A stretch of DNA of 64,000 nt, taken from the NCBI RefSeq assembly GCF_000223215.1, contig NC_017243.1, positions 558,001-622,000 on the forward strand, written 5' to 3'. Positions 1-64,000 of this stretch are shown here, one piece after another; within the stretch, counting starts at the first letter, position 1; each line of letters opens with the position of its first letter. Under the pieces are notes generated by a model that was not told the origin of the DNA, ran no database searches, and saw only the letters and a list, made by a program, of their open reading frames with translations. The stretch comes from Brachyspira intermedia PWS/A. Its GTDB lineage: Bacteria > Spirochaetota > Brachyspiria > Brachyspirales > Brachyspiraceae. Made by a program: the position numbers and the translations under genes.

Positions 1-1
1 C

Positions 2-598
2 TGGAATGAAACCTTATACAATATTTCTATAGAATTAAAATATAATGATTCAGATAAACAAAAAGTATTTTATCCTCTTATAGGAAATTTAGGAAACAAT
101 AATAATCCTTATTTGCAAATAACGACTATAGTTGATAGATTTGCTGAAAAATTCAATTCAAAAGCCTATTTCAATAATTATCCTGCATTGATAGAAAAAA
201 AATCTCTTAACAATAATGATCTTGAAAAATTAGAGGAGTTTAAAAAATTTTGGTCTGACTTAGATGTTGCTATAGTAGGTTTAAGCAGCAGGAGAGAATC
301 TTATCAATCATATATATCAGATATACCAAAAGTAGATAAATTAAATGTTGATGAGATAGAGGGAATAATATTAGGAAGTTTTTTCATGAATAATGGAGAA
401 ACTTTTAATTATCCTGATAAATATTATGTAAACTCGATAATGCTTTCAGAATTAAAAAAAATTAAAGATATAGTTTGTATAGTTTCAGGAGTAAAAAAAA
501 TAGATACTATTAAATTTGCAGCTATGAATAAGTATTTTAATATTTTAATTACCGATGAATCTACAGCAGACTCTATAATATCAAATTTTAATTTATAA
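2..598 (+). CDS. SorC/DeoR-type sugar-binding transcriptional regulator, 3' part
   Basis: The reading frame is open to the left edge, so this is the C-terminal part of a longer protein whose N-terminal helix-turn-helix lies outside the window. The visible part matches the SorC effector-binding fold: a stretch ending PLIGNLG, the AEKFNSKAYF segment, VAIVGLSSR, then ILGSFFMNNGETFNYPDK, and near the end ILITDESTAD. In the family this domain binds a phosphorylated sugar and controls a carbohydrate operon. A TTG at 113 could be mistaken for a start, but the homology clearly begins upstream of it. The regulated genes are not visible here. Confidence 0.8.
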   Translation, partial: WNETLYNISIELKYNDSDKQKVFYPLIGNLGNNNNPYLQITTIVDRFAEKFNSKAYFNNYPALIEKKSLNNNDLEKLEEFKKFWSDLDVAIVGLSSRRESYQSYISDIPKVDKLNVDEIEGIILGSFFMNNGETFNYPDKYYVNSIMLSELKKIKDIVCIVSGVKKIDTIKFAAMNKYFNILITDESTADSIISNFNL

Positions 599-900
599 CA
601 TATTTAAACAACTATATTTTGTAAATTTTAGTTTTTTCAATTTTATTGTTTGTGGTGGCTTTGCCCCACACCCCCACTTCTTTTGTTGCCACAGGCGAAG
701 CCCGCCTACGGCGAGAAGCAAAAAGGCTACATTTGGTATTTAATTTAACAAATTATCTTACATATAAGACGATTTTAGTATTATTTAGTACTAATTTTTT
801 ACACTTGCATTTTTTTGGTTCTTGGCGAAGCCCGCCTGTGGCGTGCGGCGGGAAAAAGAACAACAAAAAAATTGACAAACTCTAAAATTTTTAGTATATC
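598..900 (+). repeat. Dispersed intergenic element, family 1, copy A
   Basis: Full-length copy, forward orientation. It has a degenerate left end (ttaaacaactatattttgt at 604-622), a GC-rich core with the ggctttgcccc and gcgaagcccgcctacggcg modules, and a right end with TTGACA at 872-877, 17 bp, TATATC at 895-900. That right end reads as a promoter pointing at the sulfatase gene 193 bp downstream. Short ORFs inside it are not conserved as protein. Confidence 0.75.
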
Positions 901-1093
901 TTAAATAATTTTATTTTATAAATTATTATTCATTTAATCAATTTAATAAATATTAATAAATTTATACTTAAATTTTAGAAATTTATTTCAGAACAATTGA
1001 CAAAATACAGCTATATTGTATAATATAAGAAATATTGTTCAGAACATTTGTTCTATTGTATATGATATTAGTTTTGGAGGTTTATTAATATTT

Positions 1094-3376
1094 ATGAATA
1101 AAGATAATATTTTTTCTAAGTCATTATTATTTGCAGGTGCATTAAGCTCATCAATGATAAGTGTAAGCTGTAATAATGATAATAGAGCGTCTGATAATAG
1201 TATGGTTTTAGCTAGTAACGATATAGAAAAGCCCAATATTGTTTATATAGTTATAGATGATATGGGCTTTTCGGACTTAGGTTGTTACGGTTCAGAGATA
1301 AGCACACCTAATATAGATAGGCTAGCAGAAAATGGACTTCGCTATAATAACTTTTGTGTTACTCCTTTAAGTTCGCCTACAAGAGCAGCACTTTTAAGCG
1401 GAAGAAATTCACATTCTGTAGGTATGGGAAGACTTGCTAATTATACTTTAGATGCTCCTCATTCTACAGCACAAATAACAAATACAGCAGCTTTAACACC
1501 AAGACTGCTTAAAGATAATAATTATAATACTTATGCAGTAGGTAAATGGCATGTGGCTCCTTTATGGGAAACCAGCAGCATAGGGCCTTATAATAATTGG
1601 CCTTTAGGAAGAGGATTCGATAAGTTCTACGGATTTATGGATGGAGAAACTGATCAATTCAATCCTGAACTTGTTGACGGAAATACTCATGTTGATACTG
1701 TGTATGATGATAATTATCATTTGACAGAAGATATTACAGACAGAGCTATTTATTATATTAAAAGCCATAAATCAATATCAAAAGAAAAACCTTTCATGCT
1801 TTACTATGCAACAGGAGCAGCACATTCACCTCATCAGGTACCGGAAGAATATGTGAAGAAGTATGAGAATGTTTATAATGTTGGCTGGGATAAAATAAGA
1901 GAGGAGAGATTAAAGAAACAAAAAGAATTAGGCATAGTACCAATGGATGCGGAACTCTCTCCATTAAATGAGAATGTTAAGCCTTGGAATGAACTTGATG
2001 AAGATACAAAGAGATTATTTATAGAATACGAAAAACATTATGCAGCTTTCATAGAACATACTGATGCTCAAATAGGAAGATTAATAAAAGCATTGGAAGA
2101 TATGGGAGAGCTTGATAATACTTTAATATTTTTAATAGCTGATAATGGACCTTCACCATCTGGAAAAGCTACAGGAACTTTAAATACTGTTAATATAAAA
2201 AATGGTATTATGTCAGATATAGAAAAAGATGTTAAAAGAATAAATGAATTTTCTAAATTAGCCCCTAATTATCCTCAAGGCTGGGCACAGGTTTCTGCTA
2301 CTCCATTTAGATATTATAAAGAAAGTGCAAATTATTTAGGAGGAATAAGAGTACCTTTAATAATACATTATCCTAAAGGTATTGATAAATCACAGAATGG
2401 AAGCATAAGAACACAATTTAGTTTTGTTACAGATATAGCGAAAACTGTATTAGATATTACAGGTATAAAAGAACCTAAAACAGTTGATGGTATAGAACAA
2501 ATGCCTTTGCATGGATATAGTTTAGTTCCTACTTTCAATGATGCAAATGCTGATACTAAAAGAACCACTCAGTATTTTGAACTTTATGGAAATAGAGGCT
2601 TATATGATAATGGATACTTCTTGTCAGTTTCTCATAAGAAGGGTGATAGTTTTGATAATGATAATTTTGCTCTTTATGATTTGAATACTGATTTCTCTCA
2701 GCTTGAAGATATATCAAAAGAAAATGAAAGCAAATTAAAAGATATGAAAAACTTATGGGATAAAGAGGCAGAAAAATACGGAGTAAATCCTCTTGATGAC
2801 AGAGTGCATGTTGAACTAATAGCTAAGCAATTAAGTGCGAATATAGAAAAGAAAAACTCTTTAACATTATACCCAAATACATCAAGTATAAATGTTAATA
2901 TATCGGCTATACCTACAGCATTGAACCGTTCTTATGATATAACAGCTTATGTAAATAGAAAATCATCTGCAGAGGAAGGCGTATTATTGGCATTCGGTAA
3001 TCATTACGGCGGATATTCATTATATATCATCAATAATAAATTAAATTATGAATATATATATGATGACGTAAAATATCATATAGAAGTAAATGAGCCTTTG
3101 CCTTTAGGGGAGTTAATTATAAAAGTTAAATACACTAAAACAGGTAAGGATTCAGGAGAAGCGGCATTATTAGTAAATGATAAAGAAGTAGGAAAACTTG
3201 CATTACCTAAAGTATATCCTATGACAGCAAATACAACAGATGGAATGTCAGCAGGAAGAGATTTACAAGGCAATGTAAGCGAGAGATATGAAGGCAGAGG
3301 ACATTTTGAATACAGCGGAGATTTAGAGAAAGTAACAGTTGAAGGACATAATGATTATAACAAAATAGCTATGTGA
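1094..3376 (+). CDS. Lipoprotein sulfatase, Ser-type (sulfatase 1)
   Basis: Sulfatase of the alkaline-phosphatase superfamily, about 760 aa, predicted to hydrolyse sulfate esters outside the cytoplasm. I chose the ATG at 1094 because GGAGG lies at 1076-1080 and it gives a lipoprotein signal ending ISVSC (Cys26). An upstream in-frame TTG at 1016 has neither. Metal-binding Asp pair D55-D56 is in VIDDMGFSD. The catalytic motif is S93-S-P-T-R97, the serine variant that must be oxidised to formylglycine. GKWHVAP and DNGPS supply further active-site residues. The C-terminal ~150 residues form a separate beta-rich domain. Its sequence differs clearly from the next two sulfatases. The substrate is not evident; host sulfated glycans are an inference. 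Confidence 0.9.
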   Translation: MNKDNIFSKSLLFAGALSSSMISVSCNNDNRASDNSMVLASNDIEKPNIVYIVIDDMGFSDLGCYGSEISTPNIDRLAENGLRYNNFCVTPLSSPTRAALLSGRNSHSVGMGRLANYTLDAPHSTAQITNTAALTPRLLKDNNYNTYAVGKWHVAPLWETSSIGPYNNWPLGRGFDKFYGFMDGETDQFNPELVDGNTHVDTVYDDNYHLTEDITDRAIYYIKSHKSISKEKPFMLYYATGAAHSPHQVPEEYVKKYENVYNVGWDKIREERLKKQKELGIVPMDAELSPLNENVKPWNELDEDTKRLFIEYEKHYAAFIEHTDAQIGRLIKALEDMGELDNTLIFLIADNGPSPSGKATGTLNTVNIKNGIMSDIEKDVKRINEFSKLAPNYPQGWAQVSATPFRYYKESANYLGGIRVPLIIHYPKGIDKSQNGSIRTQFSFVTDIAKTVLDITGIKEPKTVDGIEQMPLHGYSLVPTFNDANADTKRTTQYFELYGNRGLYDNGYFLSVSHKKGDSFDNDNFALYDLNTDFSQLEDISKENESKLKDMKNLWDKEAEKYGVNPLDDRVHVELIAKQLSANIEKKNSLTLYPNTSSINVNISAIPTALNRSYDITAYVNRKSSAEEGVLLAFGNHYGGYSLYIINNKLNYEYIYDDVKYHIEVNEPLPLGELIIKVKYTKTGKDSGEAALLVNDKEVGKLALPKVYPMTANTTDGMSAGRDLQGNVSERYEGRGHFEYSGDLEKVTVEGHNDYNKIAM

Positions 3377-3429
3377 TAAATATAATGATTTAAAGGACAT
3401 TTTATATTTATATTGAAATGATTTTAGTT

Positions 3430-3773
3430 TGCCAAAAAACATTTTAAATTTAGGTATTTGTGGGGACTAGCCCCACCGCTATGCGTACTTCGTAACACCC
3501 CACTTCTTTTGAGACCGAAGGAAGTACCTTAGGTATGACCCAGGCAAAGCCCGCCTACGGCGAGAAGCTATATCCTTGATAAACTCGGATACGCTTTGCG
3601 AAAGGCTATATTGGGTTTTAATTTAATAAATTATATTACATGTAAAATATTTTTAGTATGATTTAGTACTAATTTTACATTTGCACTTTCGCGAAGCGTG
3701 CCTGCGGCAGCAACTTTTTGCGGCGGGAAAAAGTTGACTAAAAAATGACAAACTTAAAAATTTTCAGTATATA
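3430..3773 (+). repeat. Dispersed intergenic element, family 1, copy B
   Basis: Long forward copy with extra GC-rich modules. The terminal hairpin caactttttgc...gggaaaaagttg lies at 3711-3736. The right end is ATGACA (3745-3750), 17 bp, TATATA (3768-3773), only 37 bp before the ATG of sulfatase 2 and just upstream of its ribosome-binding site, so the element probably supplies that gene's promoter. Confidence 0.75.
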
Positions 3774-3810
3774 TAAAAAATACGGAATTGTAAGGAGAAT
3801 AAAATAGTAT

Positions 3811-6189
3811 ATGAGAAAAAACAATAATAATTTTAAAAAAGGTTTTTGTATAGGTTCATCTGTACTCATGGCGGCAAGTGCAGTATCCTGTTCAACTGAA
3901 AATAAGAATCAATCGGAGAAGCCTAATATAGTTTATATAGTATTAGATGATATGGGATTCGGAGATTTAGGCTGCTACGGATCAAGTATATCTACACCAA
4001 ATATTGATGCTTTGGCTCAAAATGGTATAAGGTATGTTAACTATTTTACTTCTCCATTAAGTTCTCCAAGTAGAGCGTCACTTCTTACAGGCTGTGAAGC
4101 TAATAAGGTTGGAATGGGAGCGGTAAGTCAGGTTGATTTCGGAGATTTAGCACCTAATATGGCAGGAAGAATAAAGCCGGAACATGCTCCTATTACCCAT
4201 ACTTTAAAAGCAAACGGATATAATACTTATGCTATAGGTAAATGGCATTTAGGACCTTATGATGAGTTTACACCAGACGGAGATAAATATCATTGGCCTT
4301 CAGGAAAGGGATTCGATAAGAATTATAATTTTATAGCAGGACAGGCTAATCAATTTCAGCCGGGCGGTATTATAGAAGGCGATGAGTTTATAGTTCCTGA
4401 TACTTCAGATCCTGATTATCATTTAAGTAAAGATATAGTTGATAGAACATTAAAATATATTGATGAATCTAAAAATGAACCTTTCTTTGCTTATGTGGCA
4501 TTCGGAGCTATGCATGGACCTTTCAATGTTGCTAAAAAATATATAGATAAATATAAAGGTAAATTTGATCATGGCTGGGACGTTGAAAGAGAAAAGATAT
4601 TTGAAAGACAAAAAGAGTTGGGAATAATGCCTGCTGATGCAGTATTATCAGAAAGAAATGATGAAGTGCCTGCTTGGGATAGCTTAACAGATAAAGAAAA
4701 AGCAGTTGCGGCAAGACATATGGAAACTTATGCTGGATTTTTAGAGCATACTGATGAACAAATAGGACGTCTAATTTCAGAAATGAAAAAGAGGGGAGTA
4801 TATGATAATACAATATTTATAGTAGTTTCAGATAATGGAGCTAATTATAATGGCGGAAGAAATGGAAGTATAATGAATCATGCTAATGAAAATTTATATG
4901 TTCATGATTTAGATACACAATATAGTTTATTAGATGAATTTGGAAGTGCTTTATATGGAACAGAATATAATAAAGGCTGGGCTAATGTTTCAAATACTCC
5001 ATTAAGATATTTCAAAACAAAAACACATTACGGCGGAGTTAAAACTTTCTGTATAGCTTCTTGGGCTAATGGCATAGCTGATAAAGGCAGAATATCAAAA
5101 GATATGATAGCTGTATTTGATATAACTCCTACTATGCTTGATATTATAGGAGCAGAACCTTTAACAGAAGTTAACGGAGTGAAGCAGGAAAAAATGCAGG
5201 GTATGTCATTCAAAGAAAGTTTTGAAAGTTCTAATCCTATGAGTAATCCTAGAAAAGAAATAGCTTTGCTTATGATGCTTGATAGAACTTATGCAGACGG
5301 AAGCGGATACATTATAGTAACTAATCCTAAAACTCAGGAATGGGAATTATATGATATAAATAATGATCCTACTCAGATAAATAATTTAGCTTCTTCTATG
5401 CCTGATAAGGTAAAAGAAATGGCTTTGAAGTATGAAACAGTAAGAAGAGAATTCCATGACTCAGAAAATTTACTTATGGATATAGTACATAAAACAAATC
5501 CTGAAACATTAACAAAACGCTATGGACAATTAGCTTCAGATGTGCTTACTTCTCTAAAAACTGGTAAGGCTGTATCAAAAGATGCAGAAGAATATTTAAG
5601 ACTTTATAAATTCTTTAGTTATGTTCCAGAAGGTGCAGGATATACTGGAGTAGGCTCTGTTTGGTATTATCCTTCAACATCTAAATTCAGAGCAACAAAC
5701 TATACATACAAAAAAGAAGATGGATATTTCTTCTCATTATCAGCAGCAAGAACAGGTCCTGTTTCTCATAAAATCAATGTTGATATAGAAGTGCCTAATA
5801 ATGCCAAAGGTGTTATATATGCTAACGGAGGTTTAGACGGAGGATATGCACTTTATATAAATGATAATGGAAACCTTGTATATGAATATAATTATTTAGG
5901 AGAAAGACAGAAAGTTATATCACCTGAAGTAATGAAAGAAGGTAAATATAATATAGTTATGGATTATAAGAAAGATAAAGTAAATAGCGGAATCATTGAT
6001 ATGATCATAGACGGAAATGCGGTTGCAAGCTCTCCTGTGAAAATGCTTCCTATAATGATTTCTTATGATTATTTCAGTATAGGTGAAGATGTAGGATCTA
6101 AAGTAAGTTTAGATTATAAAGATGACTATGTATTTAATGGCAAGGTAGATGAAGTTAATATAGTGCTTGGAGATGATTTATTAAAATAA
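3811..6189 (+). CDS. Lipoprotein sulfatase, Ser-type (sulfatase 2)
   Basis: Sulfatase, 792 aa, starting at an ATG with AAGGAG at 3792-3797. The signal peptide ends SAVSC (lipobox Cys27). Asp46-Asp47 is in VLDDMGFGD. The catalytic serine is Ser84 in LSSPSRASLLTG. GKWHLGPYDE and VSDNGANYNGG follow as expected. A C-terminal beta-rich domain (about residues 630-790, with ANGGLDGGYALYIN) is shared with sulfatase 3. The two proteins are near-identical over long stretches, so they arose by tandem duplication. Maturation to formylglycine is expected to need the radical-SAM enzyme encoded 2.6 kb downstream. Confidence 0.92.
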   Translation: MRKNNNNFKKGFCIGSSVLMAASAVSCSTENKNQSEKPNIVYIVLDDMGFGDLGCYGSSISTPNIDALAQNGIRYVNYFTSPLSSPSRASLLTGCEANKVGMGAVSQVDFGDLAPNMAGRIKPEHAPITHTLKANGYNTYAIGKWHLGPYDEFTPDGDKYHWPSGKGFDKNYNFIAGQANQFQPGGIIEGDEFIVPDTSDPDYHLSKDIVDRTLKYIDESKNEPFFAYVAFGAMHGPFNVAKKYIDKYKGKFDHGWDVEREKIFERQKELGIMPADAVLSERNDEVPAWDSLTDKEKAVAARHMETYAGFLEHTDEQIGRLISEMKKRGVYDNTIFIVVSDNGANYNGGRNGSIMNHANENLYVHDLDTQYSLLDEFGSALYGTEYNKGWANVSNTPLRYFKTKTHYGGVKTFCIASWANGIADKGRISKDMIAVFDITPTMLDIIGAEPLTEVNGVKQEKMQGMSFKESFESSNPMSNPRKEIALLMMLDRTYADGSGYIIVTNPKTQEWELYDINNDPTQINNLASSMPDKVKEMALKYETVRREFHDSENLLMDIVHKTNPETLTKRYGQLASDVLTSLKTGKAVSKDAEEYLRLYKFFSYVPEGAGYTGVGSVWYYPSTSKFRATNYTYKKEDGYFFSLSAARTGPVSHKINVDIEVPNNAKGVIYANGGLDGGYALYINDNGNLVYEYNYLGERQKVISPEVMKEGKYNIVMDYKKDKVNSGIIDMIIDGNAVASSPVKMLPIMISYDYFSIGEDVGSKVSLDYKDDYVFNGKVDEVNIVLGDDLLK

Positions 6190-6226
6190 GAAATATTTTT
6201 TAATATTTATAAAGGAGTATTGATAT

Positions 6227-8593
6227 ATGACAAATAAATTTAAAAAAGGATTTTGTTTCGGTACATCTTTAATGGTGGCTGCATCTGCAGTATCATGTTC
6301 AACTGAAACTCAATCAGAGAAACCTAATATTGTTTATATAGTATTAGATGATATGGGATTCGGAGATTTGGGCTGTTATGGTTCAAGTATATCTACACCG
6401 AATATTGATGCTTTAGCTAATAATGGTATAAGGTATGTTAATTATTTTACTTCTCCATTAAGTTCGCCAAGCAGAGCATCACTTCTCACAGGATGCGAAG
6501 CTAATAAAGTGGGAATGGGAGTTGTAAGCGATGTTGATTTTGGAGAATTAGCTCCAAATATCACAGGAAGAATAAAAAAAGAACATGCACCTTTCACTCA
6601 TACATTACAGGCTAATGGATATAATACTTATGCTATAGGTAAATGGCATTTAGGTCCTTATGATGAGTTTACACCGGACGGAGATAAATATCATTGGCCA
6701 TCAGGAAAAGGTTTTGATAAAAATTACAACTTTGTAGCTAGTCAGGCTAATCAGAATCAGCCGGGCGGTATGATAGAAAATGATAATTATATAATAGCAG
6801 ATACATCAGATCCTAATTATCATTTAAGCCAAGATATAGTTGATAAAACTTTAGAATATATTGATGAATCTAAGAATGAGCCTTTTTTCGCTTATGTGGC
6901 ATTTGGTGCTATGCATGGACCTTTCAATGTTGCTAAAAAATATATAGATAAATATAAAGGTAAATTTGATCATGGCTGGGACGTTGAGAGAGAAAAAATA
7001 TTTGCAAGACAAAAAGAATTAGGTATAATGCCTGCTGATGCAATATTATCAGAAAGAAATGAAGATGTACCTGCTTGGGATAGCTTAACAGAAAAAGAAA
7101 AAGCAGTTGCTATTAGACACATGGAAACTTATGCTGGATTCTTAGAACATACTGATGAACAAATAGGACGCTTAATTTCAGAAATGAAAAAAAGAGGCGT
7201 ATATGATAATACTATATTTATAGTAGTTTCAGATAATGGAGCTAATTATAATGGAGGAAGAACCGGAAGTTTAATGGCTCATGCTAATGAAAACTTATAT
7301 GTTCATGATATAGATACTCAATACGATTTGATAGATGAATTCGGAAGTGCTGTATATGGAACAGAGTATAACAGCGGTTGGGCTAATGTTTCAAATACTC
7401 CATTAAGATATTTCAAAACTAAAGCACATTACGGCGGAGTTAAAACTTTCTGCATAGCTTCTTGGTCTAATGGTATAGCTGATAAAGGCAGAATATCAAA
7501 AGAGATGATAGCTGTATTTGATATTTCACCTACTATGCTTGATGTATTAGGTTTTGAACCTTTGACAGAAGTTAACGGAGTGAAGCAGGAAAAGATGCAG
7601 GGTATATCTTTTAAAGAAAGTTTTGAAAGTTCTAATCCTATGACTAATCCTAGAAAAGAAATAGCTTTAATGATGATGCTTGACAGAACTTATGCAGACG
7701 GAAGCGGATATATTATTGTAACTAATCCAAAAACTCAGGAATGGGAGCTTTATGATATAAATAATGATCCTACTCAGATGAAAAATCTAGCTTCTTCTAT
7801 GCCTGATAAAGTAAAAGAGATGGCTTCAAAGTATGAAGAAACTGTTAAGAGAGATTTTAACGGAGCACAAAATTTATTAATTGATTTTGCTCATAGGGTA
7901 GACAGTAAAATATTAATAGAGCGTTACGGACAATTAGCAAAAGATGTACTTACTTCTATGCAGACAGGAAAAGCAGTTTCAAAAGATGCAGAAGAATATA
8001 TGAGATTATATAGATTCTTTAGTTTTGTTCCTAAAGGTATAGGATATGCTGGTGTAGGTTCAGTTTGGTACAGACCTCCTTCATCAAAATTAAGAGCAAC
8101 AAACTATATATACAAAAAAGAAGACGGATATTTCTTCTCATTATCAGCAGCACATACAGGATCAGTTTCTCATAAAATAAATGTTGATGTAGAAGTTCCT
8201 AATAAAGCTTCTGGTGTTATATATGCAAACGGCGGTTTAGACGGCGGTTATGTATTATACGTAAATGATGATGGTAATTTAGTATATGAATACAATCATT
8301 TAGGAGAAAGACAAAAAGTTATATCTCCTACAAAACTTGAATCAGGAAATCATAATATAGTTATGGACTATAAAAAAGATGATGTAAACAGCGGAGTCAT
8401 TGACATGATTATAGATGGAAATGTTGTTGCTACTTCAGATATAAATACTTTGCCTATAATGATTTCTTATGACTATTTTAGTATTGGGGAAGATGTAGGT
8501 TCTAAAGTGAGTTTGTATTATAAAGATAATTATGCATTCAATGGAAATGTAGAAGAAGTTCATATAAATTTAGGAGATGATTTACTTAAATAA
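6227..8593 (+). CDS. Lipoprotein sulfatase, Ser-type (sulfatase 3)
   Basis: Sulfatase, 788 aa, 37 bp behind sulfatase 2, with AAAGGAG at 6211-6217 before the ATG. Signal peptide with lipobox AVSC (Cys24), metal Asp41-Asp42, catalytic Ser79 in LSSPSRASLL, GKWHLGPYDE, DNGANYNGG. The C-terminal domain carries ANGGLDGGYVLYVN. It is a close paralogue of sulfatase 2 and almost certainly co-transcribed with it. The differences are scattered, with no truncation, so both copies look functional. Two hairpins follow the gene before the maturase. Confidence 0.92.
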   Translation: MTNKFKKGFCFGTSLMVAASAVSCSTETQSEKPNIVYIVLDDMGFGDLGCYGSSISTPNIDALANNGIRYVNYFTSPLSSPSRASLLTGCEANKVGMGVVSDVDFGELAPNITGRIKKEHAPFTHTLQANGYNTYAIGKWHLGPYDEFTPDGDKYHWPSGKGFDKNYNFVASQANQNQPGGMIENDNYIIADTSDPNYHLSQDIVDKTLEYIDESKNEPFFAYVAFGAMHGPFNVAKKYIDKYKGKFDHGWDVEREKIFARQKELGIMPADAILSERNEDVPAWDSLTEKEKAVAIRHMETYAGFLEHTDEQIGRLISEMKKRGVYDNTIFIVVSDNGANYNGGRTGSLMAHANENLYVHDIDTQYDLIDEFGSAVYGTEYNSGWANVSNTPLRYFKTKAHYGGVKTFCIASWSNGIADKGRISKEMIAVFDISPTMLDVLGFEPLTEVNGVKQEKMQGISFKESFESSNPMTNPRKEIALMMMLDRTYADGSGYIIVTNPKTQEWELYDINNDPTQMKNLASSMPDKVKEMASKYEETVKRDFNGAQNLLIDFAHRVDSKILIERYGQLAKDVLTSMQTGKAVSKDAEEYMRLYRFFSFVPKGIGYAGVGSVWYRPPSSKLRATNYIYKKEDGYFFSLSAAHTGSVSHKINVDVEVPNKASGVIYANGGLDGGYVLYVNDDGNLVYEYNHLGERQKVISPTKLESGNHNIVMDYKKDDVNSGVIDMIIDGNVVATSDINTLPIMISYDYFSIGEDVGSKVSLYYKDNYAFNGNVEEVHINLGDDLLK

Positions 8594-8610
8594 TTAATAC
8601 TCTAATTTTT

Positions 8611-8638
8611 TTAAGGGGGGATAATTATTCCCTCTTAA
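8611..8638 (+). terminator. Hairpin after sulfatase 3
   Basis: The arms ttaaggggg (8611-8619) and ccctcttaa (8630-8638) form a 9-bp stem with one G-U pair. No strong T-run follows, so it may be an mRNA 3'-stabilising hairpin rather than a full terminator. Confidence 0.45.
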
Positions 8639-8693
8639 ATACATACTTAAATTTGATATCTTAAAATTTTTTTATTTTTTATTTTTCCTAAAA

Positions 8694-8730
8694 CCGCATG
8701 CTTTTTAAATCGTGTGCGGATTTTATTTTT
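8694..8730 (+). terminator. Probable intrinsic terminator or attenuator between sulfatase 3 and maturase
   Basis: CCGCA (8694-8698) can pair with TGCGG (8715-8719), and the run ttttattttttt follows at once. The hairpin lies 27 bp before the maturase ribosome-binding site. It could end the sulfatase transcript or set the sulfatase:maturase ratio by partial read-through. Confidence 0.5.
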
Positions 8731-8756
8731 TTATTTATATTATAAAGGAGAATTAT

Positions 8757-9989
8757 ATGAATAAAGGTTATCATTTAATGGCTAAGCCTTTCGGACCTAT
8801 ATGTAATATAAAATGTGAATATTGTTTTTATTTAGAGAAAAAGTCATTATTTCAAAATACTGAAAAATATAAAATGTCTTATGATGTTTTAGAAAATTAT
8901 ATAAAAAAATATATAGAAACTCAGGATATACCGGAAATAAGTTTTGTTTGGCAGGGCGGGGAACCTACTCTTGCTTCTTTGGATTTTTATAAAGATGTTG
9001 TAAAGCTCCAAAAAAAATATGCTGGTAATAAAAATATTACTAATTCATTACAAACTAATGGGCTTTTAATAGATGATGATTGGTGTAAATTCTTAAAAGA
9101 AAATAATTTCCTTGTTGGTTTAAGTTTAGACGGTAATAAAGATATTCATAACAAATACAGAAAAGATATTTTTGGTAATGGTACTTTTGACAGAGTTTTT
9201 AATTCTTTGAAATTGCTTCAGGATTATAATATAGATTTCAATGTTCTAGCTTCTGTTAGCAGATACTCTTCTAAATATCCGTTGGAAATATATAACTTCT
9301 TCAAAGAAAATAAAATTAAATATATACAATTTTCTCCTATAGTAGAAAGACTTCCAGATGAAGAAGCTAAAAAACTTTCTCTAACTCATTCTATACCTAA
9401 CAGCAATTCAAATGAAAAAGTTACTGATTATTCTGTAGAGCCTGAGAGTTACGGAGATTTTTTAATATCTATTTTTGATGAATGGGTTAAAAAAGATGTT
9501 GGAGAAATATTTGTTATGAACTTTGAATGGGCTTTAACTTCTTGGCTTGGATTAGATAGTACTATATGTTTATTTGGAAAAGAATGCAGCGGCTGTACTG
9601 TAGTTGAACATAATGGTGACATTTACAGCTGTGATCATTATGTTTATCCTGATTACAAAATAGGAAATATAATAAATGATAATCCTAGAAGTATAATTGA
9701 TTCAGATAAACAGAAAACTTTCGGACTTAAAAAATCCAATTTGCCTAAAAACTGTTTAAGATGTGATGCTTTATTTGCCTGCAGAGGTGAATGTCCTAAA
9801 AACAGATTCGATAAATTTTATGATGGTGAAGAAGGAAAAAATTATTTATGTGAAGGATATAAAAAATATTTTTATCATATTCACCCTTATATGAAAGCTA
9901 TTAGGGAGCTTTTAGAAAATAATATAGATATTAGAGAGATTATGAGAATAAAGGAAAGCCCTATTGTAGTGGTGAAAAAGAATAATTAA
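8757..9989 (+). CDS. Anaerobic sulfatase-maturating enzyme (radical SAM, SPASM domain)
   Basis: Radical-SAM enzyme, 410 aa, that oxidises the active-site Ser or Cys of sulfatases to formylglycine. The start is the ATG at 8757 behind AAAGGAG. The N-terminal CxxxCxxC motif is C16-N-I-K-C20-E-Y-C23. SFVWQGGEPTL follows, as in the anSME family. The C-terminal half has SPASM-type cysteine clusters (CSGC, SCDHY, CLRCDALFACRGEC, CEGY) for auxiliary iron-sulfur clusters. Its position right after three Ser-type sulfatases supports the assignment strongly: Ser-type sulfatases cannot use the O2-dependent FGE route. It contains an intact A8 run (9009-9016), useful as a control for the broken A-runs elsewhere. 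Confidence 0.92.
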   Translation: MNKGYHLMAKPFGPICNIKCEYCFYLEKKSLFQNTEKYKMSYDVLENYIKKYIETQDIPEISFVWQGGEPTLASLDFYKDVVKLQKKYAGNKNITNSLQTNGLLIDDDWCKFLKENNFLVGLSLDGNKDIHNKYRKDIFGNGTFDRVFNSLKLLQDYNIDFNVLASVSRYSSKYPLEIYNFFKENKIKYIQFSPIVERLPDEEAKKLSLTHSIPNSNSNEKVTDYSVEPESYGDFLISIFDEWVKKDVGEIFVMNFEWALTSWLGLDSTICLFGKECSGCTVVEHNGDIYSCDHYVYPDYKIGNIINDNPRSIIDSDKQKTFGLKKSNLPKNCLRCDALFACRGECPKNRFDKFYDGEEGKNYLCEGYKKYFYHIHPYMKAIRELLENNIDIREIMRIKESPIVVVKKNN

Positions 9990-10024
9990 ATTTTATTATT
10001 TTTTGTTATTTATATTTACTAAGT

Positions 10025-10202
10025 AGACAGCTATATTTTGTAGGAAAAGTCTATATTTTAACTTAAATTTAATAATTTATATTACCTGTAAAATAAAATT
10101 AGTATTATTTAGTAATAATTTTATACTTGCACTTTTTGGTTCTTTTTGCGGCGGGAAAAAGAATAATAAACAATTGATAAAGTTAAAAATTTTCAGTATA
10201 TA
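10025..10202 (+). repeat. Dispersed intergenic element, family 1, copy C (core deleted)
   Basis: Shortened forward copy: the left-end remnant agctatattttgt and the AT-rich middle are kept, the GC-rich core is missing. The right hairpin ttcttttt/aaaaagaa sits at 10140-10163. The right end is TTGATA (10174-10179), 17 bp, TATATA (10197-10202), pointing at the P1 peptidase gene 181 bp downstream. A C-rich patch (agccccccacccgc at 10274-10287) between element and gene resembles a fragment of family 3. Confidence 0.65.
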
Positions 10203-10383
10203 TTAATTTGGCTTTATTAATCTTATAAGTATTTTATAAAAAAAGCATTTAAATTTTTTTATTAACTTATATAAGCCCCCCACCCGCACCTTATTTTCTA
10301 ATATGTATATTATAAAAAATAGTTTGCATTTCTTTTTATTTTGTTTTATAAATATAAATAAACAAATAAATTAGGATAATTTT

Positions 10384-11373
10384 ATGAAAGAGATAAAAAT
10401 CACAGATATAGAAAACATAAAAATAGGCAATGCTGAAAACAAGGAAGCAGCAACAGGCTGTACAGTTATAATATGCGAAAGAGGTGCGGTTATAGGCTTA
10501 GATGTTAGGGGAGGTGGACCGGCTTCAAGAGAGAGCGAACTTACAAAGGCACAGGCTTCTACTGATATAGTTCATGCTGTACTTCTTAGCGGAGGAAGTG
10601 CATTCGGACTTGATGCTTCAGGCGGAGTTATGAAATATTTAGAGGAGAGAAATATTGGCTTTGATGTTGGTATTACAAAAGTGCCTTTAGTATGTCAGTC
10701 TTGTATATTCGACTTGAGAATTGGCGATTATAAAGTGCGTCCTGATATTAATATGGGCTATGAGGCTTGTGTTAATGCTCAAAATAATAATCCTAAAATG
10801 GGTAATTATGGAGCTGGAACAGGTGCTACTGTTGGAAAGATACTAGGTGCTGATTATGCTATGAAGTCTGGACTTGGTTTCTATGCTGTACAAGTTGATG
10901 ATGTAAAGATTGGGGCAGTAGTTTCTGTTAATGCTTTCGGTGATGTGTATGATTATGACAGCGGTAAAATGATTGCTGGTGTTCTTAATGAAAATAAAAA
11001 TGGATTTAGAAGTTCAGAAGAAGAATTAATAAAAATTACACAGAATAATAATTTATCTTTTACTTCTAATGCCTCAAATGCAAAAGAAAATACAACAATA
11101 GGTGCTATTATAACAAATGCTAAATTTACAAAATCTCAAATGGGAAAGATAGCTTCAATGGCACATAATGGATTTGCAAGGGCTATAAAACCTGTTCATA
11201 CAACATTAGACGGCGACAGTATTTATGCTATGAGTGTGGGTGATGTTAATGCTAATCTGGATGCAGTAGGTACAATTGCTGCTATTGTAATGGGTAAGGC
11301 TATTAATAATGCTGTTAGAAATGCTGAAACTTCTCATGGTTTTAAATGCCATAATGATATAATGAAAAATTAA
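10384..11373 (+). CDS. P1/DmpA-family peptidase (L-aminopeptidase/D-esterase type, S58)
   Basis: N-terminal-nucleophile hydrolase, 329 aa. Family features: TGCTVIICERGAVIGLDVRGG near the start, LSGGSAFGLDASGGVMKYLE, the glycine-rich GAGTGATVGK, and ENTTIGAIITNA, where autoproteolysis is expected just before Thr237 or Thr238, creating the nucleophile of the small chain. SIYAMSVGDV is the conserved C-terminal motif. The family cleaves small peptides, amides or beta-peptides; the real substrate cannot be read from sequence. The protein has no signal peptide, so it is cytoplasmic. It is a single-gene unit closed by a strong terminator. Confidence 0.85.
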   Translation: MKEIKITDIENIKIGNAENKEAATGCTVIICERGAVIGLDVRGGGPASRESELTKAQASTDIVHAVLLSGGSAFGLDASGGVMKYLEERNIGFDVGITKVPLVCQSCIFDLRIGDYKVRPDINMGYEACVNAQNNNPKMGNYGAGTGATVGKILGADYAMKSGLGFYAVQVDDVKIGAVVSVNAFGDVYDYDSGKMIAGVLNENKNGFRSSEEELIKITQNNNLSFTSNASNAKENTTIGAIITNAKFTKSQMGKIASMAHNGFARAIKPVHTTLDGDSIYAMSVGDVNANLDAVGTIAAIVMGKAINNAVRNAETSHGFKCHNDIMKN

Positions 11374-11410
11374 TTCTTATTAATATTAAAATATTGTTTT
11401 TATAAAAAAT

Positions 11411-11459
11411 AAACTAGAAGTGCTGATTAAATATGTACTTCTAGTTTATTGTTTTTTTA
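11411..11459. terminator. Bidirectional terminator between P1 peptidase and SDR gene
   Basis: A perfect 11-bp stem, aaactagaagt (11411-11421) with acttctagttt (11437-11447), loop of 15 nt, with a T-run on the right and an A-run on the left. It can end both converging transcripts. Confidence 0.8.
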
Positions 11460-11534
11460 TAAAAAATGTATCTTGTGTTGGTAGGCTTAAATAAATTAAT
11501 AAAAAATTTAAAATGCTTTTTAAGAATATATAAA

Positions 11535-12254
11535 TCAATCTACTTGTTTAGTTTTTGCTATTACAATTTCTCTTACACATATATCCTGAGGCATATTATA
11601 GGCAAACTCTATACAATTAACCACATCAGAAGCATTAAGTCCATTTCCTATACTTTTTTTCCATTCAATATAATCAGATTTTATATTTTCATCTGTAGTA
11701 TGGCTTAAAAGATTAGTTTCTACTACTCCAGGAGCTATAACTATTATCCTTACATTTTTATCAGCAACTTCTTCTCTTATACTTTCTGTAATAGCATGTA
11801 CAGCAAATTTACTTCCGCAATATATTCCATGATTTGTGAAAGTTTTTCTTCCAGCTATTGAACTTATATTAATAATAGTTCCTTCATTTCTTTTTATCAT
11901 ATCTGGAAGTATAACATTTGTAGTTGTAAGTATTCCATTAACATTTACATCAATCATGTTTTTCCATTCTTCATAACTTTGTTTATCAATATTTCCTAAA
12001 AGCATAACTCCTGCACAATTTATAAGCAGATCTGTTTTACCATATTTTTCTTCAGCTATTTTTACTGCATTTTTTATTTCTTCTAAATTTGTAACATCGG
12101 CAGAAACACTTATAGAATTTTTTAAATTTAATTTTTCCATTATTTCTTTTCTTCTTGATATTAATAGAGTAGGGTATCCATTTTCAGAAAATTTTTTAGC
12201 AGTTTCCATTCCTATACCTGAGCTTGCTCCTGTAATTACAACTAATTTTTTCAT
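11535..12254 (-). CDS. Short-chain dehydrogenase/reductase
   Basis: Classical SDR, 239 aa, cytoplasmic NAD(P)-dependent oxidoreductase. It shows the Rossmann nucleotide motif TGASSGIG (residues 8-15), a following RRKE that suggests NADP preference, NCAG in place of the usual NNAG, the catalytic Ser in ISSIAG and YCGSK with catalytic Tyr and Lys. PGVVETN follows. This is the YdfG-like branch by overall pattern; the substrate is unknown. It is transcribed divergently from an HxlR regulator, which is a common arrangement for a redox gene controlled by its neighbour. Confidence 0.85.
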   Translation of the reverse strand: MKKLVVITGASSGIGMETAKKFSENGYPTLLISRRKEIMEKLNLKNSISVSADVTNLEEIKNAVKIAEEKYGKTDLLINCAGVMLLGNIDKQSYEEWKNMIDVNVNGILTTTNVILPDMIKRNEGTIINISSIAGRKTFTNHGIYCGSKFAVHAITESIREEVADKNVRIIVIAPGVVETNLLSHTTDENIKSDYIEWKKSIGNGLNASDVVNCIEFAYNMPQDICVREIVIAKTKQVD

Positions 12255-12391
12255 TGTAAAAAACTCCTTTATAAAAATAATTTATGATTTATAATACAGT
12301 ATAGATATAGTAAAACAAGAACGGAAATATCTGTTATTAAGTATCATGTATTTCACTGCATTATTAATTTTTATTAAAGGAAATAGTATTT

Positions 12392-12748
12392 ATGAAAAAA
12401 ATTAAAGTATCATCAGAGATAGGGGTTACACTTTATATGATAGGCGGTAAATATAAACCAATAATACTTAATTATCTTATAGAAAATAAAACAAAAAGAT
12501 TTAATGATATGATGCGTTATATGAAGCCTATATCTCAAAGAACATTAACTAATCAGCTTAGAGAATTGGAAGAAGATGGACTCATAAGCAGAAAAATATA
12601 TGCAGAAGTTCCTCCAAAGGTAGAATATTCAATAACCAAGAAAGGTAAATCATTATATAAAATATTAGAAGCTATGTGTGAATGGGGAGAGAAAAATATT
12701 GATGAGGGATTTGAAATTACTAATCCGCAATGTTTAGAAGATGATTAA
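12392..12748 (+). CDS. HxlR-family winged-helix regulator
   Basis: 118 aa, matching the HxlR/DUF24 pattern: IGGKYKPIILNYLIENKTKRFNDM, then ISQRTLTNQLRELEEDGLI as the recognition helix, and PPKVEYSITKKGKSL as the wing. Family members often sense electrophiles or oxidants through an N-terminal cysteine, but the only cysteines here are near the C-terminus (MCEWGEK, PQCLEDD), so sensing by that route is doubtful. The 137-bp divergent region shared with the SDR gene is the expected operator. The start has AAAGG at 12376-12380. Confidence 0.85.
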   Translation: MKKIKVSSEIGVTLYMIGGKYKPIILNYLIENKTKRFNDMMRYMKPISQRTLTNQLRELEEDGLISRKIYAEVPPKVEYSITKKGKSLYKILEAMCEWGEKNIDEGFEITNPQCLEDD

Positions 12749-12771
12749 TATAATAACTTTTTATACCAGAC

Positions 12772-12815
12772 CTTTAAAATTTCCTGTTTAATTTGGTATA
12801 CAATTTTTTCTTATT
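12772..12815 (+). terminator. Terminator of the HxlR gene
   Basis: tatacca (12772-12778) pairs with tggtata (12794-12800), followed by caattttttctta with T-rich sequence. Confidence 0.6.
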
Positions 12816-12899
12816 TTTTTTGTTTGAATTTGAAAAAGCAACCTCACCCAAATTTTTATTAGGTTTATTGATTTTATTAGAAAATAAGTTAATAAATAA

Positions 12900-12935
12900 A
12901 AATGCCGCAGCATAATAAATATACTAACGGCATTT
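12900..12935 (-). terminator. Terminator of ftsH
   Basis: An 8-bp perfect stem, aaatgccg (12900-12907) with cggcattt (12928-12935). On the minus strand it is followed by a T-rich run. It lies 24 bp past the ftsH stop. Confidence 0.65.
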
Positions 12936-12959
12936 ATGATATTATCAGAAAAATATTTT

Positions 12960-15071
12960 TTATTCTTCTGTTTTTTTCTTTCTAGTAGAAGAAGAAACTT
13001 TTTTCACACTTGATTTCTTTATAGATTTAACTTCTTCTTTATCGCTTTCAGCTTTATCAGATTTTTTAAGAGGTTTTATAGGTGTATTAAAAACTTCTTC
13101 CTTTACGCTTTTTACTTCACCTTCCTGATATGCTGAAGGGTCTTCAAGCTCATCAGTACCTCTTTTTGGGTCTTTACCAGCATAAACTAGCTTATCTTTA
13201 ATTCTATCTAATTTTACTTCGCATATTCTTTCAATATCTTCTATGTCAAGAGATTCTTTTTCAAATAATTCTCTTGATAAAGCCTCAAACTTATCAGCAT
13301 TTTCAGCTATTAATTTTTTAGTTCTTTCATAAGCTCTCATTACGAATTTGTGAACTTCTTCATCTATTTTCTGAGCAGTTTCTTCACTATAATCTTTATG
13401 TCTAGCAATCTCTTTTCCTAAGAAAATAGGCTGTTCCTTTTGTCCGAATGATATAGGACCAAGTCTGCTCATACCCCATTCACATACCATTCTTCTAGCA
13501 AGTTCAGTAACTCTTTCTATATCATTTGAAGCGCCTGTAGTTACAGAATCTTCTCCAAACTTGAATTCTTCAGCAACACGTCCTCCAAGAAGCAAAGACA
13601 TCTCATCAACAGCTTTTTTTCTTTGAAGGGTATATCTTCCGTCAGAAGGCAAAGTCCAAGTAGCACCTAAACTTCTTCCTCTAGGAACTATAGTAACTTT
13701 ATGTAAAGCATCAGTATTTTGAAGAAGTACAGCCATTAAAGTATGTCCTGCCTCATGATAAGCAGTGTTTAATTTTTCTTTTTCGCTTATCAATATGCTT
13801 CTTCTTTCAGGTCCCATCATAACCTTATCACGAGCTTCTTCAAAGTCAGAAAGTTCTACTCTTTGTTTATCATTTCTAGCAGCAATTAAAGCAGCTTCAT
13901 TAACCATATTAGCAATATCAGCACCTGAAAAACCAGGAGTAGCTCTAGCTAAATGATATAAATCTATAGAAGGATCATGCTGTATTTTAGCAACATGCAC
14001 TTTAAATATTCCCTCTCTTCCTTTAACGTCAGGTAAATCAACAACAACTTGTCTGTCAAATCTTCCTGGACGAAGTAGAGCAGGGTCAAGTACATCAGGT
14101 CTGTTAGTAGCAGCAAATATTATGATTCTAGTATCAGTATTAAAACCGTCCATTTCAACAAGCATTTGGTTTAATGTTTGTTCTCTTTCATCATGTCCGC
14201 CGCCGTATCCAGCACCTCTAGTTCTACCAACAGCATCAAGCTCATCTATGAATATGATACAAGGAGCAGATCTTTTTCCCTGTTCAAATAAATCTCTTAC
14301 TCTTGAAGCACCAACACCTACAAACATTTCAACAAATTCAGAACCAGACATACTGAAGAAAGGCACATTAGCTTCGCCAGCAACTGCCTTAGCAAGTAAA
14401 GTTTTACCAGTACCAGGAGGGCCTACTAATAATACACCTTTTGGTATTTTAGCACCAAGTTTTGTAAATTTGCTTGCGTCTTTTAAGAATTGTACAACTT
14501 CCTGCAATTCCTCTTTAGCCTCTTTACAGCCTTCAACATCTTTGAAAGTTACTTTTACATCTTCTTTAGTTAAAAGTCTAGCTCTGCTTTTTCCGAAACT
14601 CATAGCTCTGTTATTAGAACCCTGTACCTGCCTGAACATAAAGAACCAAAGCAGAAATCCTATTAACAGTATAGGAAGTAAGTTTACAAGTATAAGACTT
14701 AAATAACTAGGTTTTTCAGCTTCTCCTCTAACTTTAACATTATTATCTATAAGTAAGTTAACGAATCCGCTTGCAGTAAATGGTATAAATGAGTAAAAGT
14801 TTATCTCTGTTATTTTACCATTAACTGTTTCTATAGCTTTACCATTTCTAATATTCTGATCTACTATAGTAACTTCTTTAACAACTCCTTCTTTAACTTT
14901 CTGTACTACAGTTGAGTAATCCCATTCTTGAGCTTTCACCTGTGGTGTTTTTTGAAAGTACATTATAGCCATTACTACAACCATTGTAAGAAGAAGTATG
15001 ATTATGATTTGATTTCCTCCGCCTCCGGATTGCGGCATAGATTGTCTTCTATTATTTTTTTTACTACTCAT
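12960..15071 (-). CDS. ftsH: ATP-dependent zinc metalloprotease FtsH
   Basis: Membrane-anchored AAA+ protease, 703 aa, degrading misfolded membrane proteins and short-lived regulators as a hexamer. Two membrane segments (about 21-40 and 122-145) flank the extracytoplasmic part. Walker A GPPGTGKT, pore motif FVGVG, Walker [12 protein letters not shown], second region of homology [20 protein letters not shown], and zinc site HEAGH follow in order. The final ~60 residues form a Lys/Glu/Ser-rich tail longer than in E. coli FtsH. A likely promoter (TTGATA-17-TATATA) lies just upstream. The gene stands alone between two terminators or gaps. Confidence 0.97.
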
Positions 15072-15100
15072 GTATTCTCCAAACTTATTTTTAACTTTTA

Positions 15101-15129
15101 TATATAAATAAATATTAATAAAATATCAA
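15101..15129 (-). promoter_or_regulatory. Putative sigma70-type promoter of ftsH
   Basis: On the minus strand: TTGATA (15129-15124), 17-bp spacer, TATATA (15106-15101), ending 29 bp before the ATG. The AT-rich background makes chance matches common. Confidence 0.4.
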
Positions 15130-15143
15130 ATATTTACAAATTA

Positions 15144-15833
15144 TTATTTTTCAGGTATATCTAAGATAGTACCATAGCTATTAAAGCAATGAGATGCTAG
15201 AGAAGAAACTCCTCCGCCTCTCTTAAGAGCACTGTTTATTATTTTCCCATCTTTTCTAGCTAAATCAGGGTATTTTAAATTCATATATCCAATAATAAGT
15301 CCTTTGCTTGTAGAGGCATGAATATATGTTACAGTTTCATCTTTTTTATCAACTCCTATTACTATACCGGCATGAGTAAGCTTTTTATCATTAGAAGTAG
15401 TTTTGTCAAACATAATTATATCGCCTACATTCGGCAAAACACCTTTATAAATTTTTTTATATTTTGACAAAGTAGAATATATAGTTTTTACTCCGCCAGA
15501 ATCTAAAATTGCTTGTTTTTCAAATACCGCTATATTAGAAGTCCAATAAACAGCAGCTACATATCCTGAACAATCAAATCTGAATGTTTTCTTCTCTTTA
15601 GAAGTAGGGTGTGTTAATGTAGCTTTTTCATTATATTGATAATGTTTATCCAAATAAAAGTTAGCCCATTTACTTATATCATTTCTAACTTTTTGCTTTT
15701 GCGTATCATTTATTTCAACTCCACTTTTTTCTAACTGCTTTTGATATTCCTTATCATATCCGTAAGTTTGTGTAAATGATACTGAATAAAATAACATCAT
15801 CAATAATGATAGTATAATAATATAAAAACGCAT
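15144..15833 (-). CDS. Secreted NlpC/P60-like cysteine peptidase 1
   Basis: 229 aa with an N-terminal signal segment (about residues 1-22). The papain-like NlpC/P60 fold is indicated by FRFDCSGYVAAVYW (Cys88 as nucleophile), KLTHAGIVIG (His154) and TYIHAST (His172). Such enzymes cut peptide bridges in peptidoglycan. The C-terminal segment YGYMNLKYPDLARK-like region (GYMNLKYPDLARKDGK) is shared with the next gene. It is a tandem paralogue of the gene at 15913-16509 and has a longer N-terminal helical insert (residues 25-55). Substrate specificity is unknown. Confidence 0.75.
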   Translation of the reverse strand: MRFYIIILSLLMMLFYSVSFTQTYGYDKEYQKQLEKSGVEINDTQKQKVRNDISKWANFYLDKHYQYNEKATLTHPTSKEKKTFRFDCSGYVAAVYWTSNIAVFEKQAILDSGGVKTIYSTLSKYKKIYKGVLPNVGDIIMFDKTTSNDKKLTHAGIVIGVDKKDETVTYIHASTSKGLIIGYMNLKYPDLARKDGKIINSALKRGGGVSSLASHCFNSYGTILDIPEK

Positions 15834-15912
15834 AATACACTCTTATACATAGTAAATTATTTTATAAAATATTAGTAAAAAGTCAAGGCAATTTACAATA
15901 TTATTATTTATA

Positions 15913-16509
15913 TTAATTTGGTTTTTCTAAAACAGTACCATAACTGTTAAAACAATGTGAAGCCAATGAATAAGGTACATCACCTCTTCTAAGATAGCTA
16001 TTTATTGGCTTTCCATCTTTTCTTGCTAAATCTGGATATTTTAAATTCATATATCCTAAAATAGGACCTTTGCTTGTAGATGAATGGATATAGGTTATAG
16101 TTTCATCTTCATCTATATTTATAACTATTCCAGAATGTGTAAGTTTTTTATTTGGAGATGTAGTTCCATCAAAAAATATTATATCACCTATATTGGGCAT
16201 ACCTTTTTTATAAATTTTATTTGCTTTAGATAAAATAAAATGTATATTTTCTGTTGATCCTTGAAGTTTTATAGTAGGCTTTTCAATAGCAGTCCAATAC
16301 ACAGCATTAACAAATCCAGAACAGTCAAAATTTACTTTCTTCTTTTCTTTTGAAAAAGGATTTGTTATTGTGTCGCTTTGGTTATATTTATATTTTTTAT
16401 TCATATAGAAATTAGCCCATTTTACTATTTCAAGTCTTGTATTTTCCTGACTGAATGCAGGCATAGTAAATAATAATGAGATAATTAAAATACTAATATA
16501 AAAACGCAT
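15913..16509 (-). CDS. Secreted NlpC/P60-like cysteine peptidase 2
   Basis: 198 aa, signal peptide ending about AFSQ (residue 21). The motifs are those of its neighbour: VNFDCSGFVNAVYW with the nucleophile Cys, KLTHSGIVIN and TYIHSSTSKGPI. It ends with the shared SLASHCFNSYGTVL block. It is the shorter member of a tandem duplication and probably lies in the same transcript, upstream of paralogue 1. Predicted peptidoglycan endopeptidase acting in the periplasm. Confidence 0.75.
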   Translation of the reverse strand: MRFYISILIISLLFTMPAFSQENTRLEIVKWANFYMNKKYKYNQSDTITNPFSKEKKKVNFDCSGFVNAVYWTAIEKPTIKLQGSTENIHFILSKANKIYKKGMPNIGDIIFFDGTTSPNKKLTHSGIVINIDEDETITYIHSSTSKGPILGYMNLKYPDLARKDGKPINSYLRRGDVPYSLASHCFNSYGTVLEKPN

Positions 16510-16646
16510 GCTATCTCCTAATAATATTTGTATATAATTAATAAAAGTTGTTTTACTATATTTTTGTAAAAAAAAATTACATCAAATATTTATTGATTCT
16601 AACAATTTTTATATTTATAAATCGGATTTTTAATTATAAATAATAG

Positions 16647-17225
16647 TTACATGTTATTATAATATAACTCTTTAATACTGAATTCATCAGATTTTAACCA
16701 TTTTATTCTATATTGTATAGGTGTTATTATATTGAAAAATACTGATAGATAAGGGTAGGCATTTTGAAACTGCATAGATAATCTTGTTTTGAATATATAT
16801 TTATTGTTTTTGTTTAGTTTATTTACATTGATAACTTCTATTCTATTTATTTGATAAATATTTTTAATTAAGATTTCTAAATCTGTATTTCTTGTTTCTC
16901 TCATAGTTTCTGAGTTCAAAACAACGTATTCTTTAGTAAAAAAGTCATAATACAATTTTCTATATATATATATTTCTCTTACATTATCATTAATAAATAA
17001 ATTCTTTTTTATTAAATCGATTCTATAATTTATAAATAATATTATTCCATTATCTATATATTTTTTTATATTTTGATAAATCTCATTTTCATAATATGTT
17101 CTTACATCTACATAGAGCGTATCATCATATATATAGCTTTTTGAAAAATGTAATCTTAATTCATAAGCATACGATACTTGTGAAATAGCAATTATTAACA
17201 ATAGTATAATAAAAATATGTTTCAT
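16647..17225 (-). CDS. DUF4390-like exported protein
   Basis: 192 aa with a clear signal peptide (MKHIFIILLLIIAISQVSYA). The body resembles DUF4390: LHFSKSYIYDDTLYVDVRTYY, then an ILFINYRIDLIKK segment, a YDFFTKEYVVLN strand pair, and a C-terminal amphipathic stretch. The family is of unknown function and found in envelope contexts. The lysine-rich, low-GC codon use is like the neighbours. It lies between the NlpC genes and a probable outer-membrane protein on the same strand. Confidence 0.55.
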   Translation of the reverse strand: MKHIFIILLLIIAISQVSYAYELRLHFSKSYIYDDTLYVDVRTYYENEIYQNIKKYIDNGIILFINYRIDLIKKNLFINDNVREIYIYRKLYYDFFTKEYVVLNSETMRETRNTDLEILIKNIYQINRIEVINVNKLNKNNKYIFKTRLSMQFQNAYPYLSVFFNIITPIQYRIKWLKSDEFSIKELYYNNM

Positions 17226-17304
17226 AATATTATATATTTTATATTGTTTTTATTAAAAGTAAACTAATATCAAGTACTATTTTCTATGTAATAATATCAA
17301 ACTT

Positions 17305-18309
17305 TTAGAAAAATAAACTAGCTTCAAGACCTATTCTGCTTTCCATTTTTCTATATGCGTATAATTGTTTTGAGCGCGCATATTCATATTTTACACCTAT
17401 TACAAATCTGTATATTTCAAAACCTATACCTGTGGATATAGAAGGAGTCCATTCTGTATATTTGTCAGTAATAGGATAGCCTTGTCCATGTCCGCTAGTT
17501 CTATTTATTAAATTTATTCTATCAAAATATGCTCCTATATGAATGCCTGTTATTAAACTTATTTCTCCCCATATAGGTATTCTTACATCAGCTCCAGCAT
17601 AAATATTAAATAAATTAACCAAATTAGATATATCAAAACCTGCTATTGCAAATGATGTTCCGCCATAGAATGAAAACCAACCCCATCTGTAATTTGCTGA
17701 TAAATGCATCTGTTCAAAGCCAACATCTCTGAATTCTTCTTTATTTTTATCGTATAATGTTTCATCCCCAAGTATATCGCCTCCCATATGAATACATATA
17801 TGTCTTAAAGGAGCGAATCTTACTTTTAATTTATTATTAAATATGTATTCAAAATACGCTTCCACTTGCATATAATTACCATATAAAAATGTTGTTCCAT
17901 ATAGCTGGTCTTGTCCTTTTTTATAACTGCTGAAAAATAGTTTCAAGTAATAAGCTACACCTATTCTGAATCTATGCTTATCTTCATCTATATTAAATGC
18001 TATAGGAGCTAAGTCTACGGCCAATTTAGGACTAAAGTACATAACTACATTATCTAAATTAAAATTTTTATTTTGGTATAAATGATTTGCATTTAAAATA
18101 TCACCAAACCAAAAACTGCTGTTATAATTATCAGGGTCAAGCCATGGAGAAAAATATCTATCAGTTTCATATATTCTAAGAGGATTATATCTCCACTTTA
18201 CTTTTACTTTTTCTTTATAATTATTCATCTTATTTTCTAGAGAATTTTCATTTTCTGTATTTTGAGAATAAAGTGATAAACTTAATAGAACAAATAAAAT
18301 AATATACAA
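17305..18309 (-). CDS. Putative outer-membrane beta-barrel protein
   Basis: About 334 aa, with alternating hydrophobic/polar strands (for example MQVEAYFEYIFNNKLKVRFAP, FRIGVAYYLKLFF, WGWFSFYGGTSFAIAG) and a C-terminal Phe (EASLFF), the usual signature of an outer-membrane barrel. The in-frame start is a TTG without ribosome-binding site and gives a signal lacking basic residues. An ATG at 18320 in another frame (ATG AAA AAA CAT) would give the normal signal MKKTLYIILFVLLSLSLYSQ if the A6 run at 18312-18317 had one more A. So the 5' end is either frameshifted or misread. No family is recognised with confidence. Confidence 0.6.
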   Translation of the reverse strand: MYIILFVLLSLSLYSQNTENENSLENKMNNYKEKVKVKWRYNPLRIYETDRYFSPWLDPDNYNSSFWFGDILNANHLYQNKNFNLDNVVMYFSPKLAVDLAPIAFNIDEDKHRFRIGVAYYLKLFFSSYKKGQDQLYGTTFLYGNYMQVEAYFEYIFNNKLKVRFAPLRHICIHMGGDILGDETLYDKNKEEFRDVGFEQMHLSANYRWGWFSFYGGTSFAIAGFDISNLVNLFNIYAGADVRIPIWGEISLITGIHIGAYFDRINLINRTSGHGQGYPITDKYTEWTPSISTGIGFEIYRFVIGVKYEYARSKQLYAYRKMESRIGLEASLFF

Positions 18310-18399
18310 TGTTTTTTCATAAAAAATCCATTTATTGAAAAATAAGTGAACATTATATATAAAAACTTCATTTTTTCAATAGAATTAAAAATTATAAAA

Positions 18400-18951
18400 T
18401 TAATTTTTTCTTGAAAGGAGATTTATATAAGGTTCTGTTTCTATAGAGTTTTCATCTATTCCTATTTCATTTAATATAGATTTTAATTGAAGTATTTGAT
18501 TTTCAACAGTTTCTTTTGAGTTTAAAAATTCTATTTCTATAAAGTTGTCTAAATTTTTTATTTTTGAAATTTCAACTAAAGCATTTTTATATATAAAAGC
18601 ATAACCTTTTTTTTCTTTTTTTACATATTCTTTATATTTCTGCAGCTTTGATAAAAAGTTAATTATAAATCTTGCTTTTTTCTTGCTGACTTTAATTTCT
18701 ATTTCTTCATTGACTTCTACACCATCAATTAAAGTTCTTTCTTTTGTGCAGAAAGTATATCCTCCATGTTCTATTCTGAGTCTTATACAATCACTTGTCT
18801 TTATACTTCCTTTTTTAATGCTCTCTTCTCTAGCATAGTAAATATCTTTTTTGAAATACTTTTTTTTGAATTTAGCATTATTTTTAAGAAAATTTAAAAC
18901 AGAATCAAAATCTTTTATATATGCTTTTATTTCAATTTCAGAGTTTGCCAT
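18400..18951 (-). CDS. CYTH-domain protein (class IV adenylate cyclase/triphosphatase type)
   Basis: 183 aa. The signature ExExK appears as EIEIK (residues 5-9), followed by CIRLRIE, the charged tunnel strands FCTKE and EEIEIKV, and ALVEISKI and FIEIEF. CYTH enzymes act on triphosphate substrates (ATP to cAMP, thiamine triphosphate or inorganic triphosphate); which one applies here is not clear. It is last in the che-bactofilin-mre operon, 3 bp after mreD. The cyclic-nucleotide-binding protein at 25.7 kb is a possible partner if the product is cAMP, but that is only inference. Confidence 0.75.
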   Translation of the reverse strand: MANSEIEIKAYIKDFDSVLNFLKNNAKFKKKYFKKDIYYAREESIKKGSIKTSDCIRLRIEHGGYTFCTKERTLIDGVEVNEEIEIKVSKKKARFIINFLSKLQKYKEYVKKEKKGYAFIYKNALVEISKIKNLDNFIEIEFLNSKETVENQILQLKSILNEIGIDENSIETEPYINLLSRKN

Positions 18952-18954
18952 ATT

Positions 18955-19494
18955 TTATTCAGTATATTCCTTAGTGCTGTCATCTACATGTATTTTTTGT
19001 TTATCGTAAATTAAAGGAGCAACTTTTTCAAATAATATGAATGCTGGTGAAGATAGTATAACTGTAAGAGGAAGCCCAACAAGCAATTCTGATCTTATCA
19101 ATACGGCAACATTTGAAAGATCTGAATATATAGAAGTTACCAAAAATAATGCTACGATTTTTATTAAATAGCCTACTAAAGTTACAAATATTCCAGCAGC
19201 AATTTGCTTTATAAATATTCTTGTATTGAAAAAACCCACAAAGAAACCAATATTAAGAAATATTATAGCATAAGAACCAAATGTTCCGCTTGATACAATA
19301 TCCTGTAAAAGTCCTATGATAAAGCCATATATTATTCCATCAAATGAACCGTATCTAAATGCTATGAATGTTAAAAAAATTAAAAGCAAATCAGGTTTAG
19401 CACCTAATGCTACTCTTATTAAATCATAAGCAGGAGATGATTGTATAAGAAGTAAAATAAGAGTTGTAATGATTACTGTTACTATTCTTTTCAT
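18955..19494 (-). CDS. mreD: Rod-shape-determining protein MreD
   Basis: 179 aa, five or six predicted membrane helices, starting MKRIVTVIITTLILLLIQSS. The segment KPDLLLIFLTFIAFRYGSFDGIIYGFIIGLLQDI is typical of MreD. It overlaps the mreC stop by 4 nt (ATGA), so translation is coupled. It works with MreB and MreC in the elongasome that guides peptidoglycan synthesis along the cell cylinder. Confidence 0.88.
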   Translation of the reverse strand: MKRIVTVIITTLILLLIQSSPAYDLIRVALGAKPDLLLIFLTFIAFRYGSFDGIIYGFIIGLLQDIVSSGTFGSYAIIFLNIGFFVGFFNTRIFIKQIAAGIFVTLVGYLIKIVALFLVTSIYSDLSNVAVLIRSELLVGLPLTVILSSPAFILFEKVAPLIYDKQKIHVDDSTKEYTE

Positions 19495-20372
19495 TTTGCC
19501 TCTCCGTTATCATCTTCTTCATTAGCAAGCATAATGATTTCCTGATCCGGTATCTTTTTTATTACATAAACATTCTCTAAAGTGGAGAAGTTTACAGCAG
19601 GCTCTACATATAAATCATGGAAAAGTCCATAGTTTTTCTTTTCAACTTTGAATATAGTACCTACCAATATACCTTTAGGAAATACTCCTCCCATACCGCT
19701 TGTAACAACTCTTTCGCCTTCTTCAACGTCCATTTGTAAATCTATATACTGCAAATGTGTTTGTGTAGATTTAGGGCTTTGTCCAACCATTATTCCTGTA
19801 GTTCTTGAGCTTTCAAGCATTACAGATATTTGAGATCTTTGGTCAACTAGAGATAATATTCTGCTGTTGTATCTTCTTACTTCAACTACTTTTCCCACTA
19901 ATCCTTTATATCCGTTTTGATAAGATATAACAGGCATTCCAACTACTATACCATGTGCACTTCCTTTATTTATAACAATGGTAGTGTAGAAGTTTTGAGG
20001 GTCCTTAGAAACTATTTCAGCATATTCTAAAGGGTATTCATCGGTAGGAGCTTCATTTAATAATGCTCTAAGTCTTTCATTTTCAGCACTTAATTGCTCA
20101 TATTCTAATGCGGCACCGCTTAATTCAGCTATTCTATCTCTTAATACCTGCACCTGACTTTGAAGTGTAAATATATCTGTTATGCTAGTGTAAAGGTATA
20201 CAAAAGCTCTTGATACACTTTTTGTTGCACTTTGAATAGGGTATACTCCAAGTGCATAAATAGACTGTAAATTAAATACAAAATTACTTCTATTTAGCAC
20301 CATTAGCATTCCTGCTACAAGATTAAGCAGAATATATAATGTTAATAATTTATGTTTTATAAAAAGCTTCAC
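19491..20372 (-). CDS. mreC: Rod-shape-determining protein MreC
   Basis: 293 aa bitopic membrane protein: N-terminal helix (about 9-27), a coiled coil (about 65-105, LQSQVQVLRDRIAELSG...YEQLSAENERLRALLNE) and the periplasmic double beta-barrel with NKGSAHGIVVGMPVI and GLVGKVVEV. It links MreB filaments to cell-wall synthases. It lies between mreB (47 bp gap) and mreD (overlap). Confidence 0.93.
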   Translation of the reverse strand: MKLFIKHKLLTLYILLNLVAGMLMVLNRSNFVFNLQSIYALGVYPIQSATKSVSRAFVYLYTSITDIFTLQSQVQVLRDRIAELSGAALEYEQLSAENERLRALLNEAPTDEYPLEYAEIVSKDPQNFYTTIVINKGSAHGIVVGMPVISYQNGYKGLVGKVVEVRRYNSRILSLVDQRSQISVMLESSRTTGIMVGQSPKSTQTHLQYIDLQMDVEEGERVVTSGMGGVFPKGILVGTIFKVEKKNYGLFHDLYVEPAVNFSTLENVYVIKKIPDQEIIMLANEEDDNGEAK

Positions 20373-20419
20373 GTGTATGAATATCGGCTATATTAATAAA
20401 ATTTTTATTATTTTTCCGA

Positions 20420-21445
20420 TTAAGAGTATCTTCTGTAATTTTTCAAATTTCTAGTCTCTTCTATAAACTTTCCGCATCCTATAGCAACGCAAGTAAGAGG
20501 ACTTTCAGCAAGAATTACAGGAACTCCTGTTTCCATAGATATCAAATCAGTAAAACCAGGAAGCATTGAAGTACCGCCACTCATAACAATACCGCGTTCT
20601 ACTATATCAGCAGAAATTTCCGGAGGTGTTTGATTGAGTACAGATTTTACAGCTTCCAAAATTTCTATTAATATATCAGCTATGGCATCTTTAATTTCAG
20701 CACTGTTTATTGTAAGAGTTTTAGGAAGTCCTGATACAGAGTCCCTTCCTCTTATGTCCATAGTTTTTGATATATCGCCTTTATAAGCATGACCGATATT
20801 GATTTTAATTTCTTCAGCAGTTTTTTCACCGATATATAGGTTATGAGTTCTTTGCATATATTTGATAATAGCATCGTCAAGTTCATCACCGCCTACACGT
20901 ATAGAAGCACTTCTTACCATACTTCCAAGTGAAAGAACAGCTACCTCTGTAGTACCTCCGCCTATCTCTATAATCATATTACCATGAGGTTCATTAATAG
21001 GCATATCAGCACCAATAGCTGCAGCTCTTGCCTGTTCAATTAAGAATATAGTTCTAGCTCCTGCCTGTTCGCAGCTTTCTCTTACGGCTCTTCTTTCTAC
21101 CTCTGTAATTCCAGTAGGTATACCTATAGCTATTCTAGGTTTTACTAAAGTTCTTTTATTATGTACTTTATTAATAAAGTATCTTATCATCTTTTCAACA
21201 GTTTCAAAGTCAGCAATAACTCCATCTCTCATAGGTCTTATTGCTGCTATAGAATTAGGTACTTTACCTAACATTTGCTTAGCTTCATTTCCAACTGCTA
21301 TAACATTTCCTGTGCTTTTTTCTATAGCCACAACTGATGGCTCAGCCAAAACAATACCTTCTCCCTTTACATATACAAGAGTATTAGCAGTTCCTAAATC
21401 TATTCCCATATCGCTTGAGAACATATTATATAACCAGTTAAACAT
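20420..21445 (-). CDS. mreB: Rod-shape-determining actin homologue MreB
   Basis: 341 aa, full length. Actin-fold motifs are intact: [20 protein letters not shown] (phosphate 1), then [26 protein letters not shown] (phosphate 2) and [13 protein letters not shown] (adenosine loop). It polymerises under the membrane and positions wall synthesis. It follows the TPR gene by 3 bp, so the operon couples chemotaxis-type regulators, bactofilin and the elongasome. Confidence 0.97.
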
Positions 21446-21448
21446 TTA

Positions 21449-22387
21449 TTACAATCTCCTTAAAGTATCCCTAGCGGGCTTATACGAATTATCTATTTTT
21501 ATAGCTTCTCTAAACATTTTTATAGCTTCATTTCTTCTTTTAGTATCTAAATATAATGTCCCTATACTATAATATAAATCAGGATTTTTTTCATCTATCT
21601 CTAATGCCTTTTTGTAAAAAAATTCACTTTCTTTATATAATCCTTGTCTGTAATATAAATTCCCTAATTTAAAATAGGTTCTTGATTCAAGCATAGTATT
21701 ATTGTTAAAGCTTTCCATAGAGGATAATATTTGTATAGCTTTTGTATAATCTTTATCCCCCTCATAGGCATTGGCAAGCTCATAATATAATTCCATATTT
21801 ATAAATTTATCGCTGTTCTCTTTTAATTCTCTGTCAATGGCATCTTCTAAATATTTTACAGCATCTTTGAATAATCCTATTTCATAACAAATTTTAGATA
21901 ATTCTATAGTAGTTGAAGTTCTGTTATCGCCTTCATTTATTGCTTGTATATATGAATTGTATGAATCAATATAATATGCTGAACCTAATCTTTGATAACT
22001 ATAAGCTAATCTTTGATGTATGATATTTTTATTTTTTATGAATTTGAAAGATAATAATAATTGATTAGCATATCTTATGATATTTTCACTTGCATTTACA
22101 ATTATTTCTTTTTTATCGGATCTTATAAGTATATCATAGTATAAATCTATGCCTGTTATTAATATATTTTTATTTAAAGGTCTTTTACTGTATAGATCAT
22201 TAAATAAAAATGAAGCATTATTATAATCTTCTGATATCATATAGTCATATATAGATTTTAATCTTTTTTTTTCTATATAGTTTGAAGTAAATAAATATGC
22301 AACTCCAATTAGAGTTACTGCAGCAATTAAAGTTATTACTATAATATGTATGCTAATCTTTTTTTCAACATTATATAGGTAAGGCAT
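21449..22387 (-). CDS. TPR-repeat membrane protein
   Basis: 312 aa. A single N-terminal membrane helix (about 13-33) is followed by tandem tetratricopeptide repeats; the clearest are AVKYLEDAIDRELKEN, YYELANAYEGDKDYTKAIQIL, YFKLGNLYYRQGLYKESEFF and YYSIGTLYLDTKRRNEAIKMF. TPRs mediate protein contacts. Its place between bactofilin and mreB suggests a scaffold for the cytoskeletal complex, which is inference. No enzyme motif is visible. Confidence 0.75.
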   Translation of the reverse strand: MPYLYNVEKKISIHIIVITLIAAVTLIGVAYLFTSNYIEKKRLKSIYDYMISEDYNNASFLFNDLYSKRPLNKNILITGIDLYYDILIRSDKKEIIVNASENIIRYANQLLLSFKFIKNKNIIHQRLAYSYQRLGSAYYIDSYNSYIQAINEGDNRTSTTIELSKICYEIGLFKDAVKYLEDAIDRELKENSDKFINMELYYELANAYEGDKDYTKAIQILSSMESFNNNTMLESRTYFKLGNLYYRQGLYKESEFFYKKALEIDEKNPDLYYSIGTLYLDTKRRNEAIKMFREAIKIDNSYKPARDTLRRL

Positions 22388-22416
22388 TATTATTTAATGT
22401 AATCCGTAAATTAATT

Positions 22417-22821
22417 TTAATTATCCATATTACCATTATTATATAATTCTAAAATGGTTTCTTTTGGATTAGTAAGAGGATCTTGAGATACTATACATAA
22501 ACCCTCTAATATAACACCATTTTGTATTATTAATTCAGGAGTTCTTATCTCTCCAAGTACTCTGCTTGTAGGCATAAGCATTACTCTGTTTTTAGCCTCT
22601 ATATTTCCAATAATTATTCCTTCTATAACAGCGGAAACAGTTTTTATATTTGATTTTACTTTTCCTGTGGCACCTACAAAAACATTATCTACTTCTAATT
22701 TTTCACCTTCATAACGTCCGTCTATTCTTAAAGTACCGTTTAATGTAAATTCTCCTTTAAAGAAGGAACCTTCACCTATAATAGAATTAGATTCTGTATT
22801 ATCATTTCTTTTTGAAAACAT
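22417..22821 (-). CDS. Bactofilin-family cytoskeletal protein
   Basis: 134 aa. It has the bactofilin core beginning SIIGEGSFFKGEFTLNGTLRIDGRYEG, then VFVGATGKVKSNIKTVSAVIEG and a beta-helical ladder of short glycine-spaced turns (AVIEGIIIGNIEAKNRV, SRVLGEIRT). Bactofilins polymerise without nucleotide and organise wall enzymes or cell-curvature machinery; in spirochaetes they are tied to helical shape. Here it is cotranscribed with mreBCD and chemotaxis-type genes. Confidence 0.85.
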   Translation of the reverse strand: MFSKRNDNTESNSIIGEGSFFKGEFTLNGTLRIDGRYEGEKLEVDNVFVGATGKVKSNIKTVSAVIEGIIIGNIEAKNRVMLMPTSRVLGEIRTPELIIQNGVILEGLCIVSQDPLTNPKETILELYNNGNMDN

Positions 22822-22832
22822 TAATAAAACTC

Positions 22833-23648
22833 CTAATTTTTAGTATATACTATGGAATTATCTATATTGTTAAATTTAAATTTTGTATCTAGTCCGAATA
22901 ATGATTCACTATGTCCTATAAATAAAAATCCATGTTCATTTAGTATATCGTAAAATCTATTAACTGTAAGTTTAACAGATTCATTATCAAAATATATAAG
23001 AACATTCCTACAAAAAATAACGTCCATATTTGACTGACTTCCTCTATGTCTCAAATTATGATAATCAAAAGTTATTAATTTTTTTATATCATTTTTTATA
23101 GAGTACTCTCCGGAAGCTAATTTATCAAAATATTTTTTTAAATATTCTTTTGGAACATTTTCTACCTTATGTTCCTCATACCTTCCTTCTTTGGCAGCTA
23201 CCAAAGAATTGAGAGATAAATCACTAGCAAATATTTTTATATCTCTATCTTTTATCCCGGGTGTTTCCAAACAAGTTATTGCTATAGAGTAGGGCTCTTC
23301 TCCAGTAGAACAGCCTGCACTCCAAATTCTTATTTGTTCGCCGGGTTTTTTATATTTCATTATTTTTGGCAGAACATAATTTTTTAATAGTTTAAAGTTT
23401 GGCTCATTCCTGAAAAATTTAGTAAGATTTGTAGTAATGTTATCTAAAAATTTTTTTAGTTCTTCTTTGTCTGAAGAAACAAGTTTATAATAATCTTCTA
23501 CTACTTCTAAATTTCTTTCTTTCATAGAAGAAGCTATTCTTGACTCTAAAATAATTTTATTGATAACATTAAAACATATACCGCTTTCTCTATATACAAA
23601 ATCTTTAAACAGATTAAATTGTTGTTCGGTTAATTTTATCTCGTTCAA
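22833..23648 (-). CDS. cheR: CheR-type chemoreceptor methyltransferase
   Basis: 271 aa. An N-terminal helical CheR domain (about 1-75) precedes the SAM-dependent methyltransferase domain with IWSAGCSTGEEPYSIAI (SAM loop), FASDLSLNSL, and NMDVIFCRNVLIYFDNE. It methylates glutamates of methyl-accepting chemotaxis proteins. There is no cheB beside it in the window. It lies 34 bp downstream of the cheY-like gene and 11 bp upstream of the bactofilin gene. Confidence 0.9.
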   Translation of the reverse strand: MNEIKLTEQQFNLFKDFVYRESGICFNVINKIILESRIASSMKERNLEVVEDYYKLVSSDKEELKKFLDNITTNLTKFFRNEPNFKLLKNYVLPKIMKYKKPGEQIRIWSAGCSTGEEPYSIAITCLETPGIKDRDIKIFASDLSLNSLVAAKEGRYEEHKVENVPKEYLKKYFDKLASGEYSIKNDIKKLITFDYHNLRHRGSQSNMDVIFCRNVLIYFDNESVKLTVNRFYDILNEHGFLFIGHSESLFGLDTKFKFNNIDNSIVYTKN

Positions 23649-23682
23649 AATAAATTATTCCAAGTAAGTAGGCAATAAATTA

Positions 23683-24102
23683 TTATTGTTTTTTTGCAAG
23701 AACCATTTTTATACGTTCAAGAACTTTTTTTCTGTCTAAAGGTTTAGTAATGTAGTTTTTAGCACCAGCTAGAAGTGCTTTTTTTACCATATCTTCTTTA
23801 CCTAAAGCACTAACCATAACAACTTTAGCATTTTTATCGTATTCTATTATTTTAGTCAATGCAGTAATACCATCCATTTTAGGCATTGTAATATCCATAG
23901 TTACTAAGTCTGGCTTGTATTCTTTATACATAAGTACGCCTTCTTCTCCGTTTTCTGCTGTGCCGACTACATTGTATTGTTCTGATACAAAGATTTGCTG
24001 TAATTGTTTAACAACAAATGCAGAGTCATCTACGATTAGAACTTTGTATGGTTTTCCAAATTCATTTATACCATCAGCTTCTTTTGTATTAATGTCAGAC
24101 AT
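23683..24102 (-). CDS. cheY: CheY-like single-domain response regulator
   Basis: 139 aa receiver domain with a 17-residue N-terminal lead. Acidic pair in VLIVDDSAF, phosphoacceptor Asp in DLVTMDITMP, switch residues MVSALGK, and the conserved Lys in ITKPLDRK. No output domain. The partner upstream is CheX, a CheY-P phosphatase, so this regulator is the probable substrate. Whether it acts on the flagellar motor or on the downstream shape genes is open, since the operon contains both kinds of function. Confidence 0.88.
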   Translation of the reverse strand: MSDINTKEADGINEFGKPYKVLIVDDSAFVVKQLQQIFVSEQYNVVGTAENGEEGVLMYKEYKPDLVTMDITMPKMDGITALTKIIEYDKNAKVVMVSALGKEDMVKKALLAGAKNYITKPLDRKKVLERIKMVLAKKQ

Positions 24103-24108
24103 ATTTCT

Positions 24109-24576
24109 TTACTCCTTTTCTGATTCTACGGCAACTAATATATTAAAATCGCCAATAGAGGTATCTAGTTTTATATGCAGAAATTCCGAATCGCTTATCG
24201 AAACTTCCAAATTTTTGCTTTTCATAATAACAGGCGGAGATATATCAACATCATAGCCGTCTGTTTCTAATTTTGTTACAGAAAGACCTGCTATTAAATT
24301 AACAAGCTCCTGTATAGTAGATAATGATAACTTATCAATATCTTTTATTTCTCTATCATTCATAATAGAAACGATTTTTTTGGCAGTTTCCAATTCCATA
24401 TCTATTATGAAATGACCTACTATATCTTTTGATAATGCTACTATAGCTATAATACCCGAAGCATTTACAAAATCACCTTTTAAAGTTATATCGCCGATTT
24501 TGATACCGTCTTTAATATAATTTTGCAATATTTCGTTTGACGCATCTGTAAATGGTCTTATATAGTCAAGTCTCAT
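24109..24576 (-). CDS. cheX: CheX-family CheY-P phosphatase
   Basis: 155 aa. The opening RLDYIRPFTDASNEILQNYI is typical of CheX, and STIQELVNLIAGLSVTKL contains the E-x2-N catalytic pair used to dephosphorylate CheY-P. It is first in the operon, 6 bp before the cheY-like gene. A promoter-like TTGCAA-17-TAAAAT lies upstream. Confidence 0.85.
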   Translation of the reverse strand: MRLDYIRPFTDASNEILQNYIKDGIKIGDITLKGDFVNASGIIAIVALSKDIVGHFIIDMELETAKKIVSIMNDREIKDIDKLSLSTIQELVNLIAGLSVTKLETDGYDVDISPPVIMKSKNLEVSISDSEFLHIKLDTSIGDFNILVAVESEKE

Positions 24577-24610
24577 TATAACACTCTTTACATACTAATT
24601 ACTTACGTTT

Positions 24611-24639
24611 ATTTTAACAATATATGAATTTTATTGCAA
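24611..24639 (-). promoter_or_regulatory. Putative promoter of the cheX-mre operon
   Basis: On the minus strand: TTGCAA (24639-24634), 17 bp, TAAAAT (24616-24611), about 35 bp before the cheX ATG. It fits sigma70 spacing; AT-rich background lowers certainty. Confidence 0.45.
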
Positions 24640-25614
24640 GTATAGTTGTAAAATATAGCATTATGCTTCTATAAATATCGAAAAAAAAATAATTTGCTTG
24701 AAAATATTTTATATTTTTTGATATAATTTATATTACTTGTTTATATATATAACTGCATAATTGTATATTGGTTGTTAAATACTATGAAATTTATATGTCA
24801 GTTAAATATTTTCAAATAAAATTTGTATATAAAATATTAATAAAAATTTTATAATTATTTAATATAATATGACACTTATTTTATAATTAGTTTTATTGAC
24901 TTTTAAAAAATGGGTTTTAATATAAAATATTTTTTAATACAATGATAATAAAAAATATTGATTTATAACTTCTTTTGATTTTAGAAAATTAAATAATAAA
25001 TTGTCTGGTAATTATAATAACTAATCATATTTATGGAATATTAATAATAATAATTTTATATTTTACTTTGTCTTTTTATGCTTTTTGTACATCATTTTTT
25101 TGTAATTTTTGTTTTTATAAGAGTTGTTCTCGTTAAATTTCTAAATTTAATCATATAAAATCTAAAATATTGATACTGCTATACGGTATAATAAAGTTTT
25201 GTATTTTAGTATTATATTTTGTATAAATGACTTATAGAATATATAAAAAATTAAATCATAAAAATATATAATTTAAATTATTTATAAGTGATGAAAATGA
25301 ATAATAATATCATTTGTTTGTTTTTGTAAGTAATGATCGTATTTTGTTTTTCATTGTATTTATTTTTGTCTAATTGTTTGTTGTCAATTTTAAGTTTTTA
25401 AGCTATTTGTTTTTATAAATTTAATACAAATCATCGTAGTATAATTATTAAATGCTTATTATTTTTTGTATATATTTTATAATTAATAAAAAATTGTAAT
25501 GATATAAAAATTATTATGACAGTTTAAAATATTAAATTATATTTTTAGCAATAAGCTATAACATTTTATAATAGATAATATTAATATTTTTAATTACTTG
25601 ATTATTTTAATAAA
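24640..25614. other. Gene-free, extremely AT-rich interval
   Basis: Nearly 1 kb between two minus-strand transcripts with no ORF of note, no copy of the dispersed elements and no tRNA that I can see. It consists of A/T runs with scattered tttttgt-like words. It may hold promoters or a small RNA, but nothing in the sequence supports a specific call. Confidence 0.5.
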
Positions 25615-25650
25615 AAAGGGCTTTGAAAAAATAATTTATTCAAGCCCTTT
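25615..25650. terminator. Terminator of the cNMP-domain gene
   Basis: aaagggctt (25615-25623) pairs perfectly with aagcccttt (25642-25650). T-rich sequence flanks on both sides, so it works for the minus-strand gene and could work in both directions. Confidence 0.75.
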
Positions 25651-25683
25651 ATTTTTTAGTAATATTTTTTACAGTCTGAATTT

Positions 25684-28191
25684 TTACATATTTTTGTAGA
25701 AATCTATATGATGCTGTAATTCAGGTGGAAGAGGATTTCCTGATTTTGTGAATTTGAAATATCTGTTTTCTAATTCAGTAGCTTTTTTATTTCTTATGTT
25801 TTTGAATCTGTTAGCTATTTCTGTATACATAGGCTGTTTTTCAAGTTCAACTCTTATGCTTTTAGAAAATGGTACTTGTCTATATAATATTCCTCTTGCA
25901 ACTCTGTTAAGTCTCATAATACCTTTGCTTTCATATCTTATCCATAAGTTATAATCTGTTACAAAGACTTCTCTCAAATTGTTTCTGCATTTTTTAATTT
26001 GAACTTTCAATTTTTCTTTAGCTTCATCTGAAAGGTTTCTATTTTTTCTGTAGAATTGAACATAATCGCTGTACTCAGAAGTAATTGACATTTGAGTAAT
26101 ATCATTCCAAGCAGGTCCAAGCATAGTTTTACATAATTCCCATCTGAATGCACCTATAGTAGGTATGAGTAAAGTATCTATTTCTTCAGAAGTAAATATA
26201 GGGAATAAGAATCTTCCTGTACTATTTTTTTGTCTTGTTGAAAGTTCTTCCCACATTATAGCTCTTGAACCAAATGTAGGCATAAGTATTATATTAGGCA
26301 ATACTTCCTGCATAACCAATTCTTTTTCTATGTTTAACTCTTTATTTTTATATAAAACCTCTCTGTAGAATGCTGAAAAATCTATATCAGTTATCTCTTT
26401 TATAGATTTTTCCATGAAATCTCTTCTTATTAGCGCTCTTTCAAAGTCTTTAGTTATCATATCTTTGTGAAGTATAGGGAAATATACACTAACTTGTCCG
26501 TAACATAATCTATGAGTAGTTTCAATCATGTTGTCAACTTCATATTCAAGTCTTTTTGATGAGCTTTCCCAATGCTCCTCTAATTCTTTATCATTGATAG
26601 TACCGCGTTTTTTTAATTCTCTCAAAGCTTCTCTATAATCCTGACCGAATCCATTAACAGAAGGCGGCTCTTCTTTATCATAAATTTTTTGAAGCCATTC
26701 GTCTATATAAAACACATTGATTCTTTTGGTTTTGCTTTTATCTTTTATTTCATAAAGATCCATTATTTGATTAGGAGTAAGAAGCTGATCGTCCATATAT
26801 CCGAAGTTTAAAAACATTTTTACAAGTTTATTATTATCTCCGTTTATTATGGCTCTTTTCGCAATTTCTTTATATATTTCAAAGAATACACTTGAAACGC
26901 CTCTTCTTATTTTTCTTACATCATCATCAGTGCTGAATTTATCTCTTAATTTTCTAAATGCCTGTAAAGATTTCATGAAATTTTTAGCTTTAGTTTCATC
27001 AATTCCAGACATTTCTATTAATTTTTTAGTAGGATTTTTTACTTCTTCAGGTAATTCTTCAAATCCCAATTTAACTTTTATATTATCAATATCATCTATT
27101 CCAGCAATAATATTGTCATCAGATGAAGTAATTGAGTTTGCAGATACTCTTCTTAATATCGAATCTATTTCATCAGAATCTATGTGAAGATCATAATCAT
27201 ATTCAGTTTTAATTTTATTGTACACATCTTTTATTATATTAGACATGAATTTTATATATTTAACCCATACTTCATTATCTTTACCTTGTTTGTCTAAATC
27301 AAGAGCAGTTTTAGCATACTCGCCAAATAAAGATTCATCTTCATTTGAAGATAAAAATAATATGTTTTCTATAGCTTCAACTATTTCATTTTTTAATAGT
27401 GATGATATCTTTTTTAAATTTTCGTATAACATATGAGAAGCATCTAAACTCATATTCTCATCATAAGTGAAGAACTGATTTTTAATTTCTTTAGGCATAG
27501 TTAAAAATCTTCTTACATAGTCAATTTCAAATTCCAATTTTTCTGTATTTTCTATTAATTGATTTTTATTATGCATATATATTTCAGAGTGATCTGCTCT
27601 TATGAAATCTACATCAAAAGATGCAGGGAAATTAAAACCAGAGTTTATAGAATCATCATAAATTTCTTTATATCCTTTAAAAATTTCTGATTTTATATTT
27701 TTTGATTTGTTTTGCTGCAAATTGAAATATATAACAGCAAGATTTGAAGATAATATTTTTATATCAGAGTTTATTTTTTTTATTTTTATATATTCTTCAT
27801 AGGATTTAAGTATCATATATGCTATAGAATGATACATACTTGTAAGATATGGTTTATTAACTTTAAAAAAACTTTTTACATACTCTTGATTTGGTGTTTT
27901 CACAGCATATATTTCAGTATTTTCTTTTGCTTTAAAAGAAAACATGTATTTAGAATTAGATTTATAACTTCCAATACCAAGCATAATATTTTTAGGAATT
28001 GAAAATAATCTGCAGCTATATCTCATAACTTCATTTTCATCTTCTATACCTAAAATTTCTTTAGAAGAAATATAAACATCTATTTCTCCTTTTGTAACTA
28101 TTGATATGTTTTTTACGTTTTCTCCCTCATAAAAAACAATATTTCCAGCATTTAATTTTAAATTTCCATTTTCTTCAATGTTTACACTCAT
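25684..28191 (-). CDS. Large protein with N-terminal cyclic-nucleotide-binding-like domain
   Basis: About 835 aa. I choose the ATG at 28191 (MSVNIEENG), preceded by AGAGAG; an in-frame TTG at 28212 is possible. Residues 10-110 look like a cNMP-binding barrel: LNAGNIVFYEGENVKNISIV, TKGEIDVYISS, and a later glycine strand LGIGSY. The remaining ~700 residues are largely helical and rich in Lys/Glu/Ile, with no enzyme motif I recognise. No DNA-binding domain of the CRP kind follows, so it is not a normal CRP regulator. It is a stand-alone unit facing away from the 23S gene. Function unknown. Confidence 0.6.
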   Translation of the reverse strand: MSVNIEENGNLKLNAGNIVFYEGENVKNISIVTKGEIDVYISSKEILGIEDENEVMRYSCRLFSIPKNIMLGIGSYKSNSKYMFSFKAKENTEIYAVKTPNQEYVKSFFKVNKPYLTSMYHSIAYMILKSYEEYIKIKKINSDIKILSSNLAVIYFNLQQNKSKNIKSEIFKGYKEIYDDSINSGFNFPASFDVDFIRADHSEIYMHNKNQLIENTEKLEFEIDYVRRFLTMPKEIKNQFFTYDENMSLDASHMLYENLKKISSLLKNEIVEAIENILFLSSNEDESLFGEYAKTALDLDKQGKDNEVWVKYIKFMSNIIKDVYNKIKTEYDYDLHIDSDEIDSILRRVSANSITSSDDNIIAGIDDIDNIKVKLGFEELPEEVKNPTKKLIEMSGIDETKAKNFMKSLQAFRKLRDKFSTDDDVRKIRRGVSSVFFEIYKEIAKRAIINGDNNKLVKMFLNFGYMDDQLLTPNQIMDLYEIKDKSKTKRINVFYIDEWLQKIYDKEEPPSVNGFGQDYREALRELKKRGTINDKELEEHWESSSKRLEYEVDNMIETTHRLCYGQVSVYFPILHKDMITKDFERALIRRDFMEKSIKEITDIDFSAFYREVLYKNKELNIEKELVMQEVLPNIILMPTFGSRAIMWEELSTRQKNSTGRFLFPIFTSEEIDTLLIPTIGAFRWELCKTMLGPAWNDITQMSITSEYSDYVQFYRKNRNLSDEAKEKLKVQIKKCRNNLREVFVTDYNLWIRYESKGIMRLNRVARGILYRQVPFSKSIRVELEKQPMYTEIANRFKNIRNKKATELENRYFKFTKSGNPLPPELQHHIDFYKNM

Positions 28192-28510
28192 AATTAATAA
28201 CTCTCTTTTCAAATGTTTATTAGTAATTTTAAAAAAAATTATATATTATTTTTCTAAAATATGCTAGTTATTTGAATTTTTAATAAAAAAATTCCTAATT
28301 TCTCTTGTAAATTCATTTTTTAATAAAAAATTTCCAAAATTCACCCAAAATTTCAGCGAAATTCCTGAAATTTTGAAAAAAATTGCCCCTCAAAAAAGGC
28401 TTTTTATAGCTTTTCAATTTTTCTAAGTTATTTTTTGTATTAAATGTATGATATAAGTGATTATTTTAAAAATATTTGCGTTTTTTAGTCGAAATAAGGC
28501 TTTTCAAGTA

Positions 28511-28538
28511 TTGCGTTTTTCTGACTGTATGCTATAAT
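28511..28538 (+). promoter_or_regulatory. Promoter of the 23S-5S rRNA unit
   Basis: An extended -10, TGCTATAAT with TATAAT at 28533-28538, and a weak -35 TTGCGT at 28511-28516, spacer 16 bp. The transcript would begin about 28545, giving a ~315-nt leader with a boxA-like atctttgaca (28612-28621). Confidence 0.65.
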
Positions 28539-28612
28539 AATAAAACAGTTGATGAGAAACAAAAAACAAAACGAAAGAAACGAAACACCAACTGAAAATG
28601 AAAAACTTAAGA

Positions 28613-28640
28613 TCTTTGACAGATATATGAGAGCGTAGAT
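28613..28640 (+). other. 5' arm of the 23S processing stem
   Basis: This 28-nt stretch (beginning tctttgacagata) is complementary to 31902-31929 with one mismatch and one G-U pair. The two arms bracket the 23S gene, the usual design of an RNase III processing stalk. Confidence 0.8.
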
Positions 28641-28859
28641 TTTTAGAAAGTTTTTTCCAACATTAAAAACGGAAATCAGCGATTATAAAAATCTTCACTA
28701 GATAAAGAAAACACAATTAGATTGTGTGTCTTAGAGTAGAAACAATTAAGCGGAGCGTTACTAAAGAATTAGATAAGAAACAGCTTTAATTAGCTAAAAG
28801 TCTCATTCAATTTGATATATTAGCTTTGGCTTCTATATAAAAGAAGAAAAGGATAATAT

Positions 28860-31848
<2,989 letters not shown>

Positions 31849-31901
31849 TATTATCGTTTTCTTCTTAAATAAGGAAATTATAATAAAGAGTAGAATGAGA
31901 C

Positions 31902-31929
31902 ATCTACGCTCTTATATATCTGGCAAAGA
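31902..31929 (+). other. 3' arm of the 23S processing stem
   Basis: Complementary to 28613-28640 (see that entry). It lies in the 23S-5S spacer, which holds no tRNA gene. Confidence 0.8.
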
Positions 31930-31965
31930 GATTAAAAATTGTTCTTTTAATTTGCTAATATTATT

Positions 31966-32080
31966 TCGGTGACCACAGAGAAAGTGATACACCCGTTCCC
32001 ATTCCGAACACGGCAGTTAAGCCTTTCATCGTCGATGGTACTGTAAGGGTAGCTTTACGGGAGAGTAGAACGTTGCCGGG
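31966..32080 (+). rRNA. rrf: 5S ribosomal RNA
   Basis: Recognised by cggtgaccacagagaaag at the 5' end, the loop region cccgttcccattccgaacac, and the 3' part gggagagtagaacgttgccg. It is about 117 bp downstream of 23S in the same transcript and is followed by a strong terminator. End positions are good to a few bases. Confidence 0.93.
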
Positions 32081-32096
32081 TATATATTATATATTT

Positions 32097-32130
32097 ATCC
32101 CAATAGATTGATTTCTGTTGGGATTTTTTA
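32097..32130 (+). terminator. rRNA unit terminator
   Basis: atcccaa (32097-32103) pairs perfectly with ttgggat (32118-32124), followed by a T-run. Confidence 0.85.
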
Positions 32131-32162
32131 TATTTAAACTTTTAATATTTAGAGATTTATAA

Positions 32163-32384
32163 ATGAATAATAAAGAAAGAATTATAAAAACTATTAAAAT
32201 TATAGCATATTTATTTTCTTATATGATGGTTACTGTAGTTGCTTTCAATTATGGTTATATGTATTATGCTGTTAAATTTGATGGTGCTTCTGCTTCTCCT
32301 ACTGTTTCTTTTATTTTTGCTGTGCCTTTTATTATTGCTATACTAGTATGTGTTGTTTTAATAAAAGTTATAAATAAAAAATGA
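32163..32384 (+). CDS. Small membrane protein, two predicted helices
   Basis: 73 aa. Two hydrophobic segments (about 10-33 and 46-69) joined by a short loop KFDGASASPTVS, with basic ends (MNNKERIIKTIK, KVINKK) suggesting both termini are cytoplasmic. No family recognised. It starts 34 bp after the rRNA terminator, so it must have its own promoter or depend on read-through. Probably real, given the clean membrane topology. Confidence 0.5.
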   Translation: MNNKERIIKTIKIIAYLFSYMMVTVVAFNYGYMYYAVKFDGASASPTVSFIFAVPFIIAILVCVVLIKVINKK

Positions 32385-32409
32385 AAGATTAAGAATTTGT
32401 TTATTAAAA

Positions 32410-32622
32410 ATGACGATTGAAGAACTATTAAAAATACACAAATTTTCTTCTAATCATAAGAAATTATTAATGAAAGAAAATATTTGAGGTTGTTTTTATT
32501 GTTTAAGTATTTTTAGTCCTAAATTTATAACTGATTTGATTGAAGATGAAAATGATTTAACTGCTATTTGTCCTTATTGCGGCATTGATTCTATTATACC
32601 AAATCATTCTGATTACAATTAA
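32410..32622 (+). pseudogene. Zinc-ribbon cytoplasmic protein remnant with in-frame TGA
   Basis: Reading from the ATG at 32410 gives MTIEELLKIHKFSSNHKKLL..KENI, then TGA (32485-32487), then GCFYCLSIFSPKFI..., AICPYCGIDSIIPN and a TAA at 32620. The second half matches a small protein family with GCFYC and CPYCGID motifs. Homologues, as I recall them, have Cys or a small residue where TGA stands and extend about 15 residues further. Most likely a decaying gene. Selenocysteine at the TGA is conceivable but unsupported, as no SECIS-like hairpin is obvious after it. Confidence 0.5.
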
Positions 32623-32738
32623 ATAAAGAATTATTGTGATAGATTAGAAAATATTTTTTCTAAATATATATTTTTAAAAGATTTCTGTATTTTTTAACTA
32701 ACCAATAATTTAGTATTATATTTCATTATATAACTACA

Positions 32739-32820
32739 AATATTACTTTATTTAAAATAATTAGTTATATATACTTTATATAGGTATTTTATTTAAATTA
32801 TTATAATAAAAACAACTAAA
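32739..32820 (+). repeat. Duplicated upstream region, copy 1
   Basis: aatattactttatttaaa at 32739-32756, followed by ataattagttata and a similar AT-rich tail ending ataaaaacaa, recurs at 33181-33268. Both copies sit about 105-110 bp before a start codon, so this looks like a duplicated promoter region. Confidence 0.5.
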
Positions 32821-32847
32821 TTAAACAATTTTTTGGATTTTTGAAAA

Positions 32848-33147
32848 ATGGAAAAAGAAAATAAAAAAGTAAATAGAAAAATCAGGTCGGCTTCTACAAT
32901 ATCAGTTTCTATATTTACTATTATAATTGCTCTACCTCTAACTTTTATTATTTATCATTTTAAATTAGAAAATGCTTCTTTTCTTTCAAATACTTTTTCT
33001 AAATATGCAGTTTCTTTTTTAATAGCATTTATAATTACCCAGTTAATAACTGCAATTGTCCATAAGCTTATATTACTTGTTTTAACTTTAATTGGGGTGT
33101 TTATTGTTAAGAAAATAGCAGAAGATGAAGAAAATAAACCAATTTAA
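32848..33147 (+). CDS. Small membrane protein, two or three predicted helices
   Basis: 99 aa. Hydrophobic segments about residues 17-36, 53-70 and 72-88, with a basic N-terminus (MEKENKKVNRKIRS) and an acidic C-terminus (AEDEENKP). No recognised family. It lies upstream of the Bax-inhibitor-like gene on the same strand and shares a duplicated upstream region with it. No clear ribosome-binding site precedes the ATG. Confidence 0.45.
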   Translation: MEKENKKVNRKIRSASTISVSIFTIIIALPLTFIIYHFKLENASFLSNTFSKYAVSFLIAFIITQLITAIVHKLILLVLTLIGVFIVKKIAEDEENKPI

Positions 33148-33180
33148 TTTTATGATTATATAACAACTTATCAAAATAAT

Positions 33181-33268
33181 AATATTACTTTATTTAAATT
33201 AATTAGTTATACTTTAGACTAGTATTTTTATTAACTTAATATATAATAGTAAATTAAATAAAAACAAT
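33181..33268 (+). repeat. Duplicated upstream region, copy 2
   Basis: Second copy of the segment at 32739-32820 (shared start aatattactttatttaaa), here 105 bp before the Bax-inhibitor-like gene. Confidence 0.5.
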
Positions 33269-33285
33269 TTTGGAGGTTTAAAATT

Positions 33286-34020
33286 ATGGCAAATCCTGTT
33301 TTATCAGATAAGGCATTTAATTATGCTTCAAGTTATGAAAATGAAAACACAATGACTGTTAATGGAGCAATTAACAAATCAATAATACTTACATTAGTAC
33401 TAATACTTTCAGCTATGGTAAGTGTGTTTTTTGTTTTAGCTGCAAATCCTGGTCTTCTTTATCCTGCTGCTTTAGGATCATCTATAGCTGCTTTTGTTTT
33501 AGCTTTAATAATGACTTTCAAAAAAGAATTGGCTAAAGTGTTTTCTATACTTTATGCTATACTTGAAGGTGTTGCTATAGGTGCTGTTTCTTATGTTTTT
33601 AATGCTGCTTATGACGGTATTGTTGTACAAGCAGTATTTCTTACATTTTTAGATTTATTTATAATGTTAGTATTATATAGATTTAGAATAATAAGAGTAA
33701 CTGAAAAATTAAGAAGTGTAATAACTGTATCTACATTATGTATAGGTCTTGTATATTTAGCTAATTTTATAATGTCATTCTTTGGTGCTAGAATTCCTTT
33801 CTTATATGGTTCAAGTCCTTTAAGCATTGGAATAAGTATTGTAGTTGTTCTTATTGCTTCATTTAATTTGCTTTTGGATTTTGATTTTATGGAGAAAGGT
33901 GAGCAGTATAATATGCCTAAATACTTTGAATGGTACGCTGCTTTCGGACTTCTTGTTACTTTGGTATGGCTTTATTTAGAGATATTAAAACTTTTAGCCA
34001 AAACAAGAAGCAGAGATTAA
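33286..34020 (+). CDS. Bax inhibitor-1/YccA family membrane protein
   Basis: 244 aa, about seven hydrophobic helices. It matches the YccA/BI-1-like branch: N-terminal tail with MTVNGAINKSIILTLVL, ILEGVAIGAVSYVF, RVTEKLRSVITVST and the C-terminal FDFMEKGEQYNMPKYFEWYAAFGLLVTLVWLYLEIL, where the two Asp/Glu residues are the conserved pH/Ca2+-related positions. Family members act as proton-sensitive calcium leak channels or modulate FtsH. GGAGG at 33272-33276 fixes the start. A terminator follows. Confidence 0.88.
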   Translation: MANPVLSDKAFNYASSYENENTMTVNGAINKSIILTLVLILSAMVSVFFVLAANPGLLYPAALGSSIAAFVLALIMTFKKELAKVFSILYAILEGVAIGAVSYVFNAAYDGIVVQAVFLTFLDLFIMLVLYRFRIIRVTEKLRSVITVSTLCIGLVYLANFIMSFFGARIPFLYGSSPLSIGISIVVVLIASFNLLLDFDFMEKGEQYNMPKYFEWYAAFGLLVTLVWLYLEILKLLAKTRSRD

Positions 34021-34042
34021 AATTAATATAATTAAGGAAATT

Positions 34043-34080
34043 AAGGCATGCATATTAATTTATGTATGCCTTTTTTATTT
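34043..34080 (+). terminator. Terminator of the BI-1 family gene
   Basis: A 12-bp stem, aaggcatgcata (34043-34054) with tatgtatgcctt (34061-34072), one G-U pair, followed by ttttttattt. Confidence 0.8.
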
Positions 34081-34130
34081 GCATTATAATTTTCAAAACG
34101 CTTCAAATATTATTATTGAATGTAAGAATA

Positions 34131-34380
34131 AATTCCTATAATATTCTGAAAATTTTTAACTTTGTTAACTGATTCATTTTATATAAATGTTATCTACTTT
34201 TTTGTCGCACAAAAAAGTAGCAAAAAACGCACATACTATAGCTTAAAATTTTCAAAATATCTATAAAATATAATGTAATACCATAATTTTAGTTCACACA
34301 TTGCTGAAGTCACGCAGAGCGAAGGTGGACTTCGTCAAAGTTGCAAAAGCACATATTATTTTTATATTCAGTTTGAATAT
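34131..34380 (-). repeat. Dispersed intergenic element, family 1, copy D (divergent)
   Basis: Reverse-oriented, degenerate copy. Its right end appears as ctgaaaatttttaactttg (34146-34164). The hairpin ctacttttttg...caaaaaagtag at 34194-34220 has stem bases changed together compared with other copies. A module ggtggacttcgtcaaagttg (34324-34343) follows. The left end is not preserved. It separates one unit of a degenerate tandem repeat from the other three. Confidence 0.55.
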
Positions 34381-34446
34381 TATTATATAATTGTTTTATG
34401 GTATTATCTCTAACTTATTTATTTTTCTTTTATAGGTTAATTTTGT

Positions 34447-34640
34447 AAACGCTTCAAATCCTTGTTATTGAAGAGAAAATAAAAGTCCTGTATCGTACTA
34501 ATAACTGCAAACGCTTGAAAGCCTATTATATGGGTGAGAATAAAAACTCTAATAATAGTACTGAAACATAATTATTTTTTTAAACGCTTCAAAACCTTTC
34601 TATTGTAAGGAGAAATATAGTCTTATTATAGACTAATATT
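34447..34640 (+). repeat. Degenerate tandem repeat, three units plus a distant fourth
   Basis: Units start with aaacgcttcaaa or aaacgcttgaaa at 34447, 34509 and 34582 (steps 62 and 73 bp) and share later words such as gagaaaataaaa and tagtactaat. A fourth unit start lies at 34096, before element copy D. Too divergent and too irregular to be CRISPR. Confidence 0.5.
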
Positions 34641-34894
34641 AAAAATCATTAAAACTTTTATTGTTCTAATATTACTGTTTATAAAAAATAATACTAATAT
34701 TATAATTTCTTTAAAATGTTGATAATTATATATTAATAAAATATAAATTTATATTGATTTTAATTTAAAATAATATATAGTATAATAAATTTAAAAATAA
34801 ATTTAAATTCGTATTTAAATTTAAAAACGCATTTAAAATAATAGTTAGTTTTTTGGTGTAAAAATATTAAATACATAAAAACTTAAAAAATTAT

Positions 34895-34907
34895 GACAAA
34901 TTTTGTC
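34895..34907. promoter_or_regulatory. 13-bp palindrome shared by two promoters (site 1)
   Basis: gacaaattttgtc, perfect 6-bp arms around one base, with shared flanks ttat- and -ca. It is 95 bp before the lipoprotein start. The same sequence occurs at 36797-36809 before the Mrr-like gene, so it may be a common operator. Confidence 0.4.
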
Positions 34908-35001
34908 TCATTGATAGTGCATAATTAAGTTATAACAAAATTGAATAAGCAAATAAACATGAAAATGTTTAGAATAAAAATTTAAAAAAGGAGTTCTAAC
35001 T

Positions 35002-35709
35002 ATGAACAAAAAATTATTAACAATCTTTTTAAGCCTATTTTTAGTAGGCATTTTATCAGTAAGCTGTTCCAATGCTGACAAAACAGGTGCAGGAGATACA
35101 ACTACACCAAAAACTATAAACACAAAATATGCTGGTATATGGTCGTCATCAGATAACCCCGATGCTGTAGAAATAGATATAAATGGTAATATATACGAAT
35201 ACAATAGCACTCGTGGAAATAAAGGTGAAGTATTAGAGTCTACTGATCCTAGTTATAAAGTAAAAATTTATGGTAGTGAGATTACAATAACATTTAAAGA
35301 TGTAAATAATGCAACTGTCAATATTAATGGACAAAATGTTACATATACTAAAACTCCACAAAGCATAGAACAATTCAACGGTAAGACTTATGCGTCAGAA
35401 AAAAGTTTTAATGTTCCTGAATTAGGTGCAAGATATCTATGGGCATCTGTGAAAGATAGCAAATTTGCTATGAATATTAATGATAACAATACTTATGCCC
35501 CTGGATTCAGTTTAGATAGTTATTTTACTGTAACAGGTTATGGCACTGATTATACTTTTTCTACTCCTGATCCTCAAGGAACGCCAGATCAAGTTCAAGG
35601 TACTTTAAAATTTGCTCCAGATGGTTCTTCTGTAACAATGAGATTTACAAAAAATACAGTGATGCCTAGTATTGTAGGTCAAGATATAGTTTGTAATATA
35701 AAACAATAA
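35002..35709 (+). CDS. Lipoprotein, paralogue family member 1 (long form)
   Basis: 235 aa. Lipoprotein signal MNKKLLTIFLSLFLVGILSVSC with lipobox Cys22 and AAAGGAG before the ATG. Two parts follow: a unique N-terminal beta-rich domain (about 30-115, YAGIWSSSDNPDAVEIDINGN) and a C-terminal domain (about 118-235) shared with the lipoproteins at 36243 and 41814, from EQFNGKTYAS through VTGYGTDYTFSTPD to DIVCNIK. Function unknown; probably exposed on the outer or inner membrane. The unit ends with a terminator of the same design as its paralogues. Confidence 0.75.
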   Translation: MNKKLLTIFLSLFLVGILSVSCSNADKTGAGDTTTPKTINTKYAGIWSSSDNPDAVEIDINGNIYEYNSTRGNKGEVLESTDPSYKVKIYGSEITITFKDVNNATVNINGQNVTYTKTPQSIEQFNGKTYASEKSFNVPELGARYLWASVKDSKFAMNINDNNTYAPGFSLDSYFTVTGYGTDYTFSTPDPQGTPDQVQGTLKFAPDGSSVTMRFTKNTVMPSIVGQDIVCNIKQ

Positions 35710-35734
35710 TAATCAATCATATATTTAATTAAAT

Positions 35735-35772
35735 GGCTTTGCTTGAAGTTTTCAGGTGAAGCCTTTTATTTT
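35735..35772 (+). terminator. Terminator of lipoprotein 1
   Basis: ggctttgcttgaa (35735-35747) pairs with ttcaggtgaagcc (35751-35763) with wobble pairs, followed by ttttattttttat. Confidence 0.7.
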
Positions 35773-35822
35773 TTATGTTAAAAAATAATTTTATAATTTA
35801 TATATTGGAATTTTGTACTCTA

Positions 35823-36135
35823 ATATATACTGAAAATTTTTAAGTTTGTCAACTGATGCACTTTATATAGATATTATCTACTTTTTGCCGCATAAAAAAG
35901 TAGCTGCCTCAGGCACGCTTCGCGAAAACGCAATTGCTAGAACTTTATATTTGAAAAATACTTATTAAATATAGAATATAACCTAAATTTAGACTAAAAA
36001 TGCAGTCTTTTTGGTTCTCGCCGCAGGTGTACTTCGTATGTGCCAACAAAAGAACTGGGGTGCGGGGCAAAGCCCTACAGATATTTAAAATTTAAAAAAA
36101 TAATTTTTGACAAAATATAGTTGTTTAGGTATATT
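35823..36135 (-). repeat. Dispersed intergenic element, family 1, copy E (reverse)
   Basis: Near full-length copy in reverse. Right end at 35823-35855 (tatatactgaaaattttt...). Hairpin ctactttttgccgcataaaa...gtag at 35878-35903. The rightmost part is the element's left end, which reads on the plus strand as TTGACA (36107-36112), 17 bp, TATATT (36130-36135). That promoter points to lipoprotein 2, 107 bp away. Confidence 0.75.
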
Positions 36136-36242
36136 TTAATTTTAATCATCATATAGTATAATAAAATCAAAATATATTTCAAAACTATTCTATATTTTTA
36201 AATATAAAAAAATATTTAAATAAAAAATTCAGGAGTTTTACT

Positions 36243-36707
36243 ATGGGTAAAAAATTTTTAACAATCTTTTTGAGCCTATTTTTTGTAAGTATGTTATCAA
36301 TAAGCTGCTCTAATAAGGATAAAACAGGATCTAGTGATGGTTCCGCCACAACAACAAAAGGCATAGAACAGTATAATGGTAATACTTATGTATCATCAAA
36401 AATACAAATAAATAATCAACTAGGTTATGTATGGATATCAGTAAAAGATAGTAAAGTTGCAATTAAACCAAATGAAGATAATAACACTTCACCAATATTT
36501 GATACAGGAAATTATTTTTCTGTAACAGGTTCAGGTACAGATTATAATTTTTCTATTCCAGACAGTAAACAAAATCCTGATTCAATTGTAGGTACCTTAA
36601 CATTTTCTGATGATGCTTCTTATGTAACTTTAAACATTACAAAAAATGGTGATGATCCAACTGGAGAAACATTAAATAAACATTTTGTTTGTAATATTAA
36701 AAAATAA
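36243..36707 (+). CDS. Lipoprotein, paralogue family member 2
   Basis: 154 aa. Signal MGKKFLTIFLSLFFVSMLSISC with lipobox Cys22, then directly the shared C-terminal domain: EQYNGNTYVSS, YVWISVKDSKVAI, VTGSGTDYNFSIPD, and ending HFVCNIKK. It lacks the extra domain of lipoprotein 1. CAGGAG precedes the ATG. Its probable promoter lies in element copy E. A perfect 13-bp terminator stem follows. Function unknown. Confidence 0.75.
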   Translation: MGKKFLTIFLSLFFVSMLSISCSNKDKTGSSDGSATTTKGIEQYNGNTYVSSKIQINNQLGYVWISVKDSKVAIKPNEDNNTSPIFDTGNYFSVTGSGTDYNFSIPDSKQNPDSIVGTLTFSDDASYVTLNITKNGDDPTGETLNKHFVCNIKK

Positions 36708-36725
36708 TAATGATATTTTTATTAA

Positions 36726-36766
36726 AAAGGCTTTACTCTAAGTTTTTTGAGTAAAGCCTTTATTTT
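36726..36766 (+). terminator. Terminator of lipoprotein 2
   Basis: A perfect 13-bp stem, aaaggctttactc (36726-36738) with gagtaaagccttt (36749-36761), followed by tttattttt. Confidence 0.88.
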
Positions 36767-36796
36767 TGCAAAAAAAAATAAAAAATCAAAAATTAT

Positions 36797-36809
36797 GACA
36801 AATTTTGTC
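36797..36809. promoter_or_regulatory. 13-bp palindrome shared by two promoters (site 2)
   Basis: gacaaattttgtc again, with the same flanking ttat- and -ca as site 1 at 34895. It is 50 bp before the Mrr-like gene. Confidence 0.4.
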
Positions 36810-36858
36810 GCAGCCATATTTTATAATTAAATCATAATCAAAATTAAAGGAGATTCTT

Positions 36859-37860
36859 ATGGAAAGAAATTATTTTTTACACAGAATATCACATGGTTAT
36901 GAATGTTCATATCCTATATTGGAAAAAGGTTATCTTTCAACAGGATATGAAATGTTATTTAGTGAAGAATTATATAAAATAGTTGAAAATGGAGATTATT
37001 ATGGCGAGTTTAAATCTTATGTAGAAAATATATGGGGTGAATGTCCAAAATGGATACATCATTTATGGAGATTTATACATGGTTTTAAAAAAGGTGATTA
37101 TATTATAGTACCTCAATTTGGAGGTTTATTTTCTATATATGAAATAATAGGTGATAATTTTATTGGTAAAAATGATAAAGAATTAAAATCAGTACTTAAA
37201 CCATTTATAAATACTGAAGATTATCAAAAATTGGATTTTTTTTGGAAAGTAAAACCTGTATATACAAATATAAAAAGAGCTGAATATGCAAATGCCGAAC
37301 TTACAAGAAAAATGCATTATAGAGGTACTAATATTTCTTGTAATGATATTGCAGAAACTATAAATGAATTATTAGAAAATATAAATAATAATAGACCTAT
37401 TAATTTAACTTATGACATTTTAAACACTTGTTCTAAAAATATTTTTGATTTAGTAAGGAATAGATTGAATCCAGATAAATTTGAAAGATTAATAGGTTTA
37501 TATTTTAAACAATGTGGTGCTGATAATATAGAAAGACCTTCCAAAATAGATAATCCAAATGGAGATTGTGATATACAGGCATCTTTTGATTTAATAAGAA
37601 CAATAATACATGTTCAAGCAAAATTTCATACAGATTATACAGATCAATGGGCTATAGAACAAATTAAAAATTTTTTAGAGTATAAATCATCAAATGAAGA
37701 TGGATATTCACATATAGGTTGGGTAATATCCAGCTGTGATGATTTTTCAGATGAGGCTAAAAATTTAGCTATTGATAATAACATATTATTAATAAATGGT
37801 AAAACATTTTCAGAAATGTTGATTAAAGCAGGTATATCTTCTTTGGAAGGTAATATATAA
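36859..37860 (+). CDS. Mrr-like restriction endonuclease
   Basis: 333 aa. The C-terminal ~130 residues form an Mrr/PD-(D/E)xK nuclease core: LNPDKFERLIGLYFKQCGA (E209 in the first helix), NPNGDCDI (D238), and HVQAKFH (Q253-x-K255), then WVISSCDDFSDEAKNLA and NILLINGKTF. The N-terminal ~155 residues (GDYIIVPQFGGLFSIYEIIGD) look like a small beta-barrel, possibly a DNA- or modified-base-reading module; this is inference. Mrr-type enzymes often cut modified foreign DNA. AAAGGAG lies before the ATG. A zinc-finger gene follows 32 bp downstream. Confidence 0.8.
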   Translation: MERNYFLHRISHGYECSYPILEKGYLSTGYEMLFSEELYKIVENGDYYGEFKSYVENIWGECPKWIHHLWRFIHGFKKGDYIIVPQFGGLFSIYEIIGDNFIGKNDKELKSVLKPFINTEDYQKLDFFWKVKPVYTNIKRAEYANAELTRKMHYRGTNISCNDIAETINELLENINNNRPINLTYDILNTCSKNIFDLVRNRLNPDKFERLIGLYFKQCGADNIERPSKIDNPNGDCDIQASFDLIRTIIHVQAKFHTDYTDQWAIEQIKNFLEYKSSNEDGYSHIGWVISSCDDFSDEAKNLAIDNNILLINGKTFSEMLIKAGISSLEGNI

Positions 37861-37892
37861 TTAAAATATAACAAAATTAAAGGAGGCTTTTT

Positions 37893-38147
37893 ATGGCTCA
37901 AAATTTTTACTGTGAATATTGCGGTGCTAAATATTCTTCAATAGCTTCACTAACTAGTGGTTATTGTCTAAAGCACCCGAACGGTCCAAACAAGGGTAAG
38001 CATAAACTTTACGAAGGCGGTGAAAAGTCAGAATATTTTTGCAAGTACTGCGGTGCTAAAAATAAATCTTTACAGTCGTTAGTAAATGGTTATTGTCTAA
38101 AGCATCCTAATGGTCCTAACAAGGGAAAGCATTCGCCTGCTTTATGA
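37893..38147 (+). CDS. Tandem zinc-finger protein
   Basis: 84 aa, made of two copies of a ~42-residue unit. Each has CEYCGAKYSS or CKYCGAKNKS, then a CLKHPNGPNKGKH block, giving a C-x2-C...C-x2-H zinc site. The DNA of the two halves is also alike, so the duplication is recent. AAAGGAGG before the ATG is a strong ribosome-binding site. Short proteins with this unit occur in anaerobic gut bacteria; function unknown. Its position right after the Mrr-like nuclease suggests an accessory role, which is inference. Confidence 0.7.
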   Translation: MAQNFYCEYCGAKYSSIASLTSGYCLKHPNGPNKGKHKLYEGGEKSEYFCKYCGAKNKSLQSLVNGYCLKHPNGPNKGKHSPAL

Positions 38148-38585
38148 TTCGCACGGTGATTAAAACTAAAAAAAAATTAAGTTTTGTTTTATTTTTAATT
38201 ATTAAAGAAAATAAAATTAATCGTGCGTTGAATAAATTTTTAAATCTAATCTAAACTTGGGTGGGCGCTTTATTTTCTAATTTAATTAAAAAATAAATTT
38301 AAATTAAAATTTCAAAAATAAACTATAAATATTAAAGGGTGGGGTATGTAATAAAAGTTTTAAAATTTAATTACATTTGCCCGCCCTTTATATTTATAAA
38401 TTAAATTTTGTATTTATATATTATATTTCTTTAAAGCCAATTATGATATTATAAAACCCACCCAAGCGTTATTTAAATTTCTAATGTTTACACCGCACGC
38501 TGAATGCATTTTTTATACTAGTTGATGTAATAATATAATTTAAATTAAATAAACAATCTGTTTACCATGCGTTTAATAAAAAATG
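38146..38585. repeat. Palindromic intergenic element, family 3, copy 1
   Basis: About 440 bp. In order: cgcacggt...atcgtgcg hairpin; cttgggtgggcgc (about 38256-38268); aaagggtggggtatgtaa; its partner attacatttgcccgcccttt; cccacccaagcg (about 38459-38470); and a final accgcacgc...taccatgcg hairpin. The two G-rich/C-rich pairs nest inside each other. No ORF. Two further copies lie at 42.5 and 61.6 kb. Confidence 0.7.
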
Positions 38586-38689
38586 ACTTTCAATATAAAA
38601 AATAATTTTGTTTTTACTATTCAATTAATTATTATTTGGTTTATAATATGATGATAAGTTTAATTAAATAATAGGTGTTAAAAATATAA

Positions 38690-40051
38690 ATGGCTAATCA
38701 TATAGGGACAGATCTTACAGAAGCAAAAGTTGTTCCCACATTATTAAAATTGCTTATACCAATACTATTGTCGAATATGCTTAATGTTGTATATAATATA
38801 GTAGATAGTATTTGGATAGGTAATATTATAGGGCCTCTTGGACTTTCGGCAGTTGCAGTAAGTTTTCCAATAATGCTTATAATGGGTTCTTTTGCTTTCG
38901 GTATTAATATGGCTAATGGAGTTATAGTTTCGCAGTATTATGGAGCTAAAGATTATGACACTGTAAGCCATGTTATAAAAGTATCTACCACTTTGGGAGT
39001 TATAATATTAGTTACTGTTGGGGCTTTAATGCTTATATTCTCAAGAAATATATTAGTAATGATGAAAACTCCTGAAAATGCTATGGATATGGCATTAATA
39101 TATTTAAGAATATCTATTTTGGGTATGCCTTTTGCTTATACTTACTTTTTTATTTCTTCTATATTAAGAGCAGTAGGCGATACTGTAAGACCATTAATAT
39201 TTTTGATTGTATCATCTATAATTAATATAATATTGGATCCTATACTTATAAAAGGTTTTTGGATAATACCTGCAATGGGACTTCAAGGTGCAGCTATTGC
39301 TACAGTAATTTCTCAATTTACTTCTGTATTTATAAGTACAACATATCTTAGAATAAAAAACAGCTTTATAAAAATAAATCCTTTTGTATTTACATTCGAT
39401 TTGAATATGACTAAAAAAATACTTAAATTAGGAATACCTATTTCATTCAATCAGTTTATAGTAGCTTTCGGATGGTTAGTAATTACAAGACTTATAAGCA
39501 GTTTCGGAGAGGCAGCAAGTGCAACAGTTGCAATAGTTAATAGAGTAGAATCACTTTTTATAATGCCTATGGGAGCTTTGGGAAATGCTGTTATGACAAT
39601 GTCGGCACAGAATATTGGAGCTAAAAAATTAGAGAGAGTAAAAGAAATTCTAAAAAGCGGAATCGTTATAGGAATTATAATTTCTTCTATTATGAGTATA
39701 TTTTCAATAACTAATCCTTATTTACTTATAAGAATGTTTACAAAAGATACTCAAGTTTTTGAATATGCAAGAAGCTATATTTATACTATAATGCCAATAT
39801 TTATTTTTTATTCTGTGATGTTTGTATGTAATGGTATTATAAACGGAGCAGGAAAAACTATAGTTATAATGGCTTTTACAACATCTACTACTTTAATTTT
39901 GAGAACGATTTTAGCTTATGCTTTATCTCCTAATTTTGGACTTGTTGGTATATGGCTTTCTATGGGTATATGCTATATAATCAATACTTTCTTTAGTATG
40001 TATTATTTAAAATCCAACAAATGGCAAAAGAATTCAAATATTACTCTGTAA
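38690..40051 (+). CDS. MATE-family multidrug/Na+ antiporter
   Basis: 453 aa, 12 predicted helices in two homologous halves. Typical motifs: LKLLIPILLSNMLNVVYNIVDSIWIG at the start, GINMANGVIVSQYYGAKD, ISSILRAVGDTVRPL, and in the second half GIPISFNQFIVAFGWLVITR with ALGNAVMTMSAQNIGAK. It exports cationic drugs or metabolites in exchange for Na+ or H+. The ATG has a modest AGGTG ribosome-binding site. Single-gene unit after a palindromic element. Confidence 0.92.
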   Translation: MANHIGTDLTEAKVVPTLLKLLIPILLSNMLNVVYNIVDSIWIGNIIGPLGLSAVAVSFPIMLIMGSFAFGINMANGVIVSQYYGAKDYDTVSHVIKVSTTLGVIILVTVGALMLIFSRNILVMMKTPENAMDMALIYLRISILGMPFAYTYFFISSILRAVGDTVRPLIFLIVSSIINIILDPILIKGFWIIPAMGLQGAAIATVISQFTSVFISTTYLRIKNSFIKINPFVFTFDLNMTKKILKLGIPISFNQFIVAFGWLVITRLISSFGEAASATVAIVNRVESLFIMPMGALGNAVMTMSAQNIGAKKLERVKEILKSGIVIGIIISSIMSIFSITNPYLLIRMFTKDTQVFEYARSYIYTIMPIFIFYSVMFVCNGIINGAGKTIVIMAFTTSTTLILRTILAYALSPNFGLVGIWLSMGICYIINTFFSMYYLKSNKWQKNSNITL

Positions 40052-40232
40052 ATATTTTTATTAATACAACAATAATTTTTGTTTTTATTTACGAAAGTGT
40101 TTTGTTTGTAAATAATATATAATATGTTTTCGGTATTTTTTACATATAATATCTTTATATTAAAAATAAAAATATTATAATTATTCATTAAAATTTTCAT
40201 TAAAAAAATAAAATATTTAAGGAGTTTTCATT

Positions 40233-41663
40233 ATGGGCGGAACTATAGTAATAATTATAGTAGTTCTATACTTGGTAGCTATGCTTCTTATAGGAGTATA
40301 TTCCAGTAAAAAAATCAGCAACAGCAATGATTTTGCATTAGCTGGAAGGAATTTGGGACCTGTACTTTTGGCAGGAACTTTGGCTGCTACAAATATTGGT
40401 GGAGGTACATCATTAGGTCTAGCAGAACAGGCTTTCGGTAAATGGGGACTTTCTGCTGTTTGGTATGTAATAACAGCTTCTATTGCTTATCTTGTTTTAG
40501 CATTTTTAGCTCAAAGATTCAGAAATGCAATGGTTACTACTGTATCAGAATATTTTTATAAAAGATATGGTAAAGCAAATGCATTAGTTACTTCTATTAT
40601 AATGGGGCTTCCTATGATAGGTATAACAGCAGCTCAGATAATAGCTTCAGCAAGTATATTAACAGTTATGACTGGCTGGAATTATAAATTATCTGTAGTA
40701 ATTGTTACAATAGTAGTTACTGCTTATTCTTCTATGGGCGGACTTTGGGGAGTTGCTTTTACAGATTTGATTCAAGGTTCATTAGTATTTATAGGAAGTT
40801 TAGTTGCTATACCTTTTGCTTTGAATTATGCAGGCGGTTTTGATCATGTACTTGCAAATTTAACACCTGCACAAAAATCTTTTACTGCAGGTATGGGCTG
40901 GCCTACTATAATATCATTAACTATAATGTATATTGCTTCATATTCTGTAGGTCCTGAAATTAGTCAAAGATTCTTTTCTGCTAGGGACTCTAAATCTTTA
41001 ATGATAGGTTCTTTAGTCGGCGGATTGGTATGTATATTATATTCTTTATTCCCTGCATTTTTAGGTTTGATTGCTTCAAGTGTTGTTAAAGACGGACTTC
41101 TTACTTCTGAGCTTCTTACTTCTGAAGGTACTAGATATATTTTACCTGTACTTGCTATGCATACAATGCCTCCCGTAATAGTGGGTTTATTATTCTCGGC
41201 ATTAATATCTGCTACTATGTCATCAGCTGACTCTGATATGCTTGCTGTATCAGTAATAGCTACAAATGATATATACAAAAAATACATTAATAAAGATGCT
41301 ACTGACAAACAATTACTTTTTCTTGGCAGAGCATGTATGGTTGCTGTTGGGCTTATATCTATGTTTATAGCTTTCAAGGCTTCAAACTTAATAACAATAT
41401 TGATGTTCTCATTCAGCTTGCGTGCTGCAGGTGTATTTATACCATATTTATTTGGTAACTACACAAACAAAAAACTTTCTGCAGTTGCAAGTATGGGTTC
41501 GTTAATAGCTGGAAGTGTTGTTACAATATTCTTCCAATACAATAAAAATATTAATTTATTTGGAGTTGACCCTATAATACCTGGTATAGTTGCAAGTTTA
41601 GTAGTATTCTTAGTTCTTTCTGCTATAATACAGCCTAAGCCTGATTCTGCAAAAACTGAATAG
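40233..41663 (+). CDS. Sodium:solute symporter (SSS family)
   Basis: 476 aa, about 13 predicted helices. The N-terminus has the family words SNDFALAGRNLGPVLLAGTLAATNIGGG, and later GGLWGVAFTDLIQGSLVFIG and LFSALISATMSSADSDMLAVS, the Na+-site helix. The substrate (sugar, amino acid, pantothenate or other) cannot be set from sequence. AAGGAG precedes the ATG. It is followed by an 11-bp-stem terminator, so it is a single-gene unit. Confidence 0.92.
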   Translation: MGGTIVIIIVVLYLVAMLLIGVYSSKKISNSNDFALAGRNLGPVLLAGTLAATNIGGGTSLGLAEQAFGKWGLSAVWYVITASIAYLVLAFLAQRFRNAMVTTVSEYFYKRYGKANALVTSIIMGLPMIGITAAQIIASASILTVMTGWNYKLSVVIVTIVVTAYSSMGGLWGVAFTDLIQGSLVFIGSLVAIPFALNYAGGFDHVLANLTPAQKSFTAGMGWPTIISLTIMYIASYSVGPEISQRFFSARDSKSLMIGSLVGGLVCILYSLFPAFLGLIASSVVKDGLLTSELLTSEGTRYILPVLAMHTMPPVIVGLLFSALISATMSSADSDMLAVSVIATNDIYKKYINKDATDKQLLFLGRACMVAVGLISMFIAFKASNLITILMFSFSLRAAGVFIPYLFGNYTNKKLSAVASMGSLIAGSVVTIFFQYNKNINLFGVDPIIPGIVASLVVFLVLSAIIQPKPDSAKTE

Positions 41664-41692
41664 AATTTTAATAAAAAATAGATAGTTAATAA

Positions 41693-41740
41693 AAAAGCGT
41701 ATATAAGAATATATAAATCTTTTATACGCTTTTATTTTTT
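41693..41740 (+). terminator. Terminator of the SSS transporter
   Basis: aaaagcgtata (41693-41703) pairs with tatacgctttt (41723-41733), followed by tattttttat. Confidence 0.85.
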
Positions 41741-41757
41741 ATATGCATCTATAAATA

Positions 41758-41791
41758 AAAGTCTTTATCTAAAAAATCAAGCAAAGCCTTT
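41758..41791 (-). terminator. Terminator of lipoprotein 3
   Basis: On the minus strand aaaggcttt (41791-41783) faces aaagacttt (41766-41758), nine bases with one mismatch, then a T-rich run. It is the same terminator type as in the two paralogous lipoprotein genes. Confidence 0.55.
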
Positions 41792-41813
41792 AATTACAAA
41801 AAAATATAATTGA

Positions 41814-42242
41814 TTATTTTTTATTACAAGTTATATCAGTATTTAAAATTGATTCAGATGCATCAGGATTTTTTGTAAATCTAACAACTAAAATAGAACC
41901 ATCGGGAGCAAATCTTAAACTACCTGCTATTGTTCCATCTGCTGAACTAAAAACATAATCTGTACTAGTAGAACCTGTTACTGAAAAATCAATATCTGTT
42001 CCATATGTAGGGGCAGTGTTATTATCAGTATCAGTAACCATATCAATTTTACCATCTTTTACTAATACCCATAAATATTGGTTAGCAGATACAGTAGATG
42101 TTGATACATAATTATTTCCATTATACTGCTCTATGCCTTTTGTAGTTTCTCCTGATCCTGTTTTGTCAGCATTTGAACAGCTTACTGATAATATACCTAC
42201 TAGAAATAGGGTTAAAAAGATTGTTAGAATTTTTTTAATCAT
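41814..42242 (-). CDS. Lipoprotein, paralogue family member 3
   Basis: 142 aa. Signal MIKKILTIFLTLFLVGILSVSC with lipobox Cys22, then GIEQYNGNNYVST, YLWVLVKDGKIDM, STSTDYVFSSADG, SLRFAPDGSILVVRFTKN and a C-terminal ITCNKK. It is the third paralogue of the family at 35.0 and 36.2 kb, on the opposite strand and without the extra N-terminal domain. No copy of the 13-bp palindrome lies upstream. Function unknown. Confidence 0.72.
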   Translation of the reverse strand: MIKKILTIFLTLFLVGILSVSCSNADKTGSGETTKGIEQYNGNNYVSTSTVSANQYLWVLVKDGKIDMVTDTDNNTAPTYGTDIDFSVTGSTSTDYVFSSADGTIAGSLRFAPDGSILVVRFTKNPDASESILNTDITCNKK

Positions 42243-42494
42243 AATAAAGCTCCTTAATATTTTTATTAAAAATAATAATATATTATATTTAAAATTAAAA
42301 TAGTAGTAAATTCATTTTTTTATGTTTTACCCAAAAAATCAATTATTAAAAGTATAATTAATACTTATTTTAATTTTTTTATAATATAAACATTTTTATA
42401 TTTATTTGCTAATTTAATTTTTGTTATAACTTAATTATGTATTGCAATATATAATTAAATGTAAAATTGTTATGTCGATAAGAAGACTTTCAAA

Positions 42495-42930
42495 TATTTA
42501 CGCACGGTAAGTAAGTTAAAATACAAATAAATTTTTATTACTAATTTATACTATAAAAAATAATAAACTAACCGTATGTTAAGAAAATTCGATATCTAAT
42601 AAAAACTTTGGCGGGTGCTATATTTTCTAGTTTAATTAAAAAACAAATTTAAATTAGAATTTCAAAAATAGACTATAAATATTAAAGAGCGGGGTATGTA
42701 ATTAAAGTAAAAAATTTAATTACATTTGCCCACCCTTTATATTTTTTAATTTCATTTGTCATTTTTGTATTACTTTTCTTTTTTGTTTTATATTGTGATT
42801 ATAACACCCACCCAAGATTTTTTTAAATTTATTGTATTAACCACCGTACGCATAGGAAAATTTATAATATATATTAATTATAAATCAGAATTTTAATTAT
42901 ATATAAATTTTACTAACCGTGCGTTAAAAT
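42495..42930. repeat. Palindromic intergenic element, family 3, copy 2
   Basis: Same order of parts as copy 1: acgcacggtaa (about 42500), taaccgtatgtt, ctttggcgggtgc, aaagagcggggtatgtaat, attacatttgcccacccttt, cacccacccaag (about 42808), accgtacgc and taaccgtgcgtt (about 42914-42925). Base changes between copies mostly keep the pairings. Confidence 0.7.
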
Positions 42931-42944
42931 AGCTAAAAAATCAA

Positions 42945-43262
42945 TATATACCTAAACAAATATACTTTGTCAGAAATAATTTTTTTAATTTTAAATATCT
43001 GCAGGGCTTTGCCCCGCACCCCACTTCTTTTGGTGTCCCAGGCGAAGCCCGCCTACGGCGAGAAGCAAAAAGACTATATTTAGCTTAAGTTAATAACCTA
43101 TCTTACATGTAAAACGATTTTAGTATGATTTAGTACTAATTTTCTACTTGCACTTTCGCCGCAGGCGTACTCCGTATGGTTCTTTGACGCTGTCCGCCTG
43201 TGGCGTGCTGCGGGAAAAAGAACAATAAAAAAATTGACAAACTTAAAAATTTTTAGTATATA
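42945..43262 (+). repeat. Dispersed intergenic element, family 1, copy F
   Basis: Full-length forward copy. Left end: TATATA (42945-42950), 17 bp, tgtcag (42968-42973), which is a minus-strand promoter. Right end: TTGACA (43234-43239), 17 bp, TATATA (43257-43262), 65 bp before the DUF285 gene. The core has ggctttgccccgcaccccac and the cttcttttg...gagaag hairpin. It directly abuts a family 3 element. Confidence 0.8.
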
Positions 43263-43327
43263 TTTAGTTAATAGAAATTCTTAAATAAATATATTATACT
43301 GTTAAGATAAAAATTACGGATAAATAT

Positions 43328-45664
43328 ATGCATAAATACAAACCAGAAATTTTAAAAGAATTATATGAAATAGTACAAGATGAAAGTATTTATTTAGGCG
43401 ATATAGACACGAGCCTTATTAAAGATATGAGCGGATTATTTTCAGGAAGCGAAAGAGAAGATTTTTCAGGTATAGAAATTTGGGATACTTCAAATGTTGT
43501 AAGTATGAACTCAATGTTTTCTTTTGCCCGTAAATTTAATCATAATATAAATAACTGGAATGTATCTAATGTTGAAGATATGGGCTATATGTTTAGGTAT
43601 GCAATTAAATTCAATCAGCCTCTTAATAATTGGAATGTTCATAAAGTAAAAATTATGAATTATATGTTTAATGATGCTATGGAATTTAATCAGGATATTT
43701 CATCTTGGAATGTTGAGAGTGTTAAAGATATGACTTGTATGTTTGAGGGATGCAGTAAATTTAATCAGCCGCTTAATAGTTGGAATGTATCTAATGTTGA
43801 AAATATGTATTGTATGTTTGCACAATCTTTTGAGTTCAATCAGCCTTTAAATGATTGGGATATATCAAATGTTAAAGATACATCATATATGTTTTATTTG
43901 GCTTCAAAGTTTAATCAGCCTCTTGATAAATGGAATGTTAATAAAGTAAAAAATATGAGTTACATGTTTGGCGGTACTTATAATTTTAATAAGTACAGTT
44001 CTTTAGAAAATTGGGATATTAGTCAAGTTAATTCTATGGAAAATATTTTTCAATTCTGTAATAACTTTCAAAATTTTAAAAATTTGAAATGGACTTTATA
44101 TTTACATGTATTAGGTGATTATTATTACGGTAATGATATTATAAAAGACAATTTGAAAGAAGCTCATAAAATAGCTTCCGAAAGTAAAAATAAGAAAATA
44201 ATATCTTTCAAAAGAAAATTAGAAAATACTTATTATAATGAATTAAAAGATTTATCAGATTTAAAAATTTTTAAAAGTATAGAAGAAGCAGAAGATTATA
44301 TTGAAAATAATTTAAATAAAAAAGATGAAAAGAAAGTTGATTTTATAAAAGAAGCTAGTGTATTAATAAAAGATAAATCAAGAGAAGTTAATATAAAGGT
44401 AATAAAATACATATATTTGAAATATTTAGAATTAAAGAAGTATATTTATCGTATTGTTGAAATTGATTCTATTATAGAGCTGCTTGATAAAGAAAGTTTT
44501 TTGAGCTTTGCTTATAATATTTATAAAGAAACAGATAAGGAAACAGCACAATTAATTTATGGATTATATGGTGGCTATGAAGCATTAGAAGAAATATACA
44601 AAAAAGACGGCGAATCAAAATTATTTTTTAATATATTATCTTTAAATAAAGAAAATGAATACACCATTAAAATATTATTTAATATATATAATAATGCTAA
44701 AAAAATGGCAACAAAAAACAATGCTTTAGATATTTTGATAGAAATTGCAAAATATAAAAAAAATCCTTTTTATAATTTAGAATTGAAATATAATTCAAAT
44801 ATTGGCTTTGACAAAAATAGCGAAAAGATTCTTGATGAAAATTATAAATTAATACTAAACAATGATTATTCTGTAAGTATATTCGATATAAAAGAAAGTA
44901 AAATATTAAAATCTATTCCAAGAAATTTAGATGAAAACAAAAAAGAAGAAATAAAACATATAAGAGAACAAGTTTCTAATATGATAAAAAAATTCTCGTA
45001 TATATTAAATCAATTACTCATTGCAGGAGATAAATATAATTATGATTTTTTCAAAGAAATATTTATTGATAACCCAATAATGAATAAATTTGACTTATCT
45101 CTTATATGGAGTTTATACAACAATAGTAATAATTTTATAACAACATTTAGATATGCAGGAGATGGAAGCTATACAAATTGTAATGATGAAGAAGTGAAAA
45201 TTGATAATAATAGTTTTATTAGTTTAGCAAGCCCTATCGAAATGGAAGAAGAAACAATTACAAAGTGGAGACAACAATTACAAGATTATGAACTGTCTCA
45301 GACTATAAATCAATTAAGCATAATAAATATTGATAAAAATAATTTAGAAAATGAAATAGATAAGCTTCAAAATATAGAAATTGCTTACGGTACTTTCAAA
45401 GCCTTTGGAATGAGATATGGTATGTTTCCTTTATATACAGAATATAGAACAATTAAAGAATATACTTTAACTCTTGATGATGGAGATACTTTTACAATAA
45501 AAGCAAAAATTAACGGTGAAACTGATTATGCTGATTATAAGGATAAAATCAAAATAAATATTGAATTTACAAATAATGAAAACAAAGAAGTGTCAAAAAG
45601 ATTTATATATACTTTATTAATATTTATGATATGGGATTTTAGACTTACTGATATGTTTAATTAA
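43328..45664 (+). CDS. DUF285 (BspA-type) repeat protein fused to DUF4132 domain
   Basis: 778 aa. Residues ~25-250 hold about eight BspA-type repeats of 25 residues with the pattern W-N-V-S-N-V-x-D-M-x-x-M-F...F-N-Q-P-L. DUF285 repeats are usually on surface proteins, yet there is no signal peptide here. Residues ~270-560 are helical and Lys-rich. The C-terminal third carries a DUF4132-like region (IPRNLDENKKEEIKHIRE, EETITKWRQQLQDYELSQTI, FKAFGMRYGMFPLY). DUF4132 occurs in MolR-like proteins of unclear function. The ATG at 43328 has only a weak ribosome-binding site. Confidence 0.75.
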   Translation: MHKYKPEILKELYEIVQDESIYLGDIDTSLIKDMSGLFSGSEREDFSGIEIWDTSNVVSMNSMFSFARKFNHNINNWNVSNVEDMGYMFRYAIKFNQPLNNWNVHKVKIMNYMFNDAMEFNQDISSWNVESVKDMTCMFEGCSKFNQPLNSWNVSNVENMYCMFAQSFEFNQPLNDWDISNVKDTSYMFYLASKFNQPLDKWNVNKVKNMSYMFGGTYNFNKYSSLENWDISQVNSMENIFQFCNNFQNFKNLKWTLYLHVLGDYYYGNDIIKDNLKEAHKIASESKNKKIISFKRKLENTYYNELKDLSDLKIFKSIEEAEDYIENNLNKKDEKKVDFIKEASVLIKDKSREVNIKVIKYIYLKYLELKKYIYRIVEIDSIIELLDKESFLSFAYNIYKETDKETAQLIYGLYGGYEALEEIYKKDGESKLFFNILSLNKENEYTIKILFNIYNNAKKMATKNNALDILIEIAKYKKNPFYNLELKYNSNIGFDKNSEKILDENYKLILNNDYSVSIFDIKESKILKSIPRNLDENKKEEIKHIREQVSNMIKKFSYILNQLLIAGDKYNYDFFKEIFIDNPIMNKFDLSLIWSLYNNSNNFITTFRYAGDGSYTNCNDEEVKIDNNSFISLASPIEMEEETITKWRQQLQDYELSQTINQLSIINIDKNNLENEIDKLQNIEIAYGTFKAFGMRYGMFPLYTEYRTIKEYTLTLDDGDTFTIKAKINGETDYADYKDKIKINIEFTNNENKEVSKRFIYTLLIFMIWDFRLTDMFN

Positions 45665-45688
45665 GAAATAATATATGTAAAAGAATAA

Positions 45689-46010
45689 AATATACCTAAA
45701 CAAATATATTTTGTCAAAAATAAATTTATATTTTTGTTTTTATATCTGGGGCTTTGCCCCAGCCCCCACTTCTTTTGCGACCGTAGGGAGTGCCTGTGGC
45801 GTGCCACAAAGAAGCAAAAGGGCTATATTTTATCTTAAATTAATAATTTATATTACATGTAAAACAAAGTTTGTATGCTTTAGTACTAATTTTACATTTG
45901 CACTTTCGCCTGCCGGAGGCACGCAGAGCGAGGCGTACTCCGTATGGTTCTTTTTGCGGCGGGAAAAAGAACAATAAAAAATTGACAAACTTAAAAATTT
46001 TCAGTATATA
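45689..46010 (+). repeat. Dispersed intergenic element, family 1, copy G
   Basis: Full-length forward copy. Left promoter on the minus strand: aatata (45689-45694), 17 bp, tgtcaa (45712-45717). Right promoter: TTGACA (45982-45987), 17 bp, TATATA (46005-46010). Hairpin gttctttttgcg...aaaaagaac at 45947-45972. The cttcttttg/caaagaag hairpin is at about 45768-45814. Confidence 0.8.
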
Positions 46011-46019
46011 CTAAAACGA

Positions 46020-46315
46020 TTTCATTTTGCCGACTACTACATATTATATAATTATTATCAACTTTTTTGCCGCACACGCTCTGCGGACTTCGTCAAAGTT
46101 GAAAAAAACGCATATACTACAGCTTAATAATTTAAGAATATATGTTAAATGTAATATAACACTATCATTTTATGTCAAAAATGCAGTCTTTCGCCGTAGG
46201 CGGACTTTGTCTGGTTCTTTGTGTCAACAAAAGAACTGGGGGCTGGTACTAGTCTCAGAAAATAATAACAATATAAAAACTAATTTTGATAAATTTAAAA
46301 TTTTTAGTATAAATT
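46020..46315. repeat. Dispersed intergenic element, family 1, copy H (mosaic)
   Basis: Mosaic next to copy G. The core is in reverse orientation (gttctttgtgtcaacaaaag at 46214-46233), but the right-hand end is forward: TTGATA (46286-46291), 16 bp, TATAAA (46308-46313), 147 bp before ileS. It suggests recombination between copies. Confidence 0.6.
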
Positions 46316-46460
46316 AAATGTATTTTTTATTTAAATAATATATATTTTTATATAAAATAAAAACTTGTAAAATTCCTACTTATAGTATAGAATTGAATAT
46401 CTTTATAAAGTAGTAAAAATTTTATTAAAGAAAAATTTAATCAATGGAGCAAAAAATAAG

Positions 46461-49232
46461 ATGGATTATAGTTCTACTATCAATTTGCCTAAAACCGCTT
46501 TTCCTATGAAAGCAGGTTTAAAGGAAAAAGAACCCAAAATAATAAAAAAATGGGAAGATGAAAAACTTTATCAACAACTTAGAGAATTAAGAAAAGGTGC
46601 TCCTAAATGTATTTTACATGATGGACCGCCTTATGCGAATGGAGACATTCATATTGGAACATCATTGAATAAAATTATTAAAGATATTATTGTAAGATAT
46701 AAATCTGCTAAAGGTTTTGATTCTCCTTATGTTCCTGGTTGGGATTGTCATGGTATGCCTATAGAATTAAAGGTGCAGGAGAGTTTAGGAGATAAATATA
46801 AAGAAACTTCTAAATTTATAATGAGAAAAAAATGCCGTGCTTATGCTCAGAAATATATTGATATTCAAAGAAAGGAGTTTAAAAGACTTGGAGTAATGGG
46901 AGATTGGGAAAATCCTTATCTTACTATGTCGCCTGAATATGAATCTGAAATAGTTGAAGTATTTGCACAGTTAGTAGAGAAAGGTTACATATATAAAGGT
47001 TTAAGAACTATTCACTGGTGTATGGATTGTGAAACTGCATTGGCTGCTGCTGAAATAGAATACGATGATAATCATACTTCTACAAGCGTTTATGTAAGAT
47101 TCCCAGTATTAAATAAAATTAATGATAAATTAGACGGTAATGTTGATGTTATGATATGGACTACTACTCCTTGGACATTGCCTTCAAACATGGCTTGTGC
47201 TTTCAATAGAGATTTAGAATATGTTGCTGTTGAAATAGACGGAAGATATGCAATAATGACAACTTCTTTGGTTGATACTGTTCTATCTAAAAAAGATATG
47301 AAAGCAGAAGGCAGAGATATGATTCCTGTATCTATGGAAGAGATTGAAAAACTTGAAATAGCTCATCCATTCATAAAAGACAGAAAATCTGCTGTTGTAT
47401 TTGCTGATTATGTTGAAGCTACTGCTGGTACTGGTATAGTTCACACTGCACCTGGTCATGGTATGGAAGACTATCAAACTGGTATGAATTACGGACTTGA
47501 AATATATTGTCCTGTAGATAAAGCTGGAAGATATACAAGCGATTTCCCAGAAATGCAGGGAATGAAAGTAAGAGATGCAAATCCTAAAGTAGTAGAGATA
47601 CTTGAAAATAACGGTTCATTATATCATAAAGAAAAAGTTACTCACAGTTATCCTATTTGCTGGAGATGTAAAAATCCATTGATATTCAGAGCTACTTCTC
47701 AGTGGTTTATGAATATGACACATGATAATATAGATAAAAGAACAGTTAAAGCTTTAGATAATATTAAATGGTATCCAACTTGGGGACATGATAGAATGCA
47801 GAAAATGCTTGAAAATCGTCCTGACTGGTGTTTATCAAGACAGCGTTCTTGGGGAGTTCCTATACCTGCATTCTATTGTAAGAACTGCGGAAAAACTTTA
47901 TTAACTGCTGAGTCTACAAGACATTTTGCTGAAATAGTAAAAACTAAAGGAATGGATGTTTGGTTTGAATTAGAGGCTAAAGATTTACTTCCTGAAGGCA
48001 CTAAATGCGAATGCGGAAGCTGTGATTTTGATAAAGAGCAAGATATTTTGGACGTTTGGTTCGATTCTGGTGTATCATCTTTTGCTGCACAGAAAACTAA
48101 TAAAGATTTAGACGGGGTTTTCCCTGTTGATATATATTTAGAGGGAGGCGACCAATACAGAGGTTGGTTCCAAGCTGCAATTTGGCCTTCTATGGCTATA
48201 AGAGGAATACCTCCATACAAAGAGCTTGTAACTCATGGTTGGACTTTAGACGAACAAGGCAGAGCTATGCATAAGAGTGCAGGCAATGTTGTTTCACCTT
48301 TAGAAGTTATTGACAAATACGGTGCTGATATATTAAGACTTTGGTGTATAAGTGAAGACTTCACTCACAATGCACGTGTTGGTGATAACATGATGAAGGC
48401 TATTGCTGACAATTACAGAAAAATAAGAAACACTTTCAGATATTTGTTAGGAAACATTTCTGATTTTGATTTCACTAAAGATAAAATTGAAGTTAAAGAT
48501 TTACTTCCTGTAGACAGATATGCTTTATCAAGACTTCATAGTTTTATAAAAGTTGCTGAGAAGGCTTGCGATGGTTATGAGTTCCATTTATTCTATCAAA
48601 GACTTATAAATTACTGTGTTGTTGAGCTTTCTGCTACTTACTTTGACATTATCAAAGACAGATTATACTGTGATAGAAAAGATTCTGTTTCAAGAAGAAG
48701 TGCTCAGACTGTACTTGTTGAAATATTAGATGTATTAGTAAAAATAATAGCTCCGGTACTTCCTTTCACAACTGATGAGGTTTGGGGATACTACAAAGGA
48801 GAAAATGCTTCTTCTGTACATTTAGAGTTATATCCTAAAGCTGATGACAATTTAATTGATTTAGAGTTAGAAAAAGAATGGGCTTCAATTCTTAAAGTAC
48901 GCGATGATGTATTATTATCACTTGAAAGAGCTAGAGATAATAGCACAATAGGTAAATCTTTAGAGGCTTATGTAACAATATGCACTAAAGAACCAGCAAC
49001 TAAAGAATTACTTACTAAATATGAAAAATATTTAAACGAAATATTCATTGTAAGTAAAGTAACACTTTCTGACAGCAAGGACGATACATTTATAGAGGGC
49101 GGCGTTTCTTTCGTTAAGACAGAGAAAGCTAGTCATGAAAAATGCGTACGCTGTTGGGGACATTATGACAGTGTAGGAACAGACAGCGAGCATAAAGAGT
49201 TATGTACTAGATGTGCTGAGGCAGTGAGATAA
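46461..49232 (+). CDS. ileS: Isoleucyl-tRNA synthetase
   Basis: 923 aa class Ia synthetase, charging tRNA-Ile. The start MDYSSTINLPKTAFPMKAGL is typical of bacterial IleRS. The HIGH signature reads HIGT (residues 64-67, in NGDIHIGTSLNK), and the KMSKS loop reads AMHKS (about residue 605, GRAMHKSAGN). The editing domain has TTTPWTLPSN and GTGIVHTAPGHG. The C-terminal zinc finger has CVRCW...LCTRC. So both signature motifs are variant while the rest is intact. The promoter probably lies in element copy H or the following AT-rich stretch. GGAGC precedes the ATG at 46444-46448. Confidence 0.97.
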   Translation: MDYSSTINLPKTAFPMKAGLKEKEPKIIKKWEDEKLYQQLRELRKGAPKCILHDGPPYANGDIHIGTSLNKIIKDIIVRYKSAKGFDSPYVPGWDCHGMPIELKVQESLGDKYKETSKFIMRKKCRAYAQKYIDIQRKEFKRLGVMGDWENPYLTMSPEYESEIVEVFAQLVEKGYIYKGLRTIHWCMDCETALAAAEIEYDDNHTSTSVYVRFPVLNKINDKLDGNVDVMIWTTTPWTLPSNMACAFNRDLEYVAVEIDGRYAIMTTSLVDTVLSKKDMKAEGRDMIPVSMEEIEKLEIAHPFIKDRKSAVVFADYVEATAGTGIVHTAPGHGMEDYQTGMNYGLEIYCPVDKAGRYTSDFPEMQGMKVRDANPKVVEILENNGSLYHKEKVTHSYPICWRCKNPLIFRATSQWFMNMTHDNIDKRTVKALDNIKWYPTWGHDRMQKMLENRPDWCLSRQRSWGVPIPAFYCKNCGKTLLTAESTRHFAEIVKTKGMDVWFELEAKDLLPEGTKCECGSCDFDKEQDILDVWFDSGVSSFAAQKTNKDLDGVFPVDIYLEGGDQYRGWFQAAIWPSMAIRGIPPYKELVTHGWTLDEQGRAMHKSAGNVVSPLEVIDKYGADILRLWCISEDFTHNARVGDNMMKAIADNYRKIRNTFRYLLGNISDFDFTKDKIEVKDLLPVDRYALSRLHSFIKVAEKACDGYEFHLFYQRLINYCVVELSATYFDIIKDRLYCDRKDSVSRRSAQTVLVEILDVLVKIIAPVLPFTTDEVWGYYKGENASSVHLELYPKADDNLIDLELEKEWASILKVRDDVLLSLERARDNSTIGKSLEAYVTICTKEPATKELLTKYEKYLNEIFIVSKVTLSDSKDDTFIEGGVSFVKTEKASHEKCVRCWGHYDSVGTDSEHKELCTRCAEAVR

Positions 49233-49250
49233 TTATATTTGAATATTAAA

Positions 49251-49345
49251 AAAAATTATATTTTAATTGGGGCTTTGCCCCAAACCCCAGTTCTTTTGGT
49301 GACCCAAAGAACCAAAAAGACTGCATTTTTTAGTTCAAATATTTT
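49251..49345 (+). repeat. Dispersed intergenic element, family 1, copy I (hairpin fragment)
   Basis: Only the inner module survives: ggggctttgccccaaacccc followed by the hairpin gttcttttggtgacccaaag-aac (49290-49312) and aaaaagactgca. No end-promoters. Confidence 0.6.
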
Positions 49346-49383
49346 TATTATTAATTTGTTAAATATTATTAAAAAAATAAAAG

Positions 49384-49413
49384 GGCGGCTATGAATAATG
49401 GCTGCCTTTTTTA
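49384..49413 (+). terminator. Terminator of ileS
   Basis: ggcggcta (49384-49391) pairs with tggctgcc (49399-49406) with two G-U pairs, followed by ttttttatttg. Confidence 0.7.
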
Positions 49414-49485
49414 TTTGTATTATTATTGAATATTTAAGTAAAATTTTGTATACTATATAAAAAGTATTGTGAAAAAGAGGTGTTT

Positions 49486-52302
49486 ATGGCTAAATATAAT
49501 TCAGCTAAACAAAAATCTTATGATATTATAGGGCATTTAGTAGATAATTTCAAAAATGGTACAAAAAGTAAAAATGAAACTGAGACTAGAAGGTATTATA
49601 TTGATAAATTTTTTGAGGCTTTAGATTGGGATGTCGGCAATGAAAAAGGTAAGAGGGAAGTTATACATGAAGATATAGTGAAGGTGAAAGGTAAGACTAA
49701 ATTTCCTGATTATGGGTTTTATTTTAAGGGTAAAAGGGTATTCTTTGTTGAGGCTAAAGATACTAAAGTTGATATAAAAAATGACAGTAAGCCTGCATTT
49801 CAGTTAAGGTCTTATGCTTGGAGTGCAAAACTTGGTGTGAGTATTTTAACGGATTTTGAGGAGCTTGCCATTTATGATTGTACTGTGCGTCCAAAAGAAA
49901 ATGACAGGACTGAGGCAGCTAGAATAAAATATTTCACTTATGAAGATTATTTGAAAGAGGAAGTTTTTGATTATATATACGATTTATTTGAAAGGGATAA
50001 TGTTGCTAATGGTTCTTTAGATGCTTATTCGGAGAACTTATGCAATAGAAAGGGAAGCGAAACAGTTGATGTTCATTTTCTTAATACTTTAGATGAGCTT
50101 AGGACGAAATTGGCTGTTGTGATAAGTAAGCTTAATAAGGAGATGAGCGAGAAGGATATAAATTATGCGGTTCAGCAGATTATTGACAGGATTATATTTT
50201 TGAGGGTGGCTGAGGATAGGAATGTTGAAAATTATGGGCTTCTTGCTTTGGCTAATCCTAAAAATAAAAATGAAGATGATTTTAAGAATTATGGTTTTAA
50301 TGCTGAAAATAGTTATTATTGTAATTTGAATTATATTTTTGATAAGGCCAATGAGAAATATAATTCCGGATTATTTAATGAAGATGATATAGTAAAAAAT
50401 TTAAATATAGATGATAAAACAATAAAGGAGATAATAGAGGAGCTTTATACACCTAGGAATCCTTATCAGTTTTCAGTGATACCGGTTGAGATAATAGGGA
50501 ATGCTTATGAGCAGTTTTTGGGTAAGACTATCACTATAGGGAAGAACCATAGTGCGAAGATAGAATTAAAACCAGAGGTGCGTAAGGCAGGAGGGGTTTA
50601 TTATACACCTGAGTATATAGTTGATTATATAGTAGCGAATACGGTTGGGGAGGCTATAAAGGGGAAGAAGCCTGAGGAGATAGCGAATATAAAAATATTG
50701 GATCCGGCTTGCGGCAGCGGAAGTTTTTTACTTGGGGCGTATAAATATTTACTTAATTATCATATTGAATATTACAACAAGATAAAGGACAGGGCGAAGT
50801 TTAAGGGTTCAAAAGAAGATGTAATAAAAGAGAATGGGGATTTAACAATTTGGATAAAGAAGCAGATATTACGCAACAATATATTTGGAGTGGACATAGA
50901 CAGCAATGCGGTAGAGGTAACGAAATTATCATTACTTATGAAATGTTTGGAGGGAGAGAGTCCGGCGTCAATACAGAACAATCAGGATTTATTTAATGAG
51001 CGAGCTTTACCGTCATTGGAGGACAATATCAAATGCGGTAATAGTTTAATAGGCAATGATTTTTACGAGAGTCAGTCGGTGCTTTATTTTGACGAGGAGA
51101 CGCAATATAAAATAAATTGTTTTGATTGGGAGGACGAGTTTAAAAATATTTTTAAAGGGGGCGGTTTCGATGTGGTGATAGGCAATCCGCCTTATGTAAG
51201 AATACATTTATTAGATAAAATACAGTTAGATTATTTTAAAGATAGATATTCTGTATATAAAGGTCAAATTGATTTATACAGTCTTTTTATAGAGAAATCT
51301 ATATCTTATTTATCAAAATCAAATGGGGTAGTTAGTTTCATTGTTCCTAGATTTTTAAAATTTAATATAGATAGTGAAGAAGTAAGAAAATTATTTTTAA
51401 AATATAATATTAAACAATTAGTAGAAGTTGGAAAGGCTTTTAAAAATGTTAGTACCGAGTGTATAGTTTTTCTAGTTTCAAAAGATGATAAAAAAGAAGA
51501 TATAAAAATATATGACTATTATCCAAATAAAGATGTTACATTTGTAAAAACTATGGATAAAAATATGTTTTATAATTTTCCAAATATAATTTTTAATACA
51601 ATAGTTTCAGAAGAAGAAATAAATATTATTAATAAAATGTTATCAATAAGTGTGAAAGTTTCAGAAATATGCAGTTTAAAAAGAGGTATGGAAATTGGTA
51701 AAAAAGATATTAGAGAAAATAAATCAGGCATACCAACTTTACTAGGTGAAGAAGTTTCAAAATATCAGATAGTATATGAGAATACATATTGTTTAGAAAA
51801 TCACAAAGAAGTATCAAGATTAAAGTTATTTTCAGAAGTAGAAAAGATTTTAATTAGGAGAGTTGCAAATCAATTAATAGCTACTTATGATAATGAAAAT
51901 TATTATTTTATTAAAAATTTATATTCTTTAATTTCCAAAGATTATAATTTAAAATATATATTGGGTTTACTTAATTCTAAATTGTTAAACTTTTTCTTTA
52001 AAAAATATTTTACTACTAAAAAAGAAGATATATTCCCAGAGATACAAGCATATCATATTAATGAATTACCTATATATAAAATAGATTTAAATAAAAAAGA
52101 AGAAAAAGAAAAATACGATAAAATTATAGAATTAGTTGACTCTATGATAATTCTAAATAAAAAGCTTATATCAGAAAAAAATCCTAACTCTTTAAATATG
52201 ATAAATAGGCAGATTTCCGCTTGTGAAAAACAACTTGATAATTTGATATTTTCTATTTATAATTTAAATGATGAAGAAAGAAGGATTATAGAAGGAGATT
52301 AA
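49486..52302 (+). CDS. Type IIG restriction-modification enzyme (Eco57I-like)
   Basis: 938 aa single-chain endonuclease and N6-adenine methyltransferase. The ATG at 49486 fits AGAGG at 49476-49480; a GTG at 49480 overlaps that site. Nuclease motif: FPDYGFYFKGKRVFFVEAK, with P74-D75 and E89-x-K91. Methylase motif I is LDPACGSGSF (about 404-413), after YYTPEYIVDYIV, and motif IV is NPPY (567-570). The C-terminal third is a TaqI-like target-recognition region. G-richer codon use in the first 1.7 kb than in the specificity part (from about 51200) suggests domain swapping. A remnant of another 3' end lies at 52672-52737. Confidence 0.92.
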   Translation: MAKYNSAKQKSYDIIGHLVDNFKNGTKSKNETETRRYYIDKFFEALDWDVGNEKGKREVIHEDIVKVKGKTKFPDYGFYFKGKRVFFVEAKDTKVDIKNDSKPAFQLRSYAWSAKLGVSILTDFEELAIYDCTVRPKENDRTEAARIKYFTYEDYLKEEVFDYIYDLFERDNVANGSLDAYSENLCNRKGSETVDVHFLNTLDELRTKLAVVISKLNKEMSEKDINYAVQQIIDRIIFLRVAEDRNVENYGLLALANPKNKNEDDFKNYGFNAENSYYCNLNYIFDKANEKYNSGLFNEDDIVKNLNIDDKTIKEIIEELYTPRNPYQFSVIPVEIIGNAYEQFLGKTITIGKNHSAKIELKPEVRKAGGVYYTPEYIVDYIVANTVGEAIKGKKPEEIANIKILDPACGSGSFLLGAYKYLLNYHIEYYNKIKDRAKFKGSKEDVIKENGDLTIWIKKQILRNNIFGVDIDSNAVEVTKLSLLMKCLEGESPASIQNNQDLFNERALPSLEDNIKCGNSLIGNDFYESQSVLYFDEETQYKINCFDWEDEFKNIFKGGGFDVVIGNPPYVRIHLLDKIQLDYFKDRYSVYKGQIDLYSLFIEKSISYLSKSNGVVSFIVPRFLKFNIDSEEVRKLFLKYNIKQLVEVGKAFKNVSTECIVFLVSKDDKKEDIKIYDYYPNKDVTFVKTMDKNMFYNFPNIIFNTIVSEEEINIINKMLSISVKVSEICSLKRGMEIGKKDIRENKSGIPTLLGEEVSKYQIVYENTYCLENHKEVSRLKLFSEVEKILIRRVANQLIATYDNENYYFIKNLYSLISKDYNLKYILGLLNSKLLNFFFKKYFTTKKEDIFPEIQAYHINELPIYKIDLNKKEEKEKYDKIIELVDSMIILNKKLISEKNPNSLNMINRQISACEKQLDNLIFSIYNLNDEERRIIEGD

Positions 52303-52372
52303 ATGGAACTATAAGAGGTTTAAATAAAATTATTACATTATTATAATTTATATAAATTACAAAGGAGTTATG

Positions 52373-52648
52373 ATGATTACAGTATATAATAAAATAGGAA
52401 CTTCAAATGAAAATCCACCAAGTGGTTATAATACTTGGAAAGAATATTGGGAAGATAAAAAAGAAATAAAATTTCAAAAGTGCTCTAATTTAGCTTGTAA
52501 TAACGATGCTGAGGTTGGAGCTCATGTTTATCCTAATTATTCTCATGATACGACATATATAGTACCTTTATGTAAAGAATGCAATTATATTTATAATCAA
52601 TCGCCTATGAATGTAGAACGAATAGATTTACTTAGACTTAATCAGTAA
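52373..52648 (+). CDS. Small HNH-like/treble-clef zinc protein
   Basis: 91 aa. Cysteines in CSNLAC and PLCKEC, together with VGAHVYPNYSHDTTYIVPLC, resemble a treble-clef HNH fold in which GAHV supplies the metal-near His. The second catalytic His/Asn of true HNH nucleases is not clear, so activity is doubtful. Of two consecutive ATGs I prefer 52373, 5 nt after AAAGGAG. It is sandwiched between the RM gene and a remnant of a second RM 3' end, which points to co-inheritance with restriction genes. Confidence 0.55.
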   Translation: MITVYNKIGTSNENPPSGYNTWKEYWEDKKEIKFQKCSNLACNNDAEVGAHVYPNYSHDTTYIVPLCKECNYIYNQSPMNVERIDLLRLNQ

Positions 52649-52671
52649 ATTATTTATATATTAATTCTTTT

Positions 52672-52737
52672 ATTGATAAAACCGTTTATTCTATTTATAA
52701 TATATCGGAGGAAGAAAGAAATATTATAGAAAGTTAG
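52672..52737 (+). pseudogene. 3'-terminal remnant of a second type IIG RM gene
   Basis: This stretch translates as IDKTVYSIYNISEEERNIIE followed by Ser and a stop, closely matching the intact RM C-terminus LDNLIFSIYNLNDEERRIIE. The remainder of that copy is missing. It is the scar of recombination that replaced or exchanged the specificity end. Confidence 0.65.
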
Positions 52738-52827
52738 TAATATGAACTGTAAATTGTGTAATTTTTATAAATAAGTGTTATAATTAATTATTATTTTTTT
52801 AATTGAATATATTAATAGGAGTTTATC

Positions 52828-52989
52828 ATGAATATAATTTTTGATGTTACATTAGGTGATATTATAGGATATATTATAACAATAATTGGTTTTGGATTTG
52901 TTGGGGTTAACATTAATAAAAAAATAGATCAATCTGGGAGTAATGTTGGAGGCGATCAAATTGGTGGGAATAAAAAAGAGGTTAAATAA
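52828..52989 (+). CDS. Small membrane protein with SNVGGDQIGG motif
   Basis: 53 aa. One hydrophobic helix (about 9-28, LGDIIGYIITIIGFGFVGV) followed by KKIDQSGSNVGGDQIGGNKK. AGGAG at 52817-52821 precedes the ATG. The motif is repeated at the start of the next protein (KINQSKSNVGGDQIAGDK), 2 bp downstream. The shared GD-rich motif and coupling suggest the two products work together, the small one perhaps anchoring the NTPase to the membrane. Function is not known. Confidence 0.6.
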   Translation: MNIIFDVTLGDIIGYIITIIGFGFVGVNINKKIDQSGSNVGGDQIGGNKKEVK

Positions 52990-52991
52990 TT

Positions 52992-53186
52992 ATGTCAGAT
53001 AAAATAAATCAATCTAAGAGTAATGTCGGAGGCGATCAAATTGCTGGGGATAAAAATACTCAAATTAATATAACTCAATATTTAGACAATATTTTGTGTG
53101 ATAGTGATGTTAGTATTTTTAGAGAGGATTTTAATGAGTTTTTAGAAAATACGGAATTATCTGTTTTATCATATGAAAAAAAATAA
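52992..53186 (+). CDS. STAND-like NTPase, fragment 1 (N-terminal part)
   Basis: 64 codons starting MSDKINQSKSNVGGDQIAGD and ending LSVLSYEKK-stop. It stops at TAA (53184) directly after A_AAA_AAA (53177-53183). Reading on in the -1 frame from 53183 gives IRLSDLYIPIELKDEY, the usual lead-in to the P-loop that follows in fragment 2. So this is the N-terminus of one longer protein, split by a frameshift, ribosomal slippage or sequence error. Confidence 0.65.
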   Translation: MSDKINQSKSNVGGDQIAGDKNTQINITQYLDNILCDSDVSIFREDFNEFLENTELSVLSYEKK

Positions 53187-53260
53187 GATTATCTGATTTA
53201 TATATTCCTATAGAATTAAAAGATGAATATTCTAATAAAAAAATTAGTATAGAAGTATTA

Positions 53261-54241
53261 ATGGATATGATGGAAAAAAATCCTAAAAATATTCTGATAA
53301 GTGGTGATAGTTTATCAGGGAAGAGTTCTTGTATAAAATATTTAATAATGAATTTATCAAATAGTTTTACAACAATATTTATTGATGGTAATGGTGATAT
53401 ACAACTTCCTATTAAATCTCATATAGAAAGAATGAAAAAAAAATGTTACAATCGTATTCCAGATAATGAAACTACGATTGTATTTATAGATAATTTTCAT
53501 CAAATAAAAAATTCAGATAAACGTAATAAAATTTTGGAGTTTTTTAATAAAGAAAAAAACATATATTTAATAATAACAACAGATAAATTGTACAATTTAC
53601 AAATAATAAAAAATTCTATTTTTGATACTAGTTATGAAATATTACCTTTAGGTTATGCTCTAGAAGATAAACTGATAAATAATTGGTTAGAAATTGTTGA
53701 TTTTACAAAAGAAGATTTTAATCAAAAAAGGATATATTATTCTTCATTGATTAATAATATCTTCTTAAAGTATACAATGCCAAGATATCCATTTTTTTTC
53801 TATACAATTTTATATTCTTTATATAATAATACTAAAGGTTTATCTGTAAATATTACTTCAGAATATTATTGTTATTATTTTCTAATATCGCAATGTTTAC
53901 TAAATGCTAATATTGAATTAAATCAATTTGATATGTATTTAAATATTCTTTCAGAAATATCTTATTTATTTTTTAAAAGAATTACTAGTAAAAATATAAA
54001 AGATAAAAAACTAAAAGAAGAAATGATTTTAGATTTTTTAGAAAATGATTATAAAACTAGATATAATATAAATGAAAATATATCTATAGATAAAATATTG
54101 TCAAAACTACATAATGCTAAAATTTTTGTCTATTCAGATATTAGAGAATATCATTTTGCTTATCCATATATATATTATTTCTTTTTAGGAAAATATTTTT
54201 CAGAAAATTTAAATGATAATATGGAAGATATAAAAAAATGA
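53261..54241 (+). CDS. STAND-like P-loop NTPase, fragment 2 (NTPase core)
   Basis: The frame is open from 53177 and coding signal starts at 53183; the ATG at 53261 is only the first internal one. Walker A is GDSLSGKSS, Walker B is TTIVFIDNFH, and LPLGYALEDKLINNWLEI is like the region after the sensor in STAND/NACHT-type ATPases. A helical C-terminal part includes YHFAYPYIYYFFLGKYFSE. It ends at TGA (54239) immediately after A_AAA_AAA (54232-54238), and the -1 frame continues in fragment 3. Such NTPases are common in antiphage or cell-death systems; this role is inferred from the restriction genes nearby. Confidence 0.65.
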   Translation: MDMMEKNPKNILISGDSLSGKSSCIKYLIMNLSNSFTTIFIDGNGDIQLPIKSHIERMKKKCYNRIPDNETTIVFIDNFHQIKNSDKRNKILEFFNKEKNIYLIITTDKLYNLQIIKNSIFDTSYEILPLGYALEDKLINNWLEIVDFTKEDFNQKRIYYSSLINNIFLKYTMPRYPFFFYTILYSLYNNTKGLSVNITSEYYCYYFLISQCLLNANIELNQFDMYLNILSEISYLFFKRITSKNIKDKKLKEEMILDFLENDYKTRYNINENISIDKILSKLHNAKIFVYSDIREYHFAYPYIYYFFLGKYFSENLNDNMEDIKK

Positions 54242-55044
54242 TAGATAATTTACATATATTAGAAAATTCATATATTATTATGTTTTTGATATATAATACA
54301 AAAAATTCAGATATATTAGAATATTTAAATTCATCTATATTATCATATTTAAAAAATGAAAAAATAATGACATTAAAAAATGAAGATGTAAATCATTTAG
54401 ATAAATATTCTGAAAAAATATCAAATATAGTATTAAGTAATATTGATATTGAAAAAAACAGAGAAGATCATTTTAAAAGAATGGATAAATTTGAAGAAGA
54501 TTATAATCTAAACACTGATATGTATGAAGAAGCTGATACTTATGACGATAATTTTCTGGAAATAAAAAAATCAATTAAATCAATAGAGTTAATGGGATGC
54601 ATAATAAGAAGTAGACATGCTTCTTTACTTAGGGATAATATATATAGATATTTTACTAATTCAGTTATATTATCTTTAAAAATTTCTAATAATTTATTTG
54701 GTATCTTACAAAAAGAGGAAAAAGAATTTGTAAATTGGATTGAGACAAAAATGTTAGAAGAAGATATAGATAATATTAATAATATAAAAAATATTGTAGA
54801 TTTTATAGTTTATCAAATTTATTATCTAATATCAATATTTACCATAAAAATATCTTCTCAGTATTTATGTTCTGAAAATTTAATATATTGTATAAATGAA
54901 TTAAAAGAAGAAATGCCTTTACCAATAATTTTTTTAATAGAAAAAGATATAAAATTAAATTATAAACAGAATGTAGATACTAGTGAAATAAGAAAAATTT
55001 TGAGTGATAAAAATATTTCTAAATATGTAAAAAAATATATATAG
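54238..55044 (+). CDS. STAND-like NTPase, fragment 3 (C-terminal helical part)
   Basis: 268 codons, overlapping fragment 2 by 4 nt. It opens MIDNLHILENSYIIMFLIYN, which continues the helical repeat region of fragment 2 (NDNMEDIKK) smoothly. The rest is helical and Lys/Ile-rich, without a known motif. It may be translated as its own protein through the ATGA overlap, or as the C-terminus of a ~680-aa fusion by -1 slippage. The AT content is higher than in the RM gene, suggesting separate origin. Confidence 0.55.
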   Translation: MIDNLHILENSYIIMFLIYNTKNSDILEYLNSSILSYLKNEKIMTLKNEDVNHLDKYSEKISNIVLSNIDIEKNREDHFKRMDKFEEDYNLNTDMYEEADTYDDNFLEIKKSIKSIELMGCIIRSRHASLLRDNIYRYFTNSVILSLKISNNLFGILQKEEKEFVNWIETKMLEEDIDNINNIKNIVDFIVYQIYYLISIFTIKISSQYLCSENLIYCINELKEEMPLPIIFLIEKDIKLNYKQNVDTSEIRKILSDKNISKYVKKYI

Positions 55045-55637
55045 ATTTGATTACTTCATACTGTAATATAAATAGAATTAATAAAAAACTTTGGAGGAAG
55101 TAGAAAAAATAATAGGTATATATTATGCTAAAAAATAGATGTAAATATTATAATTAAGTTTAGTATATAAAATTTGATATTTAATAAAAAATATTTATGT
55201 TGTGATTATATTTTTAATTATTTTTTTATTTTATGTTGGGTAATCAGCCGCACGTATATTGTACTTTCTGTAAGTGTGAGCGTTACCGTGCGGGAAGGTG
55301 CTACAGCTCGTAGTTTTTTCGTGTTTTTTCTAAAAAAGTTACTGTTTGTAGGCTTATTTTGTTAAAAATGTTTGTTTAACTATAAGGGCGTACCCTCACC
55401 TCCGGTGGACTTCGTCCGGGTATTTCCTCGCTACGCTCGGTCAGTGGGGGTATATGGTAAATTTTCAAAAAAATTATTTCTGGGTTAGTTTCTGTTTGTG
55501 GGTTAGTTTTTATATTTTTGGGTTGGCTTTTTAGTTAATTTCTTTTTGTTTAATATTGGATAATAAGCCGCACGTATAGAGGTCTATCCTTAATGGTTTG
55601 CAGTACCGTGCGGGAAGCCCCTACGGCGAGTAGTGCG
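55045..55637. other. Intergenic region with two family 2 stem-loops
   Basis: No convincing gene. Two family 2 stem-loops lie here (55241-55300 and 55561-55620), together with GC-rich modules such as ctccggtggacttcgtccgg (55401-55420) that also occur in family 1 elements. A stretch near 55090 (ttggaggaagtagaaaaaa) faintly recalls the RM C-terminal coding end but is too short to call. Confidence 0.5.
55241..55300 (+). repeat. Stem-loop element, family 2, copy 1
   Basis: ccgcacgta (55248-55256) pairs with taccgtgcgg (55284-55293); the flanks are taatcag and gaaggtgc. Related copies are at 55561, 56214, 56327 and 61385. Confidence 0.65.
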
Positions 55638-55660
55638 TTAGCTAGGTGAGTAGTATAAAG
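55561..55660 (+). repeat. Stem-loop element, family 2, copy 2
   Basis: ccgcacgta (55568-55576) with taccgtgcgg (55604-55613), followed by a tail gtagtgcgttagctaggtga (about 55629-55648) that overlaps the last codons of the DUF2442 gene on the other strand. Confidence 0.65.
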
Positions 55661-55880
55661 TATTACATGATATATCCAAATCATCGTTCCAAGAAATGCC
55701 GTATCCGCCAACATCTACTTTTACAAGATTAAATAAAGTCTTGTCATTCAAAATTTCAAATTCTTTATGTTCAGAAATTAATTTTTTTATATCATAATAT
55801 TTTATTTCTTCATTTTCAAATATTATTTCTAAAATGAGGTTATCTAAAGCTTTAACATTTTTAATTTTATGGAAAGTCAT
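55638..55880 (-). CDS. DUF2442 protein, partner of DUF4160
   Basis: 80 aa, matching DUF2442: VKALDNLILEIIFENEEIKYYD, FNLVKVDVGGYGISWNDDLDIS, NTLYY. It follows the DUF4160 gene by 2 bp, the usual pairing, which is often regarded as toxin-antitoxin-like. The final residues YSPS and the stop are encoded by the tail of a family 2 repeat, so the native C-terminus seems to have been replaced by insertion. Confidence 0.78.
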   Translation of the reverse strand: MTFHKIKNVKALDNLILEIIFENEEIKYYDIKKLISEHKEFEILNDKTLFNLVKVDVGGYGISWNDDLDISCNTLYYSPS

Positions 55881-55882
55881 AA

Positions 55883-56137
55883 TTACTCCAAAGGCTCTAA
55901 TTGTTTAAAGTTTTGCGTATTCCATATATTTAAAAGTTCGTCTTGATTATTTTTAGCCCATTCCAATACAAGAGAACATGCTTTATTAGGTAAATCACCT
56001 TCTATCATTTTTAATTCATTGATATCAATAACCCCAACATACTCACCATATATAGCATGAAAATGCGGAGGATTATGCTCTTTTTGCTGAAAATACATTT
56101 TGATAATGATACCATAAAATCTTGATATAACAGGCAT
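55883..56137 (-). CDS. DUF4160 protein
   Basis: 84 aa. Diagnostic words: MPVISRFYGIIIKMYFQQKE, HNPPHFHAIYGEYVGVIDI, and LEWAKNNQDELLNIWN. The NPPHFHA motif marks DUF4160. It is encoded just upstream of DUF2442 and almost certainly cotranscribed. The pair is widespread in bacteria and suspected, without proof that I know of, to be a toxin-antitoxin module. Confidence 0.85.
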   Translation of the reverse strand: MPVISRFYGIIIKMYFQQKEHNPPHFHAIYGEYVGVIDINELKMIEGDLPNKACSLVLEWAKNNQDELLNIWNTQNFKQLEPLE

Positions 56138-56207
56138 TTTTTAGTCCTTATTTTTTTATTATTAATTTTAACATGCAGATTATCTTTTTACAAATTCTTA
56201 TTTTTGT

Positions 56208-56325
56208 TTGATGTTGGATAATAAACCACACATATATTGTACTTGCTGTAATGGTGAGCGTTACCATGCGGAAAGCCCCCGACCGTAGGGAGTGCGTAAG
56301 CTAGGCGAATAGTGGGTAATCAGTC
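56208..56325 (+). repeat. Stem-loop element, family 2, copy 3 (decayed)
   Basis: ccacacata with taccatgcgg: both arms have changed from the consensus, partly keeping the pairing. The tail gagtgcgtaagctaggcgaa is like that of copy 2. Confidence 0.55.
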
Positions 56326-56412
56326 GCATACCCTTCGGGTACTTCCTTCGGTCGCGTATAGTTGACTGTATGTAAGTGTGAGCGTTACCGTGCGGGATGC
56401 CACACGGCAAGT
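56326..56412 (+). repeat. Stem-loop element, family 2, copy 4 (with inserted module)
   Basis: gtaatcagtcgcat is followed by an extra module acccttcgggtacttccttc (56339-56358), then gtgtgagcgttaccgtgcgg (56372-56391). The insert resembles GC-rich blocks of family 1. It abuts the HD-domain gene's 3' end. Confidence 0.55.
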
Positions 56413-56414
56413 GT

Positions 56415-57044
56415 TTAGAAAATATTGTCTTTTATGTTCGGAAGTAAATTGTAAATTGAAGTTCCTATAGTACTTTCAAAATACGATTTTATTTCAAATA
56501 CCCTTTTCCACCTCAAGGCACTTTGCGGAAATGTTCCATATCTTAAAGCAGCATCAACGAACCTTTTTTCAAGCAAACAAAATCCAGAAGGTAAAGCAAG
56601 ACAATCGCATAATTGAATAAGTAAATCATAATCATCATATACAGCATTGGCAACGAAATTTTTTATGAAGTTGAAATCTTCTTCAGGCATATCAAATTTT
56701 CCTATTGCAGTATTTACATCTTGTATCATGAAAGCATGAGTTATGCATATTTGAGCCATTTTCTCCCAGCCGTAATTAATGCAGTATTTGTACCCGTCTA
56801 TTAAATGCCTTTCTACACTTATACCAGTGTATCTTCCTATATCATGCAAAAGCCCGAATATGTAGGAATTGTCTTCATCTAATTTTTTATTAGTTGATTT
56901 TTTATTGTATTCAGAGGCTATTATCCTCGCAGCTTTAGCGACATATCTTGAATGTTCAGCCCAAGGAGTAGGGTTTGATTTGTATGCTTTGTTTAACTCG
57001 TATTCGGCTCTTTCTAAATCTAATATTTCCATAATTATTTCCAT
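56415..57044 (-). CDS. HD-domain phosphohydrolase-like protein
   Basis: 209 aa (or 205 aa from the second ATG at 57032, MEILDLERAEYEL). HD-fold metal ligands: H in WAEHSRYVAKAARII, HD in IFGLLHDIGRYTG, H in ICITHAF, and D in LIQLCDCLAL. This small HD group is usually annotated as a hydrolase of nucleotides or of unknown phosphoesters. No fused domain. Its 3' end touches a repeat cluster. Confidence 0.8.
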   Translation of the reverse strand: MEIIMEILDLERAEYELNKAYKSNPTPWAEHSRYVAKAARIIASEYNKKSTNKKLDEDNSYIFGLLHDIGRYTGISVERHLIDGYKYCINYGWEKMAQICITHAFMIQDVNTAIGKFDMPEEDFNFIKNFVANAVYDDYDLLIQLCDCLALPSGFCLLEKRFVDAALRYGTFPQSALRWKRVFEIKSYFESTIGTSIYNLLPNIKDNIF

Positions 57045-57153
57045 TTAGATTAATTATAATAATACAACTTTTTGATGAAAAATAAATATTTATAGGGAAC
57101 TTTTATTATAATTTTTTCGTCTAATAAAGCAAATAAAATAATGGGTAACTAAT

Positions 57154-57416
57154 ATGTTAAAAAAATCACTTTTATAATTTCATCTATATTATCACTTTTT
57201 TTATTGAGTTCATGCTCTCCAGCATTTGACAGAATGTTTCATACGCCTCCATATCATCCTCATGCTAGGAATTATTTTGACTTTCCAATGTTGTTTGGGC
57301 CTCATTTTGGTATTCATGGCATACTTAGTATTATAATAAAAATATTAATAATTGTGGCATTAGTTTTCCTAGTAAAAATGCTTTATAATAAGGATAAAAA
57401 CAATAAAAAAGAATAG
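57154..57416 (+). CDS. Small lipoprotein with apparent frameshift in signal peptide
   Basis: From ATG 57154 the frame reads MLKKSLL-stop. If the A7 run (57159-57165) is read with one more A, or with -1 slippage, it becomes MLKKITFIISSILSLFLLSSC, a normal lipoprotein signal with lipobox LSSC, followed by SPAFDRMFHTPPYHPHARNY and a hydrophobic helix (HGILSIIIKILIIVALVFLV). Without the shift the only start is a TTG at 57204 inside the lipobox, giving about 70 aa. Function unknown. Confidence 0.5.
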
Positions 57417-57426
57417 TCAATTTTAT

Positions 57427-57702
57427 ATTATACCTAAACAACTATATTTTGTCAGAAATAATTTTTTTTAAATTTTAAAGATCTACAGGGCTTTGCCCTG
57501 CTAAGCACACATACGTGCCGCGAAGCGTACCCGTAGGGTAAGCCCCCACTTCTTTTGCCTACGCTCTACGTGCCGTAGGCAAGGCAGCTACTCGGTGGTG
57601 CCTCATCGCAGTACGGCTCACGAAGTGTGCCTGCAGCAGCAACTTTTTGCGGCGGGAAAAAGTTGACTAAAAAATGACAAACTTAAAAATTTTTAGTATA
57701 TA
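57427..57702 (+). repeat. Dispersed intergenic element, family 1, copy J
   Basis: Forward copy with rearranged GC-rich core. Left promoter on the minus strand has a perfect TATAAT (57432-57427), 17 bp, CTGACA (57455-57450). Right promoter: ATGACA (57674-57679), 17 bp, TATATA (57697-57702), 191 bp before the RND gene. Hairpin caactttttgcgg...aaaaagttg at 57640-57665. Confidence 0.78.
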
Positions 57703-57893
57703 TATTTTTATAATAGTTTTTATTAAAATAAAAATATATATTTTGTTATGCAATTATATGAATAATATAAATTTCAAATATTATTTATTAGTAGTTTAAA
57801 AGGAATAAAAATTTATAATAAAAACTATTGAATATTTTTTAGAATTTAATATCATATTTGCGTAATATTTTTATGATTTAAATTTACGAAAAA

Positions 57894-60800
57894 ATGAAAA
57901 ACTTTATTACTTTCATAGTAAATAGACCTACAACAGTATTTGTTACATTGGTATCCATGTTCATAATTGGATTTATCAGTATATCAAGACTCAGTATAAA
58001 TTATCTTCCCAATATGGAAGTTCCTATTATAAGCATAAAAACAACTTATGATAACGCAGGAGCTGAGGAAGTAGAGAAATCTGTTACAAGAATAATTGAA
58101 AGTGCTGTGTCATCTGTTAATAATGTAAAAACTATTAAATCAAAATCCAAAGAATCAGAATCTAATGTTGAAATAGAATTTAATTGGGGAACGGATTTAC
58201 AGACTGCTGCTGATGATATAAGAGAAGCTATTGATATGGTTAGATCTTCTTTGCCTGATGATGCAGATAACCCAAATATATCTAAATTTTCAACCGATTC
58301 AGAACCTATAATGAATATAGCTTTTTTTGGTACGGATAATTTAGCTTCTCTCTATGATTTAGTTGATAGTCAAATACTTACAAGATTGGAACAAGTTGAA
58401 GGAGTAGCACAAACAGAAATAAGAGGCGGATTAAAAAAGATAATTTGTGTAGATATAGATTTAAATAGACTTAATGCATATTCTATAAATATTAATGATA
58501 TAGTACATACATTATCTTTAGAAAATCAGAATGTTGCAGGCGGTGAAACTTATGAAGGCGTATATAAATATAATATAAGAACAACAGGAGAGTTTAAAGA
58601 AGTTAATGATATTGAAGATGTAGTTATAATGCTTAAAAATCAAGTTTATCCTGTGAAGGTAAGAGATATAGCATATGTACATGAGGATTATGAAGATGAT
58701 TCAGAAATCGTTCGCATAAACGGACAGAAAGCTTTAACTATTGCTGTAACAAAAGAATCAGGCGGAAATATTATACAGATAGCAAGAGATGTAGAGAAAA
58801 GGCTCAGTACTATTAATTTACCTTCAGGTGTTTATTATCAAATACTTTTCAATAGTTCGGATACAATAAAGAATTCTATTCATAATGTTTTGAATACAGT
58901 TTGGCAGGGAGCTTTATTTGCTGTTTTGGTTCTTATGATATATTTATGGGATATAAGAAGCGTATTTATAATAAGCATATCAATACCTGTATCTGTAATA
59001 ACTACTTTTATATTGATGTATTTTTTCAATATCACTATTAATGTAATATCTCTTTCAGGGCTTGTGCTTGGTGTAGGAATGATGGTTGATAATTCTATAG
59101 TAGTGTTAGAAAATATTTTTTATTATAGCAATTATTATTCTAAATATAATATTAATAAAAATGATAAAAGAACTATTAAAATAAACAATATAAAATCTTC
59201 TATAATAGGAACAAATGAAGTATCTATAGCAATAACAGCTTCAACTTTAACAAGCGTATGCGTATTTCTTCCGTTTTTGTTTGTTAAAGGACAAATGGGA
59301 CAGATGTTTAGTGATTTATGTATTACAGTTTCTATATCATTATTAACTTCTCTTTTTGTGGCTTTGACTATAGTACCGCTTTTAGCTTCAAGATTAAATA
59401 AATTAAATCCGGATAGTAAATTGAATTTATTATTAAGAAAATCAGAAAATTTCTTTAATAAAAATCTTCATAATAATGTAGAAAAATTTTATGTAAGCAC
59501 TTTAGCGATAGTAATAAAAAATAAAAAGAAATCATTTGCTTTAATATCTGTTATATTGACTATATCATTATTTTTATTATTAATGAATATAGGTAAAGAA
59601 GGATATCCTGTATCAGATGAAGGTACTATTATATCAAGGTTAAGACTTCCTGTTGGGGCTAGGGTAGAGTTTACTGACATGTTTATAAATAAAATGGAGC
59701 ATGATATAGAAAGTGCTGTTAGCAATAATATGGCATACTATGAAACGAGAGTGCGAACAGGAAGAAATGAACATCATGGAGAGGTTAGAGTAAAATTAAT
59801 AGATAGAGAAAATGGAAGAAAACTTGATATTACTCATTATATAGAAAGTATAAGAAATAAAGTTAATGGATATCCCGGAAGAATAGAACTTAACTCTGAA
59901 AATACAGCTATGGGAAAACCTAAAAATTACAGTGCAATCATTATAGAGCTTGTAGGAGATGATCTTGACAGGGGATATGATGTGGCAAGCAATGTTATAG
60001 CTGCAGTTAATAATGTTGAAGGTGTTAGAAATGTTTTGATAAAAGAAGATGATTCTAATCATGAACTTATTTTTGATGTAGACAGAGATTTGGTATCTAA
60101 AATGGGAATCAATATTAATACCATTGCAAATATCATAAGAACTTCTTTCAGCGGTACAACAGCAAGCAAGATGACTTTAAATAATTCTATATATGTTGAT
60201 ACTGATATAATAGTTCGTTTGGAGGATAGAAACAGAGATGATATTTCAAGCATTCAAAAGATGATGATACCCACTTCAAATGGTATAGTTCCAATATCAT
60301 CACTTGTAAGCATACATAAATCTACAGGACCTATAGAAATTAATAGAAAGAATGATAAAAGAATAATAGAGATCAATGCTAGTGCTTATGGAAGACCTAT
60401 AAATGAAATCATTACAGATATTAGAAAAGAGCTTAATAAAATATACATACCAAGCGGATTTTCTGTTAATTTTTCAGGAGATTATGAGGATATGCAAGAA
60501 GCATTTGTCCAATTAATAGTATCTTTAATAATGGCTTTAGTATTTGTATATGCCATAATAGCTGGGCAATTTGAATCTTATATTACGCCTTTTGTTATAT
60601 CTTTGGCTGTTCCTTTTGCATTATTCGGGGCTTTAATATTCTTGTACTTTTCAGGAAATACTTTAAATGTTTATAGCGGAATAGGTATTATAATGCTTGT
60701 AGGAATAGTTGTTAATAATGGTATAGTATTAATAGATTATATGAATAGGGTTGTAATAGAAAGAAATATAAGCTGGGATAATGCAGCATTAGAGTCATGC

Positions 60801-61019
60801 AAAAGAAGATTAAGACCTGTACTTATGACATCATTGACTACAATATTAGGATTATTACCTATGATTTTTGAAATAGGAAGCGGAAGCGAAATGTACAGAC
60901 CTTTAGCTATAGCAGTTTGCGGAGGGCTTATATTCTCTACGATGTTCACTCTTATAATAATACCTTCCGTTTATTCTAGCTTCAGAAACAGATTCAATAT
61001 GAAAATACGTGAAGATTAA
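57894..61019 (+). CDS. RND-family efflux transporter (AcrB/HAE1-like)
   Basis: 1041 aa, full length, 12 membrane helices and two large periplasmic loops. Start MKNFITFIVNRPTTVFVTLVSM; GMMVDNSIVVLENIFYY carries the relay Asp (the second Asp of AcrB is Asn here); FVKGQMGQMFSDL, VGIVVNNGIVLIDYMNR, RRLRPVLMTSLTTILG and GSEMYRPLAIAVCGGL follow in order. It exports drugs or lipids using the proton or sodium gradient. No adaptor (MFP) or outer-membrane channel gene is adjacent in this window, so partners must be encoded elsewhere or it acts alone. Confidence 0.93.
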   Translation: MKNFITFIVNRPTTVFVTLVSMFIIGFISISRLSINYLPNMEVPIISIKTTYDNAGAEEVEKSVTRIIESAVSSVNNVKTIKSKSKESESNVEIEFNWGTDLQTAADDIREAIDMVRSSLPDDADNPNISKFSTDSEPIMNIAFFGTDNLASLYDLVDSQILTRLEQVEGVAQTEIRGGLKKIICVDIDLNRLNAYSININDIVHTLSLENQNVAGGETYEGVYKYNIRTTGEFKEVNDIEDVVIMLKNQVYPVKVRDIAYVHEDYEDDSEIVRINGQKALTIAVTKESGGNIIQIARDVEKRLSTINLPSGVYYQILFNSSDTIKNSIHNVLNTVWQGALFAVLVLMIYLWDIRSVFIISISIPVSVITTFILMYFFNITINVISLSGLVLGVGMMVDNSIVVLENIFYYSNYYSKYNINKNDKRTIKINNIKSSIIGTNEVSIAITASTLTSVCVFLPFLFVKGQMGQMFSDLCITVSISLLTSLFVALTIVPLLASRLNKLNPDSKLNLLLRKSENFFNKNLHNNVEKFYVSTLAIVIKNKKKSFALISVILTISLFLLLMNIGKEGYPVSDEGTIISRLRLPVGARVEFTDMFINKMEHDIESAVSNNMAYYETRVRTGRNEHHGEVRVKLIDRENGRKLDITHYIESIRNKVNGYPGRIELNSENTAMGKPKNYSAIIIELVGDDLDRGYDVASNVIAAVNNVEGVRNVLIKEDDSNHELIFDVDRDLVSKMGININTIANIIRTSFSGTTASKMTLNNSIYVDTDIIVRLEDRNRDDISSIQKMMIPTSNGIVPISSLVSIHKSTGPIEINRKNDKRIIEINASAYGRPINEIITDIRKELNKIYIPSGFSVNFSGDYEDMQEAFVQLIVSLIMALVFVYAIIAGQFESYITPFVISLAVPFALFGALIFLYFSGNTLNVYSGIGIIMLVGIVVNNGIVLIDYMNRVVIERNISWDNAALESCKRRLRPVLMTSLTTILGLLPMIFEIGSGSEMYRPLAIAVCGGLIFSTMFTLIIIPSVYSSFRNRFNMKIRED

Positions 61020-61120
61020 TTATTTATAAAAATAAACTACTGCATTTTGAATAAAATTAGTAATATAATGAAAGTTTATATAAAAAATTATAGTATGATT
61101 TATTTTTATGATAAATGTTT

Positions 61121-61380
61121 TATATACCTAAACAACTACATTTTGTCAAAAATAAATTTTTTAAATTTAAAATATTTGCAGGGCTTTGACGACCGCTCTG
61201 CGTACTTCGTAACACCCCCAGTTCTTTTGCGACCGAAGGAAGTACTGTAAGTATTGGCACAAAGAACCTTATATCCTCGACAGGCTCGGATACGCTTCGC
61301 GAAAGTGCAAATAATCAAATAAGACTAAATAATACTAACTTTGTTTTACATGTAATATAAATTATTAATTTTGTGCAATA
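61121..61380 (+). repeat. Dispersed intergenic element, family 1, copy K (inverted core)
   Basis: Left end intact: TATATA (61121-61126), 17 bp, tgtcaa (61144-61149). Then HP1-type gttcttttg...caaagaac (about 61222-61267). After it, the stretch gtgcaaataatcaaa...acatgtaatataaattatta (61305-61350) is the reverse complement of the normal middle. A family 2 element interrupts before the right end. Confidence 0.65.
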
Positions 61381-61458
61381 ATGAGTAATCAGCCGCACGT
61401 ATAGAGGACATTTGTTAAGAATAAGTGATACCGTGCGGGAAGGTGCCGCAGCTCGCGG
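61381..61458 (+). repeat. Stem-loop element, family 2, copy 5
   Basis: ccgcacgta (61393-61401) with taccgtgcgg (61429-61438) and the tail gaaggtgccgcagctcgcgg, as in copy 1. It sits between the core of family 1 copy K and a family 1 right end, so it seems to have inserted there. Confidence 0.65.
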
Positions 61459-61600
61459 TTGACAAACTTAAAAAATTTTTAGTATATACCTAAACAACTA
61501 TATTTTGTCAATTTTTTATTGTTCTTTTTCCCGCCTCACGCCTGCCGTAGGCACGCTTCGCCAAAGTTGATAAAAATACATGGTATTTTATTCAATGAGT
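61459..61600. repeat. Family 1 right end joined to another family 1 left end (copy L)
   Basis: TTGACA (61459-61464), 18 bp, TATATA (61483-61488), then 17 bp and tgtcaa (61506-61511). The two opposed element ends share the same TATATA. The downstream part holds ttctttttcccgcc and a partial hairpin. Confidence 0.65.
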
Positions 61601-61609
61601 GGTATTACT

Positions 61610-61955
61610 ATTTAATTATAATATAATTATATTTGCCCGCCCTTTAGCCTTATAATACTTATTCTGTAATTTTTATACTATTTTTCTTAATTAACTTTAA
61701 CTGATATTTTAGCTACCCACCCAAAAGTTTTTTAAATTCGTAATATTCTTACCGCACGCAGAATAAGATAAAAAATATAGATTTGTTTTTAATTCAGATT
61801 TTTATTATATTATAAATTTAGTTTACCGTGCGTTAATAAAAATTATAAATCTAATTAACGCTTGGGCGGGTGTGCTTTTTCAATGTACGCAATAAAGCCA
61901 ATTTAAATTTATATTTTTAATTAAAACAATAAATTTAAAAGGGTGGGGATTAGAA
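61610..61955. repeat. Palindromic intergenic element, family 3, copy 3 (permuted)
   Basis: Parts in shifted order: atttgcccgcccttt (61631-61645), acccacccaaaag (about 61715), accgcacgc (about 61750) with taccgtgcgtt (61823-61833), then cgcttgggcgggtg (about 61859) and aaagggtgggg (61938-61948). The order is a circular shift of copies 1 and 2. It ends close to the stop of the B3/B4 gene. Confidence 0.6.
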
Positions 61956-61960
61956 TAAAG

Positions 61961-62665
61961 TTAAAATTCCATATAATTATTTTTAGAATCTATAATACCT
62001 GTTTTTATATCGCAGTTAAAAAATTTTGCTAATAATTCAGCAAGTTCATCTCTAGCTTTGATAGCTTTATCATCATTAATACCAATAAAAGCATCTATAG
62101 GAAATATTATATTTGAAGAGTTTTCAGTGATTTTTCCATATTCGCTTTGTCTCCATATCCATCTTCTAGTTCTTATATCATGAGCAACAGCATAAACTAA
62201 TTCATTATTATCAACTTTTTCTGTTTCAGTTTCTCCAAATGGAAGGAATGTATCATCATCTACAGAATATCTAATATAAAAATCTTCATTGTTCATAGAA
62301 TCTAAATCATGAGCACCCATAGGAAGTTTATATTTAATAGAAACAGCATTAACTAAATCTACTACAGAATTTATTTCCGGCATTCCTTTATTTTTTGATA
62401 TTCTTGTGAGTAATGCTTCTATAGAACACATGAATTTATTAGGATTGATATTTAGTTTTTGAAAAGCATCTCTATAACATTTTATATATTCGCTTTCTTT
62501 TATCTTTATATTTTCAAATTCTTTTTCAGCATTTGAAATACTTTCTTTAAGCATTATTGATATATCATTTATTTTATTTTGATTATTAATTCTTTTTGCA
62601 ATTATCACAGCAACACACATATCGTTTAGAGTTTCGAATACTCTATCTTCTATTATAAATTTCAT
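61961..62665 (-). CDS. B3/B4 domain protein (PheRS-beta editing-domain-like)
   Basis: 234 aa. The B3/4 signature is clear: NAVSIKYKLPMGAHDLDSMN, FLPFGETETEKVDNNELVYA, and HDIRTRRWIWRQSEYGKIT, ending in NIIFPIDAF. The domain is the editing domain of phenylalanyl-tRNA synthetase beta; stand-alone versions probably clear mischarged or free amino acids from tRNA. The helical N-terminal ~70 residues are specific to this branch. Cytoplasmic, single gene, minus strand. Confidence 0.82.
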   Translation of the reverse strand: MKFIIEDRVFETLNDMCVAVIIAKRINNQNKINDISIMLKESISNAEKEFENIKIKESEYIKCYRDAFQKLNINPNKFMCSIEALLTRISKNKGMPEINSVVDLVNAVSIKYKLPMGAHDLDSMNNEDFYIRYSVDDDTFLPFGETETEKVDNNELVYAVAHDIRTRRWIWRQSEYGKITENSSNIIFPIDAFIGINDDKAIKARDELAELLAKFFNCDIKTGIIDSKNNYMEF

Positions 62666-62742
62666 GATGAATCCTAATATTTAATTATTATTTAGATTGA
62701 GATTATTTTTTATTTGATTAATAAAGATAATATGTTCTTAAT

Positions 62743-62793
62743 AAAAAAATAATTAGCCTAAGTTAAGAAAATAACTTAAACTAATTATTTTTT
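62743..62793. terminator. Terminator after rpmE
   Basis: aataattag (62748-62756) pairs with ctaattatt (62781-62789), with an inner stem aagtta/taactt and A/T runs outside. It works for the minus strand and possibly both. Confidence 0.75.
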
Positions 62794-62813
62794 ATACAAT
62801 TTACTTTCATATA

Positions 62814-63017
62814 TTATTTTTTTAAGCCATAACGTTTTTTAAATTTATCAACTCTTCCAGCAGTATCAAGAATTTTTTGTTTTCCTGTAAAGAAAGGGTG
62901 GCAGTTATGACAAATATCTACGTGTAAACTTTTTTGTACTGAGTGAATTTTAAAGTTAGCACCGCAAGCACAGTTTACATCTGTTTCAAAATATTGAGGA
63001 TGTATATCTTTTTTCAT
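62814..63017 (-). CDS. rpmE: Ribosomal protein L31, zinc-binding form
   Basis: 67 aa, starting [17 protein letters not shown] chose the ATG at 63017 because GGGAG lies 9-13 nt upstream; an ATG at 63032 overlaps that site. Zinc ligands: C in DVNC and CACG, and [13 protein letters not shown] near the middle. The Cys form serves as a zinc reserve in many bacteria. It ends [14 protein letters not shown]. Single-gene unit with strong terminator. Confidence 0.95.
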
Positions 63018-63147
63018 TTTTGCTTCTCCCATTAAAAGTAAAATATAAGTAAGTATATATTATATTATAAAATCTTTCTTTTTGCAATACTGTAAAATAA
63101 TAATTTTTAAATATTAGAATTAAAATATAAAAGCGAGTCGTAGCCAG

Positions 63148-63167
63148 CTAGTGAGTTTACTCGCTAG
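63148..63167. terminator. Hairpin between rpmE and chemoreceptor gene
   Basis: ctagtgag pairs with ctcgctag around ttta, 8 bp with one G-U pair. It is followed by a copy of the ggtggacttcgtca module (63189-63202). Possible terminator of the chemoreceptor gene on the minus strand. Confidence 0.4.
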
Positions 63168-63245
63168 ATTATTGTAGGGCACCAAAGGTGGACTTCGTCA
63201 CGAGCATAACAATAATAATAATTTAATTAAAAATATTTCCTACCT

Positions 63246-64000
63246 CTAACTAAATTTGAAGTAATTTATATCATTAACTATATCTTCAGTCATATTTTTT
63301 ACCTCATTGCTTGAACTAGCACTTTCTTCAGCTATTGATGAATTTTCTTGAGTGATGCTATTTAAAGATATTATAGTTTGATTAATCTGCATTATACTAT
63401 TTTGTTCATTAAGAGCAGTTGTGCTTATCTCTGTTAATATATTAACCACTTCTTTAGCAGAAGATGAAATTTTTTGAAGAACATCTGTAGAATATGCTAC
63501 TGACTCATTACCATGTTCTATTTTAGCAACAGTATCATTCACTATTTTTGTAATATTATTAGCCGCTTCATTAACTGTTTGTGCCAGAGAACGAACCTCG
63601 CTTGCTACTACAGCAAACCCTCTTCCTTGTTCTCCAGCTCTTGCAGCTTCTACTGAGGCATTAAGTGCTAATATATTAGTTTGAAAAGCTATTGACTGAA
63701 TGAGTTTTGTTATATCTGATATTTGTTTACTAGATTCTGATATTTCAGCCATATTATTAGATATAACATTAACAGCCTCTACACCTGTTAATGTAGAATT
63801 AGCTACTTCTAAACTCATATTCTTAGCATGTTCCGTATTAACAGAGGTGTTTCTCAAAGAGTTAGATAAACTTTCTGTTGAGGCAGATAATTCTTCCAAT
63901 GATGCTGCCTGAGATGTTGTTCTGTCTGATAAATTTTTGCTTCCATATTGTATGGTATCAATAGAAGAATTTATATTATTTATATTTTCTTTCAAATTAT
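63246..64000 (-). CDS. Methyl-accepting chemotaxis protein, C-terminal part
   Basis: The frame is open to the right edge, so the sensory and membrane parts lie outside. The visible ~250 residues are the signalling coiled coil, with the hairpin tip [37 protein letters not shown], which binds CheA/CheW, and flanking helices with adaptation Glu/Gln sites ([25 protein letters not shown]). Likely a substrate of the CheR encoded at 22.8 kb. A TTG at 63995 is not the true start. Confidence 0.93.

What the first reader, a model, noticed from the sequence alone, without database searches (positions are those of the whole stretch)
598..61600. Dispersed ~300-bp element whose two ends are outward-facing promoters
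About a dozen full, partial or mosaic copies (598, 3430, 10025, 34131, 35823, 42945, 45689, 46020, 49251, 57427, 61121, 61459). The right end reads TTGACA (or ATGACA/TTGATA), 16-18 bp (usually 17), TATATA-like; the left end reads outward on the other strand as TTGACA (or CTGACA), 17 bp, TATATT/TATATA/TATAAT. Seven end-promoters point into the next gene: sulfatase 1, sulfatase 2, P1 peptidase, lipoprotein 2 (left end of a reversed copy), DUF285 gene, ileS and RND gene, at 37-193 bp from the ATG. No transposase ORF. It looks like a non-autonomous, mobile bidirectional promoter cassette; I know of no such description for this genus.
Basis: partly seen in the sequence, partly recalled or inferred. 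Interest (0 to 1): 0.82.

Follow-up and report, generated by a model that had tools for sequence, protein, structure and literature searches.

The report
Brachyspira mini-transposons with promoter-like ends
The repeated ~300-base pieces are non-coding mini-transposons that share their ends with an IS630-type insertion sequence in related Brachyspira; the ends look like outward promoters, but the elements sit mostly where promoters would not help, so the promoter role looks incidental and is unproven.

Summary
The window holds about ten full or partial copies of a 240-470 bp element, and the genome holds 249 end motifs against 2 for a control pattern. The ends are TTGACA-17-TATATA. The whole 27-29 bp is conserved, spacer as much as hexamers, and a third end variant has the -35 spoiled (TCGGCA). 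They are therefore terminal inverted repeats (TIRs), not just promoters.

Empty sites in sister species show insertion at TA with TA duplication. A decayed 1,056-bp element in one relative has both ends flanking an IS630-type transposase pseudogene. In two other draft genomes, 37 and 23 IS ends lie at contig ends; those sampled have the mini-element's ends with 0-2 mismatches. So this is a Brachyspira MITE family, parent identified as an IS630-family IS.

The "bidirectional promoter cassette" reading is only partly supported. Elements are enriched in convergent intergenic regions and depleted in divergent ones; only 36% of outermost ends face a gene start. Promoter scores are equal for ends facing gene starts and gene ends (9.72 vs 9.71). 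The usual -10 (TATATA) lacks the final T; its last two bases come from host DNA, as in the "Black promoter" of Neisseria Correia elements. The family seems undescribed in Brachyspira; its kind is known.

The parts
597..900 (+). MITE copy, L end (degraded, TTTACA..TATGTT) to R end (TTGACA-17-TATATC)
997..1024 (+). host promoter-like site TTGACA-16-TATAAT of sulfatase 1, downstream of the element
3407..3773 (+). MITE copy, C-like left end (TTGGCA) to R end (ATGACA-17-TATATA) 40 bp before sulfatase 2
10025..10202 (+). MITE copy with truncated left part; R end 10174-10202 (TTGATA-17-TATATA) facing P1-type peptidase
34140..34250 (-). partial copy with only an R end (TTAACA..AATATT), facing the end of the upstream gene
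35824..36135 (-). complete reversed copy, R end 35824-35852 to L end 36107-36135 (TTGACA-17-TATATT, 11/12) facing the lipoprotein gene at 36243
42945..43262 (+). complete copy, L end (CTGACA-17-TATATA) to R end (TTGACA-17-TATATA), 68 bp before the 43328 ORF
45689..46010 (+). complete copy, L end to R end; the query used genome-wide
46005..46313 (+). second copy in tandem sharing TATATA, C end (TCGGCA) to degenerate R end; precedes ileS
49251..49340 (.). internal fragment without either end
57427..57702 (+). complete short copy, L end (CTGACA-17-TATAAT, 11/12) to R end (ATGACA-17-TATATA)
61121..61487 (+). copy, L end to R end (18-nt spacer), interior replaced in part by another dispersed repeat
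61483..61575 (+). L end and start of a further truncated copy abutting the previous one through shared TATATA

Best explanation
The elements are MITEs: non-coding 240-470 bp mini-transposons. They carry the two ends (R and L) of an IS630-family insertion sequence and were moved in trans by its transposase. Shown: the shared ends; insertion at TA with TA duplication; presence/absence between sister species; a decayed transposase between the same ends in one relative; a multi-copy IS with the same ends in other relatives. The TTGACA-17-TATA look comes from the TIR plus the duplicated TA: the element gives TTGACA, a fixed spacer and the first TA, the target duplication gives the second TA, and host DNA gives the last two -10 bases. 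Each insertion thus makes a hybrid promoter-like site whose quality depends on the target. Inferred: a few copies (TATAAT or TATATT targets facing a gene) may drive transcription, but most are tolerated selfish insertions, kept mainly downstream of genes. Trans mobilisation itself is inferred, not shown.
For: Copies: 61 stretches in the genome from the searches. Ends: 249 vs 2 control. 25 of 26 Brachyspira genomes match; up to 543 ends in one. No match in five genomes of other genera of the class. TIR rather than promoter only: conservation -35 0.91-0.95, spacer 0.91-0.93 for R and L; the C end has the same length with TCGGCA. Mobility: empty sites span the junction for most of the ten tested loci. 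Read base by base, one relative at 97% has gttaTATAATct where the window genome has gttaTATA-[TACC..GGTA]-TAATct; three relatives show the same for 652552. Tandem copies share TATATA. Parent: DDE_3 (PF13358) over cut-off only in G015; that stretch lies between an R and an L end 1,056 bp apart with a decayed reading frame. Its N-terminal piece matches genes annotated 'IS630 family transposase'. 37 contig ends in G014 and 23 in G024 stop inside an IS end; sampled R ends are identical to the MITE R end and L ends differ by 0-2 bases. Promoter role incidental: convergent 37% vs 14% (p=9e-10), divergent 9% vs 19% (p=0.001), same direction in the own genome alone. 123 of 338 outermost ends face a gene start. 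Promoter score 9.72 vs 9.71. TATAAT is the enriched -10 upstream of genes here (54 vs 22 on the reverse strand), TATATA only weakly (19 vs 10).
Against: No intact transposase gene was seen whole; multi-copy IS elements are collapsed at contig ends and the own genome has none. The MITE interior is not visibly derived from the IS. R ends face gene starts more often than L ends (74/171 vs 47/155, p=0.016), and perfect 12/12 sites face starts in 6 of 127 vs 1 of 209 cases (p=0.013, post hoc), which hints that some copies do act as promoters. Loci from related species are not fully independent.
Confidence: 0.88

Rival explanations
1. Selected mobile promoter cassette: the element is kept because its two ends drive neighbouring genes.
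For: Conserved TTGACA-17-TATA at both ends; seven ends in the window point at genes; R ends face starts somewhat more than L ends; 12/12 sites mostly face starts.
Against: Depletion from divergent and enrichment in convergent intergenic regions; no promoter-score difference by orientation; the spacer is as conserved as the hexamers and the C end lacks a -35; most -10 boxes end in A; relatives without the insertion still carry the flanking genes.
Confidence: 0.08
2. RNA-level element: transcribed copies fold into hairpins that end or process transcripts; the ends matter only for mobility.
For: Element transcripts fold better than shuffles on both strands (z -3.1 and -4.7 for 45689-46010); enrichment between convergent genes suits a two-way terminator.
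Against: The reversed copy folds only slightly better than chance (z -1.7). Few stems have a T-run, and interiors vary widely between copies.
Confidence: 0.15
3. Chance similarity in an AT-rich genome.
For: About 27% G+C background; the generic promoter scan finds only slightly more sites than shuffles.
Against: 249 vs 2 control matches; roughly 70-80% identity over 300 bp between copies.
Confidence: 0.01

Closest known systems
RUP (repeat unit of pneumococcus) and IS630-Spn1 of Streptococcus pneumoniae
   Same: Non-coding, TIRs shared with an IS630-family IS, TA target, mostly intergenic, about a hundred copies (PMC2229807, PMC3049150).
   Different: 107 bp versus 240-470 bp; no outward promoters found for RUP in the passages read; TIR sequences were not compared here.
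Correia repeat enclosed elements (CREE/NEMIS) of Neisseria
   Same: TA target, TIRs, outward sigma70-like promoters; the 'Black promoter' has the -35 and a partial -10 in the element, completed by the insertion site (PMC2649163); genus-limited, >100 copies.
   Different: Different host and size (about 105 or 155 bp); in Neisseria often upstream of genes with proven promoters, here mostly downstream and unproven; the IS parent is identified here.
IS630 (IS630-Tc1-mariner superfamily) insertion sequences
   Same: The decayed and multi-copy relatives with the same ends carry an IS630-type transposase and use TA.
   Different: The window elements have no transposase.
Other bacterial MITEs with promoter-like sequences (MITEAba12, BrickBuilt, QMITE1, SonMITE_1)
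   Same: Reviewed as MITEs carrying sigma70-like promoters (PMC10969869).
   Different: Unrelated hosts; not compared in sequence here.

Membership tests
IS630-derived MITE | Short, no transposase ORF | tested here: met
   240-470 bp; no ORF of 120 aa or more inside a complete window copy
IS630-derived MITE | Terminal inverted repeats | tested here: met
   R, L and C ends share TTGACAAA...GTATA (TCGGCAAA in C) over 29 bp in inverted orientation; R-L, R-R, L-L, L-C and R-C pairs
IS630-derived MITE | TA target duplication shown by empty sites | tested here: met
   (2212013 and 652552 cleanly; others diverged)
IS630-derived MITE | Autonomous IS with the same ends and an IS630-type transposase | tested here: met
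   Decayed copy L130; multi-copy IS ends. No intact gene seen whole
IS630-derived MITE | Transposition in trans | not testable with these tools
   needs a transposition assay
Correia element (CREE) | Neisseria host and Correia repeat sequence | tested here: not met
   All listed hosts of the R end are Brachyspira; the ends begin TACYKAAA and not with the Correia repeat as recalled; similar in working only
Correia element (CREE) | Experimentally proven outward promoters | not testable with these tools
   no transcription data; the held library gave no Brachyspira start-site paper
Selected promoter cassette | Ends preferentially facing gene starts, with better promoters there | tested here: not met
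   36% face starts; equal scores

The most novel reading that the evidence does not exclude
A minority of copies, those landing at TAAT or TATT targets upstream of genes, are working hybrid promoters that have rewired surface, lipoprotein or sulfatase genes differently in each Brachyspira species, so insertion polymorphism is a source of expression differences between species.
Probability: 0.25. Interest if true: 0.55.

Novelty: new member of a known kind. Interest (0 to 1): 0.38.

Why it matters
This looks like a major dispersed repeat of the genus (about 1 to more than 500 end-motif matches per genome), yet no paper in the held library mentions Brachyspira with IS630, and the 'MITEs' hits are about other things. 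Naming it, with ends, target rule and parent IS, lets annotators mask it and offers insertion markers between species. It explains some draft-assembly breaks. It also gives an independent case, outside Neisseria, of a TA-target MITE whose TIR makes hybrid promoter-like sites, where promoter-by-insertion can be tested.

Tried and rejected
Loci were first assumed to be strand-oriented; overlap conflicts showed they are not, and the map was discarded. Phage origin: both end patterns found nothing in viral contigs. Rfam: only rRNA in the window. PF13358 in the own genome: none. A 2,065-bp pair of ends around an ankyrin-like gene (L192) was considered as an autonomous element and rejected as two neighbouring MITEs. 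NCBIfam on transposase pieces: nothing useful; the IS630 assignment rests on Pfam and tblastn instead. The idea that conserved hexamers imply promoter selection was rejected because the spacer is equally conserved.

Full report
Observation. The window is G000:C2:558001-622000 of a 3,308,048-base, two-contig genome. The size fits Brachyspira intermedia PWS/A from memory; the genus is supported by the 80 named records shown for the right-end pattern, all Brachyspira. Genome searches with three window copies gave 61 stretches. A degenerate end pattern has 249 matches at up to one mismatch against 2 for the control pattern.

Anatomy. Three end types were found, read outward: R TTGACAAACTTAAAAATTTTYAGTATATA, L TTGACAAAATATAGTTGTTTAGGTATATA, C TCGGCAAAATGAAATCGTTTCAGTATATA. 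They pair inwards as R-L most often, but also R-R, L-L, L-C and R-C, mostly at 240-470 bp. Head-to-tail copies share one TATATA. Interiors are variable and contain GC-rich hairpins; one copy folds better than shuffles on both strands, another hardly.

Mobility. Joined flanks of ten own-genome copies were searched in 26 Brachyspira genomes. Relatives with the uninterrupted site were found for most of them. At 2212013 a relative with 97% identical flanks reads ...gttaTATAATctaaa where the own genome reads ...gttaTATA-TACC...GGTA-TAATctaaa; at 652552 three relatives show the same rule. The element is therefore TACY...RGTA, inserted at TA with duplication of TA. The two-base reading is the one that makes the element ends symmetrical; the alignment alone allows up to four bases (TATA) at 2212013.

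Parent. IS630 DDE_3 is absent from the own genome and occurs once in the genus, in G015. That place lies in a 1,056-bp element bounded by an R end and an L end, with a decayed transposase frame. Its first 80 residues match plasmid genes annotated IS630 family transposase at 34-38% identity. In draft genomes G014 and G024, 37 and 23 contig ends stop inside an IS end of 95-100% identity. In the sampled ones R ends are identical to the MITE R end, and L ends differ by 0-2 bases. Stop-free N- and C-terminal pieces lie next to such ends in G023, G020 and G024. The L-end TTGACA overlaps the transposase stop codon (GAA AAT TGA). The R end read inward gives TTGTCA followed by TATAAT shortly before the transposase ATG, so part of the TTGACA conservation may belong to the parent's own promoter on the other strand (inference).

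Are the ends promoters? As sequence they resemble sigma70 promoters with 17-nt spacing. Four tests speak against promoter selection. (a) Conservation is the same in the -35 (0.91-0.95) and the spacer (0.91-0.93), and the C end has no -35. (b) With the duplicated TA, the last two -10 bases are host DNA. The commonest -10 is TATATA; TATAAT is rare (1 of 82 own R ends, 3 of 81 own L ends), though TATAAT is the -10 enriched upstream of genes in these genomes (54 vs 22 on the reverse strand; TATATA 19 vs 10). (c) Elements lie in convergent intergenic regions in 37% of cases against 14% of gene pairs without an element, and in divergent ones in 9% against 19%; the own genome alone shows the same. 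(d) Mean promoter score is 9.72 for ends facing starts and 9.71 for ends facing gene ends. In favour: R ends face starts more than L ends (p=0.016), and perfect 12/12 sites face starts in 6 of 7 cases (p=0.013, post hoc). Gene calls are from a simple ORF caller and related loci are not independent.

Comparison. RUP of pneumococcus is the same kind: IS630-derived, TA target, intergenic (PMC2229807, PMC3049150). Correia elements of Neisseria work alike at the promoter level: the Black promoter has the -35 and a partial -10 in the element, completed by the insertion site (PMC2649163); other MITEs with promoter-like sequences are reviewed in PMC10969869. Sequence and host differ, so this is not a Correia element. 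No Brachyspira MITE paper was found in the held library.

Verdict. An ordinary but apparently undescribed and abundant MITE family of Brachyspira with an identified IS630 parent. Its promoter-like ends are most likely a by-product of TIR plus TA target, possibly used in a few places.

Noticed in passing
window 55224-55315, 55544-55635, 56202-56293, 56355-56397, 61369-61460: A second dispersed repeat (GTAATCAGCCGCACGTATA ... ACCGTGCGG), one copy of which replaces the interior next to an R end at 61459.
   Followed up: no
window 38231-38415, 42581-42764, 61616-61671: Another dispersed AT-rich repeat containing TTTGCCCGCCCTTTATATTT.
   Followed up: no
   Followed up: no
window 680-730, 3510-3570, 43030-43070, 45765-45815: GC-rich short palindromic modules (e.g. 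CGAAGCCCGCCTACGGCGAGAAGC, GACCGAAGGAAGTACC) appear interchangeable in hairpin loops of the MITE and similar ones also occur outside it; they may be a separate layer of small repeats.
   Followed up: no
window 28860-32081: 23S and 5S rRNA genes without a 16S gene or tRNA in the window.
   Followed up: no
L130 758-1815 and L307 (genome G015): Two decayed IS630-type insertion sequences related to the MITE parent; the transposase is broken by stops and frameshifts.
   Followed up: partly
genomes G001, G003, G019: Three Brachyspira genomes have no exact end matches, so the family is absent or lost there while present in the other 23.
   Followed up: no
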